Source: Kineococcus aurantiacus (GTDB lineage: Bacteria > Actinomycetota > Actinomycetes > Actinomycetales > Kineococcaceae). From it: DNA of 64,000 nt. The notes beneath the pieces are model-generated. The model ran no database searches. It was not told where the DNA came from and saw only the letters and a program-made list of their open reading frames with translations. The position numbers were made by a program, and so were the translations under genes. The stretch covers positions 1 through 64,000 of the forward strand of contig NZ_JACCBB010000002.1 in NCBI RefSeq assembly GCF_013409345.1. The letters are read 5' to 3'. This document shows, in pieces, positions 1-64,000 of this stretch; the first letter of the stretch is position 1, and the number at the start of each line of letters is the position of its first letter.

Positions 1-951
1 TGCTTCGAGGTCGTCGACGGTGAGCTCGCCGGGCCAGCCGGTGACCTCGGCGTACCGGAACCCGTGGAACGTGAACGTCGGCTCGAAGGTGTCGGTGCCG
101 CCCGAGAGCGTGAAGCGGTCGGTGGCCTTCGCGGTGCGCAGCGGACGGGTGCCGAGCTCGCCGTGCTCGAGGACCTCGGCGTGCCGGACCGTGATGGTCG
201 AGCCTGCTCCGCCGGCCACGGTGAACCGCAGCCAGCCGACGAGGTTCTGCCCGAAGTCGACGAGCGTCTTCCCGCTCGGGGAGGTCGTGACCGCGACGGG
301 GCGGACGACCTCCTGCCGCCGCACGGGCGGCCCGAGGTGCTCGGTGAGCCGGGCGGTGTCGAAGTCGACGACGTGCACGCCGGACCACCCGTCGGCGGGC
401 CCGTCCACCGCGGCCCAGCGGGGGACGAGGAGCCGGGCGTCGACGTCCTGGCCGTCGTAGATCTCGTCGGCCGTGACGGCCGAGGCGCGCGCCTGCCAGT
501 CCGGGCCCGTGGCGACGGTCTGCCGGTGGCCGTCGGCGAAGGTGACCTCGAGCTGGGCGATGGCGCTGGGCTCGGGCGCGTACAGGCCGCGGTGGCCGCT
601 CCAGGCCAGCCGGCCCACGGCCCAGCCGTTGCCGAGGGCCAGGCCGAGCACGTGGTCCTCCCCCGTGCCCCCCGCCGTGTCCCCCGCCGTGTCCCCCGCC
701 GCCAGCCGCGCGGTCACGTCGTGGCTGACGTACCGCAGCCGCCACTCGTAGGAGCTCCAGCCGGGGGTGAGGACGTCCTCCCCGACGGGTTCGCCGTCGA
801 GGTGGGGTTCGACGACACCGAGGGCGGACAGGTGCAGGACGGCCGACGTCACCTCCCAGTGGCCGGGGTCGAGGGTGAACGCGGTGCGCAGCAGTGGGGC
901 CTGGGTCACGTCGTCGGCCGCGATCATCGCGGCCTGCCAGCGTGGGGACAT
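1..951 (-). CDS. alpha-L-rhamnosidase, GH78 (N-terminal 317 residues; runs off the left edge)
   Basis: The open frame contains no stop from its start to the window edge, so the C-terminal catalytic barrel lies outside. Family GH78 enzymes release terminal L-rhamnose from plant glycosides and pectic chains. Visible hallmarks are DFGQNLVGW near residue 232, then RHAEVLEHGELGTRPLRTAK, then FEPTFTFHGFRYAEVTG; these belong to the beta-sandwich domains before the catalytic domain. No signal peptide is visible, so the enzyme is probably cytoplasmic. The ATG at 951 is preceded by AGGAGGA. A short in-frame repeat near residues 84-97 encodes AGDTAGDTAGGTG. It follows the ABC permease by 25 bases on the same strand, which suggests uptake and hydrolysis of a rhamnoside. 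Confidence 0.9.
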   Translation of the reverse strand, partial: MSPRWQAAMIAADDVTQAPLLRTAFTLDPGHWEVTSAVLHLSALGVVEPHLDGEPVGEDVLTPGWSSYEWRLRYVSHDVTARLAAGDTAGDTAGGTGEDHVLGLALGNGWAVGRLAWSGHRGLYAPEPSAIAQLEVTFADGHRQTVATGPDWQARASAVTADEIYDGQDVDARLLVPRWAAVDGPADGWSGVHVVDFDTARLTEHLGPPVRRQEVVRPVAVTTSPSGKTLVDFGQNLVGWLRFTVAGGAGSTITVRHAEVLEHGELGTRPLRTAKATDRFTLSGGTDTFEPTFTFHGFRYAEVTGWPGELTVDDLEA

Positions 952-976
952 CGGGTGGTCTCCTCCTGGGAGCGGT

Positions 977-1868
977 CTAGCCCTTGACGGCGCCGGACGT
1001 CATGCCGGCGACGATCTGACGGTTGAAGAACAGGTACATGACCAGCGGCGGGATCGTGATGAGCAGGATGTCCATGAACAGCAGGTTGTAGGACGTGAGG
1101 TTCTGGCTCTGGAAGTTGAACAGCGTCAGCTGCACCGTCGCGTTCTGGTCGCCGGGGGCGAAGTACAGCGGGTTGGTGAAGTCGTTGAAGATGGTCACCG
1201 ACTGCACCACGATGATCGTCACCGTGACCGGCCGCAGCAGCGGCAGGATCACCCGGAAGAACAGCCGGAACGGGCCGGCGCCGTCGAGGACGGCCGCCTC
1301 GTCCAGTTCCCGCGGGACGGTGCCCAGGAAGGCGCGGAACAGCAGGACCGTGAACGAGAGGCCGTAGGCGATCTCGACGAGGATGAGCCCGGGCATCCCC
1401 CCGAACAGGCCCAGCCGCTGCAGGACCCAGATCGTCGGGACGACGGCCGGGGGCATGATGAGCCCGGCCAGCACGAGGAAGTTCACCAGCCCGGTGAGGC
1501 GGGACCGGCGGCGCTGCAGCACGAAGGCGACCATCGCCCCGAGCACGACCAGTGCCGTCAACCGACACCACGGTGAGGATGGTGGAGTTGATGAAGGCGA
1601 TGACCAGCAGGTAGTCCCGCGCCTGCAGGACGGTGGTGAAGTTCTCCACGAACTGCAGGTTCCGCGGCCAGGCCAGGGCGAACTCCCCGGCCTGCTGGGC
1701 GTCCATGACGGCGGTGGTGACGATGAACGCGAACGGCACGAGGAACACGACGACGCTGGCCACGATCGCCAGGCCCCCCAGTCCCCACCGGGTGAGCGCG
1801 GAGGCCGTGCGGGTGTTCCGCGCGGGGGCGAGGGGCCTCTTGACGGGGGCGTCGGCGAGGGTGCTCAC
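977..1868 (-). pseudogene. carbohydrate ABC transporter permease, MalG type (frameshifted)
   Basis: This is an inner-membrane subunit of a CUT1-family sugar importer. The N-terminal part (TLADAPVKRPLAPARN, then a membrane segment at about residues 28-50) and the C-terminal part (residues from LTALVVLGAMVAF to GMTSGAVKG) lie in different frames. They join near 1561, where one base appears to be extra. The ATPase-contact EAA loop reads ELDEAAVLDGAGPFRLFF. The start is GTG at 1868, overlapping the stop of the upstream permease by four bases, with AAGGAGGTGGAG ahead of it. The usual MalG length of about 297 residues is recovered if the shift is repaired. A sequencing error is at least as likely as real inactivation. 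Confidence 0.82.
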
Positions 1869-2805
1869 ATCTCCACCTCCTTGCGGGACAGGTACCGCGT
1901 CAGCGGGACGACGATGGCGGTGGACGGCGAGGAAGAGGATGACGTTGCCGGCCGTCGACAGGCCGTAGAACCCGGCCTGGTACTGCTTGTAGATCACCGA
2001 GGCGATGACGTCGGAGGTGAAGCCGGGCCCGCCCCGGGTCATGGCCCAGATGAGGTCGAACGACCGCAGGCCCCCGATGAGCGAGAGCGTCACGACGGTC
2101 GACGTCGCGGGCCAGGACAGCGGCAGGACGATGTTGCGGACGTGCTCCACGCACCGGCCCCGTCGACCTTGGCCGCTTCGCGGTACTCGTTCGGGATCGA
2201 GACGATCCCGGCCATGTAGATGACGGTGGCCAGGCCGACGCCCTTCCAGACGTCGACCAGGGCCACCGAGAAGAGGGCGAGGGAGGGGTTGGTGAGCCAG
2301 CCGACCTGGTCGATCCCGAAGACCGCGAGAGCGTGGTTGATGACGCCCCTTCTCGGGGTTCATGAGCACCTGAAGGTGATCCCGACCCCGACCGTGGAGA
2401 CCAGGACGGGGAAGAACACCACCGACCGCAGGTACCCCCGGCCGACGATCCGGGAGGTCAGCAGCAGGCCCAGGGCCATCCCCAGGACGACCTTGGCCCC
2501 GGAGGTGACGACGGCGTAGACGAAGGTGTTGACGAAGCCCTTCGTCAGGGCCGTGTTCGGAGAAGAACTGGGCGAAGTTGCCCAGCCCGATGAACTCGCT
2601 GTCGAAGATCGTCCAGCGCGTGAGGCTGAAGTAGAACGACAGGCAGGGTGGGGACCAGGAAGAGGACCGCGTAGACGACCGCGGCGGGCAGGTAGAACCA
2701 GTGGGGGTAGGGGCTGCGCCGGCGACGCTGCCGCCCGTCCCCTCGCGCGCGCCCGCCCGCACCGGTGCGCGTGGCGGGTGGTGGGGTGCTGATCGTCGCC
2801 GACAC
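1865..2805 (-). pseudogene. carbohydrate ABC transporter permease, MalF type (multiply frameshifted)
   Basis: This is the partner permease of the importer. The protein can be pieced together across all three frames: YPHWFYLPAAVVYAVLFLVP, then LSFYFSLTRWTIFDSEFIGL, then GFVNTFVYAVVTSGAKVVLG, then INHALAVFGIDQVGWLTNPS, with an EAA loop (NEYREAAKVDGAGAW) and FDLIWAMTRGGPG near the C terminus. Breaks fall near 2645, 2565, 2370, 2345, 2155 and 1915. Most look like single extra bases, and two look like single missing bases. The start is GTG at 2805, seven bases after the stop of the binding protein. It belongs to the operon SBP-MalF-MalG-rhamnosidase. Confidence 0.8.
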
Positions 2806-2811
2806 CTCAGC

Positions 2812-4142
2812 TCACCAGCCCTCGAGGCCGAGCTTGCTGGGCCTGCTTCTCGACGTCCTGGTCGTAGAGCTTCGCCGCGTCGGCGGCGGAGTGATGCCCG
2901 AGCCGACCTCGACGCACAGCTGCTCGAGGTTCGGGCCTTGACCGGGACAGAACTCCAGGGCGGGCGACTGCTTGTCGGCGTCGAAGTAGGCCTGGACGTC
3001 CTTGGTGACCTGCGGGACGTCGGCCGGCAGGGTGCAGCCCTCGACCAGGTACGGACCGGTGGGCGGGCTGGCCTGGCTCTGGGCCTCGCAGCCGGCGGGG
3101 CTGGCGATGAAGGCGAGCAGCTTCTTGGCCGCCGTCAGCTGGGCGTCCTCGGTCGTGTTGGGGATGTAGACCGCGTTGGGGAACCACGCCGTCAGGCCGT
3201 TGGACGCCGCGTCGGTGCCCGGCAGGGCGAAGAACCCGACGTCGTTCACCTTGTCGGGGGCGGGCCGCCGCCAGCGTCGTGATGTTCCCCGACAGGATCG
3301 GGTACATGACGCCGTCGCCGGCGGCGAGCAGGCGCATGCCGTCGGGGACCTTGGCCGAGGCGAAGTCGGCGTTCGCGTAGCCGCGGTCGTGGGATCTCCT
3401 GCAGGTGCTGGAACCCGGCGAGGGCCACGGGGTCGGTGGCGTACTTCCTCCGGTTGGCCGTGTACTCCTGCGCCCAGTCCGGGTCCGCGGCGGCCACGTT
3501 GTGGAAGTCGCCGAGGATGGGCAGCTGCGCGGTCCACGTCTCGCCGTAGGTCTGGATGACGGCGGTCTTGCCGGCGGCCTTGATCGCGTCGGCGTTGGCG
3601 AGGAACTCCGCCCACGTCGTCGGGACCTCCAGGCCCAGCTCCTCGTAGACCTTCTTGTTGTACATGACGCCGCCGCCGAAGGCGGTGCCGTAGGGAACGC
3701 CGTAGACGTCGTCGCCGACCGAGACCTGCGGGCTGAACGCCTCGTCGACGGCGGCGACGGCGGCGTCCCCGGTGAGGTCGGTGAGGTTCTTCTCGGGGGC
3801 GATCTGCTGGAACAGCGAGCCGGAGTTGTAGTCGAAGACGTCCGGCATGCTGCCGGTCTGCAACCGGGTCTTGACGAGGTTGTCCCCCTCGGCCCCGGCC
3901 GGGCGGCCGTCGAGCTCGACGGTGATGTCGGGGTTGGCCTTCTCGAACGCCGCGACGATGGTCCTGGCGGTCGTCTGGGCCGTCTCGTCGGAGCCGGTGA
4001 GCCACGTGATGGTCGTCCCGCCGTCGGAGGACTCCGAGGACGAGCCGAGGCTCCCGGCGCTGCAGGCCGTGAGGGGGGTCAGCGTCAGGGCGACCGCGAG
4101 GGCGAGGGCCGAGCGGGCGGGTCGGGGGTTCTTGCGTGTCAC
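2812..4142 (-). pseudogene. extracellular sugar-binding lipoprotein of an ABC importer (frameshifted)
   Basis: This is the solute-binding protein (SBP_bac_1 type) that delivers sugar to the two downstream permeases. The start is GTG at 4142 with GAGGAGA ahead, giving a lipoprotein signal with lipobox LTAC (LTLTPLTACSAG). The mature part begins TTITWLTGSDETAQTTART. The frame is clean to about residue 250 and then breaks near 3390, 3265 and 2890, with a possible further break near 2820 at the C terminus. Repair restores HDRGYANADFASAKVPDGM and NDVGFFALPGTDAASNGLTA, both usual in the family. No ATPase is encoded here, as is common for CUT1 systems that share one MsmK-like ATPase. Confidence 0.82.
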
Positions 4143-4428
4143 GGTTCGTCTCCTCTTCGAGACCACGGACCGGCGGCTGCGCCGGTTCTTGCACCGCCTG
4201 ACACGATTCAAAGCGGTAAGCCCCGAGTTTGGGGACGTCCGCACCGCTCGTCAAGCGTTCAGCGCCCACTTCCCGCGCCGGGGCGTCCCGCGCCCTCCGG
4301 GAAAGCGTGTACCGCCCCTGTGGGCGGCACGGCATGCCTCCGGGCGGGGCGCCCGGGCCCCCGGGGCAGCGCTAACGTCCGCTGCACCCGTGCCCCCACC
4401 GTCGGGGGCCCACGACCGGAGGTCCACG
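4143..4428. promoter_or_regulatory. divergent promoter region between binding-protein operon and alcohol dehydrogenase
   Basis: 286 bases without a gene. On the minus strand, TTGACG (4248-4253) lies 17 bases ahead of CAAACT and could serve the binding-protein operon. A short CCCC-GAGTTT-GGGG inverted repeat sits at 4220-4233. The plus-strand dehydrogenase has GGAGGT at 4419-4424. No convincing operator palindrome was found. Confidence 0.3.
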
Positions 4429-5480
4429 ATGACGATCCCGCCCACGATGAACGCGGCCTTCCTGCCCGGTGGGCGGGTGGTGGACCTGCAGGAGGTCCCC
4501 CGTCCCCGCGCCCGGGCACGGGCAGGTCCTCCTCGCGGTGCGGGCCTCGACGATCTGCGGCAGCGACCTGCGGGCCATCTACCGCGAGCACCTGGGCGAG
4601 GGGCCCGAGGCCTACCAGGGCGTCGTGGGCGGTCACGAACCGGCGGGCCGGGTCGTGGGCGTCGGGACGGGCGTGGACCGCGTGCGCCCCGGCGACCGCG
4701 TCGTCGTCTACCACATCTCCGGCTGCGGGCAGTGCGACGACTGCCGCCGCGGGTACCAGATCAGCTGCACGTCGCCGCGGCGCGCGGCCTACGGCTGGCA
4801 GCGCGACGGCGGCCACGCCGACTACCTGCTCGCCGAGGAGCGCGACCTGCTCGTCCTGCCCGACAGCCTCACCTACCTCGACGGCGCGTGCGTGGCGTGC
4901 GGGTTCGGCACCGCCTACGAGGCGCTGCGCCGCCTGGACGTCAACGGCGCCGACCGCCTGCTCGTCGTCGGGCTGGGCCCGGTCGGCCTGGCCGCTGGGC
5001 TGCTGGCCCAGGCGCTGGGCGTCCGCACCGTCGTCGGGGTGGACCCCTCGGCCGAGCGCCGGGACCTGGCCCTGCGCCTGGGCGCGGTGAGCGGGGCCGC
5101 CGAACCCACCCGCGAGGCGTTCGAGGCGGTGCTGCCCGGCGGGGGCCGAGACGGCCGTGGACTGCAGCGGGTCCGGTGCGGGGCAGCTGTTCGCCCTGCA
5201 GCACACCCGGCGCTGGGGGCGGGTGGCCCTCGTCGGCGAGGGCGGTCACCTGTCGGTCGACGTCAGCGAGCACGTCATCCACCAGCAGCTGACGATCCAC
5301 GGGTCGTGGGTCACCTCGACGGTGCACATGGCCGAGCTGCTGGAGCTGCTGGACCGCACGGGCCTGCACCCGCAGGTCGTCGTGACCGACACCCGGCCCC
5401 TCGCCGAGGCCGGCGAGGCGTACCGGATCGCCGACAGCGGCACCCACGGCAAGGTCGGCATCGTCTGGCCCGACGCCTGA
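4429..5480 (+). pseudogene. zinc-dependent medium-chain alcohol/polyol dehydrogenase (frameshifted)
   Basis: This is an NAD(P)-dependent dehydrogenase of the MDR superfamily (GroES-like plus Rossmann domains). Catalytic-zinc residues are visible in [10 protein letters not shown] (Cys) and GGHEPAG (His-Glu). The structural-zinc loop [15 protein letters not shown] has all four cysteines. The cofactor loop is [10 protein letters not shown], followed by VGVDPSAER, whose Asp favours NAD. The reading frame breaks near 4510 and near 5145. The end reads [14 protein letters not shown]. The start is ATG at 4429, five bases after GGAGGT. It is divergent from the rhamnoside importer, so oxidation of an imported sugar is plausible. 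The exact substrate cannot be read from the sequence. Confidence 0.8.
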
Positions 5481-5519
5481 GCCGCCGCGGGTGCCCCGGG
5501 TGCTCCCCCGGCGCCCGGG

Positions 5520-6987
5520 TCAGGAGACCCCGAGCAGCTGCTTGATCGGGTCGATGGCGAAGTAGACGACGAACAGGGCCGCCACCACCCACATCACGGG
5601 GTGGACCGCGCGGGCCTTGCCGCGGGCGAGCTTGACCACGACGAACGCGACGAACCCCGCCCCGATGCCGGCGCTGATGGAGTACGTGAACGGCATGAGC
5701 ACGATCGTCAGGAACGCCGGGACGGCGATCTCCAGGTCGGTCCAGTCGATGCCCTTGACCTGGGTCATCATGAGGAACCCGACGACGACCAGGGCGGGGG
5801 TCGCCGCCTCGTAGGGCACGATCGCCACGACGGGGGGCAGGAAACGTCGTGAGCAGGAACGCGACGCCCGTCACGACGCTGGCCAGCCCGGTGCGGGCCC
5901 CCTCGCCCACACCCGTGGCGGACTCGATGAAGCTCGTGTTGCTCGAGACGCCGCCGGCGCCCCCGGCGGCGGCGGCGATGGAGTCGACGACGAGGATCCG
6001 GCGCATGCGCGGGGGGTTGCCCTCCGCGTCGAGCAGGTCGCCCTCGGCGCCGATCGCGACGACCGTGCCCATGGTGTCGAAGAAGTCGGCCAGCAGCAGG
6101 GTGAAGACCAGCAGGACGACCGTGACCCAGCCGACGGCCTCGAACGAGCCCAGCAGGGAGAAGTGCCCCAGCGTGGCGAAGTCGGGGGCGGAGACCCACG
6201 AGTCCGGCAGCGCGGGGACGTTCAGGCCCCAGGCGCGGGGGTTGACGACCGACCCGTCGGCCCCGGTGCGCGGCCCGAGGTGGGCCACGGCCTCGACGAC
6301 CACCGCGAGGACGGTCGCCGCGACGATCCCGCCGAGGATGGCGCCGCGCACGCCGCGGGCCATGAGGACGATCATCAGCACGAGGCCGACGACGAAGACG
6401 AGCGTGGGCCAGCCGGCGAGGAAGCCGCCGATGCCCAGTTCGAGGGGCGTGCCGCTGCCGGCCCGGACGAACCCGGCGTCGACGAGCCCGACGATGGTGA
6501 TGAACAGGCCGATGCCCACGCTGATGGCCGTCTTCAGCGGTGCCGGCACGGCCCGGAAGACGGCCTCGCGCAGCCCGGTGAGGACGAGCACGAGGATGAC
6601 GAGCCCCTCGATGACGACCAGCCCCATGGCGTCGGCCCACGTCATGTCCGGCAGGCTGGCCACCCCGAAGGCGAGGAAGGCGTTCAGGCCCAGCCCGGTC
6701 GCCAGGGCGAGGGGGTAGTTGGCGACGAACCCCATGAGCAGCGTCACGACCCCGGCCACCAGGGCGGTGCCGGCGGCGACCGCGGCCAGGTTCGGGCTGT
6801 CCCCACCGCCGAGGTACTTCCCGGTGGCGTCGGCGTGCGTGCCGATGATCAGCGGGTTGAGCACCACGATGTAGGCCATCGTGAAGAAGGTCGCGAGGCC
6901 GCCGCGGACCTCCCGGCCCACGGTGGACCCGCGGGCGCTGACCTCGAACCAGCGGTCGATCGCGGACGGGGGGGCGGTGACGGCCAT
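5520..6987 (-). pseudogene. NCS2-family purine permease, AzgA-like (one frameshift)
   Basis: This is a polytopic inner-membrane symporter of the AzgA branch, whose characterised members import adenine, guanine or hypoxanthine. Diagnostic stretches are GGLATFFTMAYIVVLNP near residue 30 and GVSSNTSFIESATGVGEGAR near residue 335. Both match the conserved substrate and transmembrane motifs of the branch. About 13 hydrophobic segments are visible. A single extra T near 5842 shifts the frame, and the last 100 residues (from VAIVPYEAATPALVVVGFLM) continue in another frame. The start is ATG at 6987 with GAGG ahead. It appears to be a single-gene unit, facing the dehydrogenase tail to tail. Confidence 0.83.
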
Positions 6988-7071
6988 CGGAACCTCGGTG
7001 ATCGGTCGAACGTCGTGTGCGGCCACGCCCTCGGAGCCGAGCGGCATCCTGCCAGAACGCCGGGGCCCGGC

Positions 7072-8382
7072 TCAGTGCACGGGTGCCACCGGGGAGATCA
7101 CGATCTCGCGCGCGGGCACGTGCACACCCACCCACGTCGAGGACAGCGCCTCGTGCAGGACGGCGCTGGCCGCCCCCAGCGCACCGGCCTGCTCGCCGGC
7201 GTCGCTGAAGCGGACCTCGACGGGGTGCACCTCGCGGGTCATGGCCAGGCCCAGCCCCGCCCGCACGGCGTCGCGGACCCGTTCCCCCGCGTGGCGCAGG
7301 CCCGCACCGCCGAGCACGACCTCGCTGACGTCGACGACGTTGACCACGCCCAGCACGACGCGGGCGACGGCCAGCGCCGCGGTCCGCAGCTCCGCGGCGG
7401 CGACCTCGTCCCCCGCGGCGGCGCGCACGCCGAGGCGGTCGTGGTCGTCCAGGACGCCTGCGCTCGGCCAGCCGCAGGCCCGCGGCGCGGGCGGCCTCGC
7501 GCCCGACCCGTTCGGCGTAGCGGCGCACGACCGCCGCGGGGGCGGCCACGGCCTCCAGGCACCCGACGGCACCGCAGGAGCAGGGCGGCCCGGCGGGGTT
7601 CGACGACGACGTGCCCGATCTCCCCCGCGTTGCCCGACTCCCCCCGCAGGAACCTCGTCGCGCACGACCACCCCGCCACCGATCCCGGCGCCGACGTGGA
7701 CGTAGAGGAAGCTGCGCCCGACCCGCCGCGAGCGCCACAGGTCGCCGACGGCGGCGGCGGTCGCGTCGTTCTCCACCAGGACCGGCCCAGCCCGGTCGAG
7801 GCCGTGAGCATGTCGGCGACGGCGACCCCGCGCCAGCCTCGGGCAGGTTGATCGCCGAGCTTGCGCACGGGCCCGGCGAAGTCGAGCGGCCCGGGGACGG
7901 CCACCCGACGCCGAGCACGGCGTCGGCGGACCCGCGGGTGCGGACCAGCCGCCGCACCACGGCCGTCGCGCGGGCCACCGCGGCCTCGGCCGCCCCGCCG
8001 GTCGCCCCGCCGGTCGCGTCCGGGGGGTCCGGCAGCGGTTCGCGGTCGACGGCCAGCACGTCCCCGGTCAGGTCGAGCAGGACCGCGTCCGACGTGCTCG
8101 CGCTCGAACTGCAGGCCGACGGCCAGCGCCGCGCCGGGCCGGACCGCCAGGGCGGTCCGCGGCTTGCCGCCGGCGCGGGCGCCCGGGCGCAGCAGCGGCT
8201 CCCCCTCCTGGACGAGGCCGCGCTCGATGAGCCGCCGGACGATGTTGGACACCGTCCTGCAGGGTCAGGCCGGTGGCCGCGGCCAGGTCGGTCCGGGACG
8301 TGCCGGGGTGGCGGCGGACGCCGTCGAGGACGACGGCCTGGTTGTAGTCGCCCACCAAGGGCAGGTTCGTGCCTCGTCGCAC
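7072..8382 (-). pseudogene. ROK-family transcriptional regulator (multiply frameshifted)
   Basis: This is a sugar-responsive repressor with an N-terminal winged helix-turn-helix (residues about 10-70: TSRTDLAAATGLT, then SNIVRRLIERGLVQEG) and a ROK sugar-kinase-like domain. The ROK part shows VENDATAAAVGDLWR, VHVGAGIGGGVVV and GEIGHV. It also has the zinc motif CSCGAVGCLE that marks NagC/Mlc-type regulators. About eight frame breaks (near 8262, 8090, 7905, 7835, 7785, 7660, 7575 and 7460) scatter these pieces over three frames. GTG at 8382 is the best start, since it opens RRGTNLPLVGDYNQAVVLDG. It is divergent from the next ABC operon, which it probably controls. Confidence 0.78.
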
Positions 8383-8566
8383 CCGCGCCTCTCGCGCTCG
8401 CCGCCCCGCTCGGGGAGCGACTTTGGGATCGTTCCCAGAATGATGCGGCCCATCCGTTGACACCGTCAATCCACTGGATTTAGTCTCCTCGCAACGGCCG
8501 GCCGGACGATCCCGGACCGCCCGGCCGGCCGGCCAGAGATCGGACACCGCCACGAGGGAGTGGGTT
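8383..8566. promoter_or_regulatory. ROK/ABC-importer intergenic region with promoter and three small palindromes
   Basis: TTGACA at 8457-8462 lies 17-18 bases before a TAGTCT-like -10, reading toward the importer. Around it are TGGGA-TCGT-TCCCA (8424-8437), TTGAC-ACC-GTCAA (8457-8469) and AATCC-ACT-GGATT (8468-8480). The last two overlap the promoter core, so they are candidate operators for the divergent ROK regulator. The assignment is inference from position. Confidence 0.4.
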
Positions 8567-9931
8567 GTGCGTCGTCGTAGCTTCCTGACCTATGCCGGCC
8601 TGGGTGCCGGAACCGTGCTCGGAACCGCAGCCTGCGGCGGCGGGTCCCAGGGCGGCGATGACTCGTCCGGGGCGATCAAGGTCGCCTACCAGCAGTGGGG
8701 CTCGGCACCGTGATGAAGGACTACCTCACCACGGTCAAGAGCGCCTACGAGAAGGCGAACTCCGGCCAAGACCGTGGAGCTCGTCCCGATCGTCGCCTCC
8801 GAGAAACGACTACTACACCAAGCTCCAGCTCATGATGCGCTCGCCGCGCACCTCCCCGGACGTGGTGTACGAGGACACGTTCCTCATCAAACTCCGACAT
8901 CACCGCCGGGTACCTGCAGCCCCTGGACAGCTGGCTGGGCCAGTGGGACGAGTGGGACCAGTTCCAGGACGTCGCCAAGGGCGCCGCCAAGGCCGCCGAC
9001 GGCAAGACGTACGGGGTCCCCGACGGCACCGACACCCGCGCCCTGTGGTTCAACAAGGACCTGCTCACCAAGGCGGGCCTGGCCGCGGACTGGGCGCCCA
9101 CCTCGTGGGACGACATCCTCGCGGCCTGCCGCGAGATCAAGGGCAAGGTGCCGGGCGTCACGCCGATCAACGTGTTCGCCGGCAAGGCCGCCGGTGAGGC
9201 GGCGTCCATGCAGGGGTTCGAGATGCTGTTCTACGGCACCGGCTCCACGCTGTACGACCCCGGCCAGGACAAGTGGAACGTCGGCAGCCCCGAGTTCGTC
9301 GACTCCCTGCGGTTCATCAAGACGATCTTCGACGAGAAGCTCGCCCCGGACCCCTCGGTCGCGCTCGACGCGCAGGTGGGCACCCGGGTGCAGGAGGAGT
9401 TCCTGCCCGGCGGCACCCTGGCCATCGACCTGGACGGTTCCTGGGTCTCCAGCACCTGGCTGGACACCGGCGGCGCCCCCTGGCCCCAGTGGAACGACGT
9501 CATGGGCCAGGCCCCCATGCCGACGAAGGACGGCTCCGGCGACGGGAAGATCTCGATGTCCGGCGGCTGGACGTGGGCCATGACGAAGAACGCCTCCAAC
9601 GCCGACGACGCCTGGAAGGTCATCTCGACCCTGACGTCCTTCGACAACAACCTGCGCTACAACATCAACTCCGCCGCCGTCGCCGTCCGCAAGGACGTCG
9701 CCGCCGACCCGACGTACACCGGCTCCAACCCGACGCTGGAGTTCTTCTCCAGCCTCGTCCCGGTGACCCAGTACCGCCCCGCAGAACACCGACTACCCGC
9801 GGGTGTCCAACGAGATCCAGGTCGCGATGGAGGCCGTCGTCACCGGTCAGGCCAGCCCCGACGAGGCCGCGAAGGCCTACGACGAGGCCGTCAAGGGCAT
9901 CGTCGGCGAGGACAAGACCGCGACGCTGTGA
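8567..9931 (+). pseudogene. sugar-binding lipoprotein with twin-arginine signal, ABC importer (frameshifted)
   Basis: This is the solute-binding protein of a second CUT1 importer. GTG at 8567 follows GAGGGAG. The leader opens VRRRSFLTYAGLGAGTVLG, giving an RRxSFL twin-arginine motif and the lipobox TAAC. Breaks near 8700, 8767, 8805, 8890 and 9783 split the chain. The long middle (residues about 115-400, GVPDGTDTRALWFNKDLLTK onward, with GGWTWAMTKNASNADDAWKV) is in one frame. The C terminus is GIVGEDKTATL. The gene is divergent from a ROK regulator and is followed 19 bases later by its permeases. Confidence 0.83.
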
Positions 9932-9950
9932 GTCGCAGGGAGGAGTTCCG

Positions 9951-10874
9951 GTGGCCACGCTGACACGACCGGGGGCACCGTCCGGCCCCCAGCTGCGGCG
10001 CAGGACGCACCCGGTCCGGGTCGACATCGCCAGGGCGCTGCCGCTGACCCCGGCGGTCGTGCTGCTGCTGGTGTTCCTGGCCGGCCCGATCCTGTGGTGC
10101 GTCTACGCCGCGTTCACGAACACGGCGCTGACCGGTGCGGGGTCGGGCGACACGCAGTTCGTCGGCCCTGGACAACTTCCGGGCCGCCTTCGGCAGCGAG
10201 GCGTTCGGGAACTCCGTGGTCCTGACGCTGGTGTTCACCATCCTGTCCGCCGTCGTCGGGCAGAACGTCCTGGGGCTGGCCCTGGCCCTGCTGCAGAAGC
10301 GGGCCGCCAAGGTGGTCCGCACCCTCGTCGGCATCACCGTCATCGGCGCCTGGGTCATCCCCGAGGGTCGTCGCCGGGTACCTCTGGTACGCCTTCCCTG
10401 GCCAAGGACGGCACGCTCAACGAGGTCATCGGCGTGCTGGGGCTGGGCCAGAACTGGCTCTACACCCTGCCGATCATCGCGGTCTCGCTGGCGAACGTCT
10501 GGCGCGGGACGGCCTTCTCGATGCTCGTCTACAACGCGGCGCTCTCGGAGATCCCGGCCGAGATCGAGGAGGCAGCGGAGATGGACGGCGCGACGGGCTG
10601 GGCCCGGCTGCGGCACGTCACGATCCCCATGATCAAGCGGACCGTGACGACGAACCTCATGCTCATCACCCTGCAGACCCTGTCGGTCTTCGGCCTGATC
10701 TACACCATGACCAAGGGCGGCCCGGGGACCAAGAGCCAGACCCTGCCGCTGTACATGTACGAGCAGGCCTTCTCGTTCAGCCAGATCGGCTACGGCACCG
10801 CCATCGCGCTCGTCCTGCTCGCGGTCGGCGGCGTCTTCTCCATCGTCTACATGCGCCTGCTGCGCGAGGACTGA
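9951..10874 (+). pseudogene. carbohydrate ABC transporter permease, MalF type (frameshifted)
   Basis: This is an inner-membrane permease of the second importer. GTG at 9951 follows GGGAGGAG. The first membrane segment is PAVVLLLVFLAGPILWCVYA. The frame breaks near 10165 (before LDNFRAAFGSEAFGNSVVLT) and twice near 10370-10400 (around GYLWYAFLAKDG). From there on it is clean, with the EAA loop EIEEAAEMDGATGWARLRHV and the usual IYTMTKGGPGTKSQTLPLY. These are the last frame breaks of the left-end cluster; everything from here to 16.4 kb is intact. It stops four bases before the next permease. Confidence 0.83.
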
Positions 10875-10878
10875 CGCG

Positions 10879-11772
10879 ATGACCACCGAGACCTCCACCA
10901 CGCCGACCGCCACCCCCCTCGCGGTCACCTCGCACCGCCCCGTGGGACCCCGCACCTGGGTCGCCACGGCCGTCGTGAACGTCGTCACCGCCGTGCTCGG
11001 CGTGATGTTCCTCGTCCCGCTGCTGTGGGTCGTCTTCGCGGCCTTCGACGCCCGCGCGGGGCTGAAGCTGGAGTGGCCCGGCACGGGCTTCAGCTTCGAC
11101 AACTTCCGGGCCGTCCTGACCCCGGAGACCACGTACCGGCCGATGTGGAACGGCCTGGTCCTGTGCGTGGGCTCGACGTTCATCGCCATCGTCGTGGCGA
11201 CGCTGGCCGCCTACCCGCTGTCCCGCTTCGAGACGCGCTACAAGCGGCCGTTCCTGCTGACCATCCTCTTCTCGACCGGCCTGCCCATCACGGCGATCAT
11301 GGTCCCGGTGTACGGGCTGTTCGTGCAGCTCAACCTCGTCGACACCATCGGCGGGACGGTCGCGTTCATGGCGACGACCGCGCTGCCCATGTCGATCTTC
11401 CTGTGCAAGAACTTCATGGACGGCGTGCCGCTGACGCTGGAGGAGGCGGCCTGGACCGACGGGGCCAGCTCCATGCAGACGCTGCGCCACATCGTCCTGC
11501 CCCTCATGTGGCCCGGGCTGTCCGTCGTGACGATCTTCACGTTCATCGGGATGTGGGGGAACTTCTTCATCCCCTTCGTCCTGCTGCTGTCCCCCGACCG
11601 GCTGCCCGCCTCGGTGAGCATCTTCACCTTCTTCGGGCAGTACGGGTCGGTCCAGTGGGGTCAGCTGGCGGCGTACTCGGTCCTGTACACGCTGCCCGTC
11701 GTCGTCCTGTACGTGCTGCTGTCCCGCCGGCTAGGCGGGGCGTTCAACTTCGGCGGCGCCCTGAAGGGCTGA
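10879..11772 (+). CDS. carbohydrate ABC transporter permease, MalG type
   Basis: This 297-residue protein is intact and of normal family length. It has six predicted membrane segments, the first at about residues 32-54 (VVNVVTAVLGVMFLVPLLWV). The EAA loop reads TLEEAAWTDGASSMQTLRHI and contacts the ATPase. The C terminus GGAFNFGGALKG resembles the usual GAxKG ending. It is the third gene of the ROK-linked importer, placed four bases after the MalF-type stop. No hydrolase accompanies the unit, so its sugar is unknown. It is the first undamaged gene from the left end of the window after the rhamnosidase. Confidence 0.93.
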   Translation: MTTETSTTPTATPLAVTSHRPVGPRTWVATAVVNVVTAVLGVMFLVPLLWVVFAAFDARAGLKLEWPGTGFSFDNFRAVLTPETTYRPMWNGLVLCVGSTFIAIVVATLAAYPLSRFETRYKRPFLLTILFSTGLPITAIMVPVYGLFVQLNLVDTIGGTVAFMATTALPMSIFLCKNFMDGVPLTLEEAAWTDGASSMQTLRHIVLPLMWPGLSVVTIFTFIGMWGNFFIPFVLLLSPDRLPASVSIFTFFGQYGSVQWGQLAAYSVLYTLPVVVLYVLLSRRLGGAFNFGGALKG

Positions 11773-11913
11773 CCCCCTCCCCTCCGGGCACCGTGGTGCC
11801 GTGCGGGTGGGCCCGCTGCCCCGAGGGGGACGCGGCGGTGCGGCGGGAACCCCGCGGGCCGGTCCGCGCGTTGCGCGGGCGAGTCCCGTGACCGTCCGAC
11901 GTCAGGAGTGCAG

Positions 11914-12084
11914 GTGCCGTTCTCGTTCCGCTGGGCCAAGGACCTCGGCAAGGGCGTGCGCGTGAACGCCGGGCGCTCCGGGGTGAGCGTCACGAAGCGG
12001 ATCGGGCGCGCGACGGTGTCCTCCACGGGGCGCGTGAGCGTCCGCCTGCTGAAGGGGCTGAGCTGGCGCGGCAAGCTCTGGTGA
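11914..12084 (+). CDS. 56-residue basic protein resembling DUF4236
   Basis: A short frame opens at GTG 11914, six bases after AGGAG. It encodes PFSFRWAKDLGKGVRVNAGR, followed by SGVSVTKRIGRATVSSTGRV. DUF4236 proteins share the pattern FRFRKxxKLxxGVRLNLxxSGVS, which this matches closely at its N terminus. Their function is unknown. It stands alone between the importer and the XRE regulator and is strongly basic. The call rests on one motif and a good ribosome site. Confidence 0.55.
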   Translation: MPFSFRWAKDLGKGVRVNAGRSGVSVTKRIGRATVSSTGRVSVRLLKGLSWRGKLW

Positions 12085-12123
12085 GCCCCGCGGTGCCCCG
12101 GGGACCCCGCGACGGCCGAGACG

Positions 12124-13011
12124 TCAGGGCGTCGCCGGATCGCGCGGCCGGCGGGACCCGGCAGGACCGGGGTCCGTGGCCCACGACGACAGCAGCCGCA
12201 GGTTGTCCGCCGAAGCGCTCCCCGGCTCGGCCGAGTACGTGAACAGCGTCTGGTCGTCCTCCCCGGCCAGCACCAGCGCCTCGAAGTGGATCGTGACGTC
12301 CCCCACCACGCGGTGGTGCAGGCGCTTGGTCCCGTGGGTGCGTTCGTGCACGCGGCGGTCGGACCACCACCGGGCGAACTCCGGGCAGCCGATCGTCAGC
12401 TCCCCGACGAGGGCGTTGAGCAGCGGGTCGTCGGGGTGGCGGCCGGCGTCCAGGCGCAACGTGCCGACCGCCTCGGCCGCCAGCACCGGCCAGTCGGGGA
12501 ACAGCGCACGCGCACCCGGGTCCAGCAGGAGCCAGCGGACGTAGTTGCGCCGGCGAGGCGGCAGCGCGTCCCAGTCGGTCAGCAGCGCCCGGGCCAGCGC
12601 GTTGGAGGCCAGCACGTCGGTGCGCCGGCCGACCACGAACGCCGGGTGGTCACGCAGGGAGTCCAGCAACTGGTGGACCGCGGGCCGCACCCGCTGCACC
12701 ACCGGGCGTTCGTGCCTCGCCGTGGACGGCCCCGCCAGGTCGTGCAGGTGCGCGCGACCCGCCGGGTCCAGGCCCAGCGCGCGGGCCAGCGCGTCCAGCA
12801 CAGCGCCCGACGGGCTGGCGTGGCGGCCCTGCTCCAGGCGCGTGTAGTAGTCCACGCTCACCCCGGCGAGCCGGGCGACCTCCTCCCGGCGCAGCCCGGC
12901 GACCCGGCGCCCCGGCGCCACCGGCAGCCCCACCGCCTCCGGGGACGTCGCCGCGCGCCGGCTGCGGAGGAAGTCACCCAGGTCCCTGCGGTGCTCGCCG
13001 TGGGAGGTCAC
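12124..13011 (-). CDS. XRE-family regulator with MmyB-like ligand-binding domain
   Basis: This 295-residue DNA-binding protein has a lambda-repressor-type helix-turn-helix at residues about 15-75 (LRREEVARLAGVSVDYYTRL, then EQGRHASPS). A larger domain follows, in the style of MmyB regulators (PAVHQLLDSLRDHPAFVVGR, and DALPPRRRNYVRWLLLDPGA). Proteins of this type are common in actinobacteria. They often sit divergently from an SDR that they control, exactly as here. GTG at 13011 is chosen because the conserved domain begins right after it. A longer frame exists upstream but would read through the shared promoter. Confidence 0.88.
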   Translation of the reverse strand: MTSHGEHRRDLGDFLRSRRAATSPEAVGLPVAPGRRVAGLRREEVARLAGVSVDYYTRLEQGRHASPSGAVLDALARALGLDPAGRAHLHDLAGPSTARHERPVVQRVRPAVHQLLDSLRDHPAFVVGRRTDVLASNALARALLTDWDALPPRRRNYVRWLLLDPGARALFPDWPVLAAEAVGTLRLDAGRHPDDPLLNALVGELTIGCPEFARWWSDRRVHERTHGTKRLHHRVVGDVTIHFEALVLAGEDDQTLFTYSAEPGSASADNLRLLSSWATDPGPAGSRRPRDPATP

Positions 13012-13056
13012 CCGACCAGTGTGCCGGTCCGGACGGGGCACGGACAGGTCGAAGGG

Positions 13057-13071
13057 GGGTACGCCGTACCC
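13057..13071. promoter_or_regulatory. 15-bp palindrome, candidate operator of the XRE regulator
   Basis: GGGTACG-C-CGTACCC is a perfect inverted repeat with seven-base arms. It lies in the 151-base gap between the divergent XRE regulator and the SDR. Its position suggests control of both genes. Confidence 0.45.
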
Positions 13072-13162
13072 AGGCAGGAGTGGGCGGGGCAGCGGCCTCC
13101 CCGGCCCCTGCTGACGGCCCAGGCTGGTGCTGTCCCCACCTCCTCCGACCGAAGGAGACCTC

Positions 13163-14005
13163 GTGTCCACCTGGTTCGTCACCGGCACCTCCCGCGGCCT
13201 GGGCCGCGAGCTCGTCACCCGACTGCTGGACCGCGGCGAGGACGTCGCGGCCACCACCCGCTCGACGCAGCGGTTGACCGCTGCCCTCGGCGGTGACGTC
13301 GACACCTCCCGGCTGCTGGCGCTGGAACTCGACCTGACCGACGGAGCCGCCGTCACGCGGGCGGTGCAGCGGACCCGCGAGCGGTTCGGCACCCTCGACG
13401 TCGTCGTCAACAACGCCGGTTACGGCTTCCTCGGCGCCGTCGAGGAGACCTCCGACGCCGAGGTCCGCGCCATGCTCGACGTGCAGGTCGTCGGGGTGTG
13501 GAACGTCCTGCGCGCGGCGCTGCCGATCCTGCGGGCCCAGCGGTCAGGTCACGTCGTCAACGTCTCCTCCATCCTGGGGATGACGTCCTTCCCCGGCTGG
13601 GGCCTGTACTGCGCGGGCAAGTTCGCCCTCGAGGGGCTCACCGAGTCCCTCGCCGCGGAGGTCGCCGACCTCGGGATCCAGGTCAGCCTCGTCGAGCCCG
13701 GCTACTTCCGCACCGACTTCCTGACCCCGGACTCCCTGGTGCTGCCCGAGAGGACCACCGACGCCTACCCCGCCCTGCGCGAGATGACGCAGGCGCACCT
13801 GCGGATGCCGGGGACCCAGCTGGGTGACCCGGTCAAGGCCGCCGCGGCCCTCGTCGACCTCGGGGTGTCCGGCAACGGCGGCCGGTTGCGCCACCTGCTG
13901 GGCTCGGACTCGTTCTCCCTCGCGCTCGGCGCGCTGGACGCCCGCCGCGAGGAGGTCGAGGCCGGCGAGGGGGTCGCCCGTTCCACCGACGTGTCGACCA
14001 CCTGA
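13163..14005 (+). CDS. short-chain dehydrogenase/reductase (classical SDR)
   Basis: This 280-residue NAD(P)-dependent oxidoreductase shows all classical SDR marks. These are the cofactor loop TGTSRGLGREL at residues 7-17, the structural NNAGYGFLG, the catalytic Ser in NVSSILGM and the catalytic pair in YCAGK. The C-terminal part (LVEPGYFRTDFLTPDSLVLP) resembles SDRs often named oxidoreductase or YbbO-like. GTG at 13163 follows AAGGAG at good spacing. Arg after the glycine loop hints at NADP, but this is weak. It is divergent from the XRE regulator. Confidence 0.9.
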   Translation: MSTWFVTGTSRGLGRELVTRLLDRGEDVAATTRSTQRLTAALGGDVDTSRLLALELDLTDGAAVTRAVQRTRERFGTLDVVVNNAGYGFLGAVEETSDAEVRAMLDVQVVGVWNVLRAALPILRAQRSGHVVNVSSILGMTSFPGWGLYCAGKFALEGLTESLAAEVADLGIQVSLVEPGYFRTDFLTPDSLVLPERTTDAYPALREMTQAHLRMPGTQLGDPVKAAAALVDLGVSGNGGRLRHLLGSDSFSLALGALDARREEVEAGEGVARSTDVSTT

Positions 14006-14050
14006 CGGGGCACGGGCGGTGCGCGGCCGCGGTGCCGGGGTGCGCTGCGG

Positions 14051-14626
14051 TCAGCGCCCCTGCCCTGCCCCGGAGGTACCGGGTTCGACGACGTCGGCGA
14101 GCAGCGCCGCCAGCGCGACCGCGCTGGCCGGTGACAGGGGGGCGAAGAACGTCCTGAGCTCGGCGCGGACCAGGACGGAGGCCTCGTCGAGACGGCACCG
14201 GCCGGCGCCGGTGATGCCGAGGATGACCTTGCGCCCGTCGTGCGGGTCCTTGGCCCGGGTGACCAGCCCCTCCTCCTGGAGCCTCTTGGCGATGAGGGTC
14301 ACGCAGGACTGGGGCACCAGCATGTGGCGGGCCAGCGAGCCGGCGCTCTGGTCCCCGAGGACCTGCAGCAGGTACATGGCGCGCAGGTCGCTGGCCAGGA
14401 GCCCGACCCGGTCGGCGGCGCTGTCCAGGATGCCGAGGACCCCCAGCCCCGCCTGCAGGGTCAGGTGACCGAGTTCGGAGCCGGAGAACGGCGACCGGGC
14501 GATCACGTCCAGTTCCTCCCGCACCCCCGGCAGCCGGTCCACGGGAACCGGGTGGAGCTCGGCGGAGCCCTGGTCCGGGTCGACACCGGCTGCGTCGGTC
14601 GGGTGGGCGCTCGGGGTGGTCAGCAC
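14051..14626 (-). CDS. MarR-family transcriptional regulator
   Basis: This 191-residue winged-helix protein has its recognition region at about residues 100-145: SLARHMLVPQSCVTLIAKRL, then QEEGLVTRAKDPHDGRKVIL. The DxRxxxL wing of MarR proteins is present as DGRKVIL. An N-terminal extension of some 45 residues precedes the fold. GTG at 14626 has AAGGAC ahead. It is divergent from a soluble chemoreceptor, and two palindromes lie between them, so it probably regulates that receptor and itself. The ligand is unknown. Confidence 0.88.
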   Translation of the reverse strand: MLTTPSAHPTDAAGVDPDQGSAELHPVPVDRLPGVREELDVIARSPFSGSELGHLTLQAGLGVLGILDSAADRVGLLASDLRAMYLLQVLGDQSAGSLARHMLVPQSCVTLIAKRLQEEGLVTRAKDPHDGRKVILGITGAGRCRLDEASVLVRAELRTFFAPLSPASAVALAALLADVVEPGTSGAGQGR

Positions 14627-14759
14627 GGTCCTTCATCGGTCGAGGACCTCCGGTGCTTGACCGGGGGCCGGCGGAGGGGGCGGGCAGGGCCCGGGAGGTG
14701 GTCGGGGGCCACGATCCTCCGGATGCAGTAGTCAAGCCGTCCCACCGGGCAGTCGATCA

Positions 14760-14789
14760 CTCCAGTGCTGGAGAACTTCAGCGCTGAAG
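14760..14789. promoter_or_regulatory. two adjacent 14-bp palindromes between MarR regulator and chemoreceptor
   Basis: CTCCAGTGCTGGAG (14760-14773, mismatched only at the centre) and CTTCAGCGCTGAAG (14776-14789, perfect) are separated by AA. They share the pattern CTNCAG-N2-CTGNAG and repeat at 16 bases. That is the size and layout expected for two MarR dimers binding side by side. They end 57 bases before the chemoreceptor start. Confidence 0.6.
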
Positions 14790-14846
14790 GAGTCCGGCGC
14801 GGTGACGACCCGGGTCGTCACCGCGCCCAGTGACAGGAGATGGACG

Positions 14847-16409
14847 ATGCTCGGTCGACGGACCGCTGGAACCGCCGCCGTGGCGCGCGAGCTCGCCGAG
14901 GGGCGCGCCGACGTCGAGGCCGTGACCGACCTCGTGCAGGCGCTGGAGACGGCCCGGACGCCGGCCGAGGCCGTCGGGATCGCGCTGGAGACCGTCCGGA
15001 CCCGCTTCGGCTGGGCCTACGCCTCGTTCTGGCGGCTGGACCGCGCCGCCCGCGTCCTGCGCTTCGAGCAGGAGAGCGGGACGGCCGGCGAGGAGTTCCG
15101 CCGGGTGACCCTGGCGGCCACCTTCGCCGAGGGCGTCGGGCTGTCGGGCCGGGCCTGGCGCCAGCGCGACCTGGTGTTCGTGGCGGACCTGAGCGAGCTG
15201 AGCGACTGCGTGCGGGCACCCGTGGCGCAGCGGGCCGGGATCCGCTCGGGGATCTGCTTCCCGGTGCTGCAGGGCGGGCAGGTGGCCGGGACGCTGGACT
15301 TCTTCACCACCGAGCAGATCACCCCCTCCGCCGGCCGGCTGTCGGTGCTGCGCACGGTCGCCCGGCTGATCTCGGCGACGGTGGCCCGGCTCGAGGAGGC
15401 CGTGCGGCAGGAGAAGGCCGCTCAGGACGTCGAGGCGGTCTCCACCCTGATCCACGCGCTGACGTCGGCGACCAGCGAGGAGCAGGCGCTGCGCACGGCG
15501 CTGGACACGATCCGCGCCGAGTTCGACTGGCAGTACGGCTCCTTCTGGCGCCTGGACGAGTCCGGGCCGGCGTCGAAGCACGTGCTGCGCTTCGGGCTGG
15601 AGTCCGGGGACGCCGGGGCGGAGTTCCGGCAGGTGACCTTGAACGCGTCCTTCGCCAAGGGCGTCGGGTTGTCGGGGCGGACGTGGGCCAAGCAGGACTT
15701 CGTGTTCGTGGAGGACCTGGGCGAGATGACCGACTGCGTGCGGGCCCCGGCGGCCCAGCGGGCGGGGGTGAAGTCGGGGGTGTGCTTGCCGGTGGTGGTG
15801 GCCGGGCGCGTGGTGGGGACCATGGACTTCTTCGCCACCCGCACCCTCATCATGTCGGCCAGCCGCGAGAGCGCCCTGCGCAACACGGCTTTCCTCATCG
15901 GCCAGGCGATGGAGCGGTTCGCCGCCGCCGACCGCCTCACCCGGGCCGGCGGGGACCTGCTGGCGTCCATCGGGGAGGTGGAGCGCAACGTGGTCGCCGC
16001 CACCGGGGTCGCCGCGCACGGGGAGACCCTGGCGGTGGAGGCCAACGCCGAGGTGGCCGCCCTGGAACGGGCCAGCGCGGAGATCAACGACGTCGTGCGC
16101 GCCATCCAGGCCATCGCGGCCCAGACCAAGCTGCTGGCCCTGAACGCCACCATCGAGGCGGCCCGGGCCGGGGACGCCGGACGGGGTTTCGCGATCGTGG
16201 CCGAGGAGGTCAAGGAACTGTCGGGTCAGACCGAGCAGGCGACGTCGAGCGTGAGCAGCAAGGTCGCCACGATCCAGGCGCGGGTGGGTGCGGTCACCGC
16301 CTCGCTGGTGCAGATCCACGCCGCGGTGGAGGAGATCAACCAGACGCAGTCGATCATCGGCGGCGTGCTGACCGAGCAGTTCGCCGTCACGCGCGACATC
16401 GTCGGCTGA
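14847..16409 (+). CDS. soluble methyl-accepting chemotaxis protein with two tandem GAF domains
   Basis: This 520-residue protein has no membrane segment. Two GAF domains (residues about 20-190 and 195-365) are close copies of each other. The first contains [20 protein letters not shown] and [20 protein letters not shown]; the second contains [20 protein letters not shown] and [21 protein letters not shown] short MCP signalling domain follows, with the hairpin tip [20 protein letters not shown] and [19 protein letters not shown]. Such receptors sense a cytoplasmic ligand and signal to CheA. ATG at 14847 is preferred over the upstream GTG at 14802 because AGGAGA lies at 14835-14840. Regulation by the divergent MarR protein is likely. 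Confidence 0.9.
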
Positions 16410-16608
16410 GCCGCCTCTGTCGGCGCTCTGGTACCGGAGAGTTGCAGGATCGTTCTCGCCAAGACCACGGAGGTGTCACTACTGTCTTGATGCAAGACGT
16501 CGCACCACCTCCGGAGACGTGACTGATCAAAGGCGCCACGCACCGCTACCGAAGATCGCGTCAAATCGCACCCACTCATGGCTCATTCACCAGGATTCGT
16601 GGACCCGC

Positions 16609-16770
16609 TGAGGCTATCGCAGCCTTGCCGGTACGACCGATGAGGTGGTGCTGAAGCAGGTCGCGGAGGTGATGCCTGACGGGCTGTGGCAGCGGGTGCA
16701 GCCACTACAGCCCCAGACTCCGCCGCGCTGGCCGGCATCGTGCACGTCCTGATGACCGGTGGGTAGCTGG
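16609..16770 (+). pseudogene. IS5-type insertion sequence end with transposase N-terminal remnant
   Basis: The stretch opens with GAGGCTATCGCAGCC, which closely matches the left end of the element at 62.7 kb. It then encodes VAEVMPDGLWQRVQPLQPQ. The matching protein at 62.7 kb starts MTDEAMLQRVAQLVPDGLWQ. Here the start codon has become ACG and stops appear within about 40 codons. Only the left end remains. The rest of 16410-16982 shows no supported gene. Confidence 0.6.
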
Positions 16771-16982
16771 CACCAGGTACCCACCGAGCAACGCGGCGAC
16801 TCAGGGTTACCTGCTGGCGGCGGCTGCGGAACTGCACCCAGGCCGGCGTCCGGCCGGCCCTGCACAGCAGGCTGCGCCGAAACCCTCAGGGACATCACCC
16901 CATCAGCGACCGAACACTGAGAGCTGGCGTTCCCTACGCACCAGCGGGTTTCATGGACGCGGCCGCTGAGTTCGAACTTCCC

Positions 16983-17016
16983 CTGACCGGATCGCCTGCA
17001 GCGGCGATCCGGTCAG
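16983..17016 (-). terminator. strong hairpin after the GH-A hydrolase
   Basis: CTGACCGGATCGCC and GGCGATCCGGTCAG form a perfect 14-bp stem with a six-base loop. The hairpin lies 19 bases past the stop of the minus-strand hydrolase. There is no long T-run, as is common in high-GC actinobacteria. Confidence 0.65.
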
Positions 17017-17034
17017 CGAAGGTGTAGTCGGCGG

Positions 17035-18747
17035 TCAGACCTTGGCCAGGGTGATGCTGTCCACCTCGGCGAAACCAGTGCCGCCCGAGAAGCCGGGCGA
17101 TCCCTTGGCCAGGCGGATGACGTTGTACCCGGCCTTCAGGTCGAGACTCGCGCTGGAGGTGGCGCTCGCGGAGAAGCTGCCCCAGGAACCTGTTGCCGGG
17201 TATGAGATCGTCGACCAAGGACCCCCGTTGTACGCCAGGCCCTGCGTGGCCGTGGACGAGCCTCCGTTGGCGTAGCCGACGGCCATCGAATACTTCCCAG
17301 CCGTGGGTACGTTGACGATGAAGTCCACGAAACTGTCCTTGCGGACATCGCCGCTTCCGTCGATGCGGCCGACGTAGTAGCCGTTGGAGGCTGACCCGCC
17401 GCCGAGGCGCTGAGCGTTCACCACGGTGGCATTCTCAGCCTCGTAGGTCTGCTGCCAACTGCTCGTCGCCCCAGCGGCAGGGGTGATCAGCAGCTGGTAG
17501 GCGGCGCGCGCGTCCATGTTGTCCACCGGAACGGTGATGGATCCGTCGACTCCGACCGTCACCGTCTGGCGAGAAATGGCCGAGGGCGCCGAGGTGGCCG
17601 TTTGACGGCCCGTGATGCCGCTGGCCGTCAAGGTCACGCTTACGGAGGTGCCGAAGCCAGACAACCCGGTGACCTTCACGGCATCGTTTCCGTAGTCGCC
17701 ACCGAAGACCACGTTGACGATCTTGCGAGTGCTGTCGAGAGAGGCGATGCCATCGAGATCACCGGAAGCGGTCACAGGCAACATGCGTCCTGCCATGTCG
17801 CCGTACCACTTGTACATGTGGTAAGACGCAGTCGGTTGACCATTGTAGAAGAGGCCATTGGCGGTGCCAGCCTCGTACCAGTAGGCGCGCTCGGCATCAT
17901 TGACACCCGTACGCTCGAACTGCGCGATGTAGTGCAGAGCCGCACTGGGTACGTCGACCTGGTCCGGCCAGGCGTACTCGTTGATGGAGATCGGCCGTGG
18001 AGTGATGCCGAGCTCCCTCTCCAGGGCACGGTAGTCCGCGACGTGCTCATCGATGTTTTGCCAGCCCTGGCTCAGCTCATGCCACACGATGACATCGGGC
18101 AGGGTTCCGTCGGCTTTGGCCTGCGTCAGGAAGGACTTGAGGAAATCGCGGTTGTAGATGGTTGTGCCTGGACCGATAATCGGTGTCACCGTGTCCAGGG
18201 AGCGAATCTTTCGGTGTGTGCGCGTCCAGCCGTCGTTGAAGGGACCGGCCTTGGCGGTGTCCCAAGTGCCGTCCGGCTCGTTCCAAATCTCCCAGCCGTT
18301 GACGTTCGTGGTGGTCGATGCGTTCAAGCGGGCCTTGACCATCGTGTCGACCTTGCCCAGCCAATCGTCCCAGCTGACCCACTTGTAAGGGAAGTCCGGG
18401 TAGATGTCAGGCATACGGATGTACTGCTGCGCGCCAGAGGCGATGACCGAAGGAGCCACCTTCAGCGCATCGCCGACGGGGGTCGTGGCCCCGTTACCAA
18501 GCTGCTGAACTCCAGGCGGGGGTTGCGTCAGCTGATTCAACTTGAGCGGGACGAGTTGGCTGGCCGAGGGGGTGTTGGCGTCAGCCAGGCCGTAGAGCGT
18601 GCCGGCGGCGACGTGAGTCACCGGCCGCAGCGAGCCGGCAGCGTCGACCACCAGGGTGTTGCCGGCTGCCTGCGCCGAAGTGGTGGGAATGAGCACTGTG
18701 GTGGCCATCAGGCCAGCCAGAGTCAGGGACGTAGTGCGCTTGTTCAA
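17035..18747 (-). CDS. secreted clan GH-A glycoside hydrolase (GH39-like) with C-terminal CBM35-like domain
   Basis: This protein of about 570 residues has a Sec signal (LNKRTTSLTLAGLMATTVLI ending TTSAQA) and is exported. The catalytic part shows the acid/base Glu in NGWEIWNEPDGTW and a candidate nucleophile Glu in PISINEYAWPDQ, as in GH39-type (beta/alpha)8 enzymes. The last 140 residues (YEAENATVVNAQRLGGGSAS to GFAEVDSITL) resemble family 35 carbohydrate-binding modules. I chose TTG at 18747 because AAGGAG lies six bases ahead; GTG at 18765 has no ribosome site. It is transcribed from a LacI-type operator promoter shared with the neighbouring importer. Its likely role is releasing arabinose- or xylose-containing oligosaccharides outside the cell. 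The family assignment is tentative. Confidence 0.82.
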   Translation of the reverse strand: MNKRTTSLTLAGLMATTVLIPTTSAQAAGNTLVVDAAGSLRPVTHVAAGTLYGLADANTPSASQLVPLKLNQLTQPPPGVQQLGNGATTPVGDALKVAPSVIASGAQQYIRMPDIYPDFPYKWVSWDDWLGKVDTMVKARLNASTTTNVNGWEIWNEPDGTWDTAKAGPFNDGWTRTHRKIRSLDTVTPIIGPGTTIYNRDFLKSFLTQAKADGTLPDVIVWHELSQGWQNIDEHVADYRALERELGITPRPISINEYAWPDQVDVPSAALHYIAQFERTGVNDAERAYWYEAGTANGLFYNGQPTASYHMYKWYGDMAGRMLPVTASGDLDGIASLDSTRKIVNVVFGGDYGNDAVKVTGLSGFGTSVSVTLTASGITGRQTATSAPSAISRQTVTVGVDGSITVPVDNMDARAAYQLLITPAAGATSSWQQTYEAENATVVNAQRLGGGSASNGYYVGRIDGSGDVRKDSFVDFIVNVPTAGKYSMAVGYANGGSSTATQGLAYNGGPWSTISYPATGSWGSFSASATSSASLDLKAGYNVIRLAKGSPGFSGGTGFAEVDSITLAKV

Positions 18748-18915
18748 CGAGGGCTCCTTCGCCACACGAGGTGGATGCACGCGGAAGGGGGCACGACGCG
18801 GACACCGTCCATCCGGACGCGGGCCCGCATTGCCTGTCGAGGTGGTCATGGCCCATGGAGCCGTCTCGCGACCTAGACCGGTACCGGGGGGATGGAGCGC
18901 CTCCCTGCTGCTCCG

Positions 18916-18957
18916 CCCGGATGGGGAAAGCTTTCCCCATCCGGGGGGAGCTGTCAA
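18916..18957 (-). promoter_or_regulatory. promoter with 30-bp perfect palindromic LacI-type operator
   Basis: The core GGGGAAAGCTTTCCCC sits inside a perfect 30-bp palindrome (18916-18945). On the minus strand, TTGACA (18952-18957) is followed after 17 bases by AAAGCT (18929-18934), so the operator covers the -10 region. This drives the secreted hydrolase. The same layout occurs at 20196-20230. Confidence 0.8.
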
Positions 18958-19093
18958 GAGCAGATGGGCGAGCAGGTACAGCGCGGACGGCGCAGGGCGG
19001 CCGGTCGGGCGAAGGCGGTCAGGCCGGCAGGACCGCGGCCGGGGGAGGCCGCTGAGCCGCTACCGCGCCAGCATCTCCTGCCATGATGACGCC

Positions 19094-20104
19094 ATGGCGA
19101 TCGATCGGGCCCCGACACTGACGGACGTCGCCCGTCTTGCCGGGGTCTCACTGACCACCGCGTCGAAGGCCATCAACGGTAAACCGCGGGTGTCGGACAG
19201 TGTCCGAGCGCGCGTCCTGAAAGTCGCCAAGGAGCTGTCTTACAGCCCTAACCCCATGGCGCGAAGCCTGCACACCGGGCGCAGCGGCTTCGTCGCACTG
19301 ATCATCATCGACACCCTCTCCCAGCGGTGGGCCGTGCCCGCTCTACTGGGCGCGGAGTCCGCCCTCAGCCAGATCGACCTGTCCCTCGTGGCAGCCGACG
19401 CCCGCGGCGAGGCACGCCGACTGAACGAGCTAGCTCGCGTCTTCCAAGCACGCAAGGTCGACGGACTCCTGGTTCTAGGTGACAACAACGTCGTCACTCC
19501 GTCGCTGGCCGGCATCGTCAGCGTGCCCGTGGTGTACCTGCACGGCGACACCGGTGATACTCGGGACGTCGTGCACCTGCCCGATGACCGCGGCGGGATC
19601 GTGCAAGTGGTCGAGCACCTGGTGGCCAGCGGCCGGACACGGGTGGCTTTCGTCGGCGGTCCAGCCGGTGTGCGTGCGACGGTTGAGCGAGCGCGGGGGC
19701 TGCAGGACCGGCTCGATGAGCTCGGGCGTCCGGTCGTGGGCGGTGTGTCACGCTGCGGGCCGTGGTCCCAGCGCTGGGGACGAACGGCCGCCGATCAGCT
19801 CCTGCAGGAGCACCCCGACGTCGACGCCATCGTCTGCGCTTCCGACCAGATTGCCTTTGGCGTGGTGCAGGCTGTGCAGGCCAGCGGACGAATCGTTCCT
19901 CAGGATGTGGCCGTGACCGGCTTCGACAACTGGCTGGCCTTCGCCACCGAGACTGAGCCCGCCCTGACGACGGTGGACATGAACCTCGCCGACCTGGGCG
20001 CCTCCGCTGTGCGCGACCTGTTCAGCATCATCGACGGCACCAGCGTCGGCCGGGGCGTGCGGTACCACGACACCACCCTCGTGGTCCGCGGCTCCGCCCC
20101 CTGA
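19094..20104 (+). CDS. LacI-family transcriptional repressor of the arabinose-type module
   Basis: This 336-residue protein has an N-terminal helix-turn-helix LTDVARLAGVSLTTASKAIN at residues 8-27, then the hinge YSPNPMARSLHTGRSG. A periplasmic-binding-protein-like effector domain follows (GLLVLGDNNVV, VAFVGGPAGVRATVERARGL, AIVCASDQIAFGVVQAVQAS, VAVTGFDNW). ATG at 19094 is the only start compatible with the conserved N terminus. It lies between two copies of GGGGAAAGCTTTCC, one before the divergent hydrolase and one before the importer. This is strong positional evidence that it represses both. Its inducer is presumably an arabinose-containing sugar. Confidence 0.93.
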   Translation: MAIDRAPTLTDVARLAGVSLTTASKAINGKPRVSDSVRARVLKVAKELSYSPNPMARSLHTGRSGFVALIIIDTLSQRWAVPALLGAESALSQIDLSLVAADARGEARRLNELARVFQARKVDGLLVLGDNNVVTPSLAGIVSVPVVYLHGDTGDTRDVVHLPDDRGGIVQVVEHLVASGRTRVAFVGGPAGVRATVERARGLQDRLDELGRPVVGGVSRCGPWSQRWGRTAADQLLQEHPDVDAIVCASDQIAFGVVQAVQASGRIVPQDVAVTGFDNWLAFATETEPALTTVDMNLADLGASAVRDLFSIIDGTSVGRGVRYHDTTLVVRGSAP

Positions 20105-20195
20105 CCCAGGTCCTCGCGAACCCTCCGCAGCTCCCACGCACGTCAGCCCCGGCAACACGCGACGGCCGTTGGCCGGGCCGATGCCTGGACGGCGC

Positions 20196-20230
20196 TTGAC
20201 GAACCGGCGACGGTGGGGAAAGCTTTCCTC
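20196..20230 (+). promoter_or_regulatory. promoter with second LacI-type operator, ahead of the importer operon
   Basis: TTGACG (20196-20201), then 17 bases, then AAAGCT (20219-20224). GGGGAAAGCTTTCCTC (20215-20230) covers the -10. This repeats the promoter-operator geometry at 18916-18957 base for base. It lies 120 bases before the binding-protein start. Confidence 0.78.
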
Positions 20231-20349
20231 ACGATGGCGTCCGGCTTTCCAGACGCACGCAGCCGGCCGTGGATCGGCCGCGGTCCCGCCCCCACCCACC
20301 GCCCCGCGTCGTCGGCTCCCGTCGACGCCTCCGTTCAAGGGAGAACGCC

Positions 20350-21603
20350 GTGAAGCGCACCCGCACCCTGCGAGGGGCTACCCTCGTCGCCCTCGCCGCC
20401 ATCACCCTCACCGCCTGCTCCGGGGGATCAGGTACCGCCGCCGGCGACGGCGGCGACGCGGCGACGACCTACACCTGGTGGGACCCCTACCCCCAGCACG
20501 ACGAGGGCTCCGACTGGGCCAAGCGCGTCGACGCCTGCGGCCAGGAAGCCGGCGTCACCATCGAGCGCACCGCCTACGACACCACGGCGCTGACCAACCA
20601 GGCCCTGCTGTCGGCTCAGGAAGGCACGTCCCCCGACGTCATCCTCATCGACAACCCGGCCGTCTCCACCCTGGCCGACACCGGTATGCTCACCACCACC
20701 GACGACCTGGGGCTGGACACCTCCACCATCGACGAGAACCTCCTCGCCGCCGGTGTCGTGGACGGTAAGACCTACGGCGTGCCCGTGGGCGCCAACACGC
20801 TGGCCCTCTACTACAACAAGGCCATCCTCGACGCGGCCGGCGTGGACCCGACCTCCATCACCGACTGGGCCACGCTGGACGCGGCCCTGGCCATGGTCAA
20901 GGCCAGCGGGAAGCAAGCCATCACCTTCGCCGCGACCGGCACCGAGGAGGGTTCCTTCCAGTTCCTGCCCTGGTTCTGGGGAGCGGGAGCGGACCTGCGC
21001 CACCTCGACTCCCCTGAGGCCGTTCAGGCACTGACCCTGTGGAAGTCGTGGCTGGACCAGGGCTACGCCCAGCAGTCGGTCATCAGCAACTCGCAGAACA
21101 CGACCTGGGAGGAGTTCCTCACCGGGTCGTTCGCCTTCGCCGAGAACGGGACGTGGCAGGTGAACAGCGCCGCCGAGGCCGGTTTCGAAACCGGCTACAT
21201 CCAGCTGCCCGCCCGTGACGGCGGTGGTGCTCCGGCGCCCACCGGGGGGGAGTTCATCACCGCCCCGGTGCAGGACGACACCGACCGCTACACCACCACC
21301 ACCAAGATCATCGACTGCATGACCACGCCGGAGGGTCTGGTTCAGACGGCGAACACCTTCGCCTACTACATCCCCCCGACCAGCGCCGGTCAGCAGCAGC
21401 TGTTGAGCGAGCACCCCGAGCTGCAGACCTGGGTCCAGGCGGTCAACGACGCCAAGGGCCGTACCAGCGACGACTTGGGCACCGACTACCCCATCATCTC
21501 CGAGCAGCTGTGGACAGCCGTGCAGAGCGCGCTCTCGGGCGCGAAGAGCCCGCAGCAGGCCCTGACCGAGGCTCAGGCCGCCGCCGAAGCCGCCACCCGC
21601 TGA
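20350..21603 (+). CDS. sugar-binding lipoprotein of ABC importer (arabinose-type module)
   Basis: This 417-residue solute-binding protein has a lipoprotein leader ending LAAITLTACSGG, with lipobox LTAC. The mature protein starts with TTYTWWDPYPQHDEGSDWAK and contains GVPVGANTLALYYNKAIL, typical of SBP_bac_1 oligosaccharide binders. GTG at 20350 follows GGGAGAA. It heads an operon with two permeases and a GH127 enzyme. The likely ligand is therefore a beta-arabinofuranosyl oligosaccharide. This is inferred from the hydrolase, not from the protein itself. Confidence 0.93.
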   Translation: MKRTRTLRGATLVALAAITLTACSGGSGTAAGDGGDAATTYTWWDPYPQHDEGSDWAKRVDACGQEAGVTIERTAYDTTALTNQALLSAQEGTSPDVILIDNPAVSTLADTGMLTTTDDLGLDTSTIDENLLAAGVVDGKTYGVPVGANTLALYYNKAILDAAGVDPTSITDWATLDAALAMVKASGKQAITFAATGTEEGSFQFLPWFWGAGADLRHLDSPEAVQALTLWKSWLDQGYAQQSVISNSQNTTWEEFLTGSFAFAENGTWQVNSAAEAGFETGYIQLPARDGGGAPAPTGGEFITAPVQDDTDRYTTTTKIIDCMTTPEGLVQTANTFAYYIPPTSAGQQQLLSEHPELQTWVQAVNDAKGRTSDDLGTDYPIISEQLWTAVQSALSGAKSPQQALTEAQAAAEAATR

Positions 21604-21670
21604 CCGGCCGCTGCCCCTCCCCGTCCCACCCGACCCCGACCCCAACCCCGACCTGGAGCTGGACCACGAC

Positions 21671-22642
21671 ATGAGCACCACGGCATCCCAGGTCGGGAAC
21701 CCGGGGAGCGCGGGAGGGACGAGGCACCGCGCGTCGTCCCTCCCCCCCACCCGGCCACCGCGCTACTCGGGGCAGTGGACGGCGCTGGCCTTCGCCGCGC
21801 CGCTGCTGGCCTACCTGGCCGTCTTCTACGCACTCCCCCTGTACCGGAACATCGACCTCAGCCTCCACCACTACACCGTGCGGGCGTTCGTGCGCGGGGA
21901 CGCGGAGTTCGTCGGTCTCGACACCTACCGCCGCGTCCTGACCGACGGGACGTTCTGGCCGGCGGTGCGCAACACGCTCATCTTCGTCCTGGGTTCCCTG
22001 GCCGTGCAGTACGCCACCGGCCTGGCCCTGGCCGTGTTCTTCCGCGGCACCTTCCGACTCTCAGGACTGCTGCGGGCGCTGTTCCTCGTGCCGTGGCTGC
22101 TGCCGCTGATCGTGTCCGCCTCCACCTGGGCGTGGATGCTCAACAGCGACAACGGCATCGTCAACGCCCTGCTCGCCGCGCTCGGCGTCGACCAGGTCAA
22201 CTGGCTGACTTCGCCGACCGCCGCCATCTGGTCGGTCACTTTGGCCAACATCTGGCTGGGCATCCCCTTCAACCTCGTCATCCTGTACTCGGGCCTGCAG
22301 AACATCCCCGCCGACCTCTACGAGGCGGCTTCGCTGGACGGGGCTGGGCCCTGGCGTTCCTTCTGGAGCATCACCTTTCCGCTCCTGCGGCCGGTCTCGG
22401 CCATCACGCTGCTGCTGGGGTTCGTTTACACGCTGAAGGTCGTCGACGTCATCTGGGTGATGACCACCGGCGGGCCGGCCAACGCGTCGACCACTCTAGC
22501 CGTGTGGTCCTACCGCGAAGCCTTCGGCACCGGACAACCGGACTTCTCCCCGGCCGCGGCGGTGGGCACGCTGCTCATCCTCATCGCCCTGGTCGTCGGG
22601 TTGATCCACCTCCGCGTCCAGCACCGCCTCGAGGAGGCCTGA
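21671..22642 (+). CDS. carbohydrate ABC transporter permease, MalF type
   Basis: This 323-residue inner-membrane protein has six membrane segments after a hydrophilic N terminus of about 40 residues. The EAA loop is DLYEAASLDGAGPWRSFWSI, followed by VVDVIWVMTTGGPANASTTL. It starts at ATG 21671, with GGAG about 12 bases ahead. Its stop overlaps the start of the next permease (TGATG), so the two are translationally coupled. Together with the binding protein it forms a CUT1 importer that lacks its own ATPase. Confidence 0.94.
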   Translation: MSTTASQVGNPGSAGGTRHRASSLPPTRPPRYSGQWTALAFAAPLLAYLAVFYALPLYRNIDLSLHHYTVRAFVRGDAEFVGLDTYRRVLTDGTFWPAVRNTLIFVLGSLAVQYATGLALAVFFRGTFRLSGLLRALFLVPWLLPLIVSASTWAWMLNSDNGIVNALLAALGVDQVNWLTSPTAAIWSVTLANIWLGIPFNLVILYSGLQNIPADLYEAASLDGAGPWRSFWSITFPLLRPVSAITLLLGFVYTLKVVDVIWVMTTGGPANASTTLAVWSYREAFGTGQPDFSPAAAVGTLLILIALVVGLIHLRVQHRLEEA

Positions 22643-23466
22643 TGACCACCCGCACCCCCACCTCCGCCTGGCGCACCGTCCTCGGCATCGTCCTGGCCGC
22701 GGTGATGCTCTTCCCCCTGTACTGGATGCTCAACGTCTCCCTGACCCGCACCCAGGACTTGCGGCTGGACCCCCCGCGGTGGTTCCCCTCAGAGCCGACC
22801 TTCACGGGGTACCGGGCGGTCCTGTCCCAGCAGCTGCCCGCCCTGGGCACCAGCCTGCTGATCGGGCTGGGCACGGTCCTGCTCACGCTGGCCGTGGCCG
22901 CACCCGCGGCCTACGCCCTGTCCATCCTGCGCCTGCGGGGTCGGGGCACGGTGAACTTCGTGCTGCTGGTGGCCCAGATGATCCCCGCGGTGGTCATGGC
23001 CATGGGGTTCTACGCCATCTACGTCCGCCTCGGGTTGCTCAACAGCGTCTGGGGTCTGGTCGTGGCCGACTCCACGGTGGCCGTCCCGTTCGCGGTCCTG
23101 CTGCTGAGCGCATTCATGAGCGGCATCCCCAAAGAACTGCTGCAGGCTGCGCACGTGGACGGCGCAGGCGTGGGACGGGTGTTCACGGCGATCGTCCTGC
23201 CCGTCAGCCGCAACTCGGTCCTCACGGTGTCGCTGTTCGCGTTCCTGTGGTCGTGGTCGGACTTCATCTTCGCCTCGACGCTGAACCGCAACGGGGATCT
23301 GATCCCCATCACCCTGGGCATCTACCGCTACATCGGCAACAACACCACCGAGTGGAACTCGATCATGGCGACCGCCGTCGTCGCCTCCATCCCCGCGGCG
23401 ATCCTCCTGGTCGTCGCCCAGCGCTACGTCGCCGCCGGCGTGACCGCCGGCGCCGTGAAGGATTGA
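22642..23466 (+). CDS. carbohydrate ABC transporter permease, MalG type
   Basis: This 274-residue partner permease has its first membrane segment at about residues 9-29 (VLGIVLAAVMLFPLYWMLNV). The EAA loop is ELLQAAHVDGAGVGRVFTAI, and the ending VAAGVTAGAVKD is characteristic. ATG at 22642 overlaps the stop of the MalF-type gene by one base. The next gene, GH127, starts one base after its stop. Uptake and cleavage are therefore made from one message. Confidence 0.94.
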   Translation: MTTRTPTSAWRTVLGIVLAAVMLFPLYWMLNVSLTRTQDLRLDPPRWFPSEPTFTGYRAVLSQQLPALGTSLLIGLGTVLLTLAVAAPAAYALSILRLRGRGTVNFVLLVAQMIPAVVMAMGFYAIYVRLGLLNSVWGLVVADSTVAVPFAVLLLSAFMSGIPKELLQAAHVDGAGVGRVFTAIVLPVSRNSVLTVSLFAFLWSWSDFIFASTLNRNGDLIPITLGIYRYIGNNTTEWNSIMATAVVASIPAAILLVVAQRYVAAGVTAGAVKD

Positions 23467-23467
23467 C

Positions 23468-25465
23468 ATGACCGACACGCTCCCGTCCACTACCGCCCCG
23501 GCTCCCCACGACTCCGCCTGCGGCCGGCGTCCGCTCCCCGCCGACCGCGCCACCGCCCGGCCCGTCGAGGCACCCGGGGGCCGACGCGGCGCGGGCATCG
23601 GGGAGGTGCGCCTCACCGGGGGGTTCTGGGGACGGCTGCAGGAGACCAACGCCCACGCCTCCCTGGAGCACGCGCTGCAGTGGGTGGAACGGCTGGGGTG
23701 GCTGGCCAACTTCGACCGCGTCGCCGACGGCACCACCGGAGCGGACCGACCCGGCTGGGAGTTCTCCGACTCCGAGGTCTACAAGCTGTGCGAGGCTCTG
23801 GCCTGGGAGCACGGGCGGCGTTCCGACCCCGCAGTGCTGCGGATCTTGGACGAGCTCACCGCCCGCATCGCGCGGGCCCAGAAGCCCGACGGCTACCTCA
23901 ACACCGCCTTCGGGCACCCCGGCCGGCCCGCGCGCTACAGCGACCTCGAATCCGGTCACGAGCTGTACTGCACCGGGCACCTGCTGCAGGCCGCGGTCGC
24001 CGTCCACCGGGTGTTTGGCGAGCACCCCTTGGTCGACGTGGCCCGGCGCGCCGCGGACGAGGTGTGCACCACGTTCGGCCCTACGGCACGCGACGGCCTG
24101 TGCGGGCACCCTGAGATCGAGGTGGGCCTGGCCGAACTGGGCCGGGCGCTGGGCGAGCCGCGCTACTCGCAGCAAGCCTCGACCTTCCTGGAACGTCGCG
24201 GCCACGGACGGCTGCGTCCTCTGCCCCTGCGCAGCGCCGCCTACTTCCAGGACGACGTCCCCGTGCGGGAGGCCGACGTCTGGCGCGGGCACGCGGTCCG
24301 TGCGCTGTACCTCAGCGCCGCAGCGGTCGACGTCGCCGTCGACACCGGCGACGCCGAACTGCTCGACGCCGTCCAGCGGCAGTGGACCCGCTCGGTGGCT
24401 CGCCGCACGTACCTGACCGGGGGGATGGGGTCGCGTCACCAGGACGAGGGTTTCGGCGAGGACTGGGAGCTGCCCCCCGACCGCGCCTACTGCGAGACCT
24501 GCGCCGGCATCGCGTCCTGCATGGTCTCGTGGAGGCTGTACCTGGCCACGGGCGAGGTCCGCTACGTCGACCTTATCGAGCGCACCTGGTACAACGTCTT
24601 GGCCACCTCGCCGCGCTCTGACGGGCGCGCGTTCTTCTACGCCAACCCCCTGCAACAGCGCGTCGCCGGCACCGAGGTGAGCGGAGACGTGGAGAACCCC
24701 CGCGCCGAGGGCGGGGTCCGCGCACCCTGGTTCGACGTCTCCTGCTGCCCTACGAACGTGGCCCGCACCCTTGCCTCCTGGCACACCGGCTTGGCATCGG
24801 TGGAACGTGTTACCCACTCGGAGGACCAGGACGTGGTGACGTTGCTGCACTACGCACCGGCCGAGGTCGAGCTGCGTCTGAGCGACGACCAGCTCCTCTG
24901 CCTGCGGGTGGAGACCGAGTACCCCTTCTCCGGTGACGTGCACGTCCGCGTCTCGGCGGCGCCGGCGGCAGGAGTGACCTTGCGTATGCGAGTGCCGAAT
25001 TGGGCGCAGGGGGCGCTACTTCGCCGTGACGGGTCCACGCGCGAGGTCCTCACCGGTTGGGTGGACGTACACGACGTCCGGGCGGGGGACCAGCTGGTCC
25101 TGCAACTGCCGGTTGGGCCTCGCCTGACGCATCCAGACCCGCGAATCGATGCTGTACGCGGCTGCGTCGCCGTTGAGCGGGGGCCTGTGGTCTTGTGCTT
25201 GGAATCGGTTGACCTGCCCGCAGGGTGGTGCCTCGACGACATGACGATCGACCTTACCCAGCCTCTCGGAGACGACGGCCGAGGGGCGATCGTGACCCTG
25301 GAAAGGCGCGCAGGAAGCGCGACGGAGGCGGAAGGCATGCCGTACCGTCCGCTCCGCTACTCAGCGGCCTCCGTGGATCGGGAGCGGGTGCGGCTGCATC
25401 CGTACCACGGTTGGGCCGAACGTGGCCCGACAACCATGAAGGTCTTTCTGCCGACGGCACTTTGA
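23468..25465 (+). CDS. beta-L-arabinofuranosidase, GH127
   Basis: This 665-residue cytoplasmic hydrolase acts on non-reducing beta-L-arabinofuranose. The family uses a zinc-bound cysteine as nucleophile, held by one Glu and further cysteines. All are visible here: FGEDWELPPDRAYCETCAGI near residue 335 gives the Glu and two Cys, and DVSCCPTNVAR near residue 430 gives the Cys-Cys pair with the nucleophile. The (alpha/alpha)6 part opens RLTGGFWGRLQETNAHASLE. The N-terminal 40 residues are variable and look disordered. AAGGA precedes the start. It defines the module as arabinofuranoside-directed, probably plant extensin- or arabinan-type chains. Confidence 0.94.
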   Translation: MTDTLPSTTAPAPHDSACGRRPLPADRATARPVEAPGGRRGAGIGEVRLTGGFWGRLQETNAHASLEHALQWVERLGWLANFDRVADGTTGADRPGWEFSDSEVYKLCEALAWEHGRRSDPAVLRILDELTARIARAQKPDGYLNTAFGHPGRPARYSDLESGHELYCTGHLLQAAVAVHRVFGEHPLVDVARRAADEVCTTFGPTARDGLCGHPEIEVGLAELGRALGEPRYSQQASTFLERRGHGRLRPLPLRSAAYFQDDVPVREADVWRGHAVRALYLSAAAVDVAVDTGDAELLDAVQRQWTRSVARRTYLTGGMGSRHQDEGFGEDWELPPDRAYCETCAGIASCMVSWRLYLATGEVRYVDLIERTWYNVLATSPRSDGRAFFYANPLQQRVAGTEVSGDVENPRAEGGVRAPWFDVSCCPTNVARTLASWHTGLASVERVTHSEDQDVVTLLHYAPAEVELRLSDDQLLCLRVETEYPFSGDVHVRVSAAPAAGVTLRMRVPNWAQGALLRRDGSTREVLTGWVDVHDVRAGDQLVLQLPVGPRLTHPDPRIDAVRGCVAVERGPVVLCLESVDLPAGWCLDDMTIDLTQPLGDDGRGAIVTLERRAGSATEAEGMPYRPLRYSAASVDRERVRLHPYHGWAERGPTTMKVFLPTAL

Positions 25466-26625
25466 CGAGGACCGGTCAGCCCGACCTCGGTCGCGGCGGA
25501 CAGGAGTGTGGTCCCGCCGCACGCCAGAGTGAGGATCAACCCACAGGGCCAACTTCCACCGAACACGTCAGATTGGCCAGGTGCACGAAGGTCAAGACCG
25601 CGGTGGCGCCGCGTGAGCACTGTGCACCCCGGTCGCTTCGTTCGCACCACCGCATGCGGACGTTCTCAACCGGGGCAGGGAGTTCAAGCCAAGGACGAAC
25701 GCAACACGAGCAGGGGACGATCCGGTAGCGGGTGGCCGCAGCACGTCTGACCCCCCGCCGATCCCCTGCTCACGCCGTACAAGATCACCGCTATGACGCC
25801 CGCCGATGGACGTCATGGCGCTGTGTGGACGTCGACGACGTCGTAATCTTACCGACGGCGAATAGTTGTAGCAGTGCGCTGGTCGCCCGTTCGGGGCCCA
25901 CGACGACGAGCGTACTCATCGTGCAACCGCTCAGCGTCCCAGGGCCGCACCAGTCCATCGGCCCTGTGACTCCTCGAGGGCGCGCGAGTGCAGAGGCAGT
26001 ACAGCGTGCACCGCAACTCACACTCGGTACACCTGCCACACCCGTAGCAACCACAACACCGGCCTCAACGCGATCCTTCCGCAGCGACCTTCAAGGACGC
26101 CGACCCCGACAGCGGCGATGAACAGAACCGCGTCGAAATCACAAGCAGGTTCGCAACGGACGCTGCGGGTGTGACGTTTGCTCTTTGAACCGGCCGCATC
26201 CAGCCGTCGCTGCGATGTGGAGCGGCCGTCTCGGCAGAGTCCGGCAGCGGGGCCATGCTGAATAAACCACCGCGCTGCAGCCGGCGCAGCGTGCCCGGTG
26301 ATCAGGCGACATGCGACGTTGCTGCTCCTAGGACCTTCGTTCCTGGCGAGCGGAATGCTCAAGCCCCTGATGCGGAGAAGCCGTTCCGCGCACCTTTGCC
26401 CCTCCGCATTATCCTCCCGCTGAGGCTGATGGGCCAGTCGATCAGGAGCGCTGACTCATGGGCTGACGAGGTGGCCGTGGTCATCGAGGGGGTGACCCAC
26501 ATCGCCGCCGACTTCTGCGTCGTCGAGCTCGAACCTCGACACTTCGGCTCAAGGATGGTGCTGGGCCTGTCGATACCGTTGTGATTGTCAGTCGGTACGT
26601 CCGGTGCGGAGAGGCAGGCGGCGAA
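25466..26625. other. 1.16-kb stretch without a supportable gene
   Basis: Short frames exist on both strands, but none has a ribosome site, a recognisable domain or sustained codon bias. GC appears lower and more even across codon positions than in the flanking genes. It may be decayed DNA plus the promoter of the surface-protein gene. The end of the GH127 operon lacks an obvious strong hairpin. Confidence 0.5.
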
Positions 26626-28971
26626 GTGGCGAGTGAGACACTCGGTTTGAGGTGGCGCCCCGGTGCTGCCAGCTTCGCTGGGGCGCTCGTGGCCGGTACC
26701 ACGACGGTGCTCGTGGTCGCCACGGTCGCCGTCACGCCTCTGGTGGCCGCCTCGGCGTCGCCCGTGGCGCCACCGGTGCAGTCGCCGACCGCATGCGGGC
26801 CAGCCGTCGCGTTGACGAACAGCAGCTTCGAACAACCAGTCGTCCCCAGTGACAATTGGCAGCAACGGCTTGACAGCGAAGTACCCGGCTGGAGCACGAC
26901 AGCGACTGACCACCTCATCGAAATCTGGCGCCACCCCTTCCAGGACATCGAAGCTGGCTCGGGAGAGCAGTACGCCGAGCTCAACGCCGAGCAGGCCTCC
27001 ACCCTCTACCAAGACGTGGCCACCCTCCCTGGACAAACTCTGCGGTGGCAGCTGCAACACCGCGGCCGCAACGGCACGGACGTCATGCAGGTCAACATCG
27101 GATCCCCGACCGGATCCTTGGTGTCTCAAGGCACGTTGAGCGACGACAACACGGCTTGGGTCACGCATGCAGGCACCTATACCGTTCCTGCAGGGCAGAC
27201 CACCACGCGCTTCGCGTTCGAGGCCGTCTCCTCGTACGGCGGCAACCCTGTCGAAGGCAACTTCCTGGACGGCATCTCCTTCGGCACCGGCGCCTGCATT
27301 GAGACAACCCTTGCCACCAGGCCCTCCAGCGGGACGACCGTCGACGTAGGTGACGTGCTCACGTACACGGTCACCGCCGCCAACCGTGGTGGTAATCCCG
27401 CACAGGACAGCACGCTCACCGCCGAGCTACCTGTCGGCACCACGTTCGTGCCCGGCTCGATCGAGGCCCTGAGCGGAGGATCGGCCACCCCGGTGACCGA
27501 TACCCTCGGCGATGACGCGGGCGGCTATGACGCCACCGCCCGCACTGTCGCGGTGCACGTAGGGGATGACGCTGACGCTGGTGCCGGTGGGTCGATCCAA
27601 TCCGGCGAAAGCCGCGGGATGTCCTACCGAGTAACCGTTGACCGCTCCGCGGCGATGACAGCCCTCACCGCCCAAGCCGAAACCACCTTCACCGAACCGC
27701 TCTCGCGAACACCTTCGACATCGACAGCCACCCCGGAAACTCACCTAGTGGCTCCTGCCGCCGACCTGAGCGCCGTTGCACGCCTGGCGTCCGCCCCTCC
27801 CCTCCCCGGACACCGGGTCCGCTTCGAAGCCACCGTTGCCGCCGGTGGACCACAGACGGCCATCTCGAGCAGACTGAGCATGCAAGTACCTACGGGGCTG
27901 TCCCATATCGTCGTGACCGGGTCCACGGGCCCTTGCCCCATCACCGCTGACACTGCCACTTGCGCGCTCGGAGACCTAGCCCCCGGCACCTCGACTGCTG
28001 TCACTCTCACCGGCGATGTGCCCGCCGACCGTCAACCGGGCACTCCGGTAACGCTCACCATCACCGCCAGCAGCGCAGTGCACGACCCGACCCCCGCAGA
28101 CGCCACCGCCTCGATCACCGCCCTCACGATCGCCCCGGTTCCGCCGGCCCCGCCCACCGCCACACCCACCGCCACACCCACCGCCACACCCACCGCCACA
28201 CCCACCGCCACACCCACCGCCACACCCACCGCCACACCCACCGCCACACCCACCGCCACACCCACCGCCACACCCACCGCCACACCCACCGCCACACCCA
28301 CCGCCACACCCACCGCCACACCCACCAGCTCCCCCGAACCGACACCCAGAACCGAAGCCACCAGCTCCACGAACCCGACGCCCACCGCCACACCCATGCA
28401 CGCACCAGGGCCATCGGCGGGCTCCGTAGCCACCCGTACCGGCTCCACGGCTCCGACGGCCACTGCGACCGCAACCTTCAGCAGGTCCCCCGACTCGTTG
28501 GCCATCCCGACAAGCTCGCCTCACCCGACGGCTCCTCCAACAGAAGGCCCGACAGCCGATGCGGCGACACACGCCGGCGTGGGCTTGGCGGATCAGAACA
28601 GCACCTCCAGCGGTGACCGCCGCACGTCTCACAGCCCTGAGCCGTCTTCTAGGACGGTTGACCGGATCATCGAGGATTTGAAGCAGATCGCCTCCGGCGT
28701 TGAGCCGGTCACTGTGGTGCTTGTCCGCGATGGATCGTTCCCGCTGATCATCCTGGTGCTCTTGGTGCTTTTTTTGGCGGTTCAACGAGAACTGGATCGG
28801 GCTGACCCCAAATTGGCGTTGGCGCCGTTGCACGAGGACCCTCGCCTTCAGTTCTGGCGACCTCAACGCGCCAGGCAATCGGCGACTGAGAATCCCGATC
28901 AGCGTCGGTCTTCCCAGGCACCAAAGTCGTCGCCCGACCACTACCACCGCCACCCGAGTAGGAACGACTGA
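26626..28971 (+). CDS. membrane-anchored surface protein with DUF11-type repeats and Thr-Pro-Ala stalk
   Basis: This protein of about 781 residues has, in order: an N-terminal export signal ([20 protein letters not shown]); a lectin-like domain at about residues 50-225 ([32 protein letters not shown]); two DUF11-like beta domains ([18 protein letters not shown], and [18 protein letters not shown]); a stalk of 14 TATP repeats; and a second Ser/Thr/Pro-rich stretch. A single membrane helix near residue 715 ([19 protein letters not shown]) follows, then a basic cytoplasmic tail of about 50 residues. The stalk and fold suggest an adhesin or scaffold. I prefer GTG at 26626 over the earlier GTG at 26581, since GGAGAGG is upstream and the signal then starts correctly. 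Its stop overlaps the start of the cyclase gene. Confidence 0.82.
28153..28320 (+). repeat. 14 perfect tandem copies of a 12-bp unit
   Basis: The unit CCCACCGCCACA repeats 14 times without a single substitution and encodes (PTAT)n in the surface protein stalk. The period is a multiple of three, so copy-number change would alter stalk length without breaking the frame. A degenerate copy lies near 28380. Confidence 0.97.
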
Positions 28972-30581
28972 TGAGGCACTTCTTCCGACCAGATGTCGCT
29001 GACCTCGTCGCTTTGACGAGAAGGGCGCGGTGGTTGCTGACTTTTCGCTTGCTGTTGGCGGTTGCCCCGATGCTGTCTTGGCAAGCGATGCCTTCGGCGC
29101 GAAGCGGAGAGCTGATCGATGTGCAAGCTGCCGTAGGTGCCTACCTGGTGCTCGTACTCATCTTCGAGCAGGTGCGCCGGTTCGGGCGGACCGCAACTCT
29201 GTGGGTCATCGCCGTCGCGATGCTCCTCGATGGCGCCTTCTTGGCTTGGTGCTTTCGTCTCCTCGGGGGCGTACAGGGGCCCCTCGTCCATGTTCTCGTA
29301 CTTTATACCCTCGCCATCACGCTGCTCGCTTCGTTCCGGTCGGGCATCAAGACGACCACCTGGAACAGCTTGATGCTGCTCACCGTCCTAGTAGCTGATG
29401 TCGATGGGACCTTGGGGCGCTCCCTTCTGGGCAGCGCCTTCCCCCGCGCGCAGTTCACCGTACTGCTTGCCGCGATGTGGACGACCACGTTCACCACTGC
29501 GGCGTTTGCAGCGGTCAACGAACGCGAGTTGCGACGCCGTCGTTACGACATGCAAGTGTTGCGCGGATTCGCCGTCGCCATGGAAGACTGCTGGGATACG
29601 TCAGAAATCATGACCGGTTTGGCCAAGGTAACCACCGTCGAACTGCTCGCTCGGCGCGCATTGGTGGTGATCGAGGGTGTCCCAGGTGCCACGAGTCGAG
29701 CAGCGGCGGGCAAGGGGGCGGTGTGGTATTCGACGACCAGCGAGCAGGCATGCACGACGGATGCATGTCCATGGCCGCCCGGTTCGATCATCGAGGAGGC
29801 TATCGCCTCGGGCAAGACACAACTGCTCGAGTACGTGGAGGCGGACGCTGACGCCTGGCTATCAGCGCACATGCCTGAGGCGCGCGAGGTGGTGCTGATA
29901 CCCCTGGCACGCGAGAGCCGCGTAAGGGGCGTGCTGGTCTTTGAGCATGCTGGCCGTGGAGTGCTGTCAAGACTGTTCACTCCCGGAATCGAGCGGAGAA
30001 TGGTGTCCACCGCCGAGCAGGCGGCCGCCCATGCAGCCTTGGCCATCAGCCGTGCTGCGCTGCTGCTGCAAACGAGAAGCGCTGCGGAAACGGACGCTCT
30101 CACTGGCTTGGCCAACCGGGGAACCTTCGACACGGTTCTGGCGCGGGAGATCCAGGGGAATCTGGTCAACGGCTTTGGTTGTGCTGTAGCTTTGATCGAC
30201 CTGGATCATTTCAAAATGGTCAACGACACGTACGGTCATCAAGTTGGAGACGCGGTACTTATCGCCTTGGCGAACTGTTTGCGCACGACTTCCCGACGCA
30301 ACGACCTCCCGGCACGTTATGGCGGGGAAGAATTCGCCGTCATCATGCCCGCTGTGAGCGCGGTCGAGGCGCTGCGCTTCGCCGAGCGACTGCGAGCTGC
30401 GGTGGAGAGCATGGACTCTCCCGTCTGTGTGACCGCCAGCATTGGGGTAGCTATCGCCTCCGAGAGTGCATCGACTCCTGTCGACCTGTTGGCTGAAGCG
30501 GATGCGGCCCTGTACGAGGCTAAAGGCGCCGGTCGAAATCGTGTGGTCGCGAAGGATGCGAGAGCAGAAAGCGCCTTGTGA
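28971..30581 (+). CDS. membrane diguanylate cyclase with GAF-like sensor (GGDEF)
   Basis: This 536-residue protein has about five membrane segments in residues 20-185, then a GAF-like domain (residues about 200-350), then GGDEF (about 365-525). The active site reads RYGGEEF. The inhibitory site RRND lies five residues earlier, so product inhibition by cyclic di-GMP is expected. DALTGLANRGTFD and IDLDHFKMVNDTYGHQVGD provide the metal and GTP residues. It should make cyclic di-GMP from two GTP. ATG at 28971 overlaps the stop of the surface protein (TGATG), so the two are translationally coupled. A role in attachment or biofilm control is inferred from this pairing. Confidence 0.92.
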   Translation: MRHFFRPDVADLVALTRRARWLLTFRLLLAVAPMLSWQAMPSARSGELIDVQAAVGAYLVLVLIFEQVRRFGRTATLWVIAVAMLLDGAFLAWCFRLLGGVQGPLVHVLVLYTLAITLLASFRSGIKTTTWNSLMLLTVLVADVDGTLGRSLLGSAFPRAQFTVLLAAMWTTTFTTAAFAAVNERELRRRRYDMQVLRGFAVAMEDCWDTSEIMTGLAKVTTVELLARRALVVIEGVPGATSRAAAGKGAVWYSTTSEQACTTDACPWPPGSIIEEAIASGKTQLLEYVEADADAWLSAHMPEAREVVLIPLARESRVRGVLVFEHAGRGVLSRLFTPGIERRMVSTAEQAAAHAALAISRAALLLQTRSAAETDALTGLANRGTFDTVLAREIQGNLVNGFGCAVALIDLDHFKMVNDTYGHQVGDAVLIALANCLRTTSRRNDLPARYGGEEFAVIMPAVSAVEALRFAERLRAAVESMDSPVCVTASIGVAIASESASTPVDLLAEADAALYEAKGAGRNRVVAKDARAESAL

Positions 30582-31091
30582 GGGTCTGTGTGGCGAGTGG
30601 GGCCAGGACCCGTTAGCAGAGGAACCGGCTCGGCGGCGGCAGTAGGCGAACAAACTCCTGCGCCGGGAGGTCGATGACCACCCGCTGGCGGAAGAACGCT
30701 CATGCTCCGTGGCCTCGGCGGTGACGGCATCCTTGTCGCGGTGACCGGGATGCCTCCCGCTGTCGGAGGAACGACAGCAACCCTCCTCTCAGCAGTCCTG
30801 CCTCGGTGAGGCGGCCACCCGGTCATCCACCGAAGCGGCAACGATGCCTACTTCATCAACGCCGCGGTAGCCGTCCACCACGAGGACTCTCAGCAGATCT
30901 CGGCTTGACACCCTCTGCCCCGCCGACGAGCTCGTCGGCCAGAGCATCGCTGCAGGTCCACCCGCGCCCAGGCTCGGGCCGCTGGCAGAGGCTGTGGTCG
31001 GTTCACGCGCGCAAGCACGGCGTGAAGCGCCGACCCGGGCCGGGCTGCAGCTGACAACCTCGGCCAGCGGAGGTGCACCGCCGACCGATGC
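30582..31091. other. gap with no supportable gene
   Basis: About 510 bases between the cyclase and the IS3 remnant. Overlapping short frames occur on both strands without ribosome sites or recognisable motifs. It is probably decayed sequence. Confidence 0.45.
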
Positions 31092-31720
31092 GTGAACCGC
31101 TTCTCCGGACATCAGCCTGAGTCGATGGGGGCGCTCGAAGAGGAGTCCTGCGATGCCCCGAACCCAGCCTCCCGAGTGCCGGCAGCGCGCCGTGGAGTTG
31201 GTGCAGCTGCGTGATCAGCTCCTGGCCATGGGCGCCGCTGACCTTGCTGTCAGCGAGTCGTTCCTGCGCCGTTGGGTCCGTTTGGCCGAGGGCAGCGACA
31301 GTGCTCGTATCGGCGCCCGAGCCGGGCAAGGCGCTGCTGCAACGCTGCGTGGGACCGAGCGCGCTTCAGCTACGCCGCACGACGCGGGTGCAGGCGGCGA
31401 CGATCGGGATGCTGAAGCGGACCAGAGCCTACTTCGCCTGAAACGTGCTGCCGGACCCATGATTGATCCTCCCGCTGGTCCTGGACCTTGCCGCAGGCGG
31501 ACTGCCTGTGACGGTGACCCGCCGGGCGCTGGGCGTGCCTCGCTCGGGCTGCTGCGAGTGGCGCGAGTGACCAGCCTCGGCCCAGGCGGTCGCCGATGCG
31601 GCGCTCACGCAGCCCAGGGCAGGGATCGGTCAGGCCGCGGTGGCACTCGAGGTGCGCGAGGCAACGGGCGAAGGCGCCGCACGCGGCGACGGCTACGGTG
31701 GTCGCCGTGGACGCGGCGGT
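31092..31720 (+). pseudogene. degenerate IS3-family insertion sequence (orfA and start of orfB)
   Basis: A left end resembling IS3 ends (TGAACCGCTTCTCCGGACAT) starts at 31092. A frame from 31153 begins PRTQPPECRQRAVELVQLRD and continues AADLAVSESFLRRWVRLAEG, the helix-turn-helix of an OrfA transposase subunit. A second frame ends LKRTRAYFA, the usual OrfA C terminus. The OrfB start (PLVLDLAAGGLPVTVTRRAL, GVPRSGCCEWRE) is visible next, then hits a stop and loses similarity. No catalytic DDE region remains. The copy is dead. Confidence 0.65.
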
Positions 31721-31823
31721 GCCACCGGCGCGCGCCCTCCACGACCGCGAGACCTGAGGCGGCGGTGACGGCGCCAGCTCCAGAGCGGACCCCGACTGCC
31801 GCCGCCGACACCGCGGCCGTGAC

Positions 31824-32325
31824 CTAGCCGCCAGCCGTCTGCGCTGGCGGCACGGCGACAGACAATTTCTGTGAGGGCGCGACGACCACGCCCGGTGGTG
31901 CGGCCAGCAGCGCCACGGGCCCGGCGATCCGGTGCAAGGGGCCGACGCTGACGCCGACGAACGCGCGCAACAACTCACGGCCGCTCTGGTGCCTAGCGCA
32001 GCGGGTGATATCGGCGTGGGCCTCTTCGGCCGGCATCGGCTTCTCGTGGGCGCGGGCGGAGGTGATGACATCGTAGGTGACGACAACGGCGATCACACGC
32101 GCCGCCAATGAGATGTTCTGCCCGGCCAGTTCGCACGGGTGTCCGCCGCCCTCGAGGCGCTCGTGGTGCTGCCGCAGGCTGGCCCAGTCCTCCTCGGCGG
32201 GGCGACTGTCCTCGTTGAGGATCCGCACGGTGACGTGGACCTTGCCCACGTCGTGCAGTAGGGCGACCCAGCTGGTGCGATCAACGTCCTCGTCGGAGGG
32301 CCGAACTCACGAGCGAGGTGAGCTC
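31824..32325 (-). pseudogene. decayed HD-GYP phosphodiesterase domain fragment
   Basis: Translation on the minus strand gives TSWVALLHDVGKVHVTVRIL, then WASLRQHHERLEGGGHPCEL and AARVIAVVVTYDVITSARAH. This matches the order of an HD-GYP domain, whose intact members hydrolyse cyclic di-GMP. The metal motif HDVGK and the HHER segment persist. The GYP loop reads GGGHP, the N-terminal half is absent, and no start with a ribosome site precedes it. The tail (VAPSQKLSVAVPPAQTAGG) is unrelated. It lies 1.2 kb from the diguanylate cyclase, possibly the relic of a paired enzyme. Confidence 0.6.
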
Positions 32326-32420
32326 ACAGGTTTCCACCGGGCGACTCGCGGTCCGTTAGTTCCAGCGCTGTCTGTTACCGCAGGTCCAGCCAGTGAGCAT
32401 GGTGTCTGGACGTGGCGGCC

Positions 32421-33404
32421 TCAGCGGAGGACGAAGGGCGAGACGTAGTCGGCCGCATTGCCCGCCGTGATCAATTCGCAGTCGAAGCTCTGGGTGACGG
32501 TCGCCGCACCGGTCGTCCCCGTCAGCAGGAACTCATGGACCTCTAGAACCACTTTGCGGGCGAACTGCTCCACCGGCTGCAGGATGGTGTAAGCCAGGAC
32601 ACCGGAGCGCACGTCGTCGACGGCTTCTGGAGACCCGTCGAAGGCACCGATGATGACGTCTCGCCGTCCAGCCTTGTCCAACGCCTTTGCCGCCCCCCGA
32701 GCCATCCCATCGTTTCCGGCCAGCACACCCTTGATGTCGGGGTGGTCCTTCAGGAGGGCAACCATCGCGTCATGGCCCTTGTCCACGTCCCAGTCTGCGA
32801 CTGCTTCCCCCACCCGCTGCAACATGGGTACCTTAGACAAGACGCTGGCGTACCCGTCAGATCGGATCTTGGCATTGGCGTCCGCCTGGAGGCCGAGCAA
32901 CTCGACATAAGTACCACTTCCACGCATGCGCCGAGCAAATTCCGTAGCGCCCAGGATCGCACCCTGGGTGTTGTCCGAGGTCAACACGGCGGTGGCCAGG
33001 TCGTCCTGAGTGACCCCGGTGTTCAACAGGAATGCGGGAATGTTCGCGTGACGCACCCGTTCCAACGCCGGCACCGAACCGTCGGCGCTAGCGACACCGA
33101 TGATGAGCGCCACGGGGTCTTCAGCGATGGCCTGGTCCACAAGAGCGGATTCGACGTCCAAGTCGTTCCCGCTGGAGCTCACCTGCACGGTGTACCCAAG
33201 CCGTTTCGCTTCTGCACCGGACAGTTCGCTCTGCGCCTGCCAGAAGGCGTTCTTCTCGTCGCCGACGATGATGCTGATCAGGCCGCCGGACACCCCGGAT
33301 GTCGCCTCCACCTGCGTGCGCGCCGAGGAGCAGGCGGCGGTGAGTGAGGCGCTGATAGCCAGAGCGAGCTTCGGCAGAGCACGGCGGGACAAGTTTACAG
33401 ACAC
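32421..33404 (-). CDS. periplasmic-binding-protein-like sugar lipoprotein (RbsB type), no transporter partner
   Basis: This 327-residue protein has a lipoprotein leader (ALAISASLTAACSSA, lipobox TAAC). The RbsB-type fold follows: ISIIVGDEKNAFWQAQSELS, PVALIIGVASADGSVPALER, DIKGVLAGNDGMARGAAKAL and DVIIGAFDGSPEAVDDVRSG. Relatives bind ribose, galactose, xylose or inositol outside the membrane. GTG at 33404 follows TAGGAGAT. It starts 37 bases after the stop of a chemoreceptor on the same strand, and no ABC ATPase or permease accompanies it. A role as the ligand-binding partner of that receptor is therefore likely, in the manner of RbsB and Trg. Confidence 0.88.
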   Translation of the reverse strand: MSVNLSRRALPKLALAISASLTAACSSARTQVEATSGVSGGLISIIVGDEKNAFWQAQSELSGAEAKRLGYTVQVSSSGNDLDVESALVDQAIAEDPVALIIGVASADGSVPALERVRHANIPAFLLNTGVTQDDLATAVLTSDNTQGAILGATEFARRMRGSGTYVELLGLQADANAKIRSDGYASVLSKVPMLQRVGEAVADWDVDKGHDAMVALLKDHPDIKGVLAGNDGMARGAAKALDKAGRRDVIIGAFDGSPEAVDDVRSGVLAYTILQPVEQFARKVVLEVHEFLLTGTTGAATVTQSFDCELITAGNAADYVSPFVLR

Positions 33405-33441
33405 GGGAATCTCCTAGCGTTGTGGCAGGGTTCGGGCGGTG

Positions 33442-35055
33442 TCAGAGTCGGAACCGGGAGACTTGCTCGCGCAGTCCGCCACTGGTGAGCACCAGGTCGC
33501 TCACCGCGTTGCGCACTGCGGCCACGTCTCCAGCGGTCTGGGAGGAGGCGGTGGCCAGGCCGGTTATGCCCTCGGCGACTTCACCGGACGCCGTGGCGGC
33601 TGCGGAGACGCTTCGGCTCATCTCGGCGGTGGTGGCGGACTGCTCCTCCACCGCCGACGCGATTGTGGCTTGGTGGTCGTTGATCCGACCGATGATCTCG
33701 GTGATCGAGGTGATCGCGTCGACCGCATCGACGGTGTTGGTTTGGATGGTGTCCACCCGCGCGGCGATGTCCTCGGTGGCCTTCGCGGTCTGCTGGGCCA
33801 GCTCCTTGACCTCACCGGCCACGACGGCGAAGCCCTTGCCCATCTCCCCGGCGCGGGCCGCTTCGATGGTGGCGTTCAGGGCGAGGAGGTTGGTCTGCTC
33901 GGCGATGGAGGTGATGAGCTTGACGACGTCACCGATCTCGCGTGACGAAGTTCCCAACCGTGAGATGCTCGTGGAGGACTGTGCCGCGGCCTGGACGGCC
34001 GCGGCAGCCACGTCAGCGGCTTGGGATGCGCTCTGCCCGATCTCGCGGATGCTGAGTCCCATTTCCTCCCCCCCGGCGGCGGCGGTCTGCACCGCGACCA
34101 TGACGGCGTCGGACGCCGCTGCGGTGGCTTGAGCCTGTCCAGCGTTGGCGGTGACGAGCTGGGCGATGCGCCGAGTGGCGTGGTCCGCCTGCTCTGCGGA
34201 CGCAGCGACTGCGACAGCGGATTGCGACACGGTCGTGATCAGCGTCCGCAAGCCGTCCTGTGCCCGGGACAGGGCCGTCGCCATGCGACCTAGTTCAGTC
34301 GTGGATCCCCAGCCCTGGTGGGTTCGGGTGGACAAATCGCCGTCAGCCATGGCCTCCAACGACACCTGCACGGCGCGCAAAGGCAAGAGGATGGAGCGCA
34401 AGGTTCGCCATCCAACCACTCCGATGAACAGACACCCAGCTCCGACGACCATGAGCGACAGCAGTCGAAGGCGGTCCAAAGCTGCCACGAGGTCGGCTCG
34501 AGAACCGTTGGAGGCTTCAGCCAAGACGGTCTGGGCCCCGGACACGGCCACGTCGGTCGCGGCGTAGTCCTTCTGCACACGCTGCCAGCGGCGTGCGGCG
34601 TCCGCCTGGTCGGTCAGCGCTCCCTCGACGTATGTGTCGACGTTGTGGAAGTAGCCTGTGTAAGCGTTCTCGACGATGCTCACCGCCGCTTTCTGCCGTC
34701 CCTCGAGGGGGATGCGACTGAGCCGATCCAGCAAGTCCTGCGCCTGCTGTCGCGTCGCGTCGAAGTTGTCGCGTTCGGCGACTGGGTCCGGACGCAGGAC
34801 CGTCCGGTAGGCGTGGAGCTGGAGAGATCGCGACTCGGCGTCGAGCTGCACGACGAGGGACATGGCGCGTTCCGTGGCGGCCGCCGCCGCAGCCTCGCTG
34901 CGGACGACGTCACCGGCGTAGGTGGAGGTCGCCGCGAGCGAGCCCAGCGACAGCAGCACCACCACGCCCAGGACGGCGAACTTGGCCCGCAGCGTCAGGT
35001 CACCGCGCCGAGGGCCTGAGCCCTGGGCCGAGGTAGAACGATCATTTTTGATCAC
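33442..35055 (-). CDS. transmembrane methyl-accepting chemotaxis protein
   Basis: This 537-residue receptor has a first membrane helix at residues about 24-45 ([20 protein letters not shown]). An extracytoplasmic helical sensor of about 130 residues (4-helix-bundle type) comes next, then a second helix ([18 protein letters not shown]). A HAMP segment follows ([20 protein letters not shown]), then the signalling domain with hairpin tip [20 protein letters not shown] and [22 protein letters not shown] at 35055 is used because GGAGGG lies just ahead; the frame is open further upstream without a ribosome site. The orphan sugar-binding lipoprotein follows directly and may present its ligand to this receptor. 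Confidence 0.91.
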
Positions 35056-35734
35056 AATGCCCTCCGGTTCGCTTGGTGATCTCCCTATCGGATGGGCCAT
35101 CAGGTGGGATGAGCTCTCCGACGCCGCGATGTTGTCGATCTCATTTTCGGTCCAGCGTTTCGGGCACAATGGCCGAATGTGGGTGTGACCCTGGCCCCGG
35201 GCGCACAGGAACCGCGCTTCGCGGGTGGGTCGCGGTAGTGCTCGGTCAAGTCACGTTCCACCCTGCGCTGGGTCGCGATGTGCTCGTGTTGCTGGACTGC
35301 ACACGTATGACCCCGGCACCGGCGCGACCCCTCAAGAGCAATCACCTGGCTGATGACGTACCTTGCCGAGACTCGAGCACCCAGCCGCAGCAGCACAGCG
35401 CGTGAGAAGTCGGCAAGAGGGTACGCAGTCCCACCCAGCGACGCCGTGACGTCGGCGCAAGCCGAACCACCAGCGGTGCGGCCGGGCGGCGAGGTCCAAC
35501 CTCGTCACCGCCGTGACGAGCACGAACGACGTTGCGCCCGCCGACTCCTGCGGCCGACAGGGCCAGGTGGCAGATCCACCTGGAGCTCACGCCAGCGGAA
35601 CAAGCGTGGAAGTGCCGATTCCTCAGGTCCAGGCACCATGCGCAGCACCACATTTGCCTGCTCTTGATCTAGCGTCACACTCAGGCACCAGTGCATCAGT
35701 CGGTCGTCTTCAGCAGCGCTCAACGCAGCGCCGT
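35056..35734. other. gap holding the chemoreceptor promoter; otherwise featureless
   Basis: The first 100 bases upstream of the chemoreceptor should contain its promoter, but no clear -35/-10 pair stands out. The remaining 550 bases have frames without motifs and merge into the dead transposase. Confidence 0.4.
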
Positions 35735-36545
35735 GCCAGCTGCTGCGAGCTGAGGTGCAGCAAGCTGAGGTGCAGCAAGCTGAGGTGCAGATGGGCACAG
35801 ACGTCATCAGGGGCGCGTAGCCGCTCGAACTGGCGCTGCCAGGTGAAGGTCCGCTCGACGACCCGGCGAGTGCCGTGTGGACCCGAGCCGTGGACGGTAC
35901 CGCGGTAGGCGGTGCGCGAGACGATCCTGCGTCCGCGCAGGGCGCGGTGGTAGAGGTTGGCGTCCTCGCCCTGCCGACCTCACGGTCGGTGAACAGGGAC
36001 TCGGGCGCGGACGAGGACGACCGCGCACACCACCCACGACGGGGAACGCGGATCAGGAACAGTGAGTGCGTCACCATCGTGTGTGATCGTGGCGGCTGCC
36101 GCTGGTGGGGTGACGACCAGCAGGACACCACCGGCTGGCGACACCGCCTGCCTGCGGGGGACGGTGGGAAGTGGTGCTTGGACCCGTCGCGGGCCGGGTC
36201 TCCGGTGAAGGGATGGTGTGATGCCCCTGTGAAGGCATGCACGTGCGAGCCGTCCACCGCCGCGGTGTCCGCGTCCTGCGTGCCGGCGGCTGGCAGTTCG
36301 TCGACCAGGACTTGAGGCGATCACGGCCAGAGGTGCGAGCAGCCGCACTGCTCGGTCGGTACCTGGCTTCCAGTGCAGCCGGTGATCGGGAAGTACACGA
36401 TGCCGGCCAGTGCGCGCGGCCGTCGCGGGGCAGGCGGGCGGGGCGGCGCAAGCAGCGTGGTGAGCATTGGGGCAGCGACGGCTGCACCAGCTGTCGCAGC
36501 ATGTCCGTCACCAGCTCCGTGACCCGCTGCGGCACCACCTCATCG
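35735..36545 (-). pseudogene. degenerate IS5-type transposase
   Basis: Pieces appear in several frames on the minus strand. These are VPQRVTELVTDMLRQLVQPS (N terminus), GIVYFPITGCTGSQVPTEQ, the DDE-region stretch AAVDGSHVHAFTGASHHPF and GDPARDGSKHHFPP, and the C-terminal RRVVERTFTWQRQFERLRAP. Frame breaks and an in-frame stop separate them, so no active protein can be made. It is related to the copies at 16.6 kb and 62.7 kb but more divergent from them. Confidence 0.7.
35749..35790. repeat. 15-bp tandem repeat, just under three copies
   Basis: GCTGAGGTGCAGCAA occurs at 35749, 35764 and (12 bases) 35779. It lies within the C-terminal end of the dead transposase, where it would encode LLHLS repeats. 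This is probably slippage in unselected DNA. Confidence 0.85.
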
Positions 36546-36775
36546 GTCGCGACGGCAAGGCAGCGACAGCCTCAACAGGCTCGCGACTCACCGCAAGATC
36601 GACTGTGCGAGACCCGTGGAACAGGCCCAGGAGTACCGGCAGACAGGCCTACCACAGGTGGCGTGCTGTCCCAGTCGTGAGTGAAGCCATGAACCGCTTC
36701 CCTGGTCCACGCCCCTCACGAAAGAGATGCAGAAGCGCGTGACGTGGTGGAAGCCGTCGCTGGCGTCGACGGAGG

Positions 36776-37600
36776 TCACCAGATGGTGAACCCGCCGTCG
36801 ACGAGGAGGTCAACGCCGGTGATGTAGTCAGCAGCGTCACTGAGCAAGAAGATGGCAGGTCCGGCGATGTCCTCCGGTTGCGCATTGCGTCCCAGCGGCG
36901 TGTCCCCGGCATAACCCTCCATGGCCTCGGCCTGCTCGGGGCGGCGGGTCATGGGGGTGTAGGTGTAGCCGGGGCTGATGCTATTGACGCGTACACCGCG
37001 ATCGGCCCACTCCCACGCCAAGCTGCGCCCGAGCTGGACGACGCCTGCCTTGGCTGCGTTGTAGTGCGCCTGCGTCAGGCCCCGGTTGGCGATCGTCGCT
37101 GACATCGAGGCGATGTTCACGATGGCACCGCCACCGTTGCGGAGCATCGCCTGTCCCTCGGCCTGACAGGAGACGAAGACTCCCGTCAGGTCGACGTCGA
37201 TGACCTTCTGCCACTGGCTCAGCGGCATGTTCTCCGCCGGGGCCGCGTTGGCGATGCCCGCGGCGTTGACGGCCAGGGAGATGGGCCCCAGATCCTGCTC
37301 GACGGAGCCGATCGCCGCGGCCACCGCCGCCGGGTCGGTGGCATCGGCCGTGACGGCGACCGCCCGGCCACCGACCGCCTCGATGTCGGCGACAGACCCG
37401 GCCAAGTCCGCGCCGGCCAGGTCCAAGCACCCCACGGAGGCCCCGGACGCGCCGAGGGCCAGGGCGATGGCCCGCCCGATCCCGCTGCCGGCGCCGGTGA
37501 CCAGCCCGACGCGGCCGTCCAGCCGGAAGTTGGGGGCCTTCCACCTGCGCTCGTGCGGTGTGCCCGGACCCGCTGTCGTACCCGCTGTCGCGTCCTGCAC
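36776..37600 (-). CDS. short-chain dehydrogenase, polyol/sugar dehydrogenase type
   Basis: This 274-residue classical SDR has the cofactor loop TGAGSGIGRAIALAL at residues about 34-48, then CLDLAGADLAG, whose Asp favours NAD. NAAGIANAAP, IVNIASMSATIA (catalytic Ser), YNAAK (Tyr and Lys) and VDGGFTIW at the C terminus follow. Relatives oxidise polyols such as threitol, xylitol or arabinitol to ketoses. GTG at 37600 follows GAGGAGG. It is the last gene of the 11-gene run, 61 bases after the E2 stop. I infer that it makes the ketose substrate for the FGGY kinase; the direction and substrate are not shown by the sequence. Confidence 0.9.
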   Translation of the reverse strand: MQDATAGTTAGPGTPHERRWKAPNFRLDGRVGLVTGAGSGIGRAIALALGASGASVGCLDLAGADLAGSVADIEAVGGRAVAVTADATDPAAVAAAIGSVEQDLGPISLAVNAAGIANAAPAENMPLSQWQKVIDVDLTGVFVSCQAEGQAMLRNGGGAIVNIASMSATIANRGLTQAHYNAAKAGVVQLGRSLAWEWADRGVRVNSISPGYTYTPMTRRPEQAEAMEGYAGDTPLGRNAQPEDIAGPAIFLLSDAADYITGVDLLVDGGFTIW

Positions 37601-37660
37601 GTCTGCCTCCTCGTGTCGTCTTCGCTGCCAGTCGATGTCGGGTGCGCTCGGTCCGAGAGC

Positions 37661-38410
37661 TCATCCCAGGACGCTGCGGCTCCACTGCGGTGTCTGCAAC
37701 ATCGTCCTCACGGTGCCCAAGTAGCGGGCAGCGTCGGCCCCGTCCACGATGCGGTGGTCGTAGGACAGGAAGAGGTGTGCGACGGGCCGGATCTCGATGT
37801 TCCGCCTACCGTCGGCGGCGGCGACCACCACAGGCCGATCGACTACGGTTCCCGTGCCCAGGATCGCCACCTGCGGCTGGTTGATGATGGGGGTGTCGAA
37901 GAGGGCCCCGCGGCTGCCGGTGTTGGTGATCGTGAAGGTGCCGTTGGCCTGGTCGTCCGGACCCAGTCTGCCGGTCCGGGCCCGTTCGGCGACCTCGGCG
38001 ATGGCCAGGGCCAGTCCGGTCACGTCCAGGGACCCCGCGTCGGCGATGACGGGGACCATGAGGCCGCGGTCGGTGTCGACGGCCACGGAGAGGTTGCGGC
38101 TGTCGTAGTACGTCACCTCACCGGCGTCCAGGTCGACGGCCGCGTTGACGACCGGGTGGGCGCTCAGGCCCTCCAGCGCGGCCTTGGCCAGGAAGGGCAG
38201 GAAGGTCAGCTTGGTGCCGTTGGTGTCGGCGAACCGCTGCTTCTCCTCCTCGCGCAGGGCGGCGACGTGGTGGAGGTCGACCTCGACGACGGTTGTGAGC
38301 TGCGCCGACGTCTGCAGGGACTGGACCATGCGGCGGGCGATGACCTTGCGGATGCGGGACAGCTTTTCGGTGCGTCCGGTCAGACCGGCCACGGTAGCGC
38401 TCGTGCTCAT
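37661..38410 (-). CDS. dihydrolipoamide acyltransferase (E2) catalytic domain only
   Basis: This 249-residue protein covers just the catalytic core of a 2-oxo-acid or acetoin dehydrogenase E2. It starts EKLSRIRKVIARRMVQSLQT, includes ANGTFTITNTGSRGALFDTP, and ends with the active-site HRIVDGADAARYLGTV (His and Asp of the HxxxDG motif). There is no lipoyl domain and no recognisable E1/E3-binding domain, which E2 proteins normally carry at the N terminus. The lipoyl domain is encoded separately at 46767-47024. ATG at 38410 has GGAGGAACGC ahead. It should transfer the acyl group from lipoate to CoA. Confidence 0.92.
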   Translation of the reverse strand: MSTSATVAGLTGRTEKLSRIRKVIARRMVQSLQTSAQLTTVVEVDLHHVAALREEEKQRFADTNGTKLTFLPFLAKAALEGLSAHPVVNAAVDLDAGEVTYYDSRNLSVAVDTDRGLMVPVIADAGSLDVTGLALAIAEVAERARTGRLGPDDQANGTFTITNTGSRGALFDTPIINQPQVAILGTGTVVDRPVVVAAADGRRNIEIRPVAHLFLSYDHRIVDGADAARYLGTVRTMLQTPQWSRSVLG

Positions 38411-38458
38411 GCGTTCCTCCTGCGTGTCGAGGCGGTGGGTGGCGGGGGGGGCGGATGC

Positions 38459-39475
38459 TCAGCGACGGGCGAGCAGGCTGGAGGCCTCCTGGGCCGCGGG
38501 GGACTCCTTGTCCAGGTGCGCGAGCTGCTCGGGGATCGCGACCCCGCGCTTCCTCATCGCCCCGGCCCACAACCGGCCCGCGCGGTAGGACGAGCGCACC
38601 AGCGGGCCGGCCATGACGCCCGCGAAGCCCATCTCCTCGGCCGCCCGGCTGAACTCGACGAAGGCCTCGGGCTTGACCCACCGCTCCACCGGGTGGTGCC
38701 GCGACGTGGGGCGCAGGTACTGGGTGATCGTGATGATGTCGCAGCCGGCGTCGTGCAGGTCCTGCAGCGCGGCCAGGACCTCCTCGTCGGTCTCGCCCAT
38801 CCCCAGGATGAGGTTCGACTTCGTCACCAGGCCCGCGTCGCGGCCCTGCGTGATGACGTCCAGGGACCGCTCGTACCGGAACGCCGGCCGGATCGACTTG
38901 AAGATCCGCGGGACGGTCTCGACGTTGTGCGCGAAGACCTCCGGGGCGGCGTCGAAGACCTGCTGCAGCAGCTCGGGCCGGCCGTTGAAGTCCGGGACGA
39001 GGATCTCGACGCCGGTGTGGAAGTCGCCGTCGGAGTTCAGCGCGTGCGTCTGCCGGATCGTCTCGGCGTACAGCCACGCCCCGCCGTCGGCGAGGTCGTC
39101 ACGGGCGACGCCGGTGATGGTCGCGTAGCGCAGCCCCATCGTGCGGATGCTCTCGGCCACCCGGCGGGGCTCGTCGCGGTCCAGCGGCGACGGCTTGCCC
39201 GTGTCGATCTGGCAGAAGTCGCAGCGGCGCGTGCACTCGGAACCGCCGATGAGGAACGTGGCCTCGCGGTCCTCCCAGCACTCGTAGATGTTGGGGCAGC
39301 CGGCCTCCTCGCACACCGTGTGCAGGCCGCCGGACCTCACCAGGCCCTTGAGCTCGGTGTACTCCGGGCCGGTGCGCGCCTTGGTGCGGATCCAGTCGGG
39401 CTTGCGCTCGATCGGCGTCTCGGCGTTGCGCGCCTCGATGCGCAGCATGCGCCGGCCCTCCGGTGCGATCGTCAT
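38459..39475 (-). CDS. lipA: lipoyl synthase
   Basis: This 338-residue radical-SAM enzyme inserts two sulfurs into a protein-bound octanoyl group. Both iron-sulfur sites are present: the auxiliary-cluster cysteines in [12 protein letters not shown] and the radical-SAM motif [39 protein letters not shown] and the C-terminal RSSYRAG (the Ser ligand of the auxiliary cluster) are typical. ATG at 39475 has TAGGAA ahead. LipA is usually encoded next to lipB with housekeeping genes. A copy inside a catabolic operon suggests that it serves the stand-alone lipoyl protein made from the same message. Confidence 0.95.
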
Positions 39476-39510
39476 CCGTTCCTACCTCCGGTCCCGCGGT
39501 CGGTGTGGTC

Positions 39511-40938
39511 TCAGGCGTGACTGTGCAGTGGTTTCCCGGCCAGCGCCAGGTAGGTCTCCCCGAGCGCCTCGTTCTGCGTGGGGTGGGCGTGGACCAGTTG
39601 CGCGAGGCGCTGCACGTCGGGGCCGAGGTCAACGACCAGTTGCGCCTCCCCGGCCTGTTCGCTGATCCGCGCCCCCACCATGTGCAGGCCAAGGATCCTG
39701 CCCTCGCGCAACCGCACCGCCTTGACCAGCCCGGCGGTCTTGAGGACTTGGCTGCGCCCGTTCCCGCCCAGTTCGTAGGTGAGGGTGTCGATCTCCCCGG
39801 CCCCGAAGTGCTCGCGCGCCCGCTCCTCGCTCCACCCCACCGAGACGACCTCCGGGTCGGAGTAGACGACCCGCGGGATGCCGCTCTCGTCGATCACGGC
39901 CGGTTCGAGTCCGGCGATGTCCTCGGCGACGAAGATGCCCTGCTGGAAACCCCGGTGGGCCAGTTGCAGTCCGGCGACGACGTCGCCGGCGGCGTAGATC
40001 CGCGGGTTGCTCGTGCGCAGGCGGTCGTCCGTGCGGATGAACCCGCGCTCGGTCTGCACGCCCTGTTCCTCCAGACCCAGACCGGCAGTGCGGGGACCGC
40101 GTCCCACCGCCACCAGGAGAACCTCCCCGCGCAGTTCGGAACCGTCGGAGCAGACGACCCGCACGTCGTCCTGGGTCGGCTCCACTTCCGTGCAGCTCGT
40201 CCTCGTCTTGACCTTGATCCCCCGCCGCCGCAGCGCCTTCTCCAACGCGGCGGACACGGTGGCGTCGTCCTGGGGGAGCAGACGGGGCAGCGCCTCGACG
40301 AGAGTGACGGCCGTCCCGAAGGACCGCATGAGGCTGGCGAACTCCACCCCGATGGCTCCCCCGCCCAGGACGATCATCGAGGACGGCAGGGTCGGCAGCG
40401 CCAGCGCGTGCTCGCTGGTCAGGATGCGCCGGCCATCGACGGTGATGCCGGGCAGGCTTCGGCTCTGCGAGCCGGTCGCGACGACCACGTGCCGACCGCG
40501 GTAGCGCCGTCCCCCGGCCTCCACGCTGGGTCCGTCGACGAGGACGCCGTCGGCCGGCACCACCTCGATCCCCCGGCCCGCCACGAGGTGCTCCAAGCCC
40601 CGGGCCAGCCGGTGGACGACTCCGTCCTTGTAGGCGTGCAGCTTCGCGACGTCGACGTGACCGAAGTCGCTCACGACGCCGAAGGTCTCGGAGGTGCGCA
40701 CGGCGTCGGCGACCTCGGCGGCGTGCAACAGCGCCTTGGTGGGGATGCAGCCCGAGTGCAGGCAGGTGCCTCCCAGCCGGTCCCCCTCGACGAGGACGAC
40801 GCTGAGGCCGAGTTCGGCGCAGCGCAGGGCGCAGGCGTACCCCGCGCTGCCGCCCCCCAGGACGACGACGTCGTGCCCCCGGTCCTGCGCCGGGTCGGCC
40901 GCGACGGGCTGCTCCCGGATCGGTTCCTGCTCGGACAT
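39511..40938 (-). CDS. lpdA: dihydrolipoamide dehydrogenase (E3)
   Basis: This 475-residue flavoprotein reoxidises the lipoyl group and reduces NAD. It shows FAD binding in VVLGGGSAGYACALRCAELG and the redox disulfide in GGTCLHSGCIPTKALLHAAE. NAD binding is seen in IVLGGGAIGVEFASLMRSFG, and a second FAD motif in IYAAGDVVAGLQLAHRGFQQ. The catalytic His-Glu pair of the partner subunit is in HAHPTQNEALGE. It has the full family length. ATG at 40938 follows GGAGGACC. It lies between the permease and lipA in the 11-gene run and supplies the third component of the complex. Confidence 0.95.
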   Translation of the reverse strand: MSEQEPIREQPVAADPAQDRGHDVVVLGGGSAGYACALRCAELGLSVVLVEGDRLGGTCLHSGCIPTKALLHAAEVADAVRTSETFGVVSDFGHVDVAKLHAYKDGVVHRLARGLEHLVAGRGIEVVPADGVLVDGPSVEAGGRRYRGRHVVVATGSQSRSLPGITVDGRRILTSEHALALPTLPSSMIVLGGGAIGVEFASLMRSFGTAVTLVEALPRLLPQDDATVSAALEKALRRRGIKVKTRTSCTEVEPTQDDVRVVCSDGSELRGEVLLVAVGRGPRTAGLGLEEQGVQTERGFIRTDDRLRTSNPRIYAAGDVVAGLQLAHRGFQQGIFVAEDIAGLEPAVIDESGIPRVVYSDPEVVSVGWSEERAREHFGAGEIDTLTYELGGNGRSQVLKTAGLVKAVRLREGRILGLHMVGARISEQAGEAQLVVDLGPDVQRLAQLVHAHPTQNEALGETYLALAGKPLHSHA

Positions 40939-40999
40939 GCGAGGTCCTCCTACCTGGGTTGCGACGCTGTTGACTGACCCTGCGGACGGGTGGGCGGTG

Positions 41000-42013
41000 C
41001 TACTTCACGACCGCCGCGCTGCGCCGGTCGAAGGTCAAGAGCACGGCGAGGATGACGACGAAACCCTGGACGATCTGCTGAGCCGCGGGGGCCAGGCCGA
41101 TGATGAGCATGCCGTTGGTGAGTTCGACGAGGATGAGGGTCCCGATGAGACCGCGGGCCGCACCGCCTTGGCCCCCCGACAACGGGGTGCCACCCATGAC
41201 GATCGCCGCGATCGACGGCAGGAGGTAGCCGTTGCCGATGTCCGGGGTGGCGGCCGTGGTGGAGAAGAGGACGAGGATCCCGGCCAGGGCGCAGCACAGG
41301 CCGCTGACGGCGAACCCGATGCTCTTGACGCGCCGGATGTTGACCCCTACGACGTTGGCCGAGCGCTCGTTGCCCCCGACGGCGTAGATGAAGCGGCCGG
41401 TCGCCGTCCGGCGCAGCACCACGATGACGAGCCCCCACAGGATCAGCGCGTAGATCAGGGGCAGCGGGATGACGCCGCCCACGCTCTGGCGGAAGGAGGC
41501 GTCCAGCGGACCGCTGGGCAGGGTGACGGGGAACCCTCCCGACAGCAGCAGCGCGACGCCCCCGAGGGCGAAGGACGTACCCAACGTCACCAGGAACGAC
41601 GGGAGTCTCAGGTAAGAGACGATCAACCCGTTCAGGGCCCCGAGCAGCAGGCCCAGGGGCAGCGCGAGCGCGACGGACCACTGGCCGAAGTGCTGCGCGA
41701 AGAGCCCGGCGCATACGGCCGTCACGGACAGCAGCGCCCCCACGGACAGGTCGATGCAGCCCATGAGGATCGGGGCCGTGCCCGCGGCGACGACGAGCAG
41801 GAGCACCGAGGTCTGCCGCAGCATGCTGTCGATGTTGCGGGGGGACAGGTACTGCGGGTTCATGATCGTGAAGATGATGGGCAGGATGACCAGAGCGGCG
41901 ACCAGCAGGGCCATCTGCACGCGGTCCCGGTTGCGCCGGGCGTCGGCGCTCCTGCCGCGTCGGGTGGAGGGGGTGGCCGTCGGTGGGACGGTGGGGGCGG
42001 TGGGGGTACTCAC
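41000..42013 (-). CDS. sugar ABC transporter permease, RbsC type
   Basis: This inner-membrane subunit of a CUT2 importer has 337 residues from the chosen start and about 8-10 hydrophobic segments. Family marks are TAPILMGCIDLSVGALLSVT, LRLPSFLVTLGTSFALGGVA and GGNERSANVVGVNIRRVK. The proline- and threonine-rich N terminus is cytoplasmic. GTG at 42013 has GAGGGAG at good spacing. An alternative GTG at 42046 overlaps the stop of the ATPase gene by four bases but has no ribosome site. It forms the transporter with the two preceding genes. Confidence 0.93.
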   Translation of the reverse strand: MSTPTAPTVPPTATPSTRRGRSADARRNRDRVQMALLVAALVILPIIFTIMNPQYLSPRNIDSMLRQTSVLLLVVAAGTAPILMGCIDLSVGALLSVTAVCAGLFAQHFGQWSVALALPLGLLLGALNGLIVSYLRLPSFLVTLGTSFALGGVALLLSGGFPVTLPSGPLDASFRQSVGGVIPLPLIYALILWGLVIVVLRRTATGRFIYAVGGNERSANVVGVNIRRVKSIGFAVSGLCCALAGILVLFSTTAATPDIGNGYLLPSIAAIVMGGTPLSGGQGGAARGLIGTLILVELTNGMLIIGLAPAAQQIVQGFVVILAVLLTFDRRSAAVVK

Positions 42014-42042
42014 GGTGTCTCCCTCGCTGGGCTCGGAGCTGT

Positions 42043-43551
42043 TCACACCAGTTCGCTGAGGTTGGGGTTCTGGCCGTTGCGGCAGTCGAAGACCGCCCGC
42101 ACGGCTCCATCGCGCAGCACGACCATGCGGTCGCAGATTGGCAGCAGTTCCTCGGGTTCGTCGCTGGCGATGACGACGGCGGTCCCGCGACCGGACGCCT
42201 CCACGACGAGCCGGTAGATCTCCGACTTGGCGTGCACGTCGATCCCCCGGGTTGGCTTGTCGAGGACCACGACACGGGCGTGGTCGGACAGCACGCGGGC
42301 GACCAGCAGCTTCTGCTGGTTACCGCCCGACAAGGACCCGGCCTGCTGCTCCAGGGAGGCCACCTTGACGCTATACCGCTCGACCAGCTCCTGCGCGAAC
42401 GACACCTCCGCCCGGGGACGGCGGGCCAGGTCGCCGCGACCCTCGACGGCGATGGCCTCGGCGGTGAGGTTGGTCCGGACCGGGTGCATGAGCGCCAGCC
42501 CCTCCCCGCCCCGGTCGGCCGGGACGAAGCGGATGCCGGCGGCCAGGTGGGCGCGGACGTCGTGGCGCAGCCGGTGCTGCCCCACCGAGATCGTGCCCCC
42601 GTCGGCGTGGTCCAGGCCGGCGATGCAGCGGACGATGTCGGACTTCTCCTCCGACTCCCCGACCAAAGCCACCACCTCCCCGGCGTGAACGGTGACGTCG
42701 AAGGCCTCGCTGAGGGAGGGCAGGTCGAGGTCGCGGACCTCCAGGACGGGTTCGCCGTCGGGGCGGTCAGTCAGGCGGGTGTACGTGTTGACGCGCGCCT
42801 CCCCGACCATGAGTTCGGCCAGCTCCTCCGGAGTGGTCGTGGCCGGGTCCGGTTCGCCCACGTCGACCCCCTCGCGCAGGACGAGGACCCGGTCGCTCCA
42901 GTCGAGCAGTTCGCTGCCGCGGTGGGTCGTGAGGATCACGCCCATCCGGTGCCGCATCGCGTTGACCCGGCTTTCCAGGAAGTCGACCTGGGACTGGGTC
43001 AGCCCGCTGGTGGGCTCGTCGAGCAACAGGACAGGCGTCTCGAAACCCCTCAGGTGCGCCATGTACAACGCCTTGGCGATCTCCACGAGCTGCTTCTCGG
43101 CCATGGAGAGGTCACCGACCCGGCGGCGCGGCTCGATGTCGGTCAGCGCGATGGACGCCAAGAACTCCGCCACCCGCGTGCGGGCCACGCTGGGCAGTAG
43201 GAAACCTGCCCGGCGCACGTACCGCTCCGACCCGAGGGTGATGTTCTCGGCGACGGTGAGGTTGTCGATGACCGACAGTTCCTGGTAGATCCGGAACACC
43301 CCGGTGGCGGTGGCGTCTCCGTAACCCCGGGGGGCGTAGGAACGGCCGCAGATCCGCATCTGGCCCGTGTCGGGGGCGAAGACCCCCGACAGCAGGTTCA
43401 GCAGGGTCGACTTGCCCGCCCCGTTGTGACCGGCCAACCCGAGGACCTGGCCCACCTGGAGGCTGAAGGAGATACCACTGAGGGCGGGCACCCCGTTGAA
43501 CGACTTTCCCAGCCCCTCGACCTCCAGGAGCGGGGGTTCGGCCGACGGCAT
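42043..43551 (-). CDS. sugar ABC transporter ATP-binding protein, RbsA type (two ATPase domains)
   Basis: This 502-residue protein has two fused ATPase halves. The first half has Walker A GHNGAGKST, signature LSMAEKQLVEIAKAL and Walker B VLLLDEPTSGL. The second half has a degenerate Walker A (GESEEKSD) but a good signature LSGGNQQKLLVARVL and VVVLDKPTRGIDV. A defective second Walker A is normal for RbsA proteins. ATG at 43551 overlaps the binding-protein stop by one base (TGATG), and the gene ends at the permease, so SBP, ATPase and permease are coupled. It powers import for the downstream pathway. Confidence 0.94.
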   Translation of the reverse strand: MPSAEPPLLEVEGLGKSFNGVPALSGISFSLQVGQVLGLAGHNGAGKSTLLNLLSGVFAPDTGQMRICGRSYAPRGYGDATATGVFRIYQELSVIDNLTVAENITLGSERYVRRAGFLLPSVARTRVAEFLASIALTDIEPRRRVGDLSMAEKQLVEIAKALYMAHLRGFETPVLLLDEPTSGLTQSQVDFLESRVNAMRHRMGVILTTHRGSELLDWSDRVLVLREGVDVGEPDPATTTPEELAELMVGEARVNTYTRLTDRPDGEPVLEVRDLDLPSLSEAFDVTVHAGEVVALVGESEEKSDIVRCIAGLDHADGGTISVGQHRLRHDVRAHLAAGIRFVPADRGGEGLALMHPVRTNLTAEAIAVEGRGDLARRPRAEVSFAQELVERYSVKVASLEQQAGSLSGGNQQKLLVARVLSDHARVVVLDKPTRGIDVHAKSEIYRLVVEASGRGTAVVIASDEPEELLPICDRMVVLRDGAVRAVFDCRNGQNPNLSELV

Positions 43552-44918
43552 CAGGCGTCGTAGCTGATGCCGAACACGGTCTTGCCCGTGCTCGTCAGCT
43601 TGATCGCCGCTGCGTAGGGGTTCTTCCTGACGTGCTGCTGGTACTCGGCCCCGATCGACTGGACCTTGCCAGCGTCCAAAGACTTCTGCAGGGCGTCGGG
43701 GAAGGAGTAGTCCGCGGGTTTGGGGGCCTTCAGATCCTGCTCGAAGAACGGGACCGGGTCGATGGGCGCGATGGCGACCTGCGAGTCCCAGGCGTCTGGG
43801 TTCAAATGGCGCGACATCGCCTTCCAGTCGAAGCCGGTCGACCCTTGGTTGGTGATCCGCTTGTACTCCTTCGCAGCATCCGGCGTGTCGATCACCAGGG
43901 AGTCCTGGAAGATCATCTCCTCGACCGGGTCGTGAGGCACGCCGTTCATGGCGTCGTAGTTGCGGACCACGCCGTAACCGCCCAGCCAGATGCCGAAGAT
44001 CGATTGGCAGGCCACCACATTCGGGCCCGAGATCAGCTTGTCGAGCATGACGGCGATCTCGTCGGTGCCGCCGACCTTGATGTGCGTGTTGCCGGCCTCC
44101 TCCAGCACCGACACCGCACCCAGCGCGGAGGAGGAGTTGTGCGATATGATGGCGTCGATGTTGTCGTACTTCGACATCCACGCCTGGACCACCGGCCGGG
44201 TGTCCTGGCCGTTCTCGTTGCCGTTCTGCCGGTCGAGCACCTTGATGCCTGGGTAGGCGGCGACGGCCTGGTCGAATCCGCTCTCGCGCAGCAGGCTGGT
44301 TCGGTTCGTGGGGGCGCCCTGCAGGTACAGGACGTTGCCGGAGCCCCCGATGGCCTCGAAGACCGCCTCGCTCATCGCCTTCTGCCCCAGCACCTCGCGG
44401 GGGGTGAAGAGCGTGACGTAATCGTTGCCGTAGATCGTCTCGGCGGGCACCATCCACGCCGTGGCGGCGAAGGCCGTCACCAGCTTGATGTCCTGCCCGG
44501 ACAGACTCTGCCCCATCTGGCGGACGGCGTCGTTGTTGATGGGGAACGTGACGACCTGGCCGACGCCGGCGGTGCTGGCCGAGCGCAGCTGCTCGATCTG
44601 GGTGGCCGAGGACCCGTTGTAGCTCTGCATGCGGTAGGTGAGTCCCAGCGCCTCGGCCGCCTCGGAGCCACCGGCCTGCCACAGGGTGAAGTACTCGTTG
44701 GTGGTGGTGGGCACCGAGGCCAGGACGACCTTGGCGTCCCCGGCGGGTGCGCCTCCGGCGGTGCCGCTGCCGGCCGGGTCGCTGCAGCTGGCCAGCGCCA
44801 CCCCCGCGGGCAGGCTCAGGGCGCCCAGGCCCATCCCCTTCAGGAGGGAGCGGCGCGGCACCCCGCCGGAACCGGACGCGCTGCAGGAGGCCTGACCGGA
44901 TTTGCGAAGACTCGTCAT
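43551..44918 (-). CDS. sugar-binding lipoprotein with twin-arginine signal (RbsB-type importer)
   Basis: This 455-residue protein is longer than typical RbsB. Its leader carries PRRSLLKGMGLGALSLPAGV, then LASC, so a twin-arginine lipoprotein is expected. The mature part begins VVLASVPTTTNEYFTLWQAG and shows DAIISHNSSSALGAVSVLEE and IKVGGTDEIAVMLDKLISGP. These are periplasmic-binding type I features. ATG at 44918 has AGAGGAA ahead. It binds the substrate of the 11-gene pathway outside the membrane. The C-terminal 100 residues (FDWKAMSRHLNPDAWDSQ onward) are not usual for simple ribose binders and suggest another ligand. Confidence 0.92.
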   Translation of the reverse strand: MTSLRKSGQASCSASGSGGVPRRSLLKGMGLGALSLPAGVALASCSDPAGSGTAGGAPAGDAKVVLASVPTTTNEYFTLWQAGGSEAAEALGLTYRMQSYNGSSATQIEQLRSASTAGVGQVVTFPINNDAVRQMGQSLSGQDIKLVTAFAATAWMVPAETIYGNDYVTLFTPREVLGQKAMSEAVFEAIGGSGNVLYLQGAPTNRTSLLRESGFDQAVAAYPGIKVLDRQNGNENGQDTRPVVQAWMSKYDNIDAIISHNSSSALGAVSVLEEAGNTHIKVGGTDEIAVMLDKLISGPNVVACQSIFGIWLGGYGVVRNYDAMNGVPHDPVEEMIFQDSLVIDTPDAAKEYKRITNQGSTGFDWKAMSRHLNPDAWDSQVAIAPIDPVPFFEQDLKAPKPADYSFPDALQKSLDAGKVQSIGAEYQQHVRKNPYAAAIKLTSTGKTVFGISYDA

Positions 44919-44965
44919 TGAAGTTCCTCTATATCGGTGGGCGGATGACGGCGGGCCGGGGAGGG

Positions 44966-46531
44966 CTAGTTCGTCGTGGTGCGGACCAGCGCCTGCAGAT
45001 CCTGGAAGCTGCCCGAGAGCTGGGAGTAGACCTTCTTGTACAGCTGGAAGTACTCGGCGTAGAGGGCGTGCGTCTGCGGGTCGGGTTCGAGGTGCTCGAT
45101 GTAGACGGCCCCCCGCCGGGCGACGGAGAAGTCGGGGAAGACGCCGGTGCCCACCCCGGCCAGGATCGCGTTCCCCAGGGGGGCGCCCGTCCGGTTCTTC
45201 ACCAGCGCCGTCGGCACGCCGAACACGTCGGTGATGATGCGCCGCCAGACCTCGCTCTTGGCCCCGCCCTCGTTGAAGATCAGCGGGTGGTTCATGCTCA
45301 GGCCGCTGCGGGTCAGGACGGTGAGGGAGTCCAAGAGGGCGTAGGCGACCCCCTCCAGGAAAGCCCGGAAGATGTGCCCGCGCTCGTGGTGCAGCGACAA
45401 CCCGAACACGACACCGCGGGCCGCGGTGTCCCAGATCGGGGAGCGCTCCCCCATCAGGTAGGGCAGCACGATGAGGCCCTCGCTGCCCGGCGGGATGTCC
45501 CGGGCCTGGAGGGTGATCACGTCGTAGGAGCTGACGTGCAACTGCCGCGCGACGTCGACCTCGGTGGCTGCGAAGGTGTCGCGCAGGAAGCGCAGGGCCT
45601 GTCCCCCCGTGGTGGTGACGGCGACCGCGGAGTAGGTGTCCTGCGGCGAGGTCGTGTAGGGGATGTTGACCATGCGCAACCCGTCGGGCGAGGACAGGTA
45701 GTCGACGTTGCGGTGCACGACTCCCAGCACCCCGCTGGTGCCTAGGTTCAGCTGCATGTCGCCGGGTTCGACGGCCCCGCCGGCGATCCAGCCGGCATTG
45801 CAGTCGACCTGACCGGCGACCACGACCGTCCCCGGGTGCAGCCCCGTCGCGGCCGCCGCCGCCGCGGTGACGGACCCGACGACGTCCGTGGGGTCGTGGA
45901 CGTCCGGCAGGAACTGGGGATCGATGTCGAGCTTGTTGAGGATGTCGTGGCGGAAGGTACCGCCCCGGATGTCGTAGGCGACGCCGTAGAACACCGCCGA
46001 ACTGCGGTTCACCACGAACTGCCTGGTCAGGCGGGAGACGATGAACCCCTCGATCGTCAGCGCCTTGTGCACTCGGCGATAGGTGTCGGGACGGTTGCGC
46101 TGGAACCAGAACAGATTCACGAGGCTGGGGTGGTCCTCGATGCGGTTGGCGGTGACCGCGTCGAGCGTGGGCTCGCCGATGAGATCGCGGATGATGTCGA
46201 CCTCGGCGGTGGCACGGCGGTCCATGAGGTTCAGCGCCGGGGCCACGGGGTCGCCGTGTGTGTCGACGAGGACCATGGAGGGCACGGCGCTGGACACGCC
46301 CACCCCGGCGATGTCCTGGGGCAGGCAGGAGGCCTCCCGCAGGACCTGCTCGGTGAGTTCGCAGGTGACGCGCCAGTACGTCTCCGGGTCGTGCTCGGAC
46401 CAACCCGGGTGGGGGTGCTGGATCGCGTATTCGCGGAAGGCGTAGCTCAGCACCTTGCCCTGGTCGTCGATGACACAGGCCTTGGCACCGCCGGTGCCGA
46501 AGTCCATGCCGAGCAGGTGTGGGGCTGCCAT
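44966..46531 (-). CDS. FGGY-family carbohydrate kinase (xylulokinase-like)
   Basis: This 521-residue kinase phosphorylates a sugar or ketose with ATP. The N-terminal phosphate loop is GMDFGTGGAKACVIDDQGKV. The catalytic-base region is VVVAGQVDCNAGWIAGGAVE, with the Asp expected in FGGY kinases. NLGTSGVLGVV binds ATP phosphates, and GERSPIWDTAARGVVFGLSL matches the FGGY signature area. ATG at 46531 follows GAGGAGA. It lies between the lipoyl-domain gene and the importer. Phosphorylation ahead of aldolase-type cleavage is the expected role. Whether C1 or C5 is modified cannot be read from the sequence. Confidence 0.92.
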   Translation of the reverse strand: MAAPHLLGMDFGTGGAKACVIDDQGKVLSYAFREYAIQHPHPGWSEHDPETYWRVTCELTEQVLREASCLPQDIAGVGVSSAVPSMVLVDTHGDPVAPALNLMDRRATAEVDIIRDLIGEPTLDAVTANRIEDHPSLVNLFWFQRNRPDTYRRVHKALTIEGFIVSRLTRQFVVNRSSAVFYGVAYDIRGGTFRHDILNKLDIDPQFLPDVHDPTDVVGSVTAAAAAATGLHPGTVVVAGQVDCNAGWIAGGAVEPGDMQLNLGTSGVLGVVHRNVDYLSSPDGLRMVNIPYTTSPQDTYSAVAVTTTGGQALRFLRDTFAATEVDVARQLHVSSYDVITLQARDIPPGSEGLIVLPYLMGERSPIWDTAARGVVFGLSLHHERGHIFRAFLEGVAYALLDSLTVLTRSGLSMNHPLIFNEGGAKSEVWRRIITDVFGVPTALVKNRTGAPLGNAILAGVGTGVFPDFSVARRGAVYIEHLEPDPQTHALYAEYFQLYKKVYSQLSGSFQDLQALVRTTTN

Positions 46532-46766
46532 GAGGCTCTCCTCATCGAGTGCGTGGTGGCACGTGGGTGGAACAGCTGTCGGGTGCCTGGCGTTGCCCGG
46601 GCGCCGCCGGCCGGTCTGGGCGGCGGCGACGTCGGGCTGTGGGCCCGGCAGCTCCGCCGGGTGGTGCGCTGGCCGCCGTGACGCGCGGACGTGACGTGAC
46701 GACGGCGGCCGCCCCGCCGGACCATCGAGAGGGCACCGGGCCCCCCTCACGTCCGGCGATTCCTCC

Positions 46767-47024
46767 TCAGGAAGGGACGTCGTCGCCGGCTTCGCCGACG
46801 TAGGCGATGACGGTACCCGATTCGACCTCGCTGCCGGCGGGGAACACCTGTTTGAGCAGAACCCCTTCGGCGACGCTCTCGACCTCGAGCTCGGTCTTGT
46901 CGGTCTCGACGCTCAGCAACGGGTCGCCCATCTCGACCGACGCGCCCTCCTCGACCAGCCAGGCGGCGATGGTGCCGCCGCTGACGGTCTGTCCCAACTC
47001 CGGCATGATGATCGCCTCGGCCAT
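46767..47024 (-). CDS. stand-alone lipoyl-domain protein (E2 swinging arm)
   Basis: This 85-residue protein is a single biotinyl/lipoyl hammerhead domain. It begins AEAIIMPELGQTVSGGTIAA, and the modified lysine is in SVETDKTELEVESVAEG. It ends GTVIAYVGEAGDDVPS with no linker or catalytic domain. In ordinary complexes this domain is the N terminus of E2. Here the catalytic part is a separate gene at 37661-38410, some 8 kb further along the run. It starts at ATG 47024 behind GAGAGGAA, 35 bases after the E1 stop. A gap of 235 bases to the FGGY kinase has no gene. Confidence 0.93.
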   Translation of the reverse strand: MAEAIIMPELGQTVSGGTIAAWLVEEGASVEMGDPLLSVETDKTELEVESVAEGVLLKQVFPAGSEVESGTVIAYVGEAGDDVPS

Positions 47025-47059
47025 GATGCGGTTCCTCTCCTCGGTGCGACGAATCGGGT

Positions 47060-49210
47060 TCAGCGGTCGGCGAGGACCGAGCGGACGGCCTGGGCCAGGT
47101 CGTCCCGGCTGGGCAGGACCGCCGATTCCAGCCACGGTGCGAAGGGCATCGGGACGTCCTTGCTGGCCACTCGGCGGACCGGGGCGGCGAGGTGCCCGTG
47201 CAGCTCCTCGCTGACGCGGGCCGCGACCTCGGCGCCCCAGCCGCCGGTGCGGTGCGCTTCGTGGGCGATGACCAGCCGCCGGGTCCGGGTCACGCTCTCC
47301 AGCAGCGAGTCCCAGTCGAAGGGGGACAACCACACGGGGTCGATGACCTCGACGCTGATCCCCTCCTCCGCCAGCTCCTCCGCCAGGCTCAGCGCCGCGT
47401 AGAGCTGCGTGAAGGTCGCCAGCACCGTGACGTCGCTGCCCGGCCGGCGCAACCGGGCCTGGCCGACCTCGACGGCGTAGTCTCCCTCGGGCACGAACGC
47501 CCGGGTGTCGATCGACCCCGCTTCCTGCCGCTTCTTGGAGCCGTAGAGCAGCTTGTGCTCGAAGACCAGCACCGGGTCGGGGTCGCGCAGCGCTGCCTTG
47601 ATCCCGCCCTTGGCGGTGTACGGGTCGGAGATGCACAAGACCTTCAGGCCCGGCACGTGCATGAAGAAGCTCTCCGGGCTCTGCGCGTGCTGCGCCCCGC
47701 GCTGGGTGGCCCCGACTGGACAGCGCAAGACGGTCGGAATGTTGAGCCGGGCCCCGGACATGTAGCGCAGCTTGGCGGCCTCGTTGACGAGTTCATCCAT
47801 GCCCTCGAAGACGAAATCGGCGTACTGCAGGTCCGGCAGGGTGCGCATGCCGCCGATGGCTGCCCCGATCGAGACCCCCATGATGGCCTTCTCGCTGATG
47901 GGGGTGTCGACGACCCGGTCGCGGCCGAACTCCTCGGCCAGGCCAAGGTAGATGCCGAAGGCTCCCCCGAAGCCGCCGGGGACGCCGACGTCCTCACCCA
48001 GCAGGACGACGGAGGCATCGGCCCGCATCTCTTCGCTGATCCCCTCCTTCAACGCGTCAGCGATGCTGAGCTTGCGCTCCTCGGGGCCGTCGGCCAGGAC
48101 CGGCGCGATCCCGTGCGACTGCCCCGGGGCGGCGAAGATGGCGAACGGGTCGAGCGCGCTCTGGGCAGCCGCCTTGGGGGCCTCCTGAGCGAACTTCAAG
48201 GCCGCTTTGATGGTTTCCTTGCCCGCCGCGACGGCCGCGGCGGTCTCCTCCTGGGTGGCCACGCCACGCTCGACCAGCGAGTCCTTCAGCTGGTCGATCG
48301 GGTCGCGGTCCTTCCAGAACTTCTCCTCCTCCTTCGTGCGGTAGCCGCGTGAGTCGCCCCGGCTGTGCCCGACGTAGCGGTAGGTGAGGAACTCCAGCAG
48401 CGTGGGACCCTCGCCGGCCCGGGCTCGGGCCACCGCGCGTTCGGAGGCCTCGAGCACCGCCAGGACGTTCATCCCGTCGACCTGTTCACTGGGGATGCCG
48501 TACGCGGCGCCCCGGGAGGCGATGTCGACGTTGCGGGTGGTCTCGTGAAAGGGCGTGGAGGCGCCGTACATGTTGTTCTCGCACACGAACACCACCGGCA
48601 GGTTCTTCGCCGCGGCGTAGTTCACGCCCTCGTGGAACGCGCCCTCGTTGACCGCCCCGTCCCCGAAGAAGCAGGCGACGACGTCGTCACCGCCGCGGTG
48701 CTGCAGCGCCATCGCCAGCCCCGGGGCGATGGTGATGCCCCCGCCGACGATCGCGATGGAGGGCAGGATCCCGATGGCGGGGTCACCCAGGTGCATCGAC
48801 CCCCCGCGTCCACCCAGGCAGCCGGGTTCGCGGCCGTAGACCTCGGCCATGGCCGCGGACGGTTCCATGCCCTTGGCCAGCGCGTGCCCGTGCGGGCGGT
48901 GCGTGGAGGTGATCCAGTCGCTGTCGCGCAGGGTCGTGCAGACGCCCACCGCGACGGCTTCCTGCCCCTGGGACTGGTGCAGCGTGCCCGGGATCTCGCC
49001 CTGCAGGAAGCGCAGGTAGGCTATCTGCTCGAACTGGCGGATGACGACCATCCGCTCCAACATCGCCAGCGCGGCGTCCTTGCCCACCCGGGTCAGGGTT
49101 GCGGAGTGGTCCTCGCTGCCGACGACTACCAGGGTCTGCAGGTGGTCCTCGACCGCGGACTGCTGCTCGGGGGTCATCTCCGGCATGGTGTCCAGGGAGT
49201 TCTCCGTCAT
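47060..49210 (-). CDS. fused E1 alpha-beta thiamine-diphosphate dehydrogenase (2-oxo-acid or acetoin type)
   Basis: This 716-residue protein joins what are normally two subunits. The alpha half (residues about 1-350) has the thiamine-diphosphate motif GDGAVNEGAFHEGVNYAAAK, with CENNMYG, and the phosphorylation-loop region YRYVGHSRGDSRGYRTKEE. The beta half (about 385-716) has VVLLGEDVGVPGGFGGAFGI, ISEKAIMGVSIGAAIGGMRT and EAHRTGGWGAEVAARV. It should decarboxylate a 2-oxo acid, or cleave an alpha-hydroxyketone as acetoin dehydrogenases do, and then acylate the lipoyl protein. ATG at 49210 overlaps the aldolase stop (ATGA). The joining stretch (about 345-385) is alanine-rich. Confidence 0.93.
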   Translation of the reverse strand: MTENSLDTMPEMTPEQQSAVEDHLQTLVVVGSEDHSATLTRVGKDAALAMLERMVVIRQFEQIAYLRFLQGEIPGTLHQSQGQEAVAVGVCTTLRDSDWITSTHRPHGHALAKGMEPSAAMAEVYGREPGCLGGRGGSMHLGDPAIGILPSIAIVGGGITIAPGLAMALQHRGGDDVVACFFGDGAVNEGAFHEGVNYAAAKNLPVVFVCENNMYGASTPFHETTRNVDIASRGAAYGIPSEQVDGMNVLAVLEASERAVARARAGEGPTLLEFLTYRYVGHSRGDSRGYRTKEEEKFWKDRDPIDQLKDSLVERGVATQEETAAAVAAGKETIKAALKFAQEAPKAAAQSALDPFAIFAAPGQSHGIAPVLADGPEERKLSIADALKEGISEEMRADASVVLLGEDVGVPGGFGGAFGIYLGLAEEFGRDRVVDTPISEKAIMGVSIGAAIGGMRTLPDLQYADFVFEGMDELVNEAAKLRYMSGARLNIPTVLRCPVGATQRGAQHAQSPESFFMHVPGLKVLCISDPYTAKGGIKAALRDPDPVLVFEHKLLYGSKKRQEAGSIDTRAFVPEGDYAVEVGQARLRRPGSDVTVLATFTQLYAALSLAEELAEEGISVEVIDPVWLSPFDWDSLLESVTRTRRLVIAHEAHRTGGWGAEVAARVSEELHGHLAAPVRRVASKDVPMPFAPWLESAVLPSRDDLAQAVRSVLADR

Positions 49211-50109
49211 CGGGTCGCCTTCCCGGAGGATCCGAACACCTGCATGAGGCGGCGGATCTCCGTCGTCAGGGCCTGCCCGGCGCGGGTGTTGACGTCCTCG
49301 GGTAGCCGGGAGCCGAAGAGCAGGTTCGGGTCGTTGCCGCTGTCGGGGCCGACCGCCTCGCGCAGCGCGTTCCCGAAGACGTGCTTCAACCGGGTCCCCA
49401 CGTTGATCTTCGTGATGCCCGCGGCGATGGCCGCCTGCATCTGGTCCGCCGGCGTCCCCGAACCGCCGTGCAGGACCAACGGGACGTCCACGGACTCACC
49501 GATCTCGTGGATGCGGTCCACCCGGATCGTCGGCACGTAGTCCGAGGTCACGAAGTGGACGTTCCCGACCGCGACGGCGAGGTAGTCGACGCCGGTCTCC
49601 TTGACGAAGTCGACGGCCTGGGAAACCTCGGTCATGGCCCCGATTGAGGTGTCGATCTGACCGTCGATGCTCATCTCGGCCAGGGCGCCGACCTCGCCTT
49701 CCACGGTGATGCCCAAGCCGTGGGCCGCCGCGGTCAACGCTGCGGTGTCGGCGATGAGCCGGTCCCAGGACCAGCCCTGGGTGTGCATCATGACCGAGTT
49801 GTACCCGGCGCCGAGGGCCGCGGCGGCCTCGGTGAAGTTCTCCGCCTCGTTGAAGAGGATACCGGTGGGAACCGACGAACGCCGGGCCAGGGCGGCGCAC
49901 GCGGCGCCGTACAACTCCACTCCCACGCTAGAGAGCCACTCGTGGTTGGCGGACAGACCACCGATGCCGATGATCACCGGGGACCGCTCGGCCTCGGCGG
50001 CCGCGATCGTCGCTTCGAGGCTGTAGATGTCCCAGGATTCGAAGTAGCCGACCGCATAGCGGCCCTTGGCCGCGTCGGCAAGAAGCTCAGGAAGACCCAT
50101 GACTGCCAT
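49207..50109 (-). CDS. class II aldolase-like protein with altered metal site
   Basis: This 300-residue (beta/alpha)8 protein is of the fructose/tagatose-bisphosphate aldolase class II family. EGEVGALAE (Glu), GNVHF (His) and VPLVLHGGSGTP (His) keep three metal or phosphate-site elements, and TKINVGTRLKHVFGNALREA is typical. However, the usual HLDHG motif, which holds the catalytic Asp and a zinc His, reads LFNEAENFTEA here. It may act on a different substrate or use a different base. ATG at 50109 has GAGG ahead; the longer GTG start at 50139 lies in the promoter region. It is first in the run. Cleavage of a phosphorylated ketose is inferred. Confidence 0.85.
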   Translation of the reverse strand: MAVMGLPELLADAAKGRYAVGYFESWDIYSLEATIAAAEAERSPVIIGIGGLSANHEWLSSVGVELYGAACAALARRSSVPTGILFNEAENFTEAAAALGAGYNSVMMHTQGWSWDRLIADTAALTAAAHGLGITVEGEVGALAEMSIDGQIDTSIGAMTEVSQAVDFVKETGVDYLAVAVGNVHFVTSDYVPTIRVDRIHEIGESVDVPLVLHGGSGTPADQMQAAIAAGITKINVGTRLKHVFGNALREAVGPDSGNDPNLLFGSRLPEDVNTRAGQALTTEIRRLMQVFGSSGKATR

Positions 50110-50414
50110 GCTGTTCGCCTCATCCTCACCGATGTGCACGTCCGCACATTCGTGCGCTTGACTCAGGTTGACCCGTGTGCTCGCTCACGTCAAGGGCCTG
50201 ACGCACCCACTAGCAACCGTCGCCCTCTGCATCACGCCCGTTGCGGATAGTCATCACTCATCTACAAGGCTGCGCAGCACCCGTCGTTGGCGTGACTCCA
50301 GCAGGTTGAACGCGCGAGCAGAGTCCAGCGGGCGGTGGCTATCGTGGACAGAGCGCTGACCGGAAGCACCGTGGATCCCCACCACGTACCTCGGCGGCAC
50401 GTCAGGAGGAACAC
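50110..50414. promoter_or_regulatory. divergent promoter region of the 11-gene run and the SorC regulator
   Basis: This region contains overlapping inverted repeats TGTGC-N5-GCACA (50134-50148) and CGCAC-ATTC-GTGCG (50143-50156), 25 bases or more before the aldolase start. They are candidate SorC operators. On the minus strand, TTGACG near 50190 could be a -35. AGGAGGA at 50404-50410 precedes the SorC start. Confidence 0.4.
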
Positions 50415-51404
50415 ATGCCCCAGCCGGTGAGTCCAGAGCGTCTTGCTCAAGCGGCGTTCTGGTACTACGTCCAAGATCTGGGGCAGGCCGAAGTCGCCCG
50501 ACGTCTGAACACCAGCCGTTCCAACGTCTCGCGCTTGTTGCGCTCCGCACGGGAGAAGGGCATCATCCGCTTTGAGATCGTGCACCCGATCCAGCGCGAC
50601 CTCCTGCTGGAAGAGCGCCTGCGGGCGCGGTTCGGCCAGGACGGTGTTGACGAGTTCATCGTGGCGGCAACGTCCGGCGAGTACTTCGACGCCCCGTCCC
50701 AGGAGACCGGCATGCTGGCCGTGGCCCGCTCGGCAGCCGACTGGCTGGGGAGTAAGCTGTTGGACGGACAGACCCTTGGACTCTTCTGGGGCAGCACCGT
50801 TCGCACAGTGGTCGACGTAGCCCGCTTCGAGCACCGCATCGACACCCATGTCGTGCAGCTGGGCGGGGAGTGGAGCGACGAACCGAACCGCTCGGGTCAC
50901 AACCTGGTCCGCGACCTCGCCATGAAGCTGGGAGGCCGCTACACCTACTTCAACGCTCCCGCCTTCGCCGCCACCGCTGCCGACGCTGAGGCGCTCTTGA
51001 GCGAACCGCAGGTAGCTCGCTCGCTTGACGCGGCACGTTCGGCCGACGTCTGCCTGGTCGGAGTGGGCGCTTTTCCCGAGGGCACCACAGCCTTGTTCAT
51101 CGAACGCGCTCACGCCACAACCGCGGAGATCGAAGAAGCTGAACGCGCCAACGTCGTGGGGCAGTTGGCGGGACGATTCTTCGATGCCGAAGGTCGTCAG
51201 GCTGACATTGGTCTGCACCGACGACTCATCTCCCTGGATCTGACCGAGGTGCGCGGGGTGACCACCGTCGCTGTCGCCGCCAGCGGGATTGGGAAGGCCA
51301 AGGCTGTGCGGAGCGCCATGCGAGGCAAGATGGTAGATGTTCTCATCTGCGACCAAGCTCTAGCGACGGCCCTGCTAGAAGTCGGTGACGGCGCACCCAC
51401 CTGA
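50415..51404 (+). CDS. SorC/DeoR-type sugar-binding transcriptional regulator
   Basis: This 329-residue regulator has an N-terminal helix-turn-helix (GQAEVARRLNTSRSNVSRLL at residues about 24-43). The SorC effector domain follows, related to sugar-phosphate isomerases: DGQTLGLFWGSTVRTVVDVA, DTHVVQLGGEWSDEP, DVCLVGVGAF and GVTTVAVAASGIGKAKAVRS. SorC proteins such as LsrR and DeoR respond to phosphorylated sugars. ATG at 50415 follows AGGAGGA. It is divergent from the 11-gene run and is its obvious regulator. The effector is probably the product of the FGGY kinase, by analogy with LsrK and LsrR. Confidence 0.92.
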   Translation: MPQPVSPERLAQAAFWYYVQDLGQAEVARRLNTSRSNVSRLLRSAREKGIIRFEIVHPIQRDLLLEERLRARFGQDGVDEFIVAATSGEYFDAPSQETGMLAVARSAADWLGSKLLDGQTLGLFWGSTVRTVVDVARFEHRIDTHVVQLGGEWSDEPNRSGHNLVRDLAMKLGGRYTYFNAPAFAATAADAEALLSEPQVARSLDAARSADVCLVGVGAFPEGTTALFIERAHATTAEIEEAERANVVGQLAGRFFDAEGRQADIGLHRRLISLDLTEVRGVTTVAVAASGIGKAKAVRSAMRGKMVDVLICDQALATALLEVGDGAPT

Positions 51405-52573
51405 TCTGAGCGCGACCACACGGCCGAGCCTGAAGAACCGATCCGCCGGGCCGGCTGGTCCTCAGCGGCCTTTGGTAGGCAGGTGGCACGAGGCGCAAGG
51501 TCCCGGGAACGCCGAGCCGGGCAGGCCACGGACGGCATCAGCTTCCGGTGCCGTCCATGCCCTCCTGCCCTCATACTCACGGCGACGTGGCGGCGCCGAG
51601 ACACCAACCGGATGGTCGAGGGTCAGGTGAACCGGGTCAACGGCAAGGACGTGGCCGTTCGTGTCCCCGCCGTCGCGTCCACGTCCCGACACGTCCTCCT
51701 GCCCTCACCAAGAGGTGGTCGAAGGTCGATGATGCGAACGTGCACCCTCGGACACGCAGTCCCGTCACGCACCGGACCCGATCCCATCACCCGCCGATCC
51801 GCGCCGCAGCCGCGCACATGCTCGCTGCGCGAGCGGAACCGACGTGGAAGGTCACACCTCCACCCTCGACCGGAGGGTGAAGAGCGTTCCCCTCGCCACC
51901 TCGCCCATCGGCTGAGGCTGGACGTGCCCCGCGGGCTGTGCGCATGACACTTGCGGTCCGCCTCTGGGCGGTTCATCGATCCTGACGACGTCGGCGCTGC
52001 TCACCGCGGCAGACAGGGAGTCCGCATGCCGGCGGCCTGGTTGGCTCAACGCCACGACCTCGCTTCCTCGGTATCCCCCGACGCGCCGGCGGCGCCGGTC
52101 GACGCGAAGGACGCGACCGACCCACCGGCGGCCGGTTTCCCCCATTACCGTTCCTTCTTGTTCAGGTGGAGTTCGCAGCGGTTCCCCGTTGGGTCTGGAC
52201 AGGCCAGTAGTTGATGGACGCCTCAGCAGGCGTGCGGCACAGGACTGGCGGTGCCTCCCGGATGGCCCTGCCATCTACCGTCCTCACCACGACCGAGGAA
52301 TGAGGAAGAACCGTGTCGACGCTCGGGGCCGCTTCCTGAACGGCATCGCTCGATACGGCGATGCTCTGACGGACCGATGTCGCTGCGTACGGACCTGGAA
52401 CGCCTTCAAGATCGCAGCGTTCGACATCGGCTGCTCGCGGACAGTGGAGTGTTGCACCGCTGTACCTGCCACCCGTCGCGCCTGAGGACATGCGTCTCTG
52501 GTTGCACTGGAGCCCGTTACGGTCCGCGGCCCGCCAGTCGTAGCTGGTCCCGAGGTGCGCGGCGCGAGTTGCG
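51405..52573. other. 1.17-kb gap with ISL3-type transposase debris
   Basis: Around 51600-51720 the plus strand encodes NRMVEGQVNRVNGKDVAVRV, then RHVLLPSP. This resembles the C terminus of ISL3 transposases (VEGHVNRIK ... RVLL), but the reading frame is broken around it. The rest shows no ribosome site with a credible frame. It is a graveyard between the SorC regulator and the next module. Confidence 0.45.
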
Positions 52574-52606
52574 TTGTGGCACGGGCTGGTTGAACCCGTG
52601 CCACAA
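52574..52606 (-). terminator. perfect 12-bp hairpin ending the third carbohydrate module
   Basis: TTGTGGCACGGG and CCCGTGCCACAA pair perfectly around a nine-base loop. The hairpin starts six bases after the stop of the minus-strand sialidase-fold gene, which makes a factor-independent terminator likely. Confidence 0.75.
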
Positions 52607-52611
52607 CCGCT

Positions 52612-54441
52612 CTACTGCGCGGTCAGCGTCCAGTCCTGGTAGCCGGCTCCGTTGTCCGACGGCTGCAGAGTCAACCCCGCTCCCGCCGCAGAACCCGTGA
52701 GGTACAGTCCCGGATTCTGCACGGACTGGAAGTAGACGAGCCCGTTCGACTTGGTCACCATTCGGAACGGCCCGGCTGCGGAGTCATCCACCCAGGAGCC
52801 GATCTGCTGTCCGCGAGTCGCGTTGCCCGTCCACACGGCAGCGGACCGTCCGCTGGCCTTGTTGAGCAGGGCCACGGAGCCGTCTCTCTTCGCCTGGACG
52901 TGCCAGAGGGCGGTAGCCGTGTTCTGCGCGCTCCCTGCGGCTTCGAGGCGCACGTCGGGGGTGTTGCCATTGCCGAGGTCGGCGTCGGTGGTGTTTCCGC
53001 CGGTACCGATCACCTGCCCGGTGGCCTTGTTGGTGATCCGGTAGTAAGTACCGGCCGAGTTGCCCAGGTCGGTTTCCCCGTAGGTGATTGCGCCTCCGGC
53101 GGTAGCGCTCCCCCACACCGCGTGCAGGATGACGACCCGTCCGGTCTTGCTGTCGTAGGTGAGGTTACGGCTGTACCCGGCCGGGAAGGTGGTGTGCATC
53201 TGCGTCCACGTGCCCGTGCTGCTGCCCGAGCCGTTGACCCAGATGTCACCACTGCTTCCCGCGTTGTAGGCGAGACGTCCATCACCCAGTCGGATGAGAA
53301 CCGGGTTCCCGCCAGCGTTGAGGGAGCGGCTTCCCGCGCTGACCGGCAGCGCGCTGATGTTGCTGCCCCCGGCTCCACCGGTCGCCCAGAAGGACAGCGG
53401 GTCGTTGGCGACCTTGTAATGGACGCCGTCACCGCCGCCGAAGTACTCGTAGGTGAGCATCCACTTGCCGTCAGAAGTTTGCACGACGTTGGCCATGCCC
53501 GGCCGACCCCCGCCGATCTGGGTCTTGCCGCTCCCCATGTCGTCGGTGTTGCCCACGACGTCCGCGACAGCTGCGCTCCACGGGTTGGAGGTGCCGTCCC
53601 AGGTGCGGTGCGCCAGGATCTGGCCGTATGAATCCCGAGCCGTCCCGTTGGCAGTGTCGAGGGTGACAGCGCCGGTCGCGGTGTTGTAGCCAGTGTAGTC
53701 GTTCTCGTCAGAGTAGTAGGCGACCAGTTGGTTGTTGTACACCAAGAGGTAGGGTTCCCACACAGGATCCACCTGCGCCGAGGTGTTGGCCTTGGCGATG
53801 TTCTGACCGATGGCCCCAGCGCTTCCGCCCTGCCAGCCCCCGGTGGTCACGATGTTCTGGAAGCTCCAGGTGGCACCACCGTCGGTGCTCGAGTACAGGG
53901 CGATGGCGACGTCCTGACGGTCACCGTCGTTGTTCGGTACCCAGCTCGGGTTCCCAGCCTTCTGGTCGGTGTAGTACTTGTCTTCCCCCGACACCACGCT
54001 GGCGAGCAACAGTGTGCCCTTGGTCAGCCGGCCGACGTCCTGCGGAAGGACATAGAGGTAGGGATTGGTCCAGTTGCTGGTGTACTTGGCGACCGACGGG
54101 TCGGAGCTCATGTACGCCGGTGCCTGGATGCTGCCCAGCGACTGCCAGCTGGTGCCGTCATCATCACTCTTGTAGACGGGAAGCGTCTGTCCCACGGCCG
54201 TTCCGGAGGACGGGACCTGTGAGTTCTCGAACGAGGCGACCAAGCGACCGCTGGGCAGTTGGGCCGCCTTGGGGTAGACGAGGCAATTTCCGGTTCCCTT
54301 CAAGCAGCTCGCCCCTTGCGGCAGCTGGTACATGGTCTGAGGGGTCGGGGCGTACGCCTGCGCCGACAGGCTGGTCCCGGCCATCAAGGCGGCGGCCGCA
54401 GCCACTGTTCCGACCACTCGGGCGGTGTTTCGTGCTCGCAT
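52612..54441 (-). CDS. secreted sialidase-fold hydrolase (GH93-like) with C-terminal ricin-type domain
   Basis: This 609-residue exported protein has the signal ARVVGTVAAAAALMAGTSLS ending AQA. The six-bladed propeller part (residues about 35-440) has Asp boxes SDDDGTSWQSLG and STDGGATWSF, plus NCLVYPKAAQLPSGRLVASF and WTNPYLYVLPQDVGRLTKGT. These look closest to GH93 exo-arabinanases, with GH33 sialidase as the alternative. The last 140 residues (YYRITNKATGQVIGTGGNTT to YQDWTLTAQ) form a beta-trefoil-like binding domain. ATG at 54441 follows GAAGGAGAGG. It is the last gene of the GH42 operon. Likely substrate: arabinan or arabinogalactan side chains (inference). Confidence 0.82.
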   Translation of the reverse strand: MRARNTARVVGTVAAAAALMAGTSLSAQAYAPTPQTMYQLPQGASCLKGTGNCLVYPKAAQLPSGRLVASFENSQVPSSGTAVGQTLPVYKSDDDGTSWQSLGSIQAPAYMSSDPSVAKYTSNWTNPYLYVLPQDVGRLTKGTLLLASVVSGEDKYYTDQKAGNPSWVPNNDGDRQDVAIALYSSTDGGATWSFQNIVTTGGWQGGSAGAIGQNIAKANTSAQVDPVWEPYLLVYNNQLVAYYSDENDYTGYNTATGAVTLDTANGTARDSYGQILAHRTWDGTSNPWSAAVADVVGNTDDMGSGKTQIGGGRPGMANVVQTSDGKWMLTYEYFGGGDGVHYKVANDPLSFWATGGAGGSNISALPVSAGSRSLNAGGNPVLIRLGDGRLAYNAGSSGDIWVNGSGSSTGTWTQMHTTFPAGYSRNLTYDSKTGRVVILHAVWGSATAGGAITYGETDLGNSAGTYYRITNKATGQVIGTGGNTTDADLGNGNTPDVRLEAAGSAQNTATALWHVQAKRDGSVALLNKASGRSAAVWTGNATRGQQIGSWVDDSAAGPFRMVTKSNGLVYFQSVQNPGLYLTGSAAGAGLTLQPSDNGAGYQDWTLTAQ

Positions 54442-54580
54442 TGCCTCTCCTTCGAGGTGGTGTAGACGTCCGTGCTGGTGCATGGACGCTGTCGAGACGC
54501 GGTCCGTCGCCGTCGGCTCGGACGCTAGCGCGCCCTTGGACCGCTCATGCCGGCGTTGACCGGCCCGACGTTGACAGGTG

Positions 54581-55507
54581 TCACTCCTTGACGCTGCCGC
54601 TGGCCAGTCCGCTCTGCCAGTAGCGCTGCAAGAAGATGAAGGCGATCACCAGAGGGATGATGCTGACCGTCGATCCCGTGATCACTGTGGAGAAGAGGGC
54701 TTGGGAGCCGCCCCCCGCAGCGCTGGCTGCCTGCTGCTGAGCCAGTCCGACGGTCAAGGGGTACAGCGAGGAGGTGTTCAGCATGATCAGGGGAAGGAAG
54801 TAGTTGTTCCAGGTGGCTACCAGCGAGAACAGGAAGACCGTCACCATGCCTGGCGCCAGCAATCGGGCGGACACCTGCAGGAAGGTGCGCAACTCCCCTG
54901 CCCCATCTACACGGGCCGCCTCCAGCAGGGAGTCGGGGATCGCATCGGCGGCGTACACCCGCATGAGGTAGACCCCGAAGGGACTGACCAGCGAGGGCAG
55001 GATGATGGACCACACGGTGTTGGTCAGGTGGGCGGCGTTGAACAGCAGGTAAGTGGGTAGGGCCAATGCGGTCAGCGGGATCATCACTGCGCCGAGGGCG
55101 ATGCTGAACAGCATCCGATCGCCGGGGAAGCGGTACTTCGCGAAGGCGTAGCCAGCCGTCGTGGCGAGAAGGGTGGCACCCCCGGCGCTGACGCCGGCGT
55201 ACAGGACGGTGTTCAACGACCATCGCAGGAAGAGGCCGTCACGAGCGGTGAACACGTCCCGCAGGTTGCTCCACAAAGAAAAGTCCTGGCCGAACCAGAA
55301 GCCGAAGGTCGTGAAGAGATCGGCATTGTTCTTGGTGCTGGCGATCAGCAACCACACCAAGGGCAGAAGAAAATAGAGCGCGACCATCCACAGCAAGATC
55401 GTGAGCAGGCGGTTGCTCGAACGACGCCCCGCCCTGCTGGTGCCGGCCCGGGAATCGGCTGGGCCGGTGCCAGCTGAGGTCAGAGGAGAGGAGGACGTGG
55501 TGTTCAT
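54581..55507 (-). CDS. carbohydrate ABC transporter permease, MalG type
   Basis: This 308-residue inner-membrane protein has a Ser/Thr-rich cytoplasmic N terminus of about 35 residues and six membrane segments. The first segment is LLTILLWMVALYFLLPLVWL. The EAA loop reads SLLEAARVDGAGELRTFLQV, and the end is YWQSGLASGSVKE. ATG at 55507 is used. It follows the MalF-type permease by 17 bases, and the secreted hydrolase gene comes 139 bases after it. It belongs to the third CUT1 importer. Confidence 0.93.
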   Translation of the reverse strand: MNTTSSSPLTSAGTGPADSRAGTSRAGRRSSNRLLTILLWMVALYFLLPLVWLLIASTKNNADLFTTFGFWFGQDFSLWSNLRDVFTARDGLFLRWSLNTVLYAGVSAGGATLLATTAGYAFAKYRFPGDRMLFSIALGAVMIPLTALALPTYLLFNAAHLTNTVWSIILPSLVSPFGVYLMRVYAADAIPDSLLEAARVDGAGELRTFLQVSARLLAPGMVTVFLFSLVATWNNYFLPLIMLNTSSLYPLTVGLAQQQAASAAGGGSQALFSTVITGSTVSIIPLVIAFIFLQRYWQSGLASGSVKE

Positions 55508-55524
55508 GATACTCACGATTCGCT

Positions 55525-56484
55525 TCAGGACGCGGCGCCGGCGCGGTTGACGCGCAGCTGAACGATGTAGGAGATGGCGGCGATGACCAAACCGAGCAAG
55601 AAGGCGACGGCTGCTGCGTAATTGACGTCCTGGTTCACGAAAGCCAGGTTGTACGCATAGAAGTTCGGTGTGAACCCGTTCGAGATCGCGCTGGGCGCCA
55701 GAGCCTGCAGCAGTGAGGGCTCGTTGAACAGCTGGAAGGTGCCGATGATGGAGAAGATGACGGTCAGCACGATCGCAGGTCGTATGGCAGGAATCTTGAT
55801 GCTCCACGCCTGGCGGAAAGCACCGGCGCCATCAATGGCGGCTGCTTCCATGAGTTCACCGGGCACGGTCCGCAAGGCAGCGTACATGATGACCATGTTG
55901 TATCCGACGTACTCCCAGGTGACGATGTTCATCATGGAGCCCAAGACCGTTCCGGGCGCGAGGAAGTCTGGGGGGGAGGCGCCGAACGCGTCGAACAGTT
56001 GAGCGATGGGACCGAAGTCGCGTCCGTAGAGGTAGCCCCACATCATCGTCGCTACCACTCCGGGAACGGCGTAGGGCACGAAGTAGACCAAGCGGAGAAC
56101 GCCGCCGCCGCGCGCTCGCCCGCTGTCCAGGGCCAGGGCCAGGAACAGCGCCAATCCCAACATGACGGGCACCTGGACGACGAGGAAGAGGCCCATGCGG
56201 CCCACGCCCGCCAAGAAGGTGGGGTCGGTCACCGCGGTCAGGTAGTTCTCCAACCCGGTGAAGGCCGTCCCGCCGACCAATTTCGTTTCGAAGAGGCTGA
56301 GGTACCCGGAGTAGCCCAGTGGTACGACCAGCATCACGAGGAACACGATGAAGAAGGGGGCAAGGAAGAGGTAGGCAGCCGTGGCGCGGCGCCGTTCAGC
56401 CGCTGAGAGCCTCCTGCGCCGCACTGGCGCACGAGGAGTGGGGTGTGCCGCGCCTGTGCGGATCCTGGCGCTGGACGTGCTCAT
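55525..56484 (-). CDS. carbohydrate ABC transporter permease, MalF type
   Basis: This 319-residue permease has a basic N terminus (RRRRLSAAERRRATAAYLFL) leading into the first membrane segment. The EAA loop is ELMEAAAIDGAGAFRQAWSI, and the C terminus is ISYIVQLRVNRAGAAS. ATG at 56484 follows GAGGAAA. It lies 178 bases after the binding protein, separated from it by a hairpin. The usual IW-MTxGGP stretch near the end is replaced by FNEPSLLQALAPSAISNGFT, as in several lactose/arabinose-type permeases. Confidence 0.93.
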   Translation of the reverse strand: MSTSSARIRTGAAHPTPRAPVRRRRLSAAERRRATAAYLFLAPFFIVFLVMLVVPLGYSGYLSLFETKLVGGTAFTGLENYLTAVTDPTFLAGVGRMGLFLVVQVPVMLGLALFLALALDSGRARGGGVLRLVYFVPYAVPGVVATMMWGYLYGRDFGPIAQLFDAFGASPPDFLAPGTVLGSMMNIVTWEYVGYNMVIMYAALRTVPGELMEAAAIDGAGAFRQAWSIKIPAIRPAIVLTVIFSIIGTFQLFNEPSLLQALAPSAISNGFTPNFYAYNLAFVNQDVNYAAAVAFLLGLVIAAISYIVQLRVNRAGAAS

Positions 56485-56530
56485 GGTTTCCTCATCGCTC
56501 GGGATGGCGTTCGGGGTGGAGTTGGTCGTC

Positions 56531-56549
56531 CGTCAGGAGCTTCCTGACG
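56531..56549 (-). terminator. hairpin between binding protein and permeases
   Basis: CGTCAGGA-GCT-TCCTGACG is a perfect 8-bp stem with a three-base loop. Hairpins at this position in sugar importer operons often limit read-through or protect the 3' end of the message, giving more binding protein than permease. Confidence 0.5.
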
Positions 56550-56662
56550 ACGCAGCAGTAGATTGCCGTTTTCGTCGTCCCTAGACAGGAGTGACGACCT
56601 CCCGGAGAAGGACGCCCGTCCGCTGCTTGAACGAGCGAGCCTTCCCCGGAGTCGCCCCCAGC

Positions 56663-58015
56663 TCAGCCATTCAGGCTGAAGCCCTGGTCCTTGGCGTACT
56701 TCTCGAGGGCCGCCTGCCAAGAATCAAGTGCAACGCTCAGGTCGCCCTTGGCGCCGATCGCCTTGCCGACGATGTCGTTGAACTGCGAGTACGCGTAGTC
56801 GGTGAACGGAAGCCACTGGAAGTCGGTGTCAACGGTGTTCGAGATGTCAGAGAACAGCTTGTTGACTTGCTGACCCCCGAAGAAGTCGACGGCCTGTCCC
56901 GTGAACGTCGTGTCCTCGAGCACTGCGGTCGACGCGGGGAACAGGGACTGCTCCTGGGCCAGCATGAGCGTGGAGGCGTCGTCGTTGTTGATCCACTTAG
57001 CCAGTTCGTAGGCCGCGATGCGGTTCCCCGTCGTCGCCAGCACGGCGTTCGAGGACCCTCCCCAGTTGCCCGAAGCGTTCTGTCCAGCCGACCACTGCGG
57101 CAGTGGTGCGGCGCGCCACAAGCCCTTCGTCTTCTCGACCGTTCCCTGCAGAAAGACCGGGGCCCATGCCGCGGTCAGCCAACCCGCGTACTTCCCCGAG
57201 TTCAGACCCTGGTAAAAGGCGTCGTTGAAGTCGGCATCGACAGAGACCAGATCGCGTTGGATGAGGTCTTGCCAGTAAGCCAGCACCTTCTTGGCGTCCG
57301 GACTGTTGACCGCGATGGTGACGCCCTGGCCGCCGTCGTAGCCGAAGGGCTTGACGCCAGCCTGCCAGAGAAGGCCGACAATCTGCGCAGGGTCGTTGGT
57401 CGGGAAGTTGCTGATGTACGAGCCGGTCGCGGACCGCACGGTCGCTGCGGCCGTGGCGTAGTCGTCCCAGGTCTCCGGTGGAGTGGTGATGCCGGCGCGC
57501 TCGAGGATGTCACTGCGGTAGAGGTTGCCCATGGGACCGGTGTCCTGGGGAATCGCCCAAACCGCGTCGTCATGGCTGACCTGCTCCCACACCCAGCCGA
57601 CGTAGTCACCAGCAAGGTCCGTGGCGCCCAGTGGGGCGAGGTCCAACAGGGAGTCCGTGACGGTGAACGAGGGGATGTACTGGTACTCGATCTGCACGAC
57701 GTCGGGCGCGCCCTCCTTCGACTTCAACGCGGTGCGCACTTTCTGGTAGTGCGCCAGCCCTTGCCCCACGTTCTCGACCTTGACCTTGATCTTGGGGTAC
57801 TTCTCCTGGAAGAGTGCCACTTCCTTGTCGATGTCAGGCACCCATGTCCAGTACGTGAGCTGCGTCTCTGTGTTCAACGCCTTTTCGGCATCGGCGCTGG
57901 AAACCGGCGCGGCGGTCTCGTTGTTGCTGCCGTCGGAGCACGCGGCGAGCGCGAGACCGGTGACAGCGCTGCCGGCAAGCAGCTGAGCAGCCGATCGGCG
58001 GGTGAGGTTCATCAT
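56663..58015 (-). CDS. sugar-binding lipoprotein of ABC importer (GH42 module)
   Basis: This 450-residue solute-binding protein has the leader TRRSAAQLLAGSAVTGLALA ending AACSDG. The lipobox is LAAC, and an RR pair suggests twin-arginine export. Mature features are LTYWTWVPDIDKEVALFQEK, GAPDVVQIEYQYIPSFTVTD and WAIPQDTGPMGNLYRSDILE. This is family SBP_bac_1. It lies 242 bases downstream of the GH42 gene on the same strand and heads the permease pair. The ligand is probably an arabino- or galacto-oligosaccharide, inferred from the two hydrolases. Confidence 0.93.
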   Translation of the reverse strand: MMNLTRRSAAQLLAGSAVTGLALAACSDGSNNETAAPVSSADAEKALNTETQLTYWTWVPDIDKEVALFQEKYPKIKVKVENVGQGLAHYQKVRTALKSKEGAPDVVQIEYQYIPSFTVTDSLLDLAPLGATDLAGDYVGWVWEQVSHDDAVWAIPQDTGPMGNLYRSDILERAGITTPPETWDDYATAAATVRSATGSYISNFPTNDPAQIVGLLWQAGVKPFGYDGGQGVTIAVNSPDAKKVLAYWQDLIQRDLVSVDADFNDAFYQGLNSGKYAGWLTAAWAPVFLQGTVEKTKGLWRAAPLPQWSAGQNASGNWGGSSNAVLATTGNRIAAYELAKWINNDDASTLMLAQEQSLFPASTAVLEDTTFTGQAVDFFGGQQVNKLFSDISNTVDTDFQWLPFTDYAYSQFNDIVGKAIGAKGDLSVALDSWQAALEKYAKDQGFSLNG

Positions 58016-58257
58016 CTCTCCATCGAGGTGGGATCTTGGGGTCTACCTGTCTCAACCGCGAGCCAGCGGAGGCAGGCCTGGTCACACCACTAGGCGGTTC
58101 GGTACCGGACGGTCCCGTTCGGCCTGGGCATGTGATCTTGAGTCTTCCTGCCGCTGCCTTGCGCGGGCAGGGGAGGAGGTCGTGGGGTGGGTGGAGCGAA
58201 GAGCGTCGGTGCCGCGGTGGAACGGCAGCCGGTCATCGGGTCAGGGAAGACCGCGGC

Positions 58258-60387
58258 TCACGAGCCAGGCTGGAACACGAAGACGCGGACTCCCCAGCCG
58301 TCGAGTTTGACCTGCTCACCATCGTGGTGCTTGGTTGTGTCGAGCAGATCTCGAGCAGCGCGTTCCAGGCGGACTTCAGCGCTTCCCCAGCCCCAGTTGC
58401 TGACGGTGACCACCACCGCACCGGTGGGCAGTTCCCCGGAGGTGATGGTGATGGCCGGCGCACTGGTGGTGATCAGAGCGCTGGCCAAGGGGGGCGGCGC
58501 CGCCCATTCGATCAGGGCCGCTGCCAGCGCAGGGGATGGAACGCAACCGACAGTGGTGACCCGGCCGGCTCCGAATTCATGCGTGGTGATGGCAGGAAAA
58601 TCACCAAACCGGGGATGCTGGTACCGGGCCAGTTCCTGAGCACCGGTGGTGATCAGTCCGTCGATCCACCAGCGGGCGCTGGCGTCTTCGGTCAAGGATA
58701 GCGCCGGGTGACTGGACCTCACGGGCACCTCCGCATCGATGACAGAGAACTCCTCGTACCGGGCACCGGCCGCGCCGTCGAGTCCGGCGGGGGCGGTTGC
58801 GACCCGGGCTCGAGCTTCCTCGTCGGCGTAGGCGCTACGCGGGGTGAGGATGAGATGACCACCTGCTCGGGCGTACTGCCTGAGAATCGCAAGCTGTGCA
58901 TCACTGAGGCAGTGCGTACCAGCGGCGACCAGGATGGGGTGGTCCCGAACGAGAGCTTCGACTCCGCTGTCGAGGACGAGGCGTTCCGCTTGCTCCACGT
59001 GGAGGATTCGGGCCTGGCGGCCGGAGTCGACGACCCCGCGGTGGAAAGCGTCGATGAGGTGCTCGTAAGACTCCTCATCGGCTTGACCGTCGGTCTGGAA
59101 CGGCGGCTGGAACTGCAGCGCGAACCGGCTCGGGGTCGACCACAGCAGGGTCACGTCGGCCTGCGGCCGGTAACCGTCCAGTGTGACCCCGGCCGCGGCG
59201 AAGTCGGCACCGATCTGGGAGATCTCGGTGTAGATGCGGCCGGGTTCGAGACTGTGCGGCAGGACACCGCCCCAGTAGGTCTCGGCCCCGTAGGGCAAGG
59301 AGTGCCAGTGCCAGTACTCGATCATCGCGGCGCCGCGGGAGACGAACGTCCAGGCGATCTGCCGCAGCTGACCCGGGTACGGCGGCAACGTCTCATCGAT
59401 GGTACCGATCGACTGGGCGTTGGTCTCGGTCACGAGGTAGCGGGCTTGCCGCGAAGCCCAGATTCGATCGGCCTGTCGGATCAGGCCCGGGACTCCAGTC
59501 GTCGTCCAGTAGTTCGGCTGCTTCTTGGTGGCCCCGATCTCCAAGTGGTCCTGCACTCCGTAGTACGGGTTTCCGGCGGCGACATCCAGCGGCTCAGTGA
59601 CTGTCCGCTCGTCGAGGCCTCGGCGCGGGTACTGCAGGCAGGTGGTCACGAACTGCTCGGGGCGGCGGTAGTCGTCGACGATCTGCACCTGCCAGCGGAT
59701 GAAGTCACGCGTCTGCTCGGCCTGGAAGGTTCGCCAGGCCAGGTCGTACTGCGGGAAGGTGTTGCCGTCGGGGCGCCACAGTTCGGCCCAGTCATCGATA
59801 CGGTGTGACCAGTAGGTCAAGCCCCAAGCCTCGTTGAGGGTGGCTACGTCGGTGTACCGGGCCTTGAGCCAGCGCACGAACCGTGTGAACACGGCGTGGT
59901 TGTGAAACAGCTCCAGCCCGGGCTCGTTGTCGACCTGGAAGCCGATGACTGCAGGGTGAGTCGCATGCCGGTCGAGGATCTGCCGGATGACCCGCTCGGC
60001 GTAGAACTGGAAAGCCGGGTGCGTGTAGTCGACTTCCTGGCGCGCTCCCCAGGGGATGCGCTGGCCTGTCCGGCGCTCACCGGCGAGCTCAGGGTGTGAA
60101 ACTTGCAGCCAGGGGGGCACGGCGTAGGTCGGGGTGCCTAGGATGACGCGGATGCCGCGGGCGTGAGCGGCGTCCAGGACGGGAGTGAGCCATTCGAGGT
60201 GAAAGTCACCGTCGCGCGGCTCCCAAGTGGACCACACCGACTCACCGACACGGATGACCGTGATGCCGGCGTCCGACATCAGGGACAGGTCCCGGTCGGT
60301 ACGCGGGGTGCGGTGGTACTCGGGGTAGTACGCCACCCCTAGGTGCAGGCCGGCGAAGGGGGCGCCGGCGTTGCTGGAGTCAGTCAT
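58258..60387 (-). CDS. beta-galactosidase, GH42
   Basis: This 709-residue cytoplasmic enzyme has the usual three domains. The (beta/alpha)8 barrel starts LHLGVAYYPEYHRTPRTDRD. The acid/base Glu is in GFQVDNEPGLELFHNHAVF, and the nucleophile Glu is in YLVTETNAQSIG. A trimerisation domain follows (ARILHVEQAERL to GGHLILTPRSAYADEEARAR), then a small beta domain at the end. GH42 enzymes cleave beta-galactosides; some act on arabinogalactan oligosaccharides and a few have alpha-L-arabinopyranosidase activity. It is the first gene of the operon, divergent from a LacI regulator. Confidence 0.93.
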   Translation of the reverse strand: MTDSSNAGAPFAGLHLGVAYYPEYHRTPRTDRDLSLMSDAGITVIRVGESVWSTWEPRDGDFHLEWLTPVLDAAHARGIRVILGTPTYAVPPWLQVSHPELAGERRTGQRIPWGARQEVDYTHPAFQFYAERVIRQILDRHATHPAVIGFQVDNEPGLELFHNHAVFTRFVRWLKARYTDVATLNEAWGLTYWSHRIDDWAELWRPDGNTFPQYDLAWRTFQAEQTRDFIRWQVQIVDDYRRPEQFVTTCLQYPRRGLDERTVTEPLDVAAGNPYYGVQDHLEIGATKKQPNYWTTTGVPGLIRQADRIWASRQARYLVTETNAQSIGTIDETLPPYPGQLRQIAWTFVSRGAAMIEYWHWHSLPYGAETYWGGVLPHSLEPGRIYTEISQIGADFAAAGVTLDGYRPQADVTLLWSTPSRFALQFQPPFQTDGQADEESYEHLIDAFHRGVVDSGRQARILHVEQAERLVLDSGVEALVRDHPILVAAGTHCLSDAQLAILRQYARAGGHLILTPRSAYADEEARARVATAPAGLDGAAGARYEEFSVIDAEVPVRSSHPALSLTEDASARWWIDGLITTGAQELARYQHPRFGDFPAITTHEFGAGRVTTVGCVPSPALAAALIEWAAPPPLASALITTSAPAITITSGELPTGAVVVTVSNWGWGSAEVRLERAARDLLDTTKHHDGEQVKLDGWGVRVFVFQPGS

Positions 60388-60443
60388 GGAAGCGGGCTCA
60401 CTTCATCGTTGGGCTCACGAGACGTTTCGACTGTAGACGCCCA

Positions 60444-60457
60444 TGTTGTCGATAACA
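60444..60457. promoter_or_regulatory. LacI-type operator between GH42 and its regulator
   Basis: TGTTGTCGATAACA is a 14-bp palindrome with one mismatched pair and a central CG, the usual LacI/GalR-family operator shape. It lies 57 bases before the GH42 start and 163 bases before the LacI start, so it could control both. Confidence 0.55.
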
Positions 60458-60619
60458 AGGAGCGTTACTCGATCGAGACTTTTGGTTCTCCCCTCGGGGG
60501 TGGGCCCTCGGCTCGCCCGTCCAACGGGCACGTTCGCACCGGTCTTGCGGGCCATAGCACCGTTATTCACCGTCGGCTGTAGCATCTCTGCTCCTTATCC
60601 CGTCGCATCAGGAGCTCCG

Positions 60620-61678
60620 ATGTCACCGACGTCCCCAGGACCCGCGCATGGCGCTGAGTCGACTGACCTGGAGATCCCGACCAAGGCGGCGACCATCTAC
60701 GACGTCGCCAAGGCAGCGGGAGTGTCGCACCAGACAGTCAGCCGCTACCTCAGCGGCTATGCAGGCATCCGCCCACAGACCCGTGAACGCGTCGAGCAGG
60801 CTCTAGCCTTCCTCGACTACCGTCCCAACCGCTCGGCCCGGACCTTGCGGACGGGTCGGTCGCAGCGGCTAGTGGCTTTGACGCACCAGATCGATCAGTT
60901 CGGGCCCAGGAAGATCGTGCAAGGGGCCAGTGTGGCCGCGCGTGACCTGGGTTACGTTCTCGATATCCTCAGTCTAGATCTCGCCAGTACCACCGCGGTG
61001 GAGTCAGCCCTCGAGAGTGTGCAGGCCAGCGAGTGCGACGGGGTGCTCGTCCTGACGGCGACTGACGAGATGTCACACGCGCTGCGTCATGCGCACTTCG
61101 ACGTTCCCGCCGTGACCGCCGACGAAGCTGACGATGGACTTGCACAAAAGCCGACTCAGCTGTCGACTGCCGGTTTTCCTGCCCTCGTGAGCCATCTCGA
61201 TGCCCTAGGTCACCGCCGGATCGCCCACATTAGTGGCCCCGCTGGATGGTCAGCCTCGCGCAACCGCGTCCGGGGCCTGCAAGCGGCGCTGAGGGCAGCG
61301 GACCTGCCCGAGGCGCTGATACTGGAGGGTGACTGGTCGGCCGCCTCCGCGCACCGCCTCACCACACGCCTTCTCGACACCGAAGCGGTGACCGCCATCG
61401 TTGCCGCCAACGATCAAATGGCTCTGGGGGCGATCCTGGCAGTGACCCAACGCGGTCTCCGTGTGCCTCATGACATCAGCGTGACTGGCGTGGACGACAT
61501 CCCGGAGGCAGCGTACATCTGCCCGCCGCTGACGACACTGCGCATCGACTTCGGCAGGCAAGGGCACGACGCAGTTCGGCGCCTGATGGCCGTGATGCGG
61601 GGGGCGAAGGAACCCATTCTGACCTCGCAGCACTCCCAGCTCATCGTGCGCGAGTCGACGGGTGCCGCCCGCGAGTGA
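60620..61678 (+). CDS. LacI-family transcriptional repressor of the GH42 module
   Basis: This 352-residue protein has the helix-turn-helix TIYDVAKAAGVSHQTVSRYL at residues about 25-44 and the hinge DYRPNRSARTLRTGRSQ. An effector domain follows, with CDGVLVLTATDEMSHALRHA, HRRIAHISGPAGWSASRNRV, AIVAANDQMALGAILAVTQR and DISVTGVDDIPEAAYICPPL. ATG at 60620 has AGGAG ahead. The frame is open further upstream, but that part is promoter. It is divergent from the GH42-importer-GH93 operon, with one LacI-type palindrome between. Confidence 0.93.
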   Translation: MSPTSPGPAHGAESTDLEIPTKAATIYDVAKAAGVSHQTVSRYLSGYAGIRPQTRERVEQALAFLDYRPNRSARTLRTGRSQRLVALTHQIDQFGPRKIVQGASVAARDLGYVLDILSLDLASTTAVESALESVQASECDGVLVLTATDEMSHALRHAHFDVPAVTADEADDGLAQKPTQLSTAGFPALVSHLDALGHRRIAHISGPAGWSASRNRVRGLQAALRAADLPEALILEGDWSAASAHRLTTRLLDTEAVTAIVAANDQMALGAILAVTQRGLRVPHDISVTGVDDIPEAAYICPPLTTLRIDFGRQGHDAVRRLMAVMRGAKEPILTSQHSQLIVRESTGAARE

Positions 61679-62399
61679 AGGACTGGACGTTTCTCTGTGA
61701 TCACCCCCTCGTCGTCGGAGTCCGTCGTCGGGCGGTTTGCAATCACGCGTCGGTAATCATGGACAAGACGGTCTACAAGGCTCGGTGGCCTGCACGGACT
61801 GGCCAGGCCGGCGGACGGCTGAGGCGGCACTGCTCGAATGAAGCTAGATACGGAGGTGCGCAACGATGCACGTGGCGGAGCTGGCCGTCCAGTTGTCGAC
61901 GTTTCATGGCGAACAGTTCGCGCTAGGCGCTTCTCGAGGTTGACCCAGTGTTCCAAGTACTCTCCTGAGGCCATCATCTCGGCCAGAGGAGTTTTTGAAG
62001 ACCCTGACTCAGCTGCACCGATAGTGGGGAGGTCAAGGCGCTGAAGGCGGAGAGAAGGCGTCCATGAGCGACCGGTGAAGGCCTGCGATCGGCCCCGGCC
62101 TGGCCGCGGGCGCTCGACCCACGTCAGTGCTGATCGTGGCCTTCGTCGATCCGATGACGTGACGGGACTTGGCAGTCGAGTCGCTCTGCGCCGCGCGCAG
62201 CGAACACGGCTGCCGAGTCGCCGCGAGGAGCTACCGGGCCTAGAGGCGAGGCCACCCCGACGCAACACGCACGGTTGTCAGCGCCTGTTGGATGTTGTCA
62301 GCAACCGCGTGACAGCACCTTCCGGGCCGGGAACCGAAGGCGCCGGGGTGCACAGGGCCTGGACGAGACAATCGAGGCGATCAAGCCCCATCCGCCGCA
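61679..62399. other. gap without a supportable gene
   Basis: About 720 bases downstream of the LacI gene. Frames are short, lack ribosome sites and show no known motif. The sequence merges into transposase debris. Confidence 0.45.
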
Positions 62400-62664
62400 C
62401 CTACCTGAACCCTGTGTGCTCACCTCTCGTACCAGCCTCGACGTCCCAGCGTCCTGGTCCAGGCCGTCGGCCGGTCTGCTGTTCGCCCACCGGACCCGCA
62501 TCAGCACACGCCGAAGCCGCCGGGCACTGGGCTGCTTCACGCAGGCGCTCCTGCTGCTGCGCTTCATGGGTCAACGCGTCACGGTTGCCGACCTGGCCCA
62601 CGACGACAGCGTCAACGTGAAGACCGCCTACCGGTACCTGCAGGAAGCCTTGCAGCTCACTTGA
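62400..62664 (+). pseudogene. N-terminal fragment of a transposase (HTH_Tnp_4 type)
   Basis: The frame encodes SLDVPASWSRPSAGLLFAHR, then RRALGCFTQALLLLRFMGQR, then AHDDSVNVKTAYRYLQEALQ. This is the helix-turn-helix region of a DDE transposase unrelated to the neighbouring IS5 copy. It stops at 62664, just before the left end of that element. The original gene may have been cut by its insertion. Confidence 0.55.
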
Positions 62665-62683
62665 CTGTGAGTCGTGAGCTTGT

Positions 62684-63370
62684 TGAGGCTGTCGCAGCCT
62701 GGTCGGCATGACCGACGAGGCCATGCTGCAGCGAGTCGCGCAGCTGGTGCCCGATGGGCTGTGGCAGCGAGTGCAGCCACCGCTGCCCCCACGCCCACCG
62801 CGCCGGTTCCACCACCTCGGATGACTACCGCACGATGGCCGCGCTGTGCGCCGCCGGCACGCTGGACCTGGACGCCGCAGTCGTGGACGGCTCGCACGTA
62901 CGGGCCCTCAGGAGGACCACACCCGCTCTCCACCGGTGGACCGTACCCGCAACGGATCTGAGTACCACCTTCCCACCGACCCGAACGGCGTCCTGCTGGT
63001 CGTGACCCTCACCGGCACCGACCGTCATGACGTCACCCAGTTCCTGCCTCTGGTCGGCACTTCCCCGATCGTGCGCGGTGTCCGCGGCCGGCCGCGCCTG
63101 CGGTACCTGTCCGCTGACCGCGGTGACGATCACGACATCTACCGTCGTGCGCTACGCGCACGCGGGATCACCCCGTGCATCGCCCGACGCGGCGTCCTCC
63201 ACAGCTCGGGACTGGGCCGCATCCGCTGGGTCGTCGAGCGCGGCTTCGCCTGGCTGCACCAGCTCAAACGGCTACGCACCCGCTACGGGGCTCGAGCCGA
63301 TCTACGTCTGGGCTTACTGCAACTGGCCTGCGCGTCGATCTGCTACCGGGAACTCCCGACCTCGTCGTGA
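62684..63370 (+). pseudogene. IS5-type insertion sequence, internally deleted transposase
   Basis: The left end GAGGCTGTCGCAGCC is followed at 62708 by MTDEAMLQRVAQLVPDGLWQ and RVQPPLPPRPPRRF. The frame then jumps to AGTLDLDAAVVDGSHVRAL, so about 55 residues holding the first catalytic Asp region are missing. After another shift near 62905 it continues SEYHLPTDPNGVLLVVTLTG, YLSADRGDDHDIYRRALRAR and RWVVERGFAWLHQLKRLRTR to the normal end. It cannot transpose on its own. No matching right terminal repeat was found. Confidence 0.75.
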
Positions 63371-63484
63371 GGCCCGCTGTTGGAGGATCTCTCGTCATGG
63401 ACCTCACGGTCCTCGGCGTATCGCCGAAGTGCGCGTTCAGAAACGCGGCGGACCCGACTGGCCCTTGCCGTGAGCCGTGTCAGC

Positions 63485-63658
63485 TCAGCGAGCTTGTTCA
63501 CCGCGGGGAGCGGCGCCCTGAGGAGCGGAGGCGGCTTCAGGGGTCGCCCCGTCCCCCCGTGCCTGCTCTGCCAGCCGTTGCCGGTCGCCGTCGCGCTCCA
63601 CCCAAGCCAGTCCCATCCGTACCCGAGTGGTGTACATCAGCGCCTCGAAGAAGTTCAT
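63485..63658 (-). CDS. hypothetical 57-residue protein
   Basis: ATG at 63658 follows GGAGA and opens NFFEALMYTTRVRMGLAWVE, then a charged, alanine-rich tail. I do not recognise it. It lies between the IS5 remnant and two palindromic operators that could control it. Its short length and the surrounding debris make it doubtful. Confidence 0.25.
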   Translation of the reverse strand: MNFFEALMYTTRVRMGLAWVERDGDRQRLAEQARGDGATPEAASAPQGAAPRGEQAR

Positions 63659-63814
63659 CGACGTCTCCACCCGAAGTGACCCGCTTGCGGCGCCGAATCC
63701 TTTCGCGCAGCACCTGTCCATTCGTCAAGCATGTACGTCCGCCTCCCGATGGAACCAGAGTCGTTGAGGAGCGCCGTGTGCACCACAGTCGTCATCGACC
63801 AGTGCCCACAGTAC

Positions 63815-63830
63815 CCTAACAATCGTTAGG
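63815..63830. promoter_or_regulatory. TetR-type operator, copy 1
   Basis: CCTAACAATCGTTAGG is a 16-bp palindrome with one mismatched pair. The core TAAC-NATCG-TTA matches the second copy at 63907. The regulator is not in this window. Confidence 0.55.
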
Positions 63831-63906
63831 AGCATAGGGTTTCGAGATCGTCACTCCCCTCAAGTCGCCTACTCCTCCTAGTGTCATCTTGAACACACCA
63901 TGTAAC

Positions 63907-63920
63907 CTAACGATCGTTAG
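63907..63920. promoter_or_regulatory. TetR-type operator, copy 2
   Basis: CTAACGATCGTTAG is a perfect 14-bp palindrome. TAACGATCGTTA-like sites are typical of TetR-family repressors in actinobacteria. Its centre is 91 bases from that of copy 1. It lies 60 bases before a possible gene start at 63980. Confidence 0.6.
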
Positions 63921-63979
63921 TGACACTGCTCGCATTAGCAGCAGCGCCGCCCAAGGCCTAGGACGCCGGAGGACGCGAC

Positions 63980-64000
63980 GTGCAAGCCCTCTACCGACGA
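63980..64000 (+). CDS. possible start of a gene leaving the right edge (7 codons)
   Basis: GTG at 63980 has GGAGGA about seven bases ahead and opens VQALYRR. Only seven codons are visible, so no product can be named. The two TetR-type palindromes upstream fit a repressed gene, or the repressor gene itself. Confidence 0.3.

Follow-up and report, generated by a model that had tools for sequence, protein, structure and literature searches.

A candidate operon of Kineococcus aurantiacus for splitting a polyol-derived acyloin phosphate with an aldolase-fold protein and a TPP/lipoate complex

The window analysed here is a stretch of 64,000 nucleotides from Kineococcus aurantiacus (contig NZ_JACCBB010000002.1, positions 1 to 64,000). 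It contains eleven minus-strand genes and a divergent SorC-type regulator (Table 1), and the gene set and order given in a preliminary description hold for all twelve. Neighbouring genes are separated by -4 to +61 bases, with a single exception of 235 bases between the lipoyl protein and the kinase, and this spacing suggests that the eleven genes are co-transcribed. A sigma-70 promoter scan found nothing, and a terminator scan returned candidates at shuffle level only. Pfam and NCBIfam scans covered ten of the twelve proteins, and RbsA and RbsC were identified through homology to annotated ABC proteins of the related locus L030. The motifs checked are intact, namely ETDK in the lipoyl protein, HRIVDG in E2, CxxxxC and HPT in E3, the LipA cysteines, and TGxxxGxG and YxxxK in the short-chain dehydrogenase (SDR). 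The possibility that contig C2 (174,614 bases) is a plasmid was set aside, a crude open reading frame scan having given no ParA-type P-loop.

Table 1. Genes of the operon and its divergent regulator, with the evidence for each assignment.
Feature	Coordinates	Strand	Evidence
SorC/DeoR-type regulator, divergent	50415..51404	+	Pfam Sugar-bind 175 bits
Class II aldolase-fold protein	49207..50139	-	Pfam F_bP_aldolase 200.9 bits
E1 alpha-beta fusion	47060..49210	-	Pfam E1_dh, Transket_pyr, Transketolase_C
Free-standing lipoyl protein, 85 aa, ETDK motif	46767..47024	-	Pfam Biotin_lipoyl
FGGY kinase, XylB/LsrK-like	44966..46531	-	XylB 310 bits (cut-off 380)
RbsB-like substrate-binding protein	43551..44918	-	Pfam Peripla_BP_4 114.3 bits; start by RBS
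RbsA-like ATPase	42043..43551	-	Orthologues 55-62% in L024, L025, L026, L028, L030
RbsC-like permease	41000..42046	-	Orthologues about 70-78% in L024, L025, L026, L028, L030
E3 dihydrolipoyl dehydrogenase	39511..40938	-	TIGR01350 433 bits, above cut-off 408.8
LipA lipoyl synthase	38459..39475	-	TIGR00510 330 bits, above cut-off 310.25
E2 acyltransferase core without lipoyl domain	37661..38410	-	Pfam 2-oxoacid_dh 247.7 bits
SDR oxidoreductase	36776..37600	-	PRK06114 357.5 bits (cut-off 360)

The importer, kinase, dehydrogenase and SorC-type regulator support the polyol or ketose catabolic logic proposed earlier. The regulator scores 141.5 bits for DeoR and 111.7 for LsrR, both below cut-off (486 for LsrR); homologues occur at 48-51% identity in seven of the ten related loci described below and at 30% in L027, and none was seen in L023 and L024. 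The SDR scores 210.7 bits for the GolD/DthD family (cut-off 286), and a homologue (72%) follows the FGGY kinase in L030. A 2,3-butanediol/acetoin reading was set aside on the SDR score for meso-2,3-butanediol dehydrogenase (187.3, cut-off 270).

E1, lipoyl carrier, acyltransferase and E3 are all encoded together, as the acetoin dehydrogenase complex requires, and this bears out the proposal of a private E1/E2/E3 complex tied to polyol/ketose genes. The best NCBIfam match of the lipoyl protein is acetoin dehydrogenase E2, at 70.7 bits over the lipoyl part of that family (cut-off 307). 2-oxoacid_dh is the sole Pfam match of E2, a catalytic core alone, which is closest in NCBIfam to SucB_Actino (336.9 bits, cut-off 423.45) and 59% identical to the chromosomal sucB-type E2 of the host; E3 is 60% identical to the chromosomal lpd product. 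The complex was also said to have its own lipoyl synthase. The lipA gene does lie in the operon, but because its product is 97% identical to that of the chromosomal lipA, it is a recent duplicate of that housekeeping gene.

The aldolase-fold protein, which has a possible alternative start (ATG) at residue 11, reaches the cut-off of none of the 20 NCBIfam families listed. Its AF2 model (pLDDT 80.9) matches SqiA aldolases in the PDB with TMq 0.77-0.80. As in class II fructose/tagatose-bisphosphate aldolases, the fold is present and the phosphate-site residues G226, S227, N246 and T249 and the His ligands H195 and H224 are kept, but the Asp-His pair is absent. All 11 members of the family (the window and ten related loci) have N97, E98 and H119, whereas control class II aldolases have the pair in 18 of 19 cases, the remaining one being misaligned by one column, and D119 in all 19. 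The Asp of the pair is presumably the residue D83 of the Giardia aldolase. The label of variant aldolase is supported, and because Asn-Glu replaces Asp-His throughout the family, ordinary aldol cleavage is doubtful. Relative to KbaY/GatY, SqiA and YdjI, with which it shares fold and phosphate-binding residues, the family also has HTQGW in place of the DGS region, invariant in its 11 members.

The E1 reaches the cut-off of none of the nine NCBIfam families listed for it, pyruvate dehydrogenase (PDH) included (alpha 328.5, cut-off 393.85; beta 298.1, cut-off 454). It carries T76, H104 and R284. This fingerprint, with K or R at 284, is found in 11 of 11 E1s linked to the aldolase-fold gene (ald) and in 16 of 16 rows linked to DRL (DXR-II), and in none of 19 other E1s; nine further DRL-linked E1s, fetched afterwards, all have it, bringing the DRL-linked total to 25 of 25. 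The acetoin-type residues of an Acinetobacter acetoin cluster are F76, H104 and E284, of which the ald-linked E1s (T, H and R in 11/11) share H104 alone. Judging by alignment and by the part of PMC2663715 on Y102-alpha and H271-alpha, T76 and R284 would be active-site residues. Among 29 other E1-alpha loci of relatives, only L072 had all three residues, and its neighbourhood, examined after the fingerprint had singled it out, holds SorC, a glucitol-type (Gut) PTS and DRL. No DRL was present in the stretches seen around the fingerprint E1s of C. difficile and Fuscovulum. The E1 trees gave no firm branching among the clades of ald, DRL, acetoin and PDH E1s: ald and DRL E1s did not resolve as sisters, joining them was not rejected (p-AU 0.341), and neither was joining ald with acetoin-type E1s (p-AU 0.164). 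A structure model of E1 was too poor for use (pLDDT 66.5).

A genome search for co-occurring genes, as proposed earlier, found the ald-E1-lipoyl core in ten of ten related loci, above chance; the family comprises at least 10 loci. A GlpK-like kinase is present in nine of the ten and a GlpD-like dehydrogenase as well in eight. Neither occurs in L023, which has a XylB-like kinase, as does the window. The SDR and XylB-like kinase of the window and the GlpK-like and GlpD-like proteins of its relatives may be alternative ways of reaching a single ketose phosphate; this two-route scheme leaves unexplained that L128 carries both DRL and a GlpD-like gene. The GlpD-like proteins of L021 and L022 share 53 and 52% identity with the GlpD of the DRL-E1-E2 operon L128, and 33-34% with the housekeeping GlpD of the host.

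DRL matches PDB entry 3UPL at 4e-210, and DXP and MEP are its substrate pair, interconverted by the enzyme, in the available text of PMC3847144. A census of the phylum found 51 DRL-like places in 296 genomes, 42 of them closer (at least 282 bits) and nine weaker, by a divide that was set after the scores were seen and that puts L129 (285) and L130 (274) on opposite sides. E1 lies near 18 of the 42 closer genes, these being 18 of the 20 outside the small-genome family f28 and none of the 22 inside it; a Gut PTS is found in 16 of the same 20, and the nine weaker places yielded one E1-like fragment, 7.4 kb away. E2 accompanies E1 in 17 of the 18 places, and the last, L151, ends 2.6 kb after DRL. 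Among the plasmid matches listed, 28 of 39 E1 rows adjoin a DRL row, many of them from near-identical strains. In Sinorhizobium meliloti Rm41, pRM41A carries the set DRL-E1-E2-lpdA-lipA. DRL often occurs without E1, as in f28, Phyllobacterium, Listeria, L172 and L175; in the last two it is IspD, not E1, that adjoins DRL. The DRL-linked E1/E2 operons share with the window the E1 fingerprint, a SorC-type regulator and genes for polyol uptake and phosphorylation, with a GlpD-like homologue in L128. They differ in having DRL, usually a Gut PTS, and separate E1 alpha and beta genes, where the window has the aldolase-fold protein, FGGY kinase, RbsBAC and a fused E1. No closer-type DRL was found in the window, contig C2 or the ten ald loci, a 33% homologue being present in L025 only, and no Gut PTS in those loci or on the contig of the window.

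That the fingerprint is common to E1s encoded beside DXR-II suggests that the window E1 cleaves a DXP-like acyloin to acetyl-CoA and triose phosphate instead of oxidising a 2-oxo acid. Our leading reading, possible though held tentatively, is that such operons split a 1-deoxy acyloin phosphate derived from 2-methyltetritols into these products, the window being a variant that lacks DRL. That the window operon represents a second version, with a class II aldolase fold turned alpha-ketol isomerase, is more doubtful; we know of no such isomerase in this fold. We infer the order of steps, substrate, rearrangement and products as follows. The polyol would enter through RbsBAC, and oxidation by the SDR followed by the action of the FGGY kinase would yield a ketose 1-phosphate, which most related loci would reach with their GlpK-like kinase and GlpD-like dehydrogenase. 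The aldolase-fold protein, with its phosphate-binding half kept and its cleavage residues gone, would rearrange this to a 1-deoxy acyloin phosphate, and the TPP/lipoate complex would cleave it as acetoin dehydrogenase does acetoin; the free lipoyl protein would take up the acetyl group and E2 would transfer it to CoA, with release of triose phosphate and reoxidation of lipoate by E3. The substrate is most likely 2-C-methylerythritol or another 2-methyltetritol. The ketose phosphate would then be HOCH2-C(OH)(CH3)-CO-CH2OP, the alpha-ketol shift would give CH3-CO-C(OH)(CH2OH)-CH2OP, and the products would be acetyl-CoA and DHAP. In favour of this reading, besides the gene linkages and the fingerprint, a mutant PDH E1 of E. 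coli, unlike the wild type, yields DXP (PMC3424233), and the E2 of Pseudoroseomonas scores 362.1 for acetoin dehydrogenase E2, over the cut-off of 307. Against it stand the lack of a closer-type DRL and of a Gut PTS in the ald loci and on the contig of the window, the fingerprint E1s of C. difficile and Fuscovulum with no DRL in the stretches seen, the many DRL genes without E1, and E1 trees that do not pair ald with DRL E1s.

If the protein has remained an aldolase and binds its metal through Glu98, it would cut the ketose 1-phosphate to DHAP and a short aldehyde, acetaldehyde or glycolaldehyde, which the complex, using TPP and lipoate, would oxidise to an acyl-CoA; this is near the view of the preliminary description. 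The kept fold, phosphate site and two His ligands agree with this, and a ketose 1-phosphate suits the kinase and dehydrogenase logic. The standard aldolase step is weakened, however, by Asn for Asp and Glu for the next His in every member; by its title, PDB entry 3gb6 is a Giardia D83A aldolase crystallised with FBP; and a plain acylating aldehyde dehydrogenase would be enough for such an aldehyde. We regard this alternative as unlikely. Unbranched tetritols or pentitols, such as erythritol or threitol entering as erythrulose phosphate with release of glycolyl-CoA, are a decidedly unlikely substrate. The erythritol pathway uses a kinase and then a GlpD-type step, the order seen in the relatives, and the SDR bears some likeness to GolD/DthD, but glycolaldehyde phosphate would be an awkward product, and the fingerprint E1s lie mostly beside an enzyme acting on DXP and MEP (PMC3847144, as above).

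An ordinary spare pyruvate or acetoin dehydrogenase, in a sugar operon by chance, is improbable: E1 is homologous to PDH and AcoAB over its whole length, but the NCBIfam cut-offs and the fingerprint, complete in 0/19 other rows, led us to set it aside, and the ald-E1-lipoyl linkage in 10/10 loci also speaks against it. Very improbably, the fingerprint E1s make DXP-like acyloins, substituting for DXS in isoprenoid synthesis beside DRL and IspD, with the window E1 a relative in other use. IspD homologues do lie within 0.3 kb of DRL in L165, L170, L172 and L175 and within 4.5 kb in L129, L132 and L173, and ispD-ispF lie near the fingerprint E1 of C. difficile. Yet neither E2 nor lipoate nor E3 is required to make DXP, whereas E2 stands with E1 in 17 of the 18 places; the uptake PTS and the SorC-type regulators suggest feeding, and no IspD or IspF match was found in the ald loci.

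The Lsr system for AI-2 likewise has a SorC-type regulator, an FGGY-superfamily kinase and an Rbs-type importer, and AI-2 breakdown ends in acetyl-CoA and DHAP, similar to the products predicted here; LsrF and LsrG, however, are absent from the NCBIfam matches listed for the ten scanned proteins. Degradation of AI-2 (DPD) with the TPP/lipoate complex in place of the LsrF thiolase has hardly any likelihood and was set aside, the kinase (211.9 bits, cut-off 528; higher for XylB) and the LsrR-like regulator both falling short of the curated cut-offs, and the GlpK/GlpD-like partners in relatives not suiting DPD.

Plants form methyl-branched sugar alcohols on the way to isoprenoids, and 2-methyltetritols occur in plant metabolism and also arise when isoprene is oxidised in air. 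If our reading is true, the operons provide a degradation route for these compounds, and the self-contained import and splitting of a possibly methyl-branched sugar alcohol would be a new way of feeding. The window operon in turn suggests that the class II aldolase fold has acquired a new reaction. DXR-II has hitherto been regarded as a redundant enzyme of isoprenoid synthesis. Part of its family, however, is linked to a polyol PTS and a complex that would cleave acyloins, and this points to a catabolic role for that part, which offers a testable answer, for those members, to a question posed in the available text of PMC3847144, namely how DXR-II evolved in strains with DXR-I; that text also reports confirmed DXR-II activity in Finegoldia magna, a species in which no further genes of the MEP or mevalonate routes were detected. 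The free full-text literature, which excludes most subscription journals, yielded no pathway for 2-methylerythritol or DXP breakdown and no match to exactly this gene set, in line with the earlier statement that none is described.

A close known counterpart is the acetoin dehydrogenase complex (AcoABC and Lpd, sometimes with lipA), which has in common the THRxHGH motif and, as proposed here, TPP/lipoate acyloin cleavage. The window differs in its fused E1, with T76 and R284 for Phe and Glu, its free-standing lipoyl protein, its SucB-like E2 core, and the setting of the complex among a kinase, an aldolase-fold protein and a sugar importer. The Acinetobacter plasmid acetoin cluster also carries lipA, along with lpdA, acetoin reductase and butanediol dehydrogenase.

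Of the preliminary description, the observation of gene set and order was confirmed: the gene list is borne out by the open reading frames, by checks of the start sites and by scanning 10 of the 12 proteins against family models, and RbsA and RbsC were identified by homology to annotated proteins of L030, one of ten related loci. The 11 consecutive minus-strand genes have intergenic gaps of -4 to +61 bases, with the sole exception of the 235 bases that separate the lipoyl protein gene from the kinase gene, and a SorC-type regulator lies divergent across 275 bases. The catalytic motifs examined are intact. A consensus search found no promoter for the operon and terminators appeared only at shuffle level, so assignment of the 11 genes to one putative operon rests on spacing. 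The window occupies the first 64 kb of contig C2 (174,614 bases), part of a two-contig actinobacterial genome (5.03 Mb).

Positions of features in the window and in the loci compared with it
Feature	Sequence	Positions	Remark
Operon lipA	window	38459-39475	
Chromosomal lipA	host chromosome	G000:C1:693538-694554	
Chemoreceptor-like protein	window	33442-35169	Past operon end; judged by eye
Frames resembling a broken IS-type transposase (VPQRVTELV...)	window	35980-36540	Directly downstream of SDR; judged by eye
Start similar to that of the transposase-like frames	contig C2	C2:103725-104120	
Secreted sialidase-like protein, ABC transporter genes, glycosidase	window	52612-60387	Beside regulator; judged by eye
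BKACE-family beta-keto acid cleavage enzyme	L021	7464-8657	Before regulator
BKACE-family beta-keto acid cleavage enzyme	L022	4631-5578	Before regulator; Pfam-checked
SorC, DRL, GutM, Gut PTS	Listeria, L039	7790-12602	Adjoining; no E1 near
DRL operon SorC-DRL-E1-E2-GlpD-FGGY	L128	G150:C4:2641000-2659000	

The ten related loci, nine from an aldolase scan of genome contigs and one from a plasmid collection, all conserve the aldolase, fused E1 and lipoyl protein genes in that order. Around this core, nine have a GlpK-like FGGY kinase and eight a GlpD-like dehydrogenase (one truncated at the locus end). The window and L023 have neither, and carry instead XylB-like kinases sharing 64% identity. Both kinases occur together in L024, L025, L026 and L030, the last of which also has a counterpart of the window SDR (72% identity) with RbsBAC. 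These two interchangeable sets, kinase then dehydrogenase or dehydrogenase then kinase, suggest a single ketose phosphate as their meeting point. The E2 of L025, L026, L028 and L029 and the E3 of L026 and L028 are only 34-37% identical to those of the window, which suggests that the private complex was assembled more than once. LipA of L028 is 73% identical to the window LipA, and L022 has a partial LipA. L021 and L022, the nearest kin to the window locus, each encode a BKACE-family enzyme (see table).

Aldolase matches occur in 88 of the 98 other genomes of kin (host genome excluded), the stronger ones at ~30-40% identity across most of the length and one 100-residue fragment at 45%; none of the matches listed is an orthologue. 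The operon E3 is 60% identical to the host chromosomal lpd product and the E2 core 59% identical to the chromosomal sucB-type E2, which carries lipoyl domains (the operon lipoyl protein matches it twice); the operon E2 has none. The claimed lipoyl synthase gene is indeed in the operon, but it is 97% identical to chromosomal lipA in DNA and protein (one table prints 99%), far closer than E3 and E2 are to their counterparts, and judging from sequence is a recent copy or gene conversion of it. With no listed aldolase orthologue in kin, against E3, LipA and E2 near to host copies, the private complex appears to have been put together from a transferred core plus these three local recruits.

The aldolase-fold protein scores under the cut-off in each of the 20 NCBIfam families listed. 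Its predicted structure is confidently a class II aldolase (pLDDT 80.9, pTM 0.83), with sulfofructosephosphate aldolases as best PDB matches (TMq 0.77-0.80). E147, E149, H195, H224, G226, S227, N246 and T249 are retained, whereas all 11 family members have Asn97-Glu98 in place of the Asp-His pair and HTQGW in place of the DGS region. As controls, 19 further class II aldolases from related genomes were compared: 18 have Asp-His, the remaining one being misaligned by one column, and all 19 have Asp at position 119. Binding of a substrate by a DHAP-like phosphate end is plausible given the kept residues, and ordinary aldol cleavage is doubtful given the replacements; the aldolase step proposed earlier keeps its variant aldolase as a fold, and its cleavage is called into question.

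The window E1 likewise scores under the cut-off of every one of the nine NCBIfam families listed for it. Many of its nearest plasmid relatives outside its own family are housed in sugar or polyol clusters, and in Agrobacterium, Aminobacter, Pseudoroseomonas, Terrarubrum and S. meliloti a 440-residue oxidoreductase gene lies immediately upstream of E1. The Agrobacterium protein matches PDB 3UPL/3UPY (4e-210), which we take to be the Brucella DXR-like enzyme (DRL, or DXR-II). DXR-II converts DXP to methylerythritol phosphate (MEP) and is described in PMC3847144. A DRL row lies within ~0.3 kb of E1 for 28 of the 39 listed plasmid E1 rows (window-type row excluded; many near-identical strains) and, conversely, 28 of the 38 DRL rows with at least 52% identity have a listed E1 row next to them. 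Phyllobacterium, the sole one inspected of the 10 DRL rows lacking a listed E1, has no E1 within 14 kb of DRL. A glucitol-type (Gut) PTS is at most ~13 kb from DRL in Pseudoroseomonas, Aminobacter, Terrarubrum and Priestia; Testa and others reportedly found in 2004 that the sorbitol PTS brings 2-C-methylerythritol into Salmonella. The Listeria genes, DRL and Gut PTS with no E1 near, suggest methylerythritol salvage rather than breakdown. The Pseudoroseomonas E2 scores above the acetoin dehydrogenase E2 cut-off and the Agrobacterium E2 equals the PDH acetyltransferase cut-off, making acetyl the likely acyl group carried. At L036, L058 and L102 a further E1 group has a sugar importer and an aldehyde dehydrogenase-like gene as neighbours, with SDRs as well in two of the three; no DRL was seen at these loci.

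Comparison of E1 columns gave a three-position fingerprint: T76, H104 and K/R284, of which K/R284 lies two residues past the loop His. PDH E1 has Phe at 76 and Tyr at 104; acetoin E1 shares His104 but has Phe at 76. Y102-alpha and H271-alpha, described as active-site residues of a PDH E1 in PMC2663715, map by motif to H104 and H282. When 29 E1-alpha loci from relatives were compared, the full set of residues was present in L072 alone; its neighbourhood, fetched after the match, contains SorC, Gut PTS and a DRL (46% identity to the Priestia protein). In an enlarged set, the fingerprint was present in 11/11 E1s from aldolase-core (ald) loci, 16/16 encoded beside DRL and 0/19 others, and then in 9/9 DRL-linked E1s fetched later; the L102 E1 has two of the three residues. 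The fingerprint also occurs in the C. difficile and Fuscovulum E1 rows, whose visible surroundings include no DRL, and is thus not confined to DRL linkage. The C. difficile E1 cluster (L037/L043) adjoins ispD-ispF, with a lipoate ligase gene in between. In trees, ald-linked E1s (100/100) and DRL-linked E1s (95/87, C. difficile within) form separate groups. Neither constraining ald-linked with DRL-linked E1s (p-AU 0.341) nor with acetoin-type E1s (p-AU 0.164) was rejected, so the common residues may reflect inheritance or convergence.

Searching 296 genomes of the host's phylum for DRL matched 48 genomes at 51 places, all fetched and scanned, some being short at contig ends. At the 42 places scoring at least 282 bits, E1 was found in 18 (within 3.4 kb), Gut PTS in 16 and SorC in 16. 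DRL is common in family f28 (genomes of 1.2-2.1 Mb; e.g. L134, L145, L149, L164), with neither E1 nor Gut PTS nearby at any of its 22 closer places, versus E1 at 18/20 in all other families (f34 11/11, f32 3/4, f25 2/3, f47 1/1, f83 1/1). None of the nine weaker homologues, the host's own included, has a Gut PTS nearby, and the sole E1-like fragment among them lies 7.4 kb away. Seven places have an IspD homologue close to DRL; E1 is present in five of them (L129, L132, L165, L170 and L173) and absent from L172 and L175. By this split and these neighbours, DRL has at least two settings, with the complex present in only one; an anabolic role is likely in the other. L101 has an IspF-like frame alongside, read by eye.

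From known activities, the polyol phosphate of DRL operons with E1 would be MEP, which DRL in reverse would convert to DXP; this would then undergo acyloin cleavage to acetyl-lipoyl and glyceraldehyde 3-phosphate. In PMC3424233, E. coli aceE mutants yield DXP and the wild type shows no rise in DXP, which suggests that DXP may be within reach of an E1. In the window, methylerythritol would become HOCH2-C(OH)(CH3)-CO-CH2OP via SDR and kinase, or through GlpD-like oxidation beside the phosphate end. An alpha-ketol shift, the type of rearrangement performed by DXR, would then give CH3-CO-C(OH)(CH2OH)-CH2OP, from which the complex would free DHAP and acetyl-CoA. This proposal would assign every gene a task, and E1 would keep an acetyl donor and phosphate, as the fingerprint suggests. 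The earlier interpretation survives in part. In the reading given here, the residues common to the window E1 and DXR-II-linked E1s are the strong side, and the proposed substrate and rearrangement in the window the weak side. In L128 a single operon contains both DRL and a GlpD-like gene, a combination for which the two-route scheme does not account. Its GlpD is 53/52% identical to the GlpD-like proteins of L021/L022, the host housekeeping GlpD comparison giving 33-34%.
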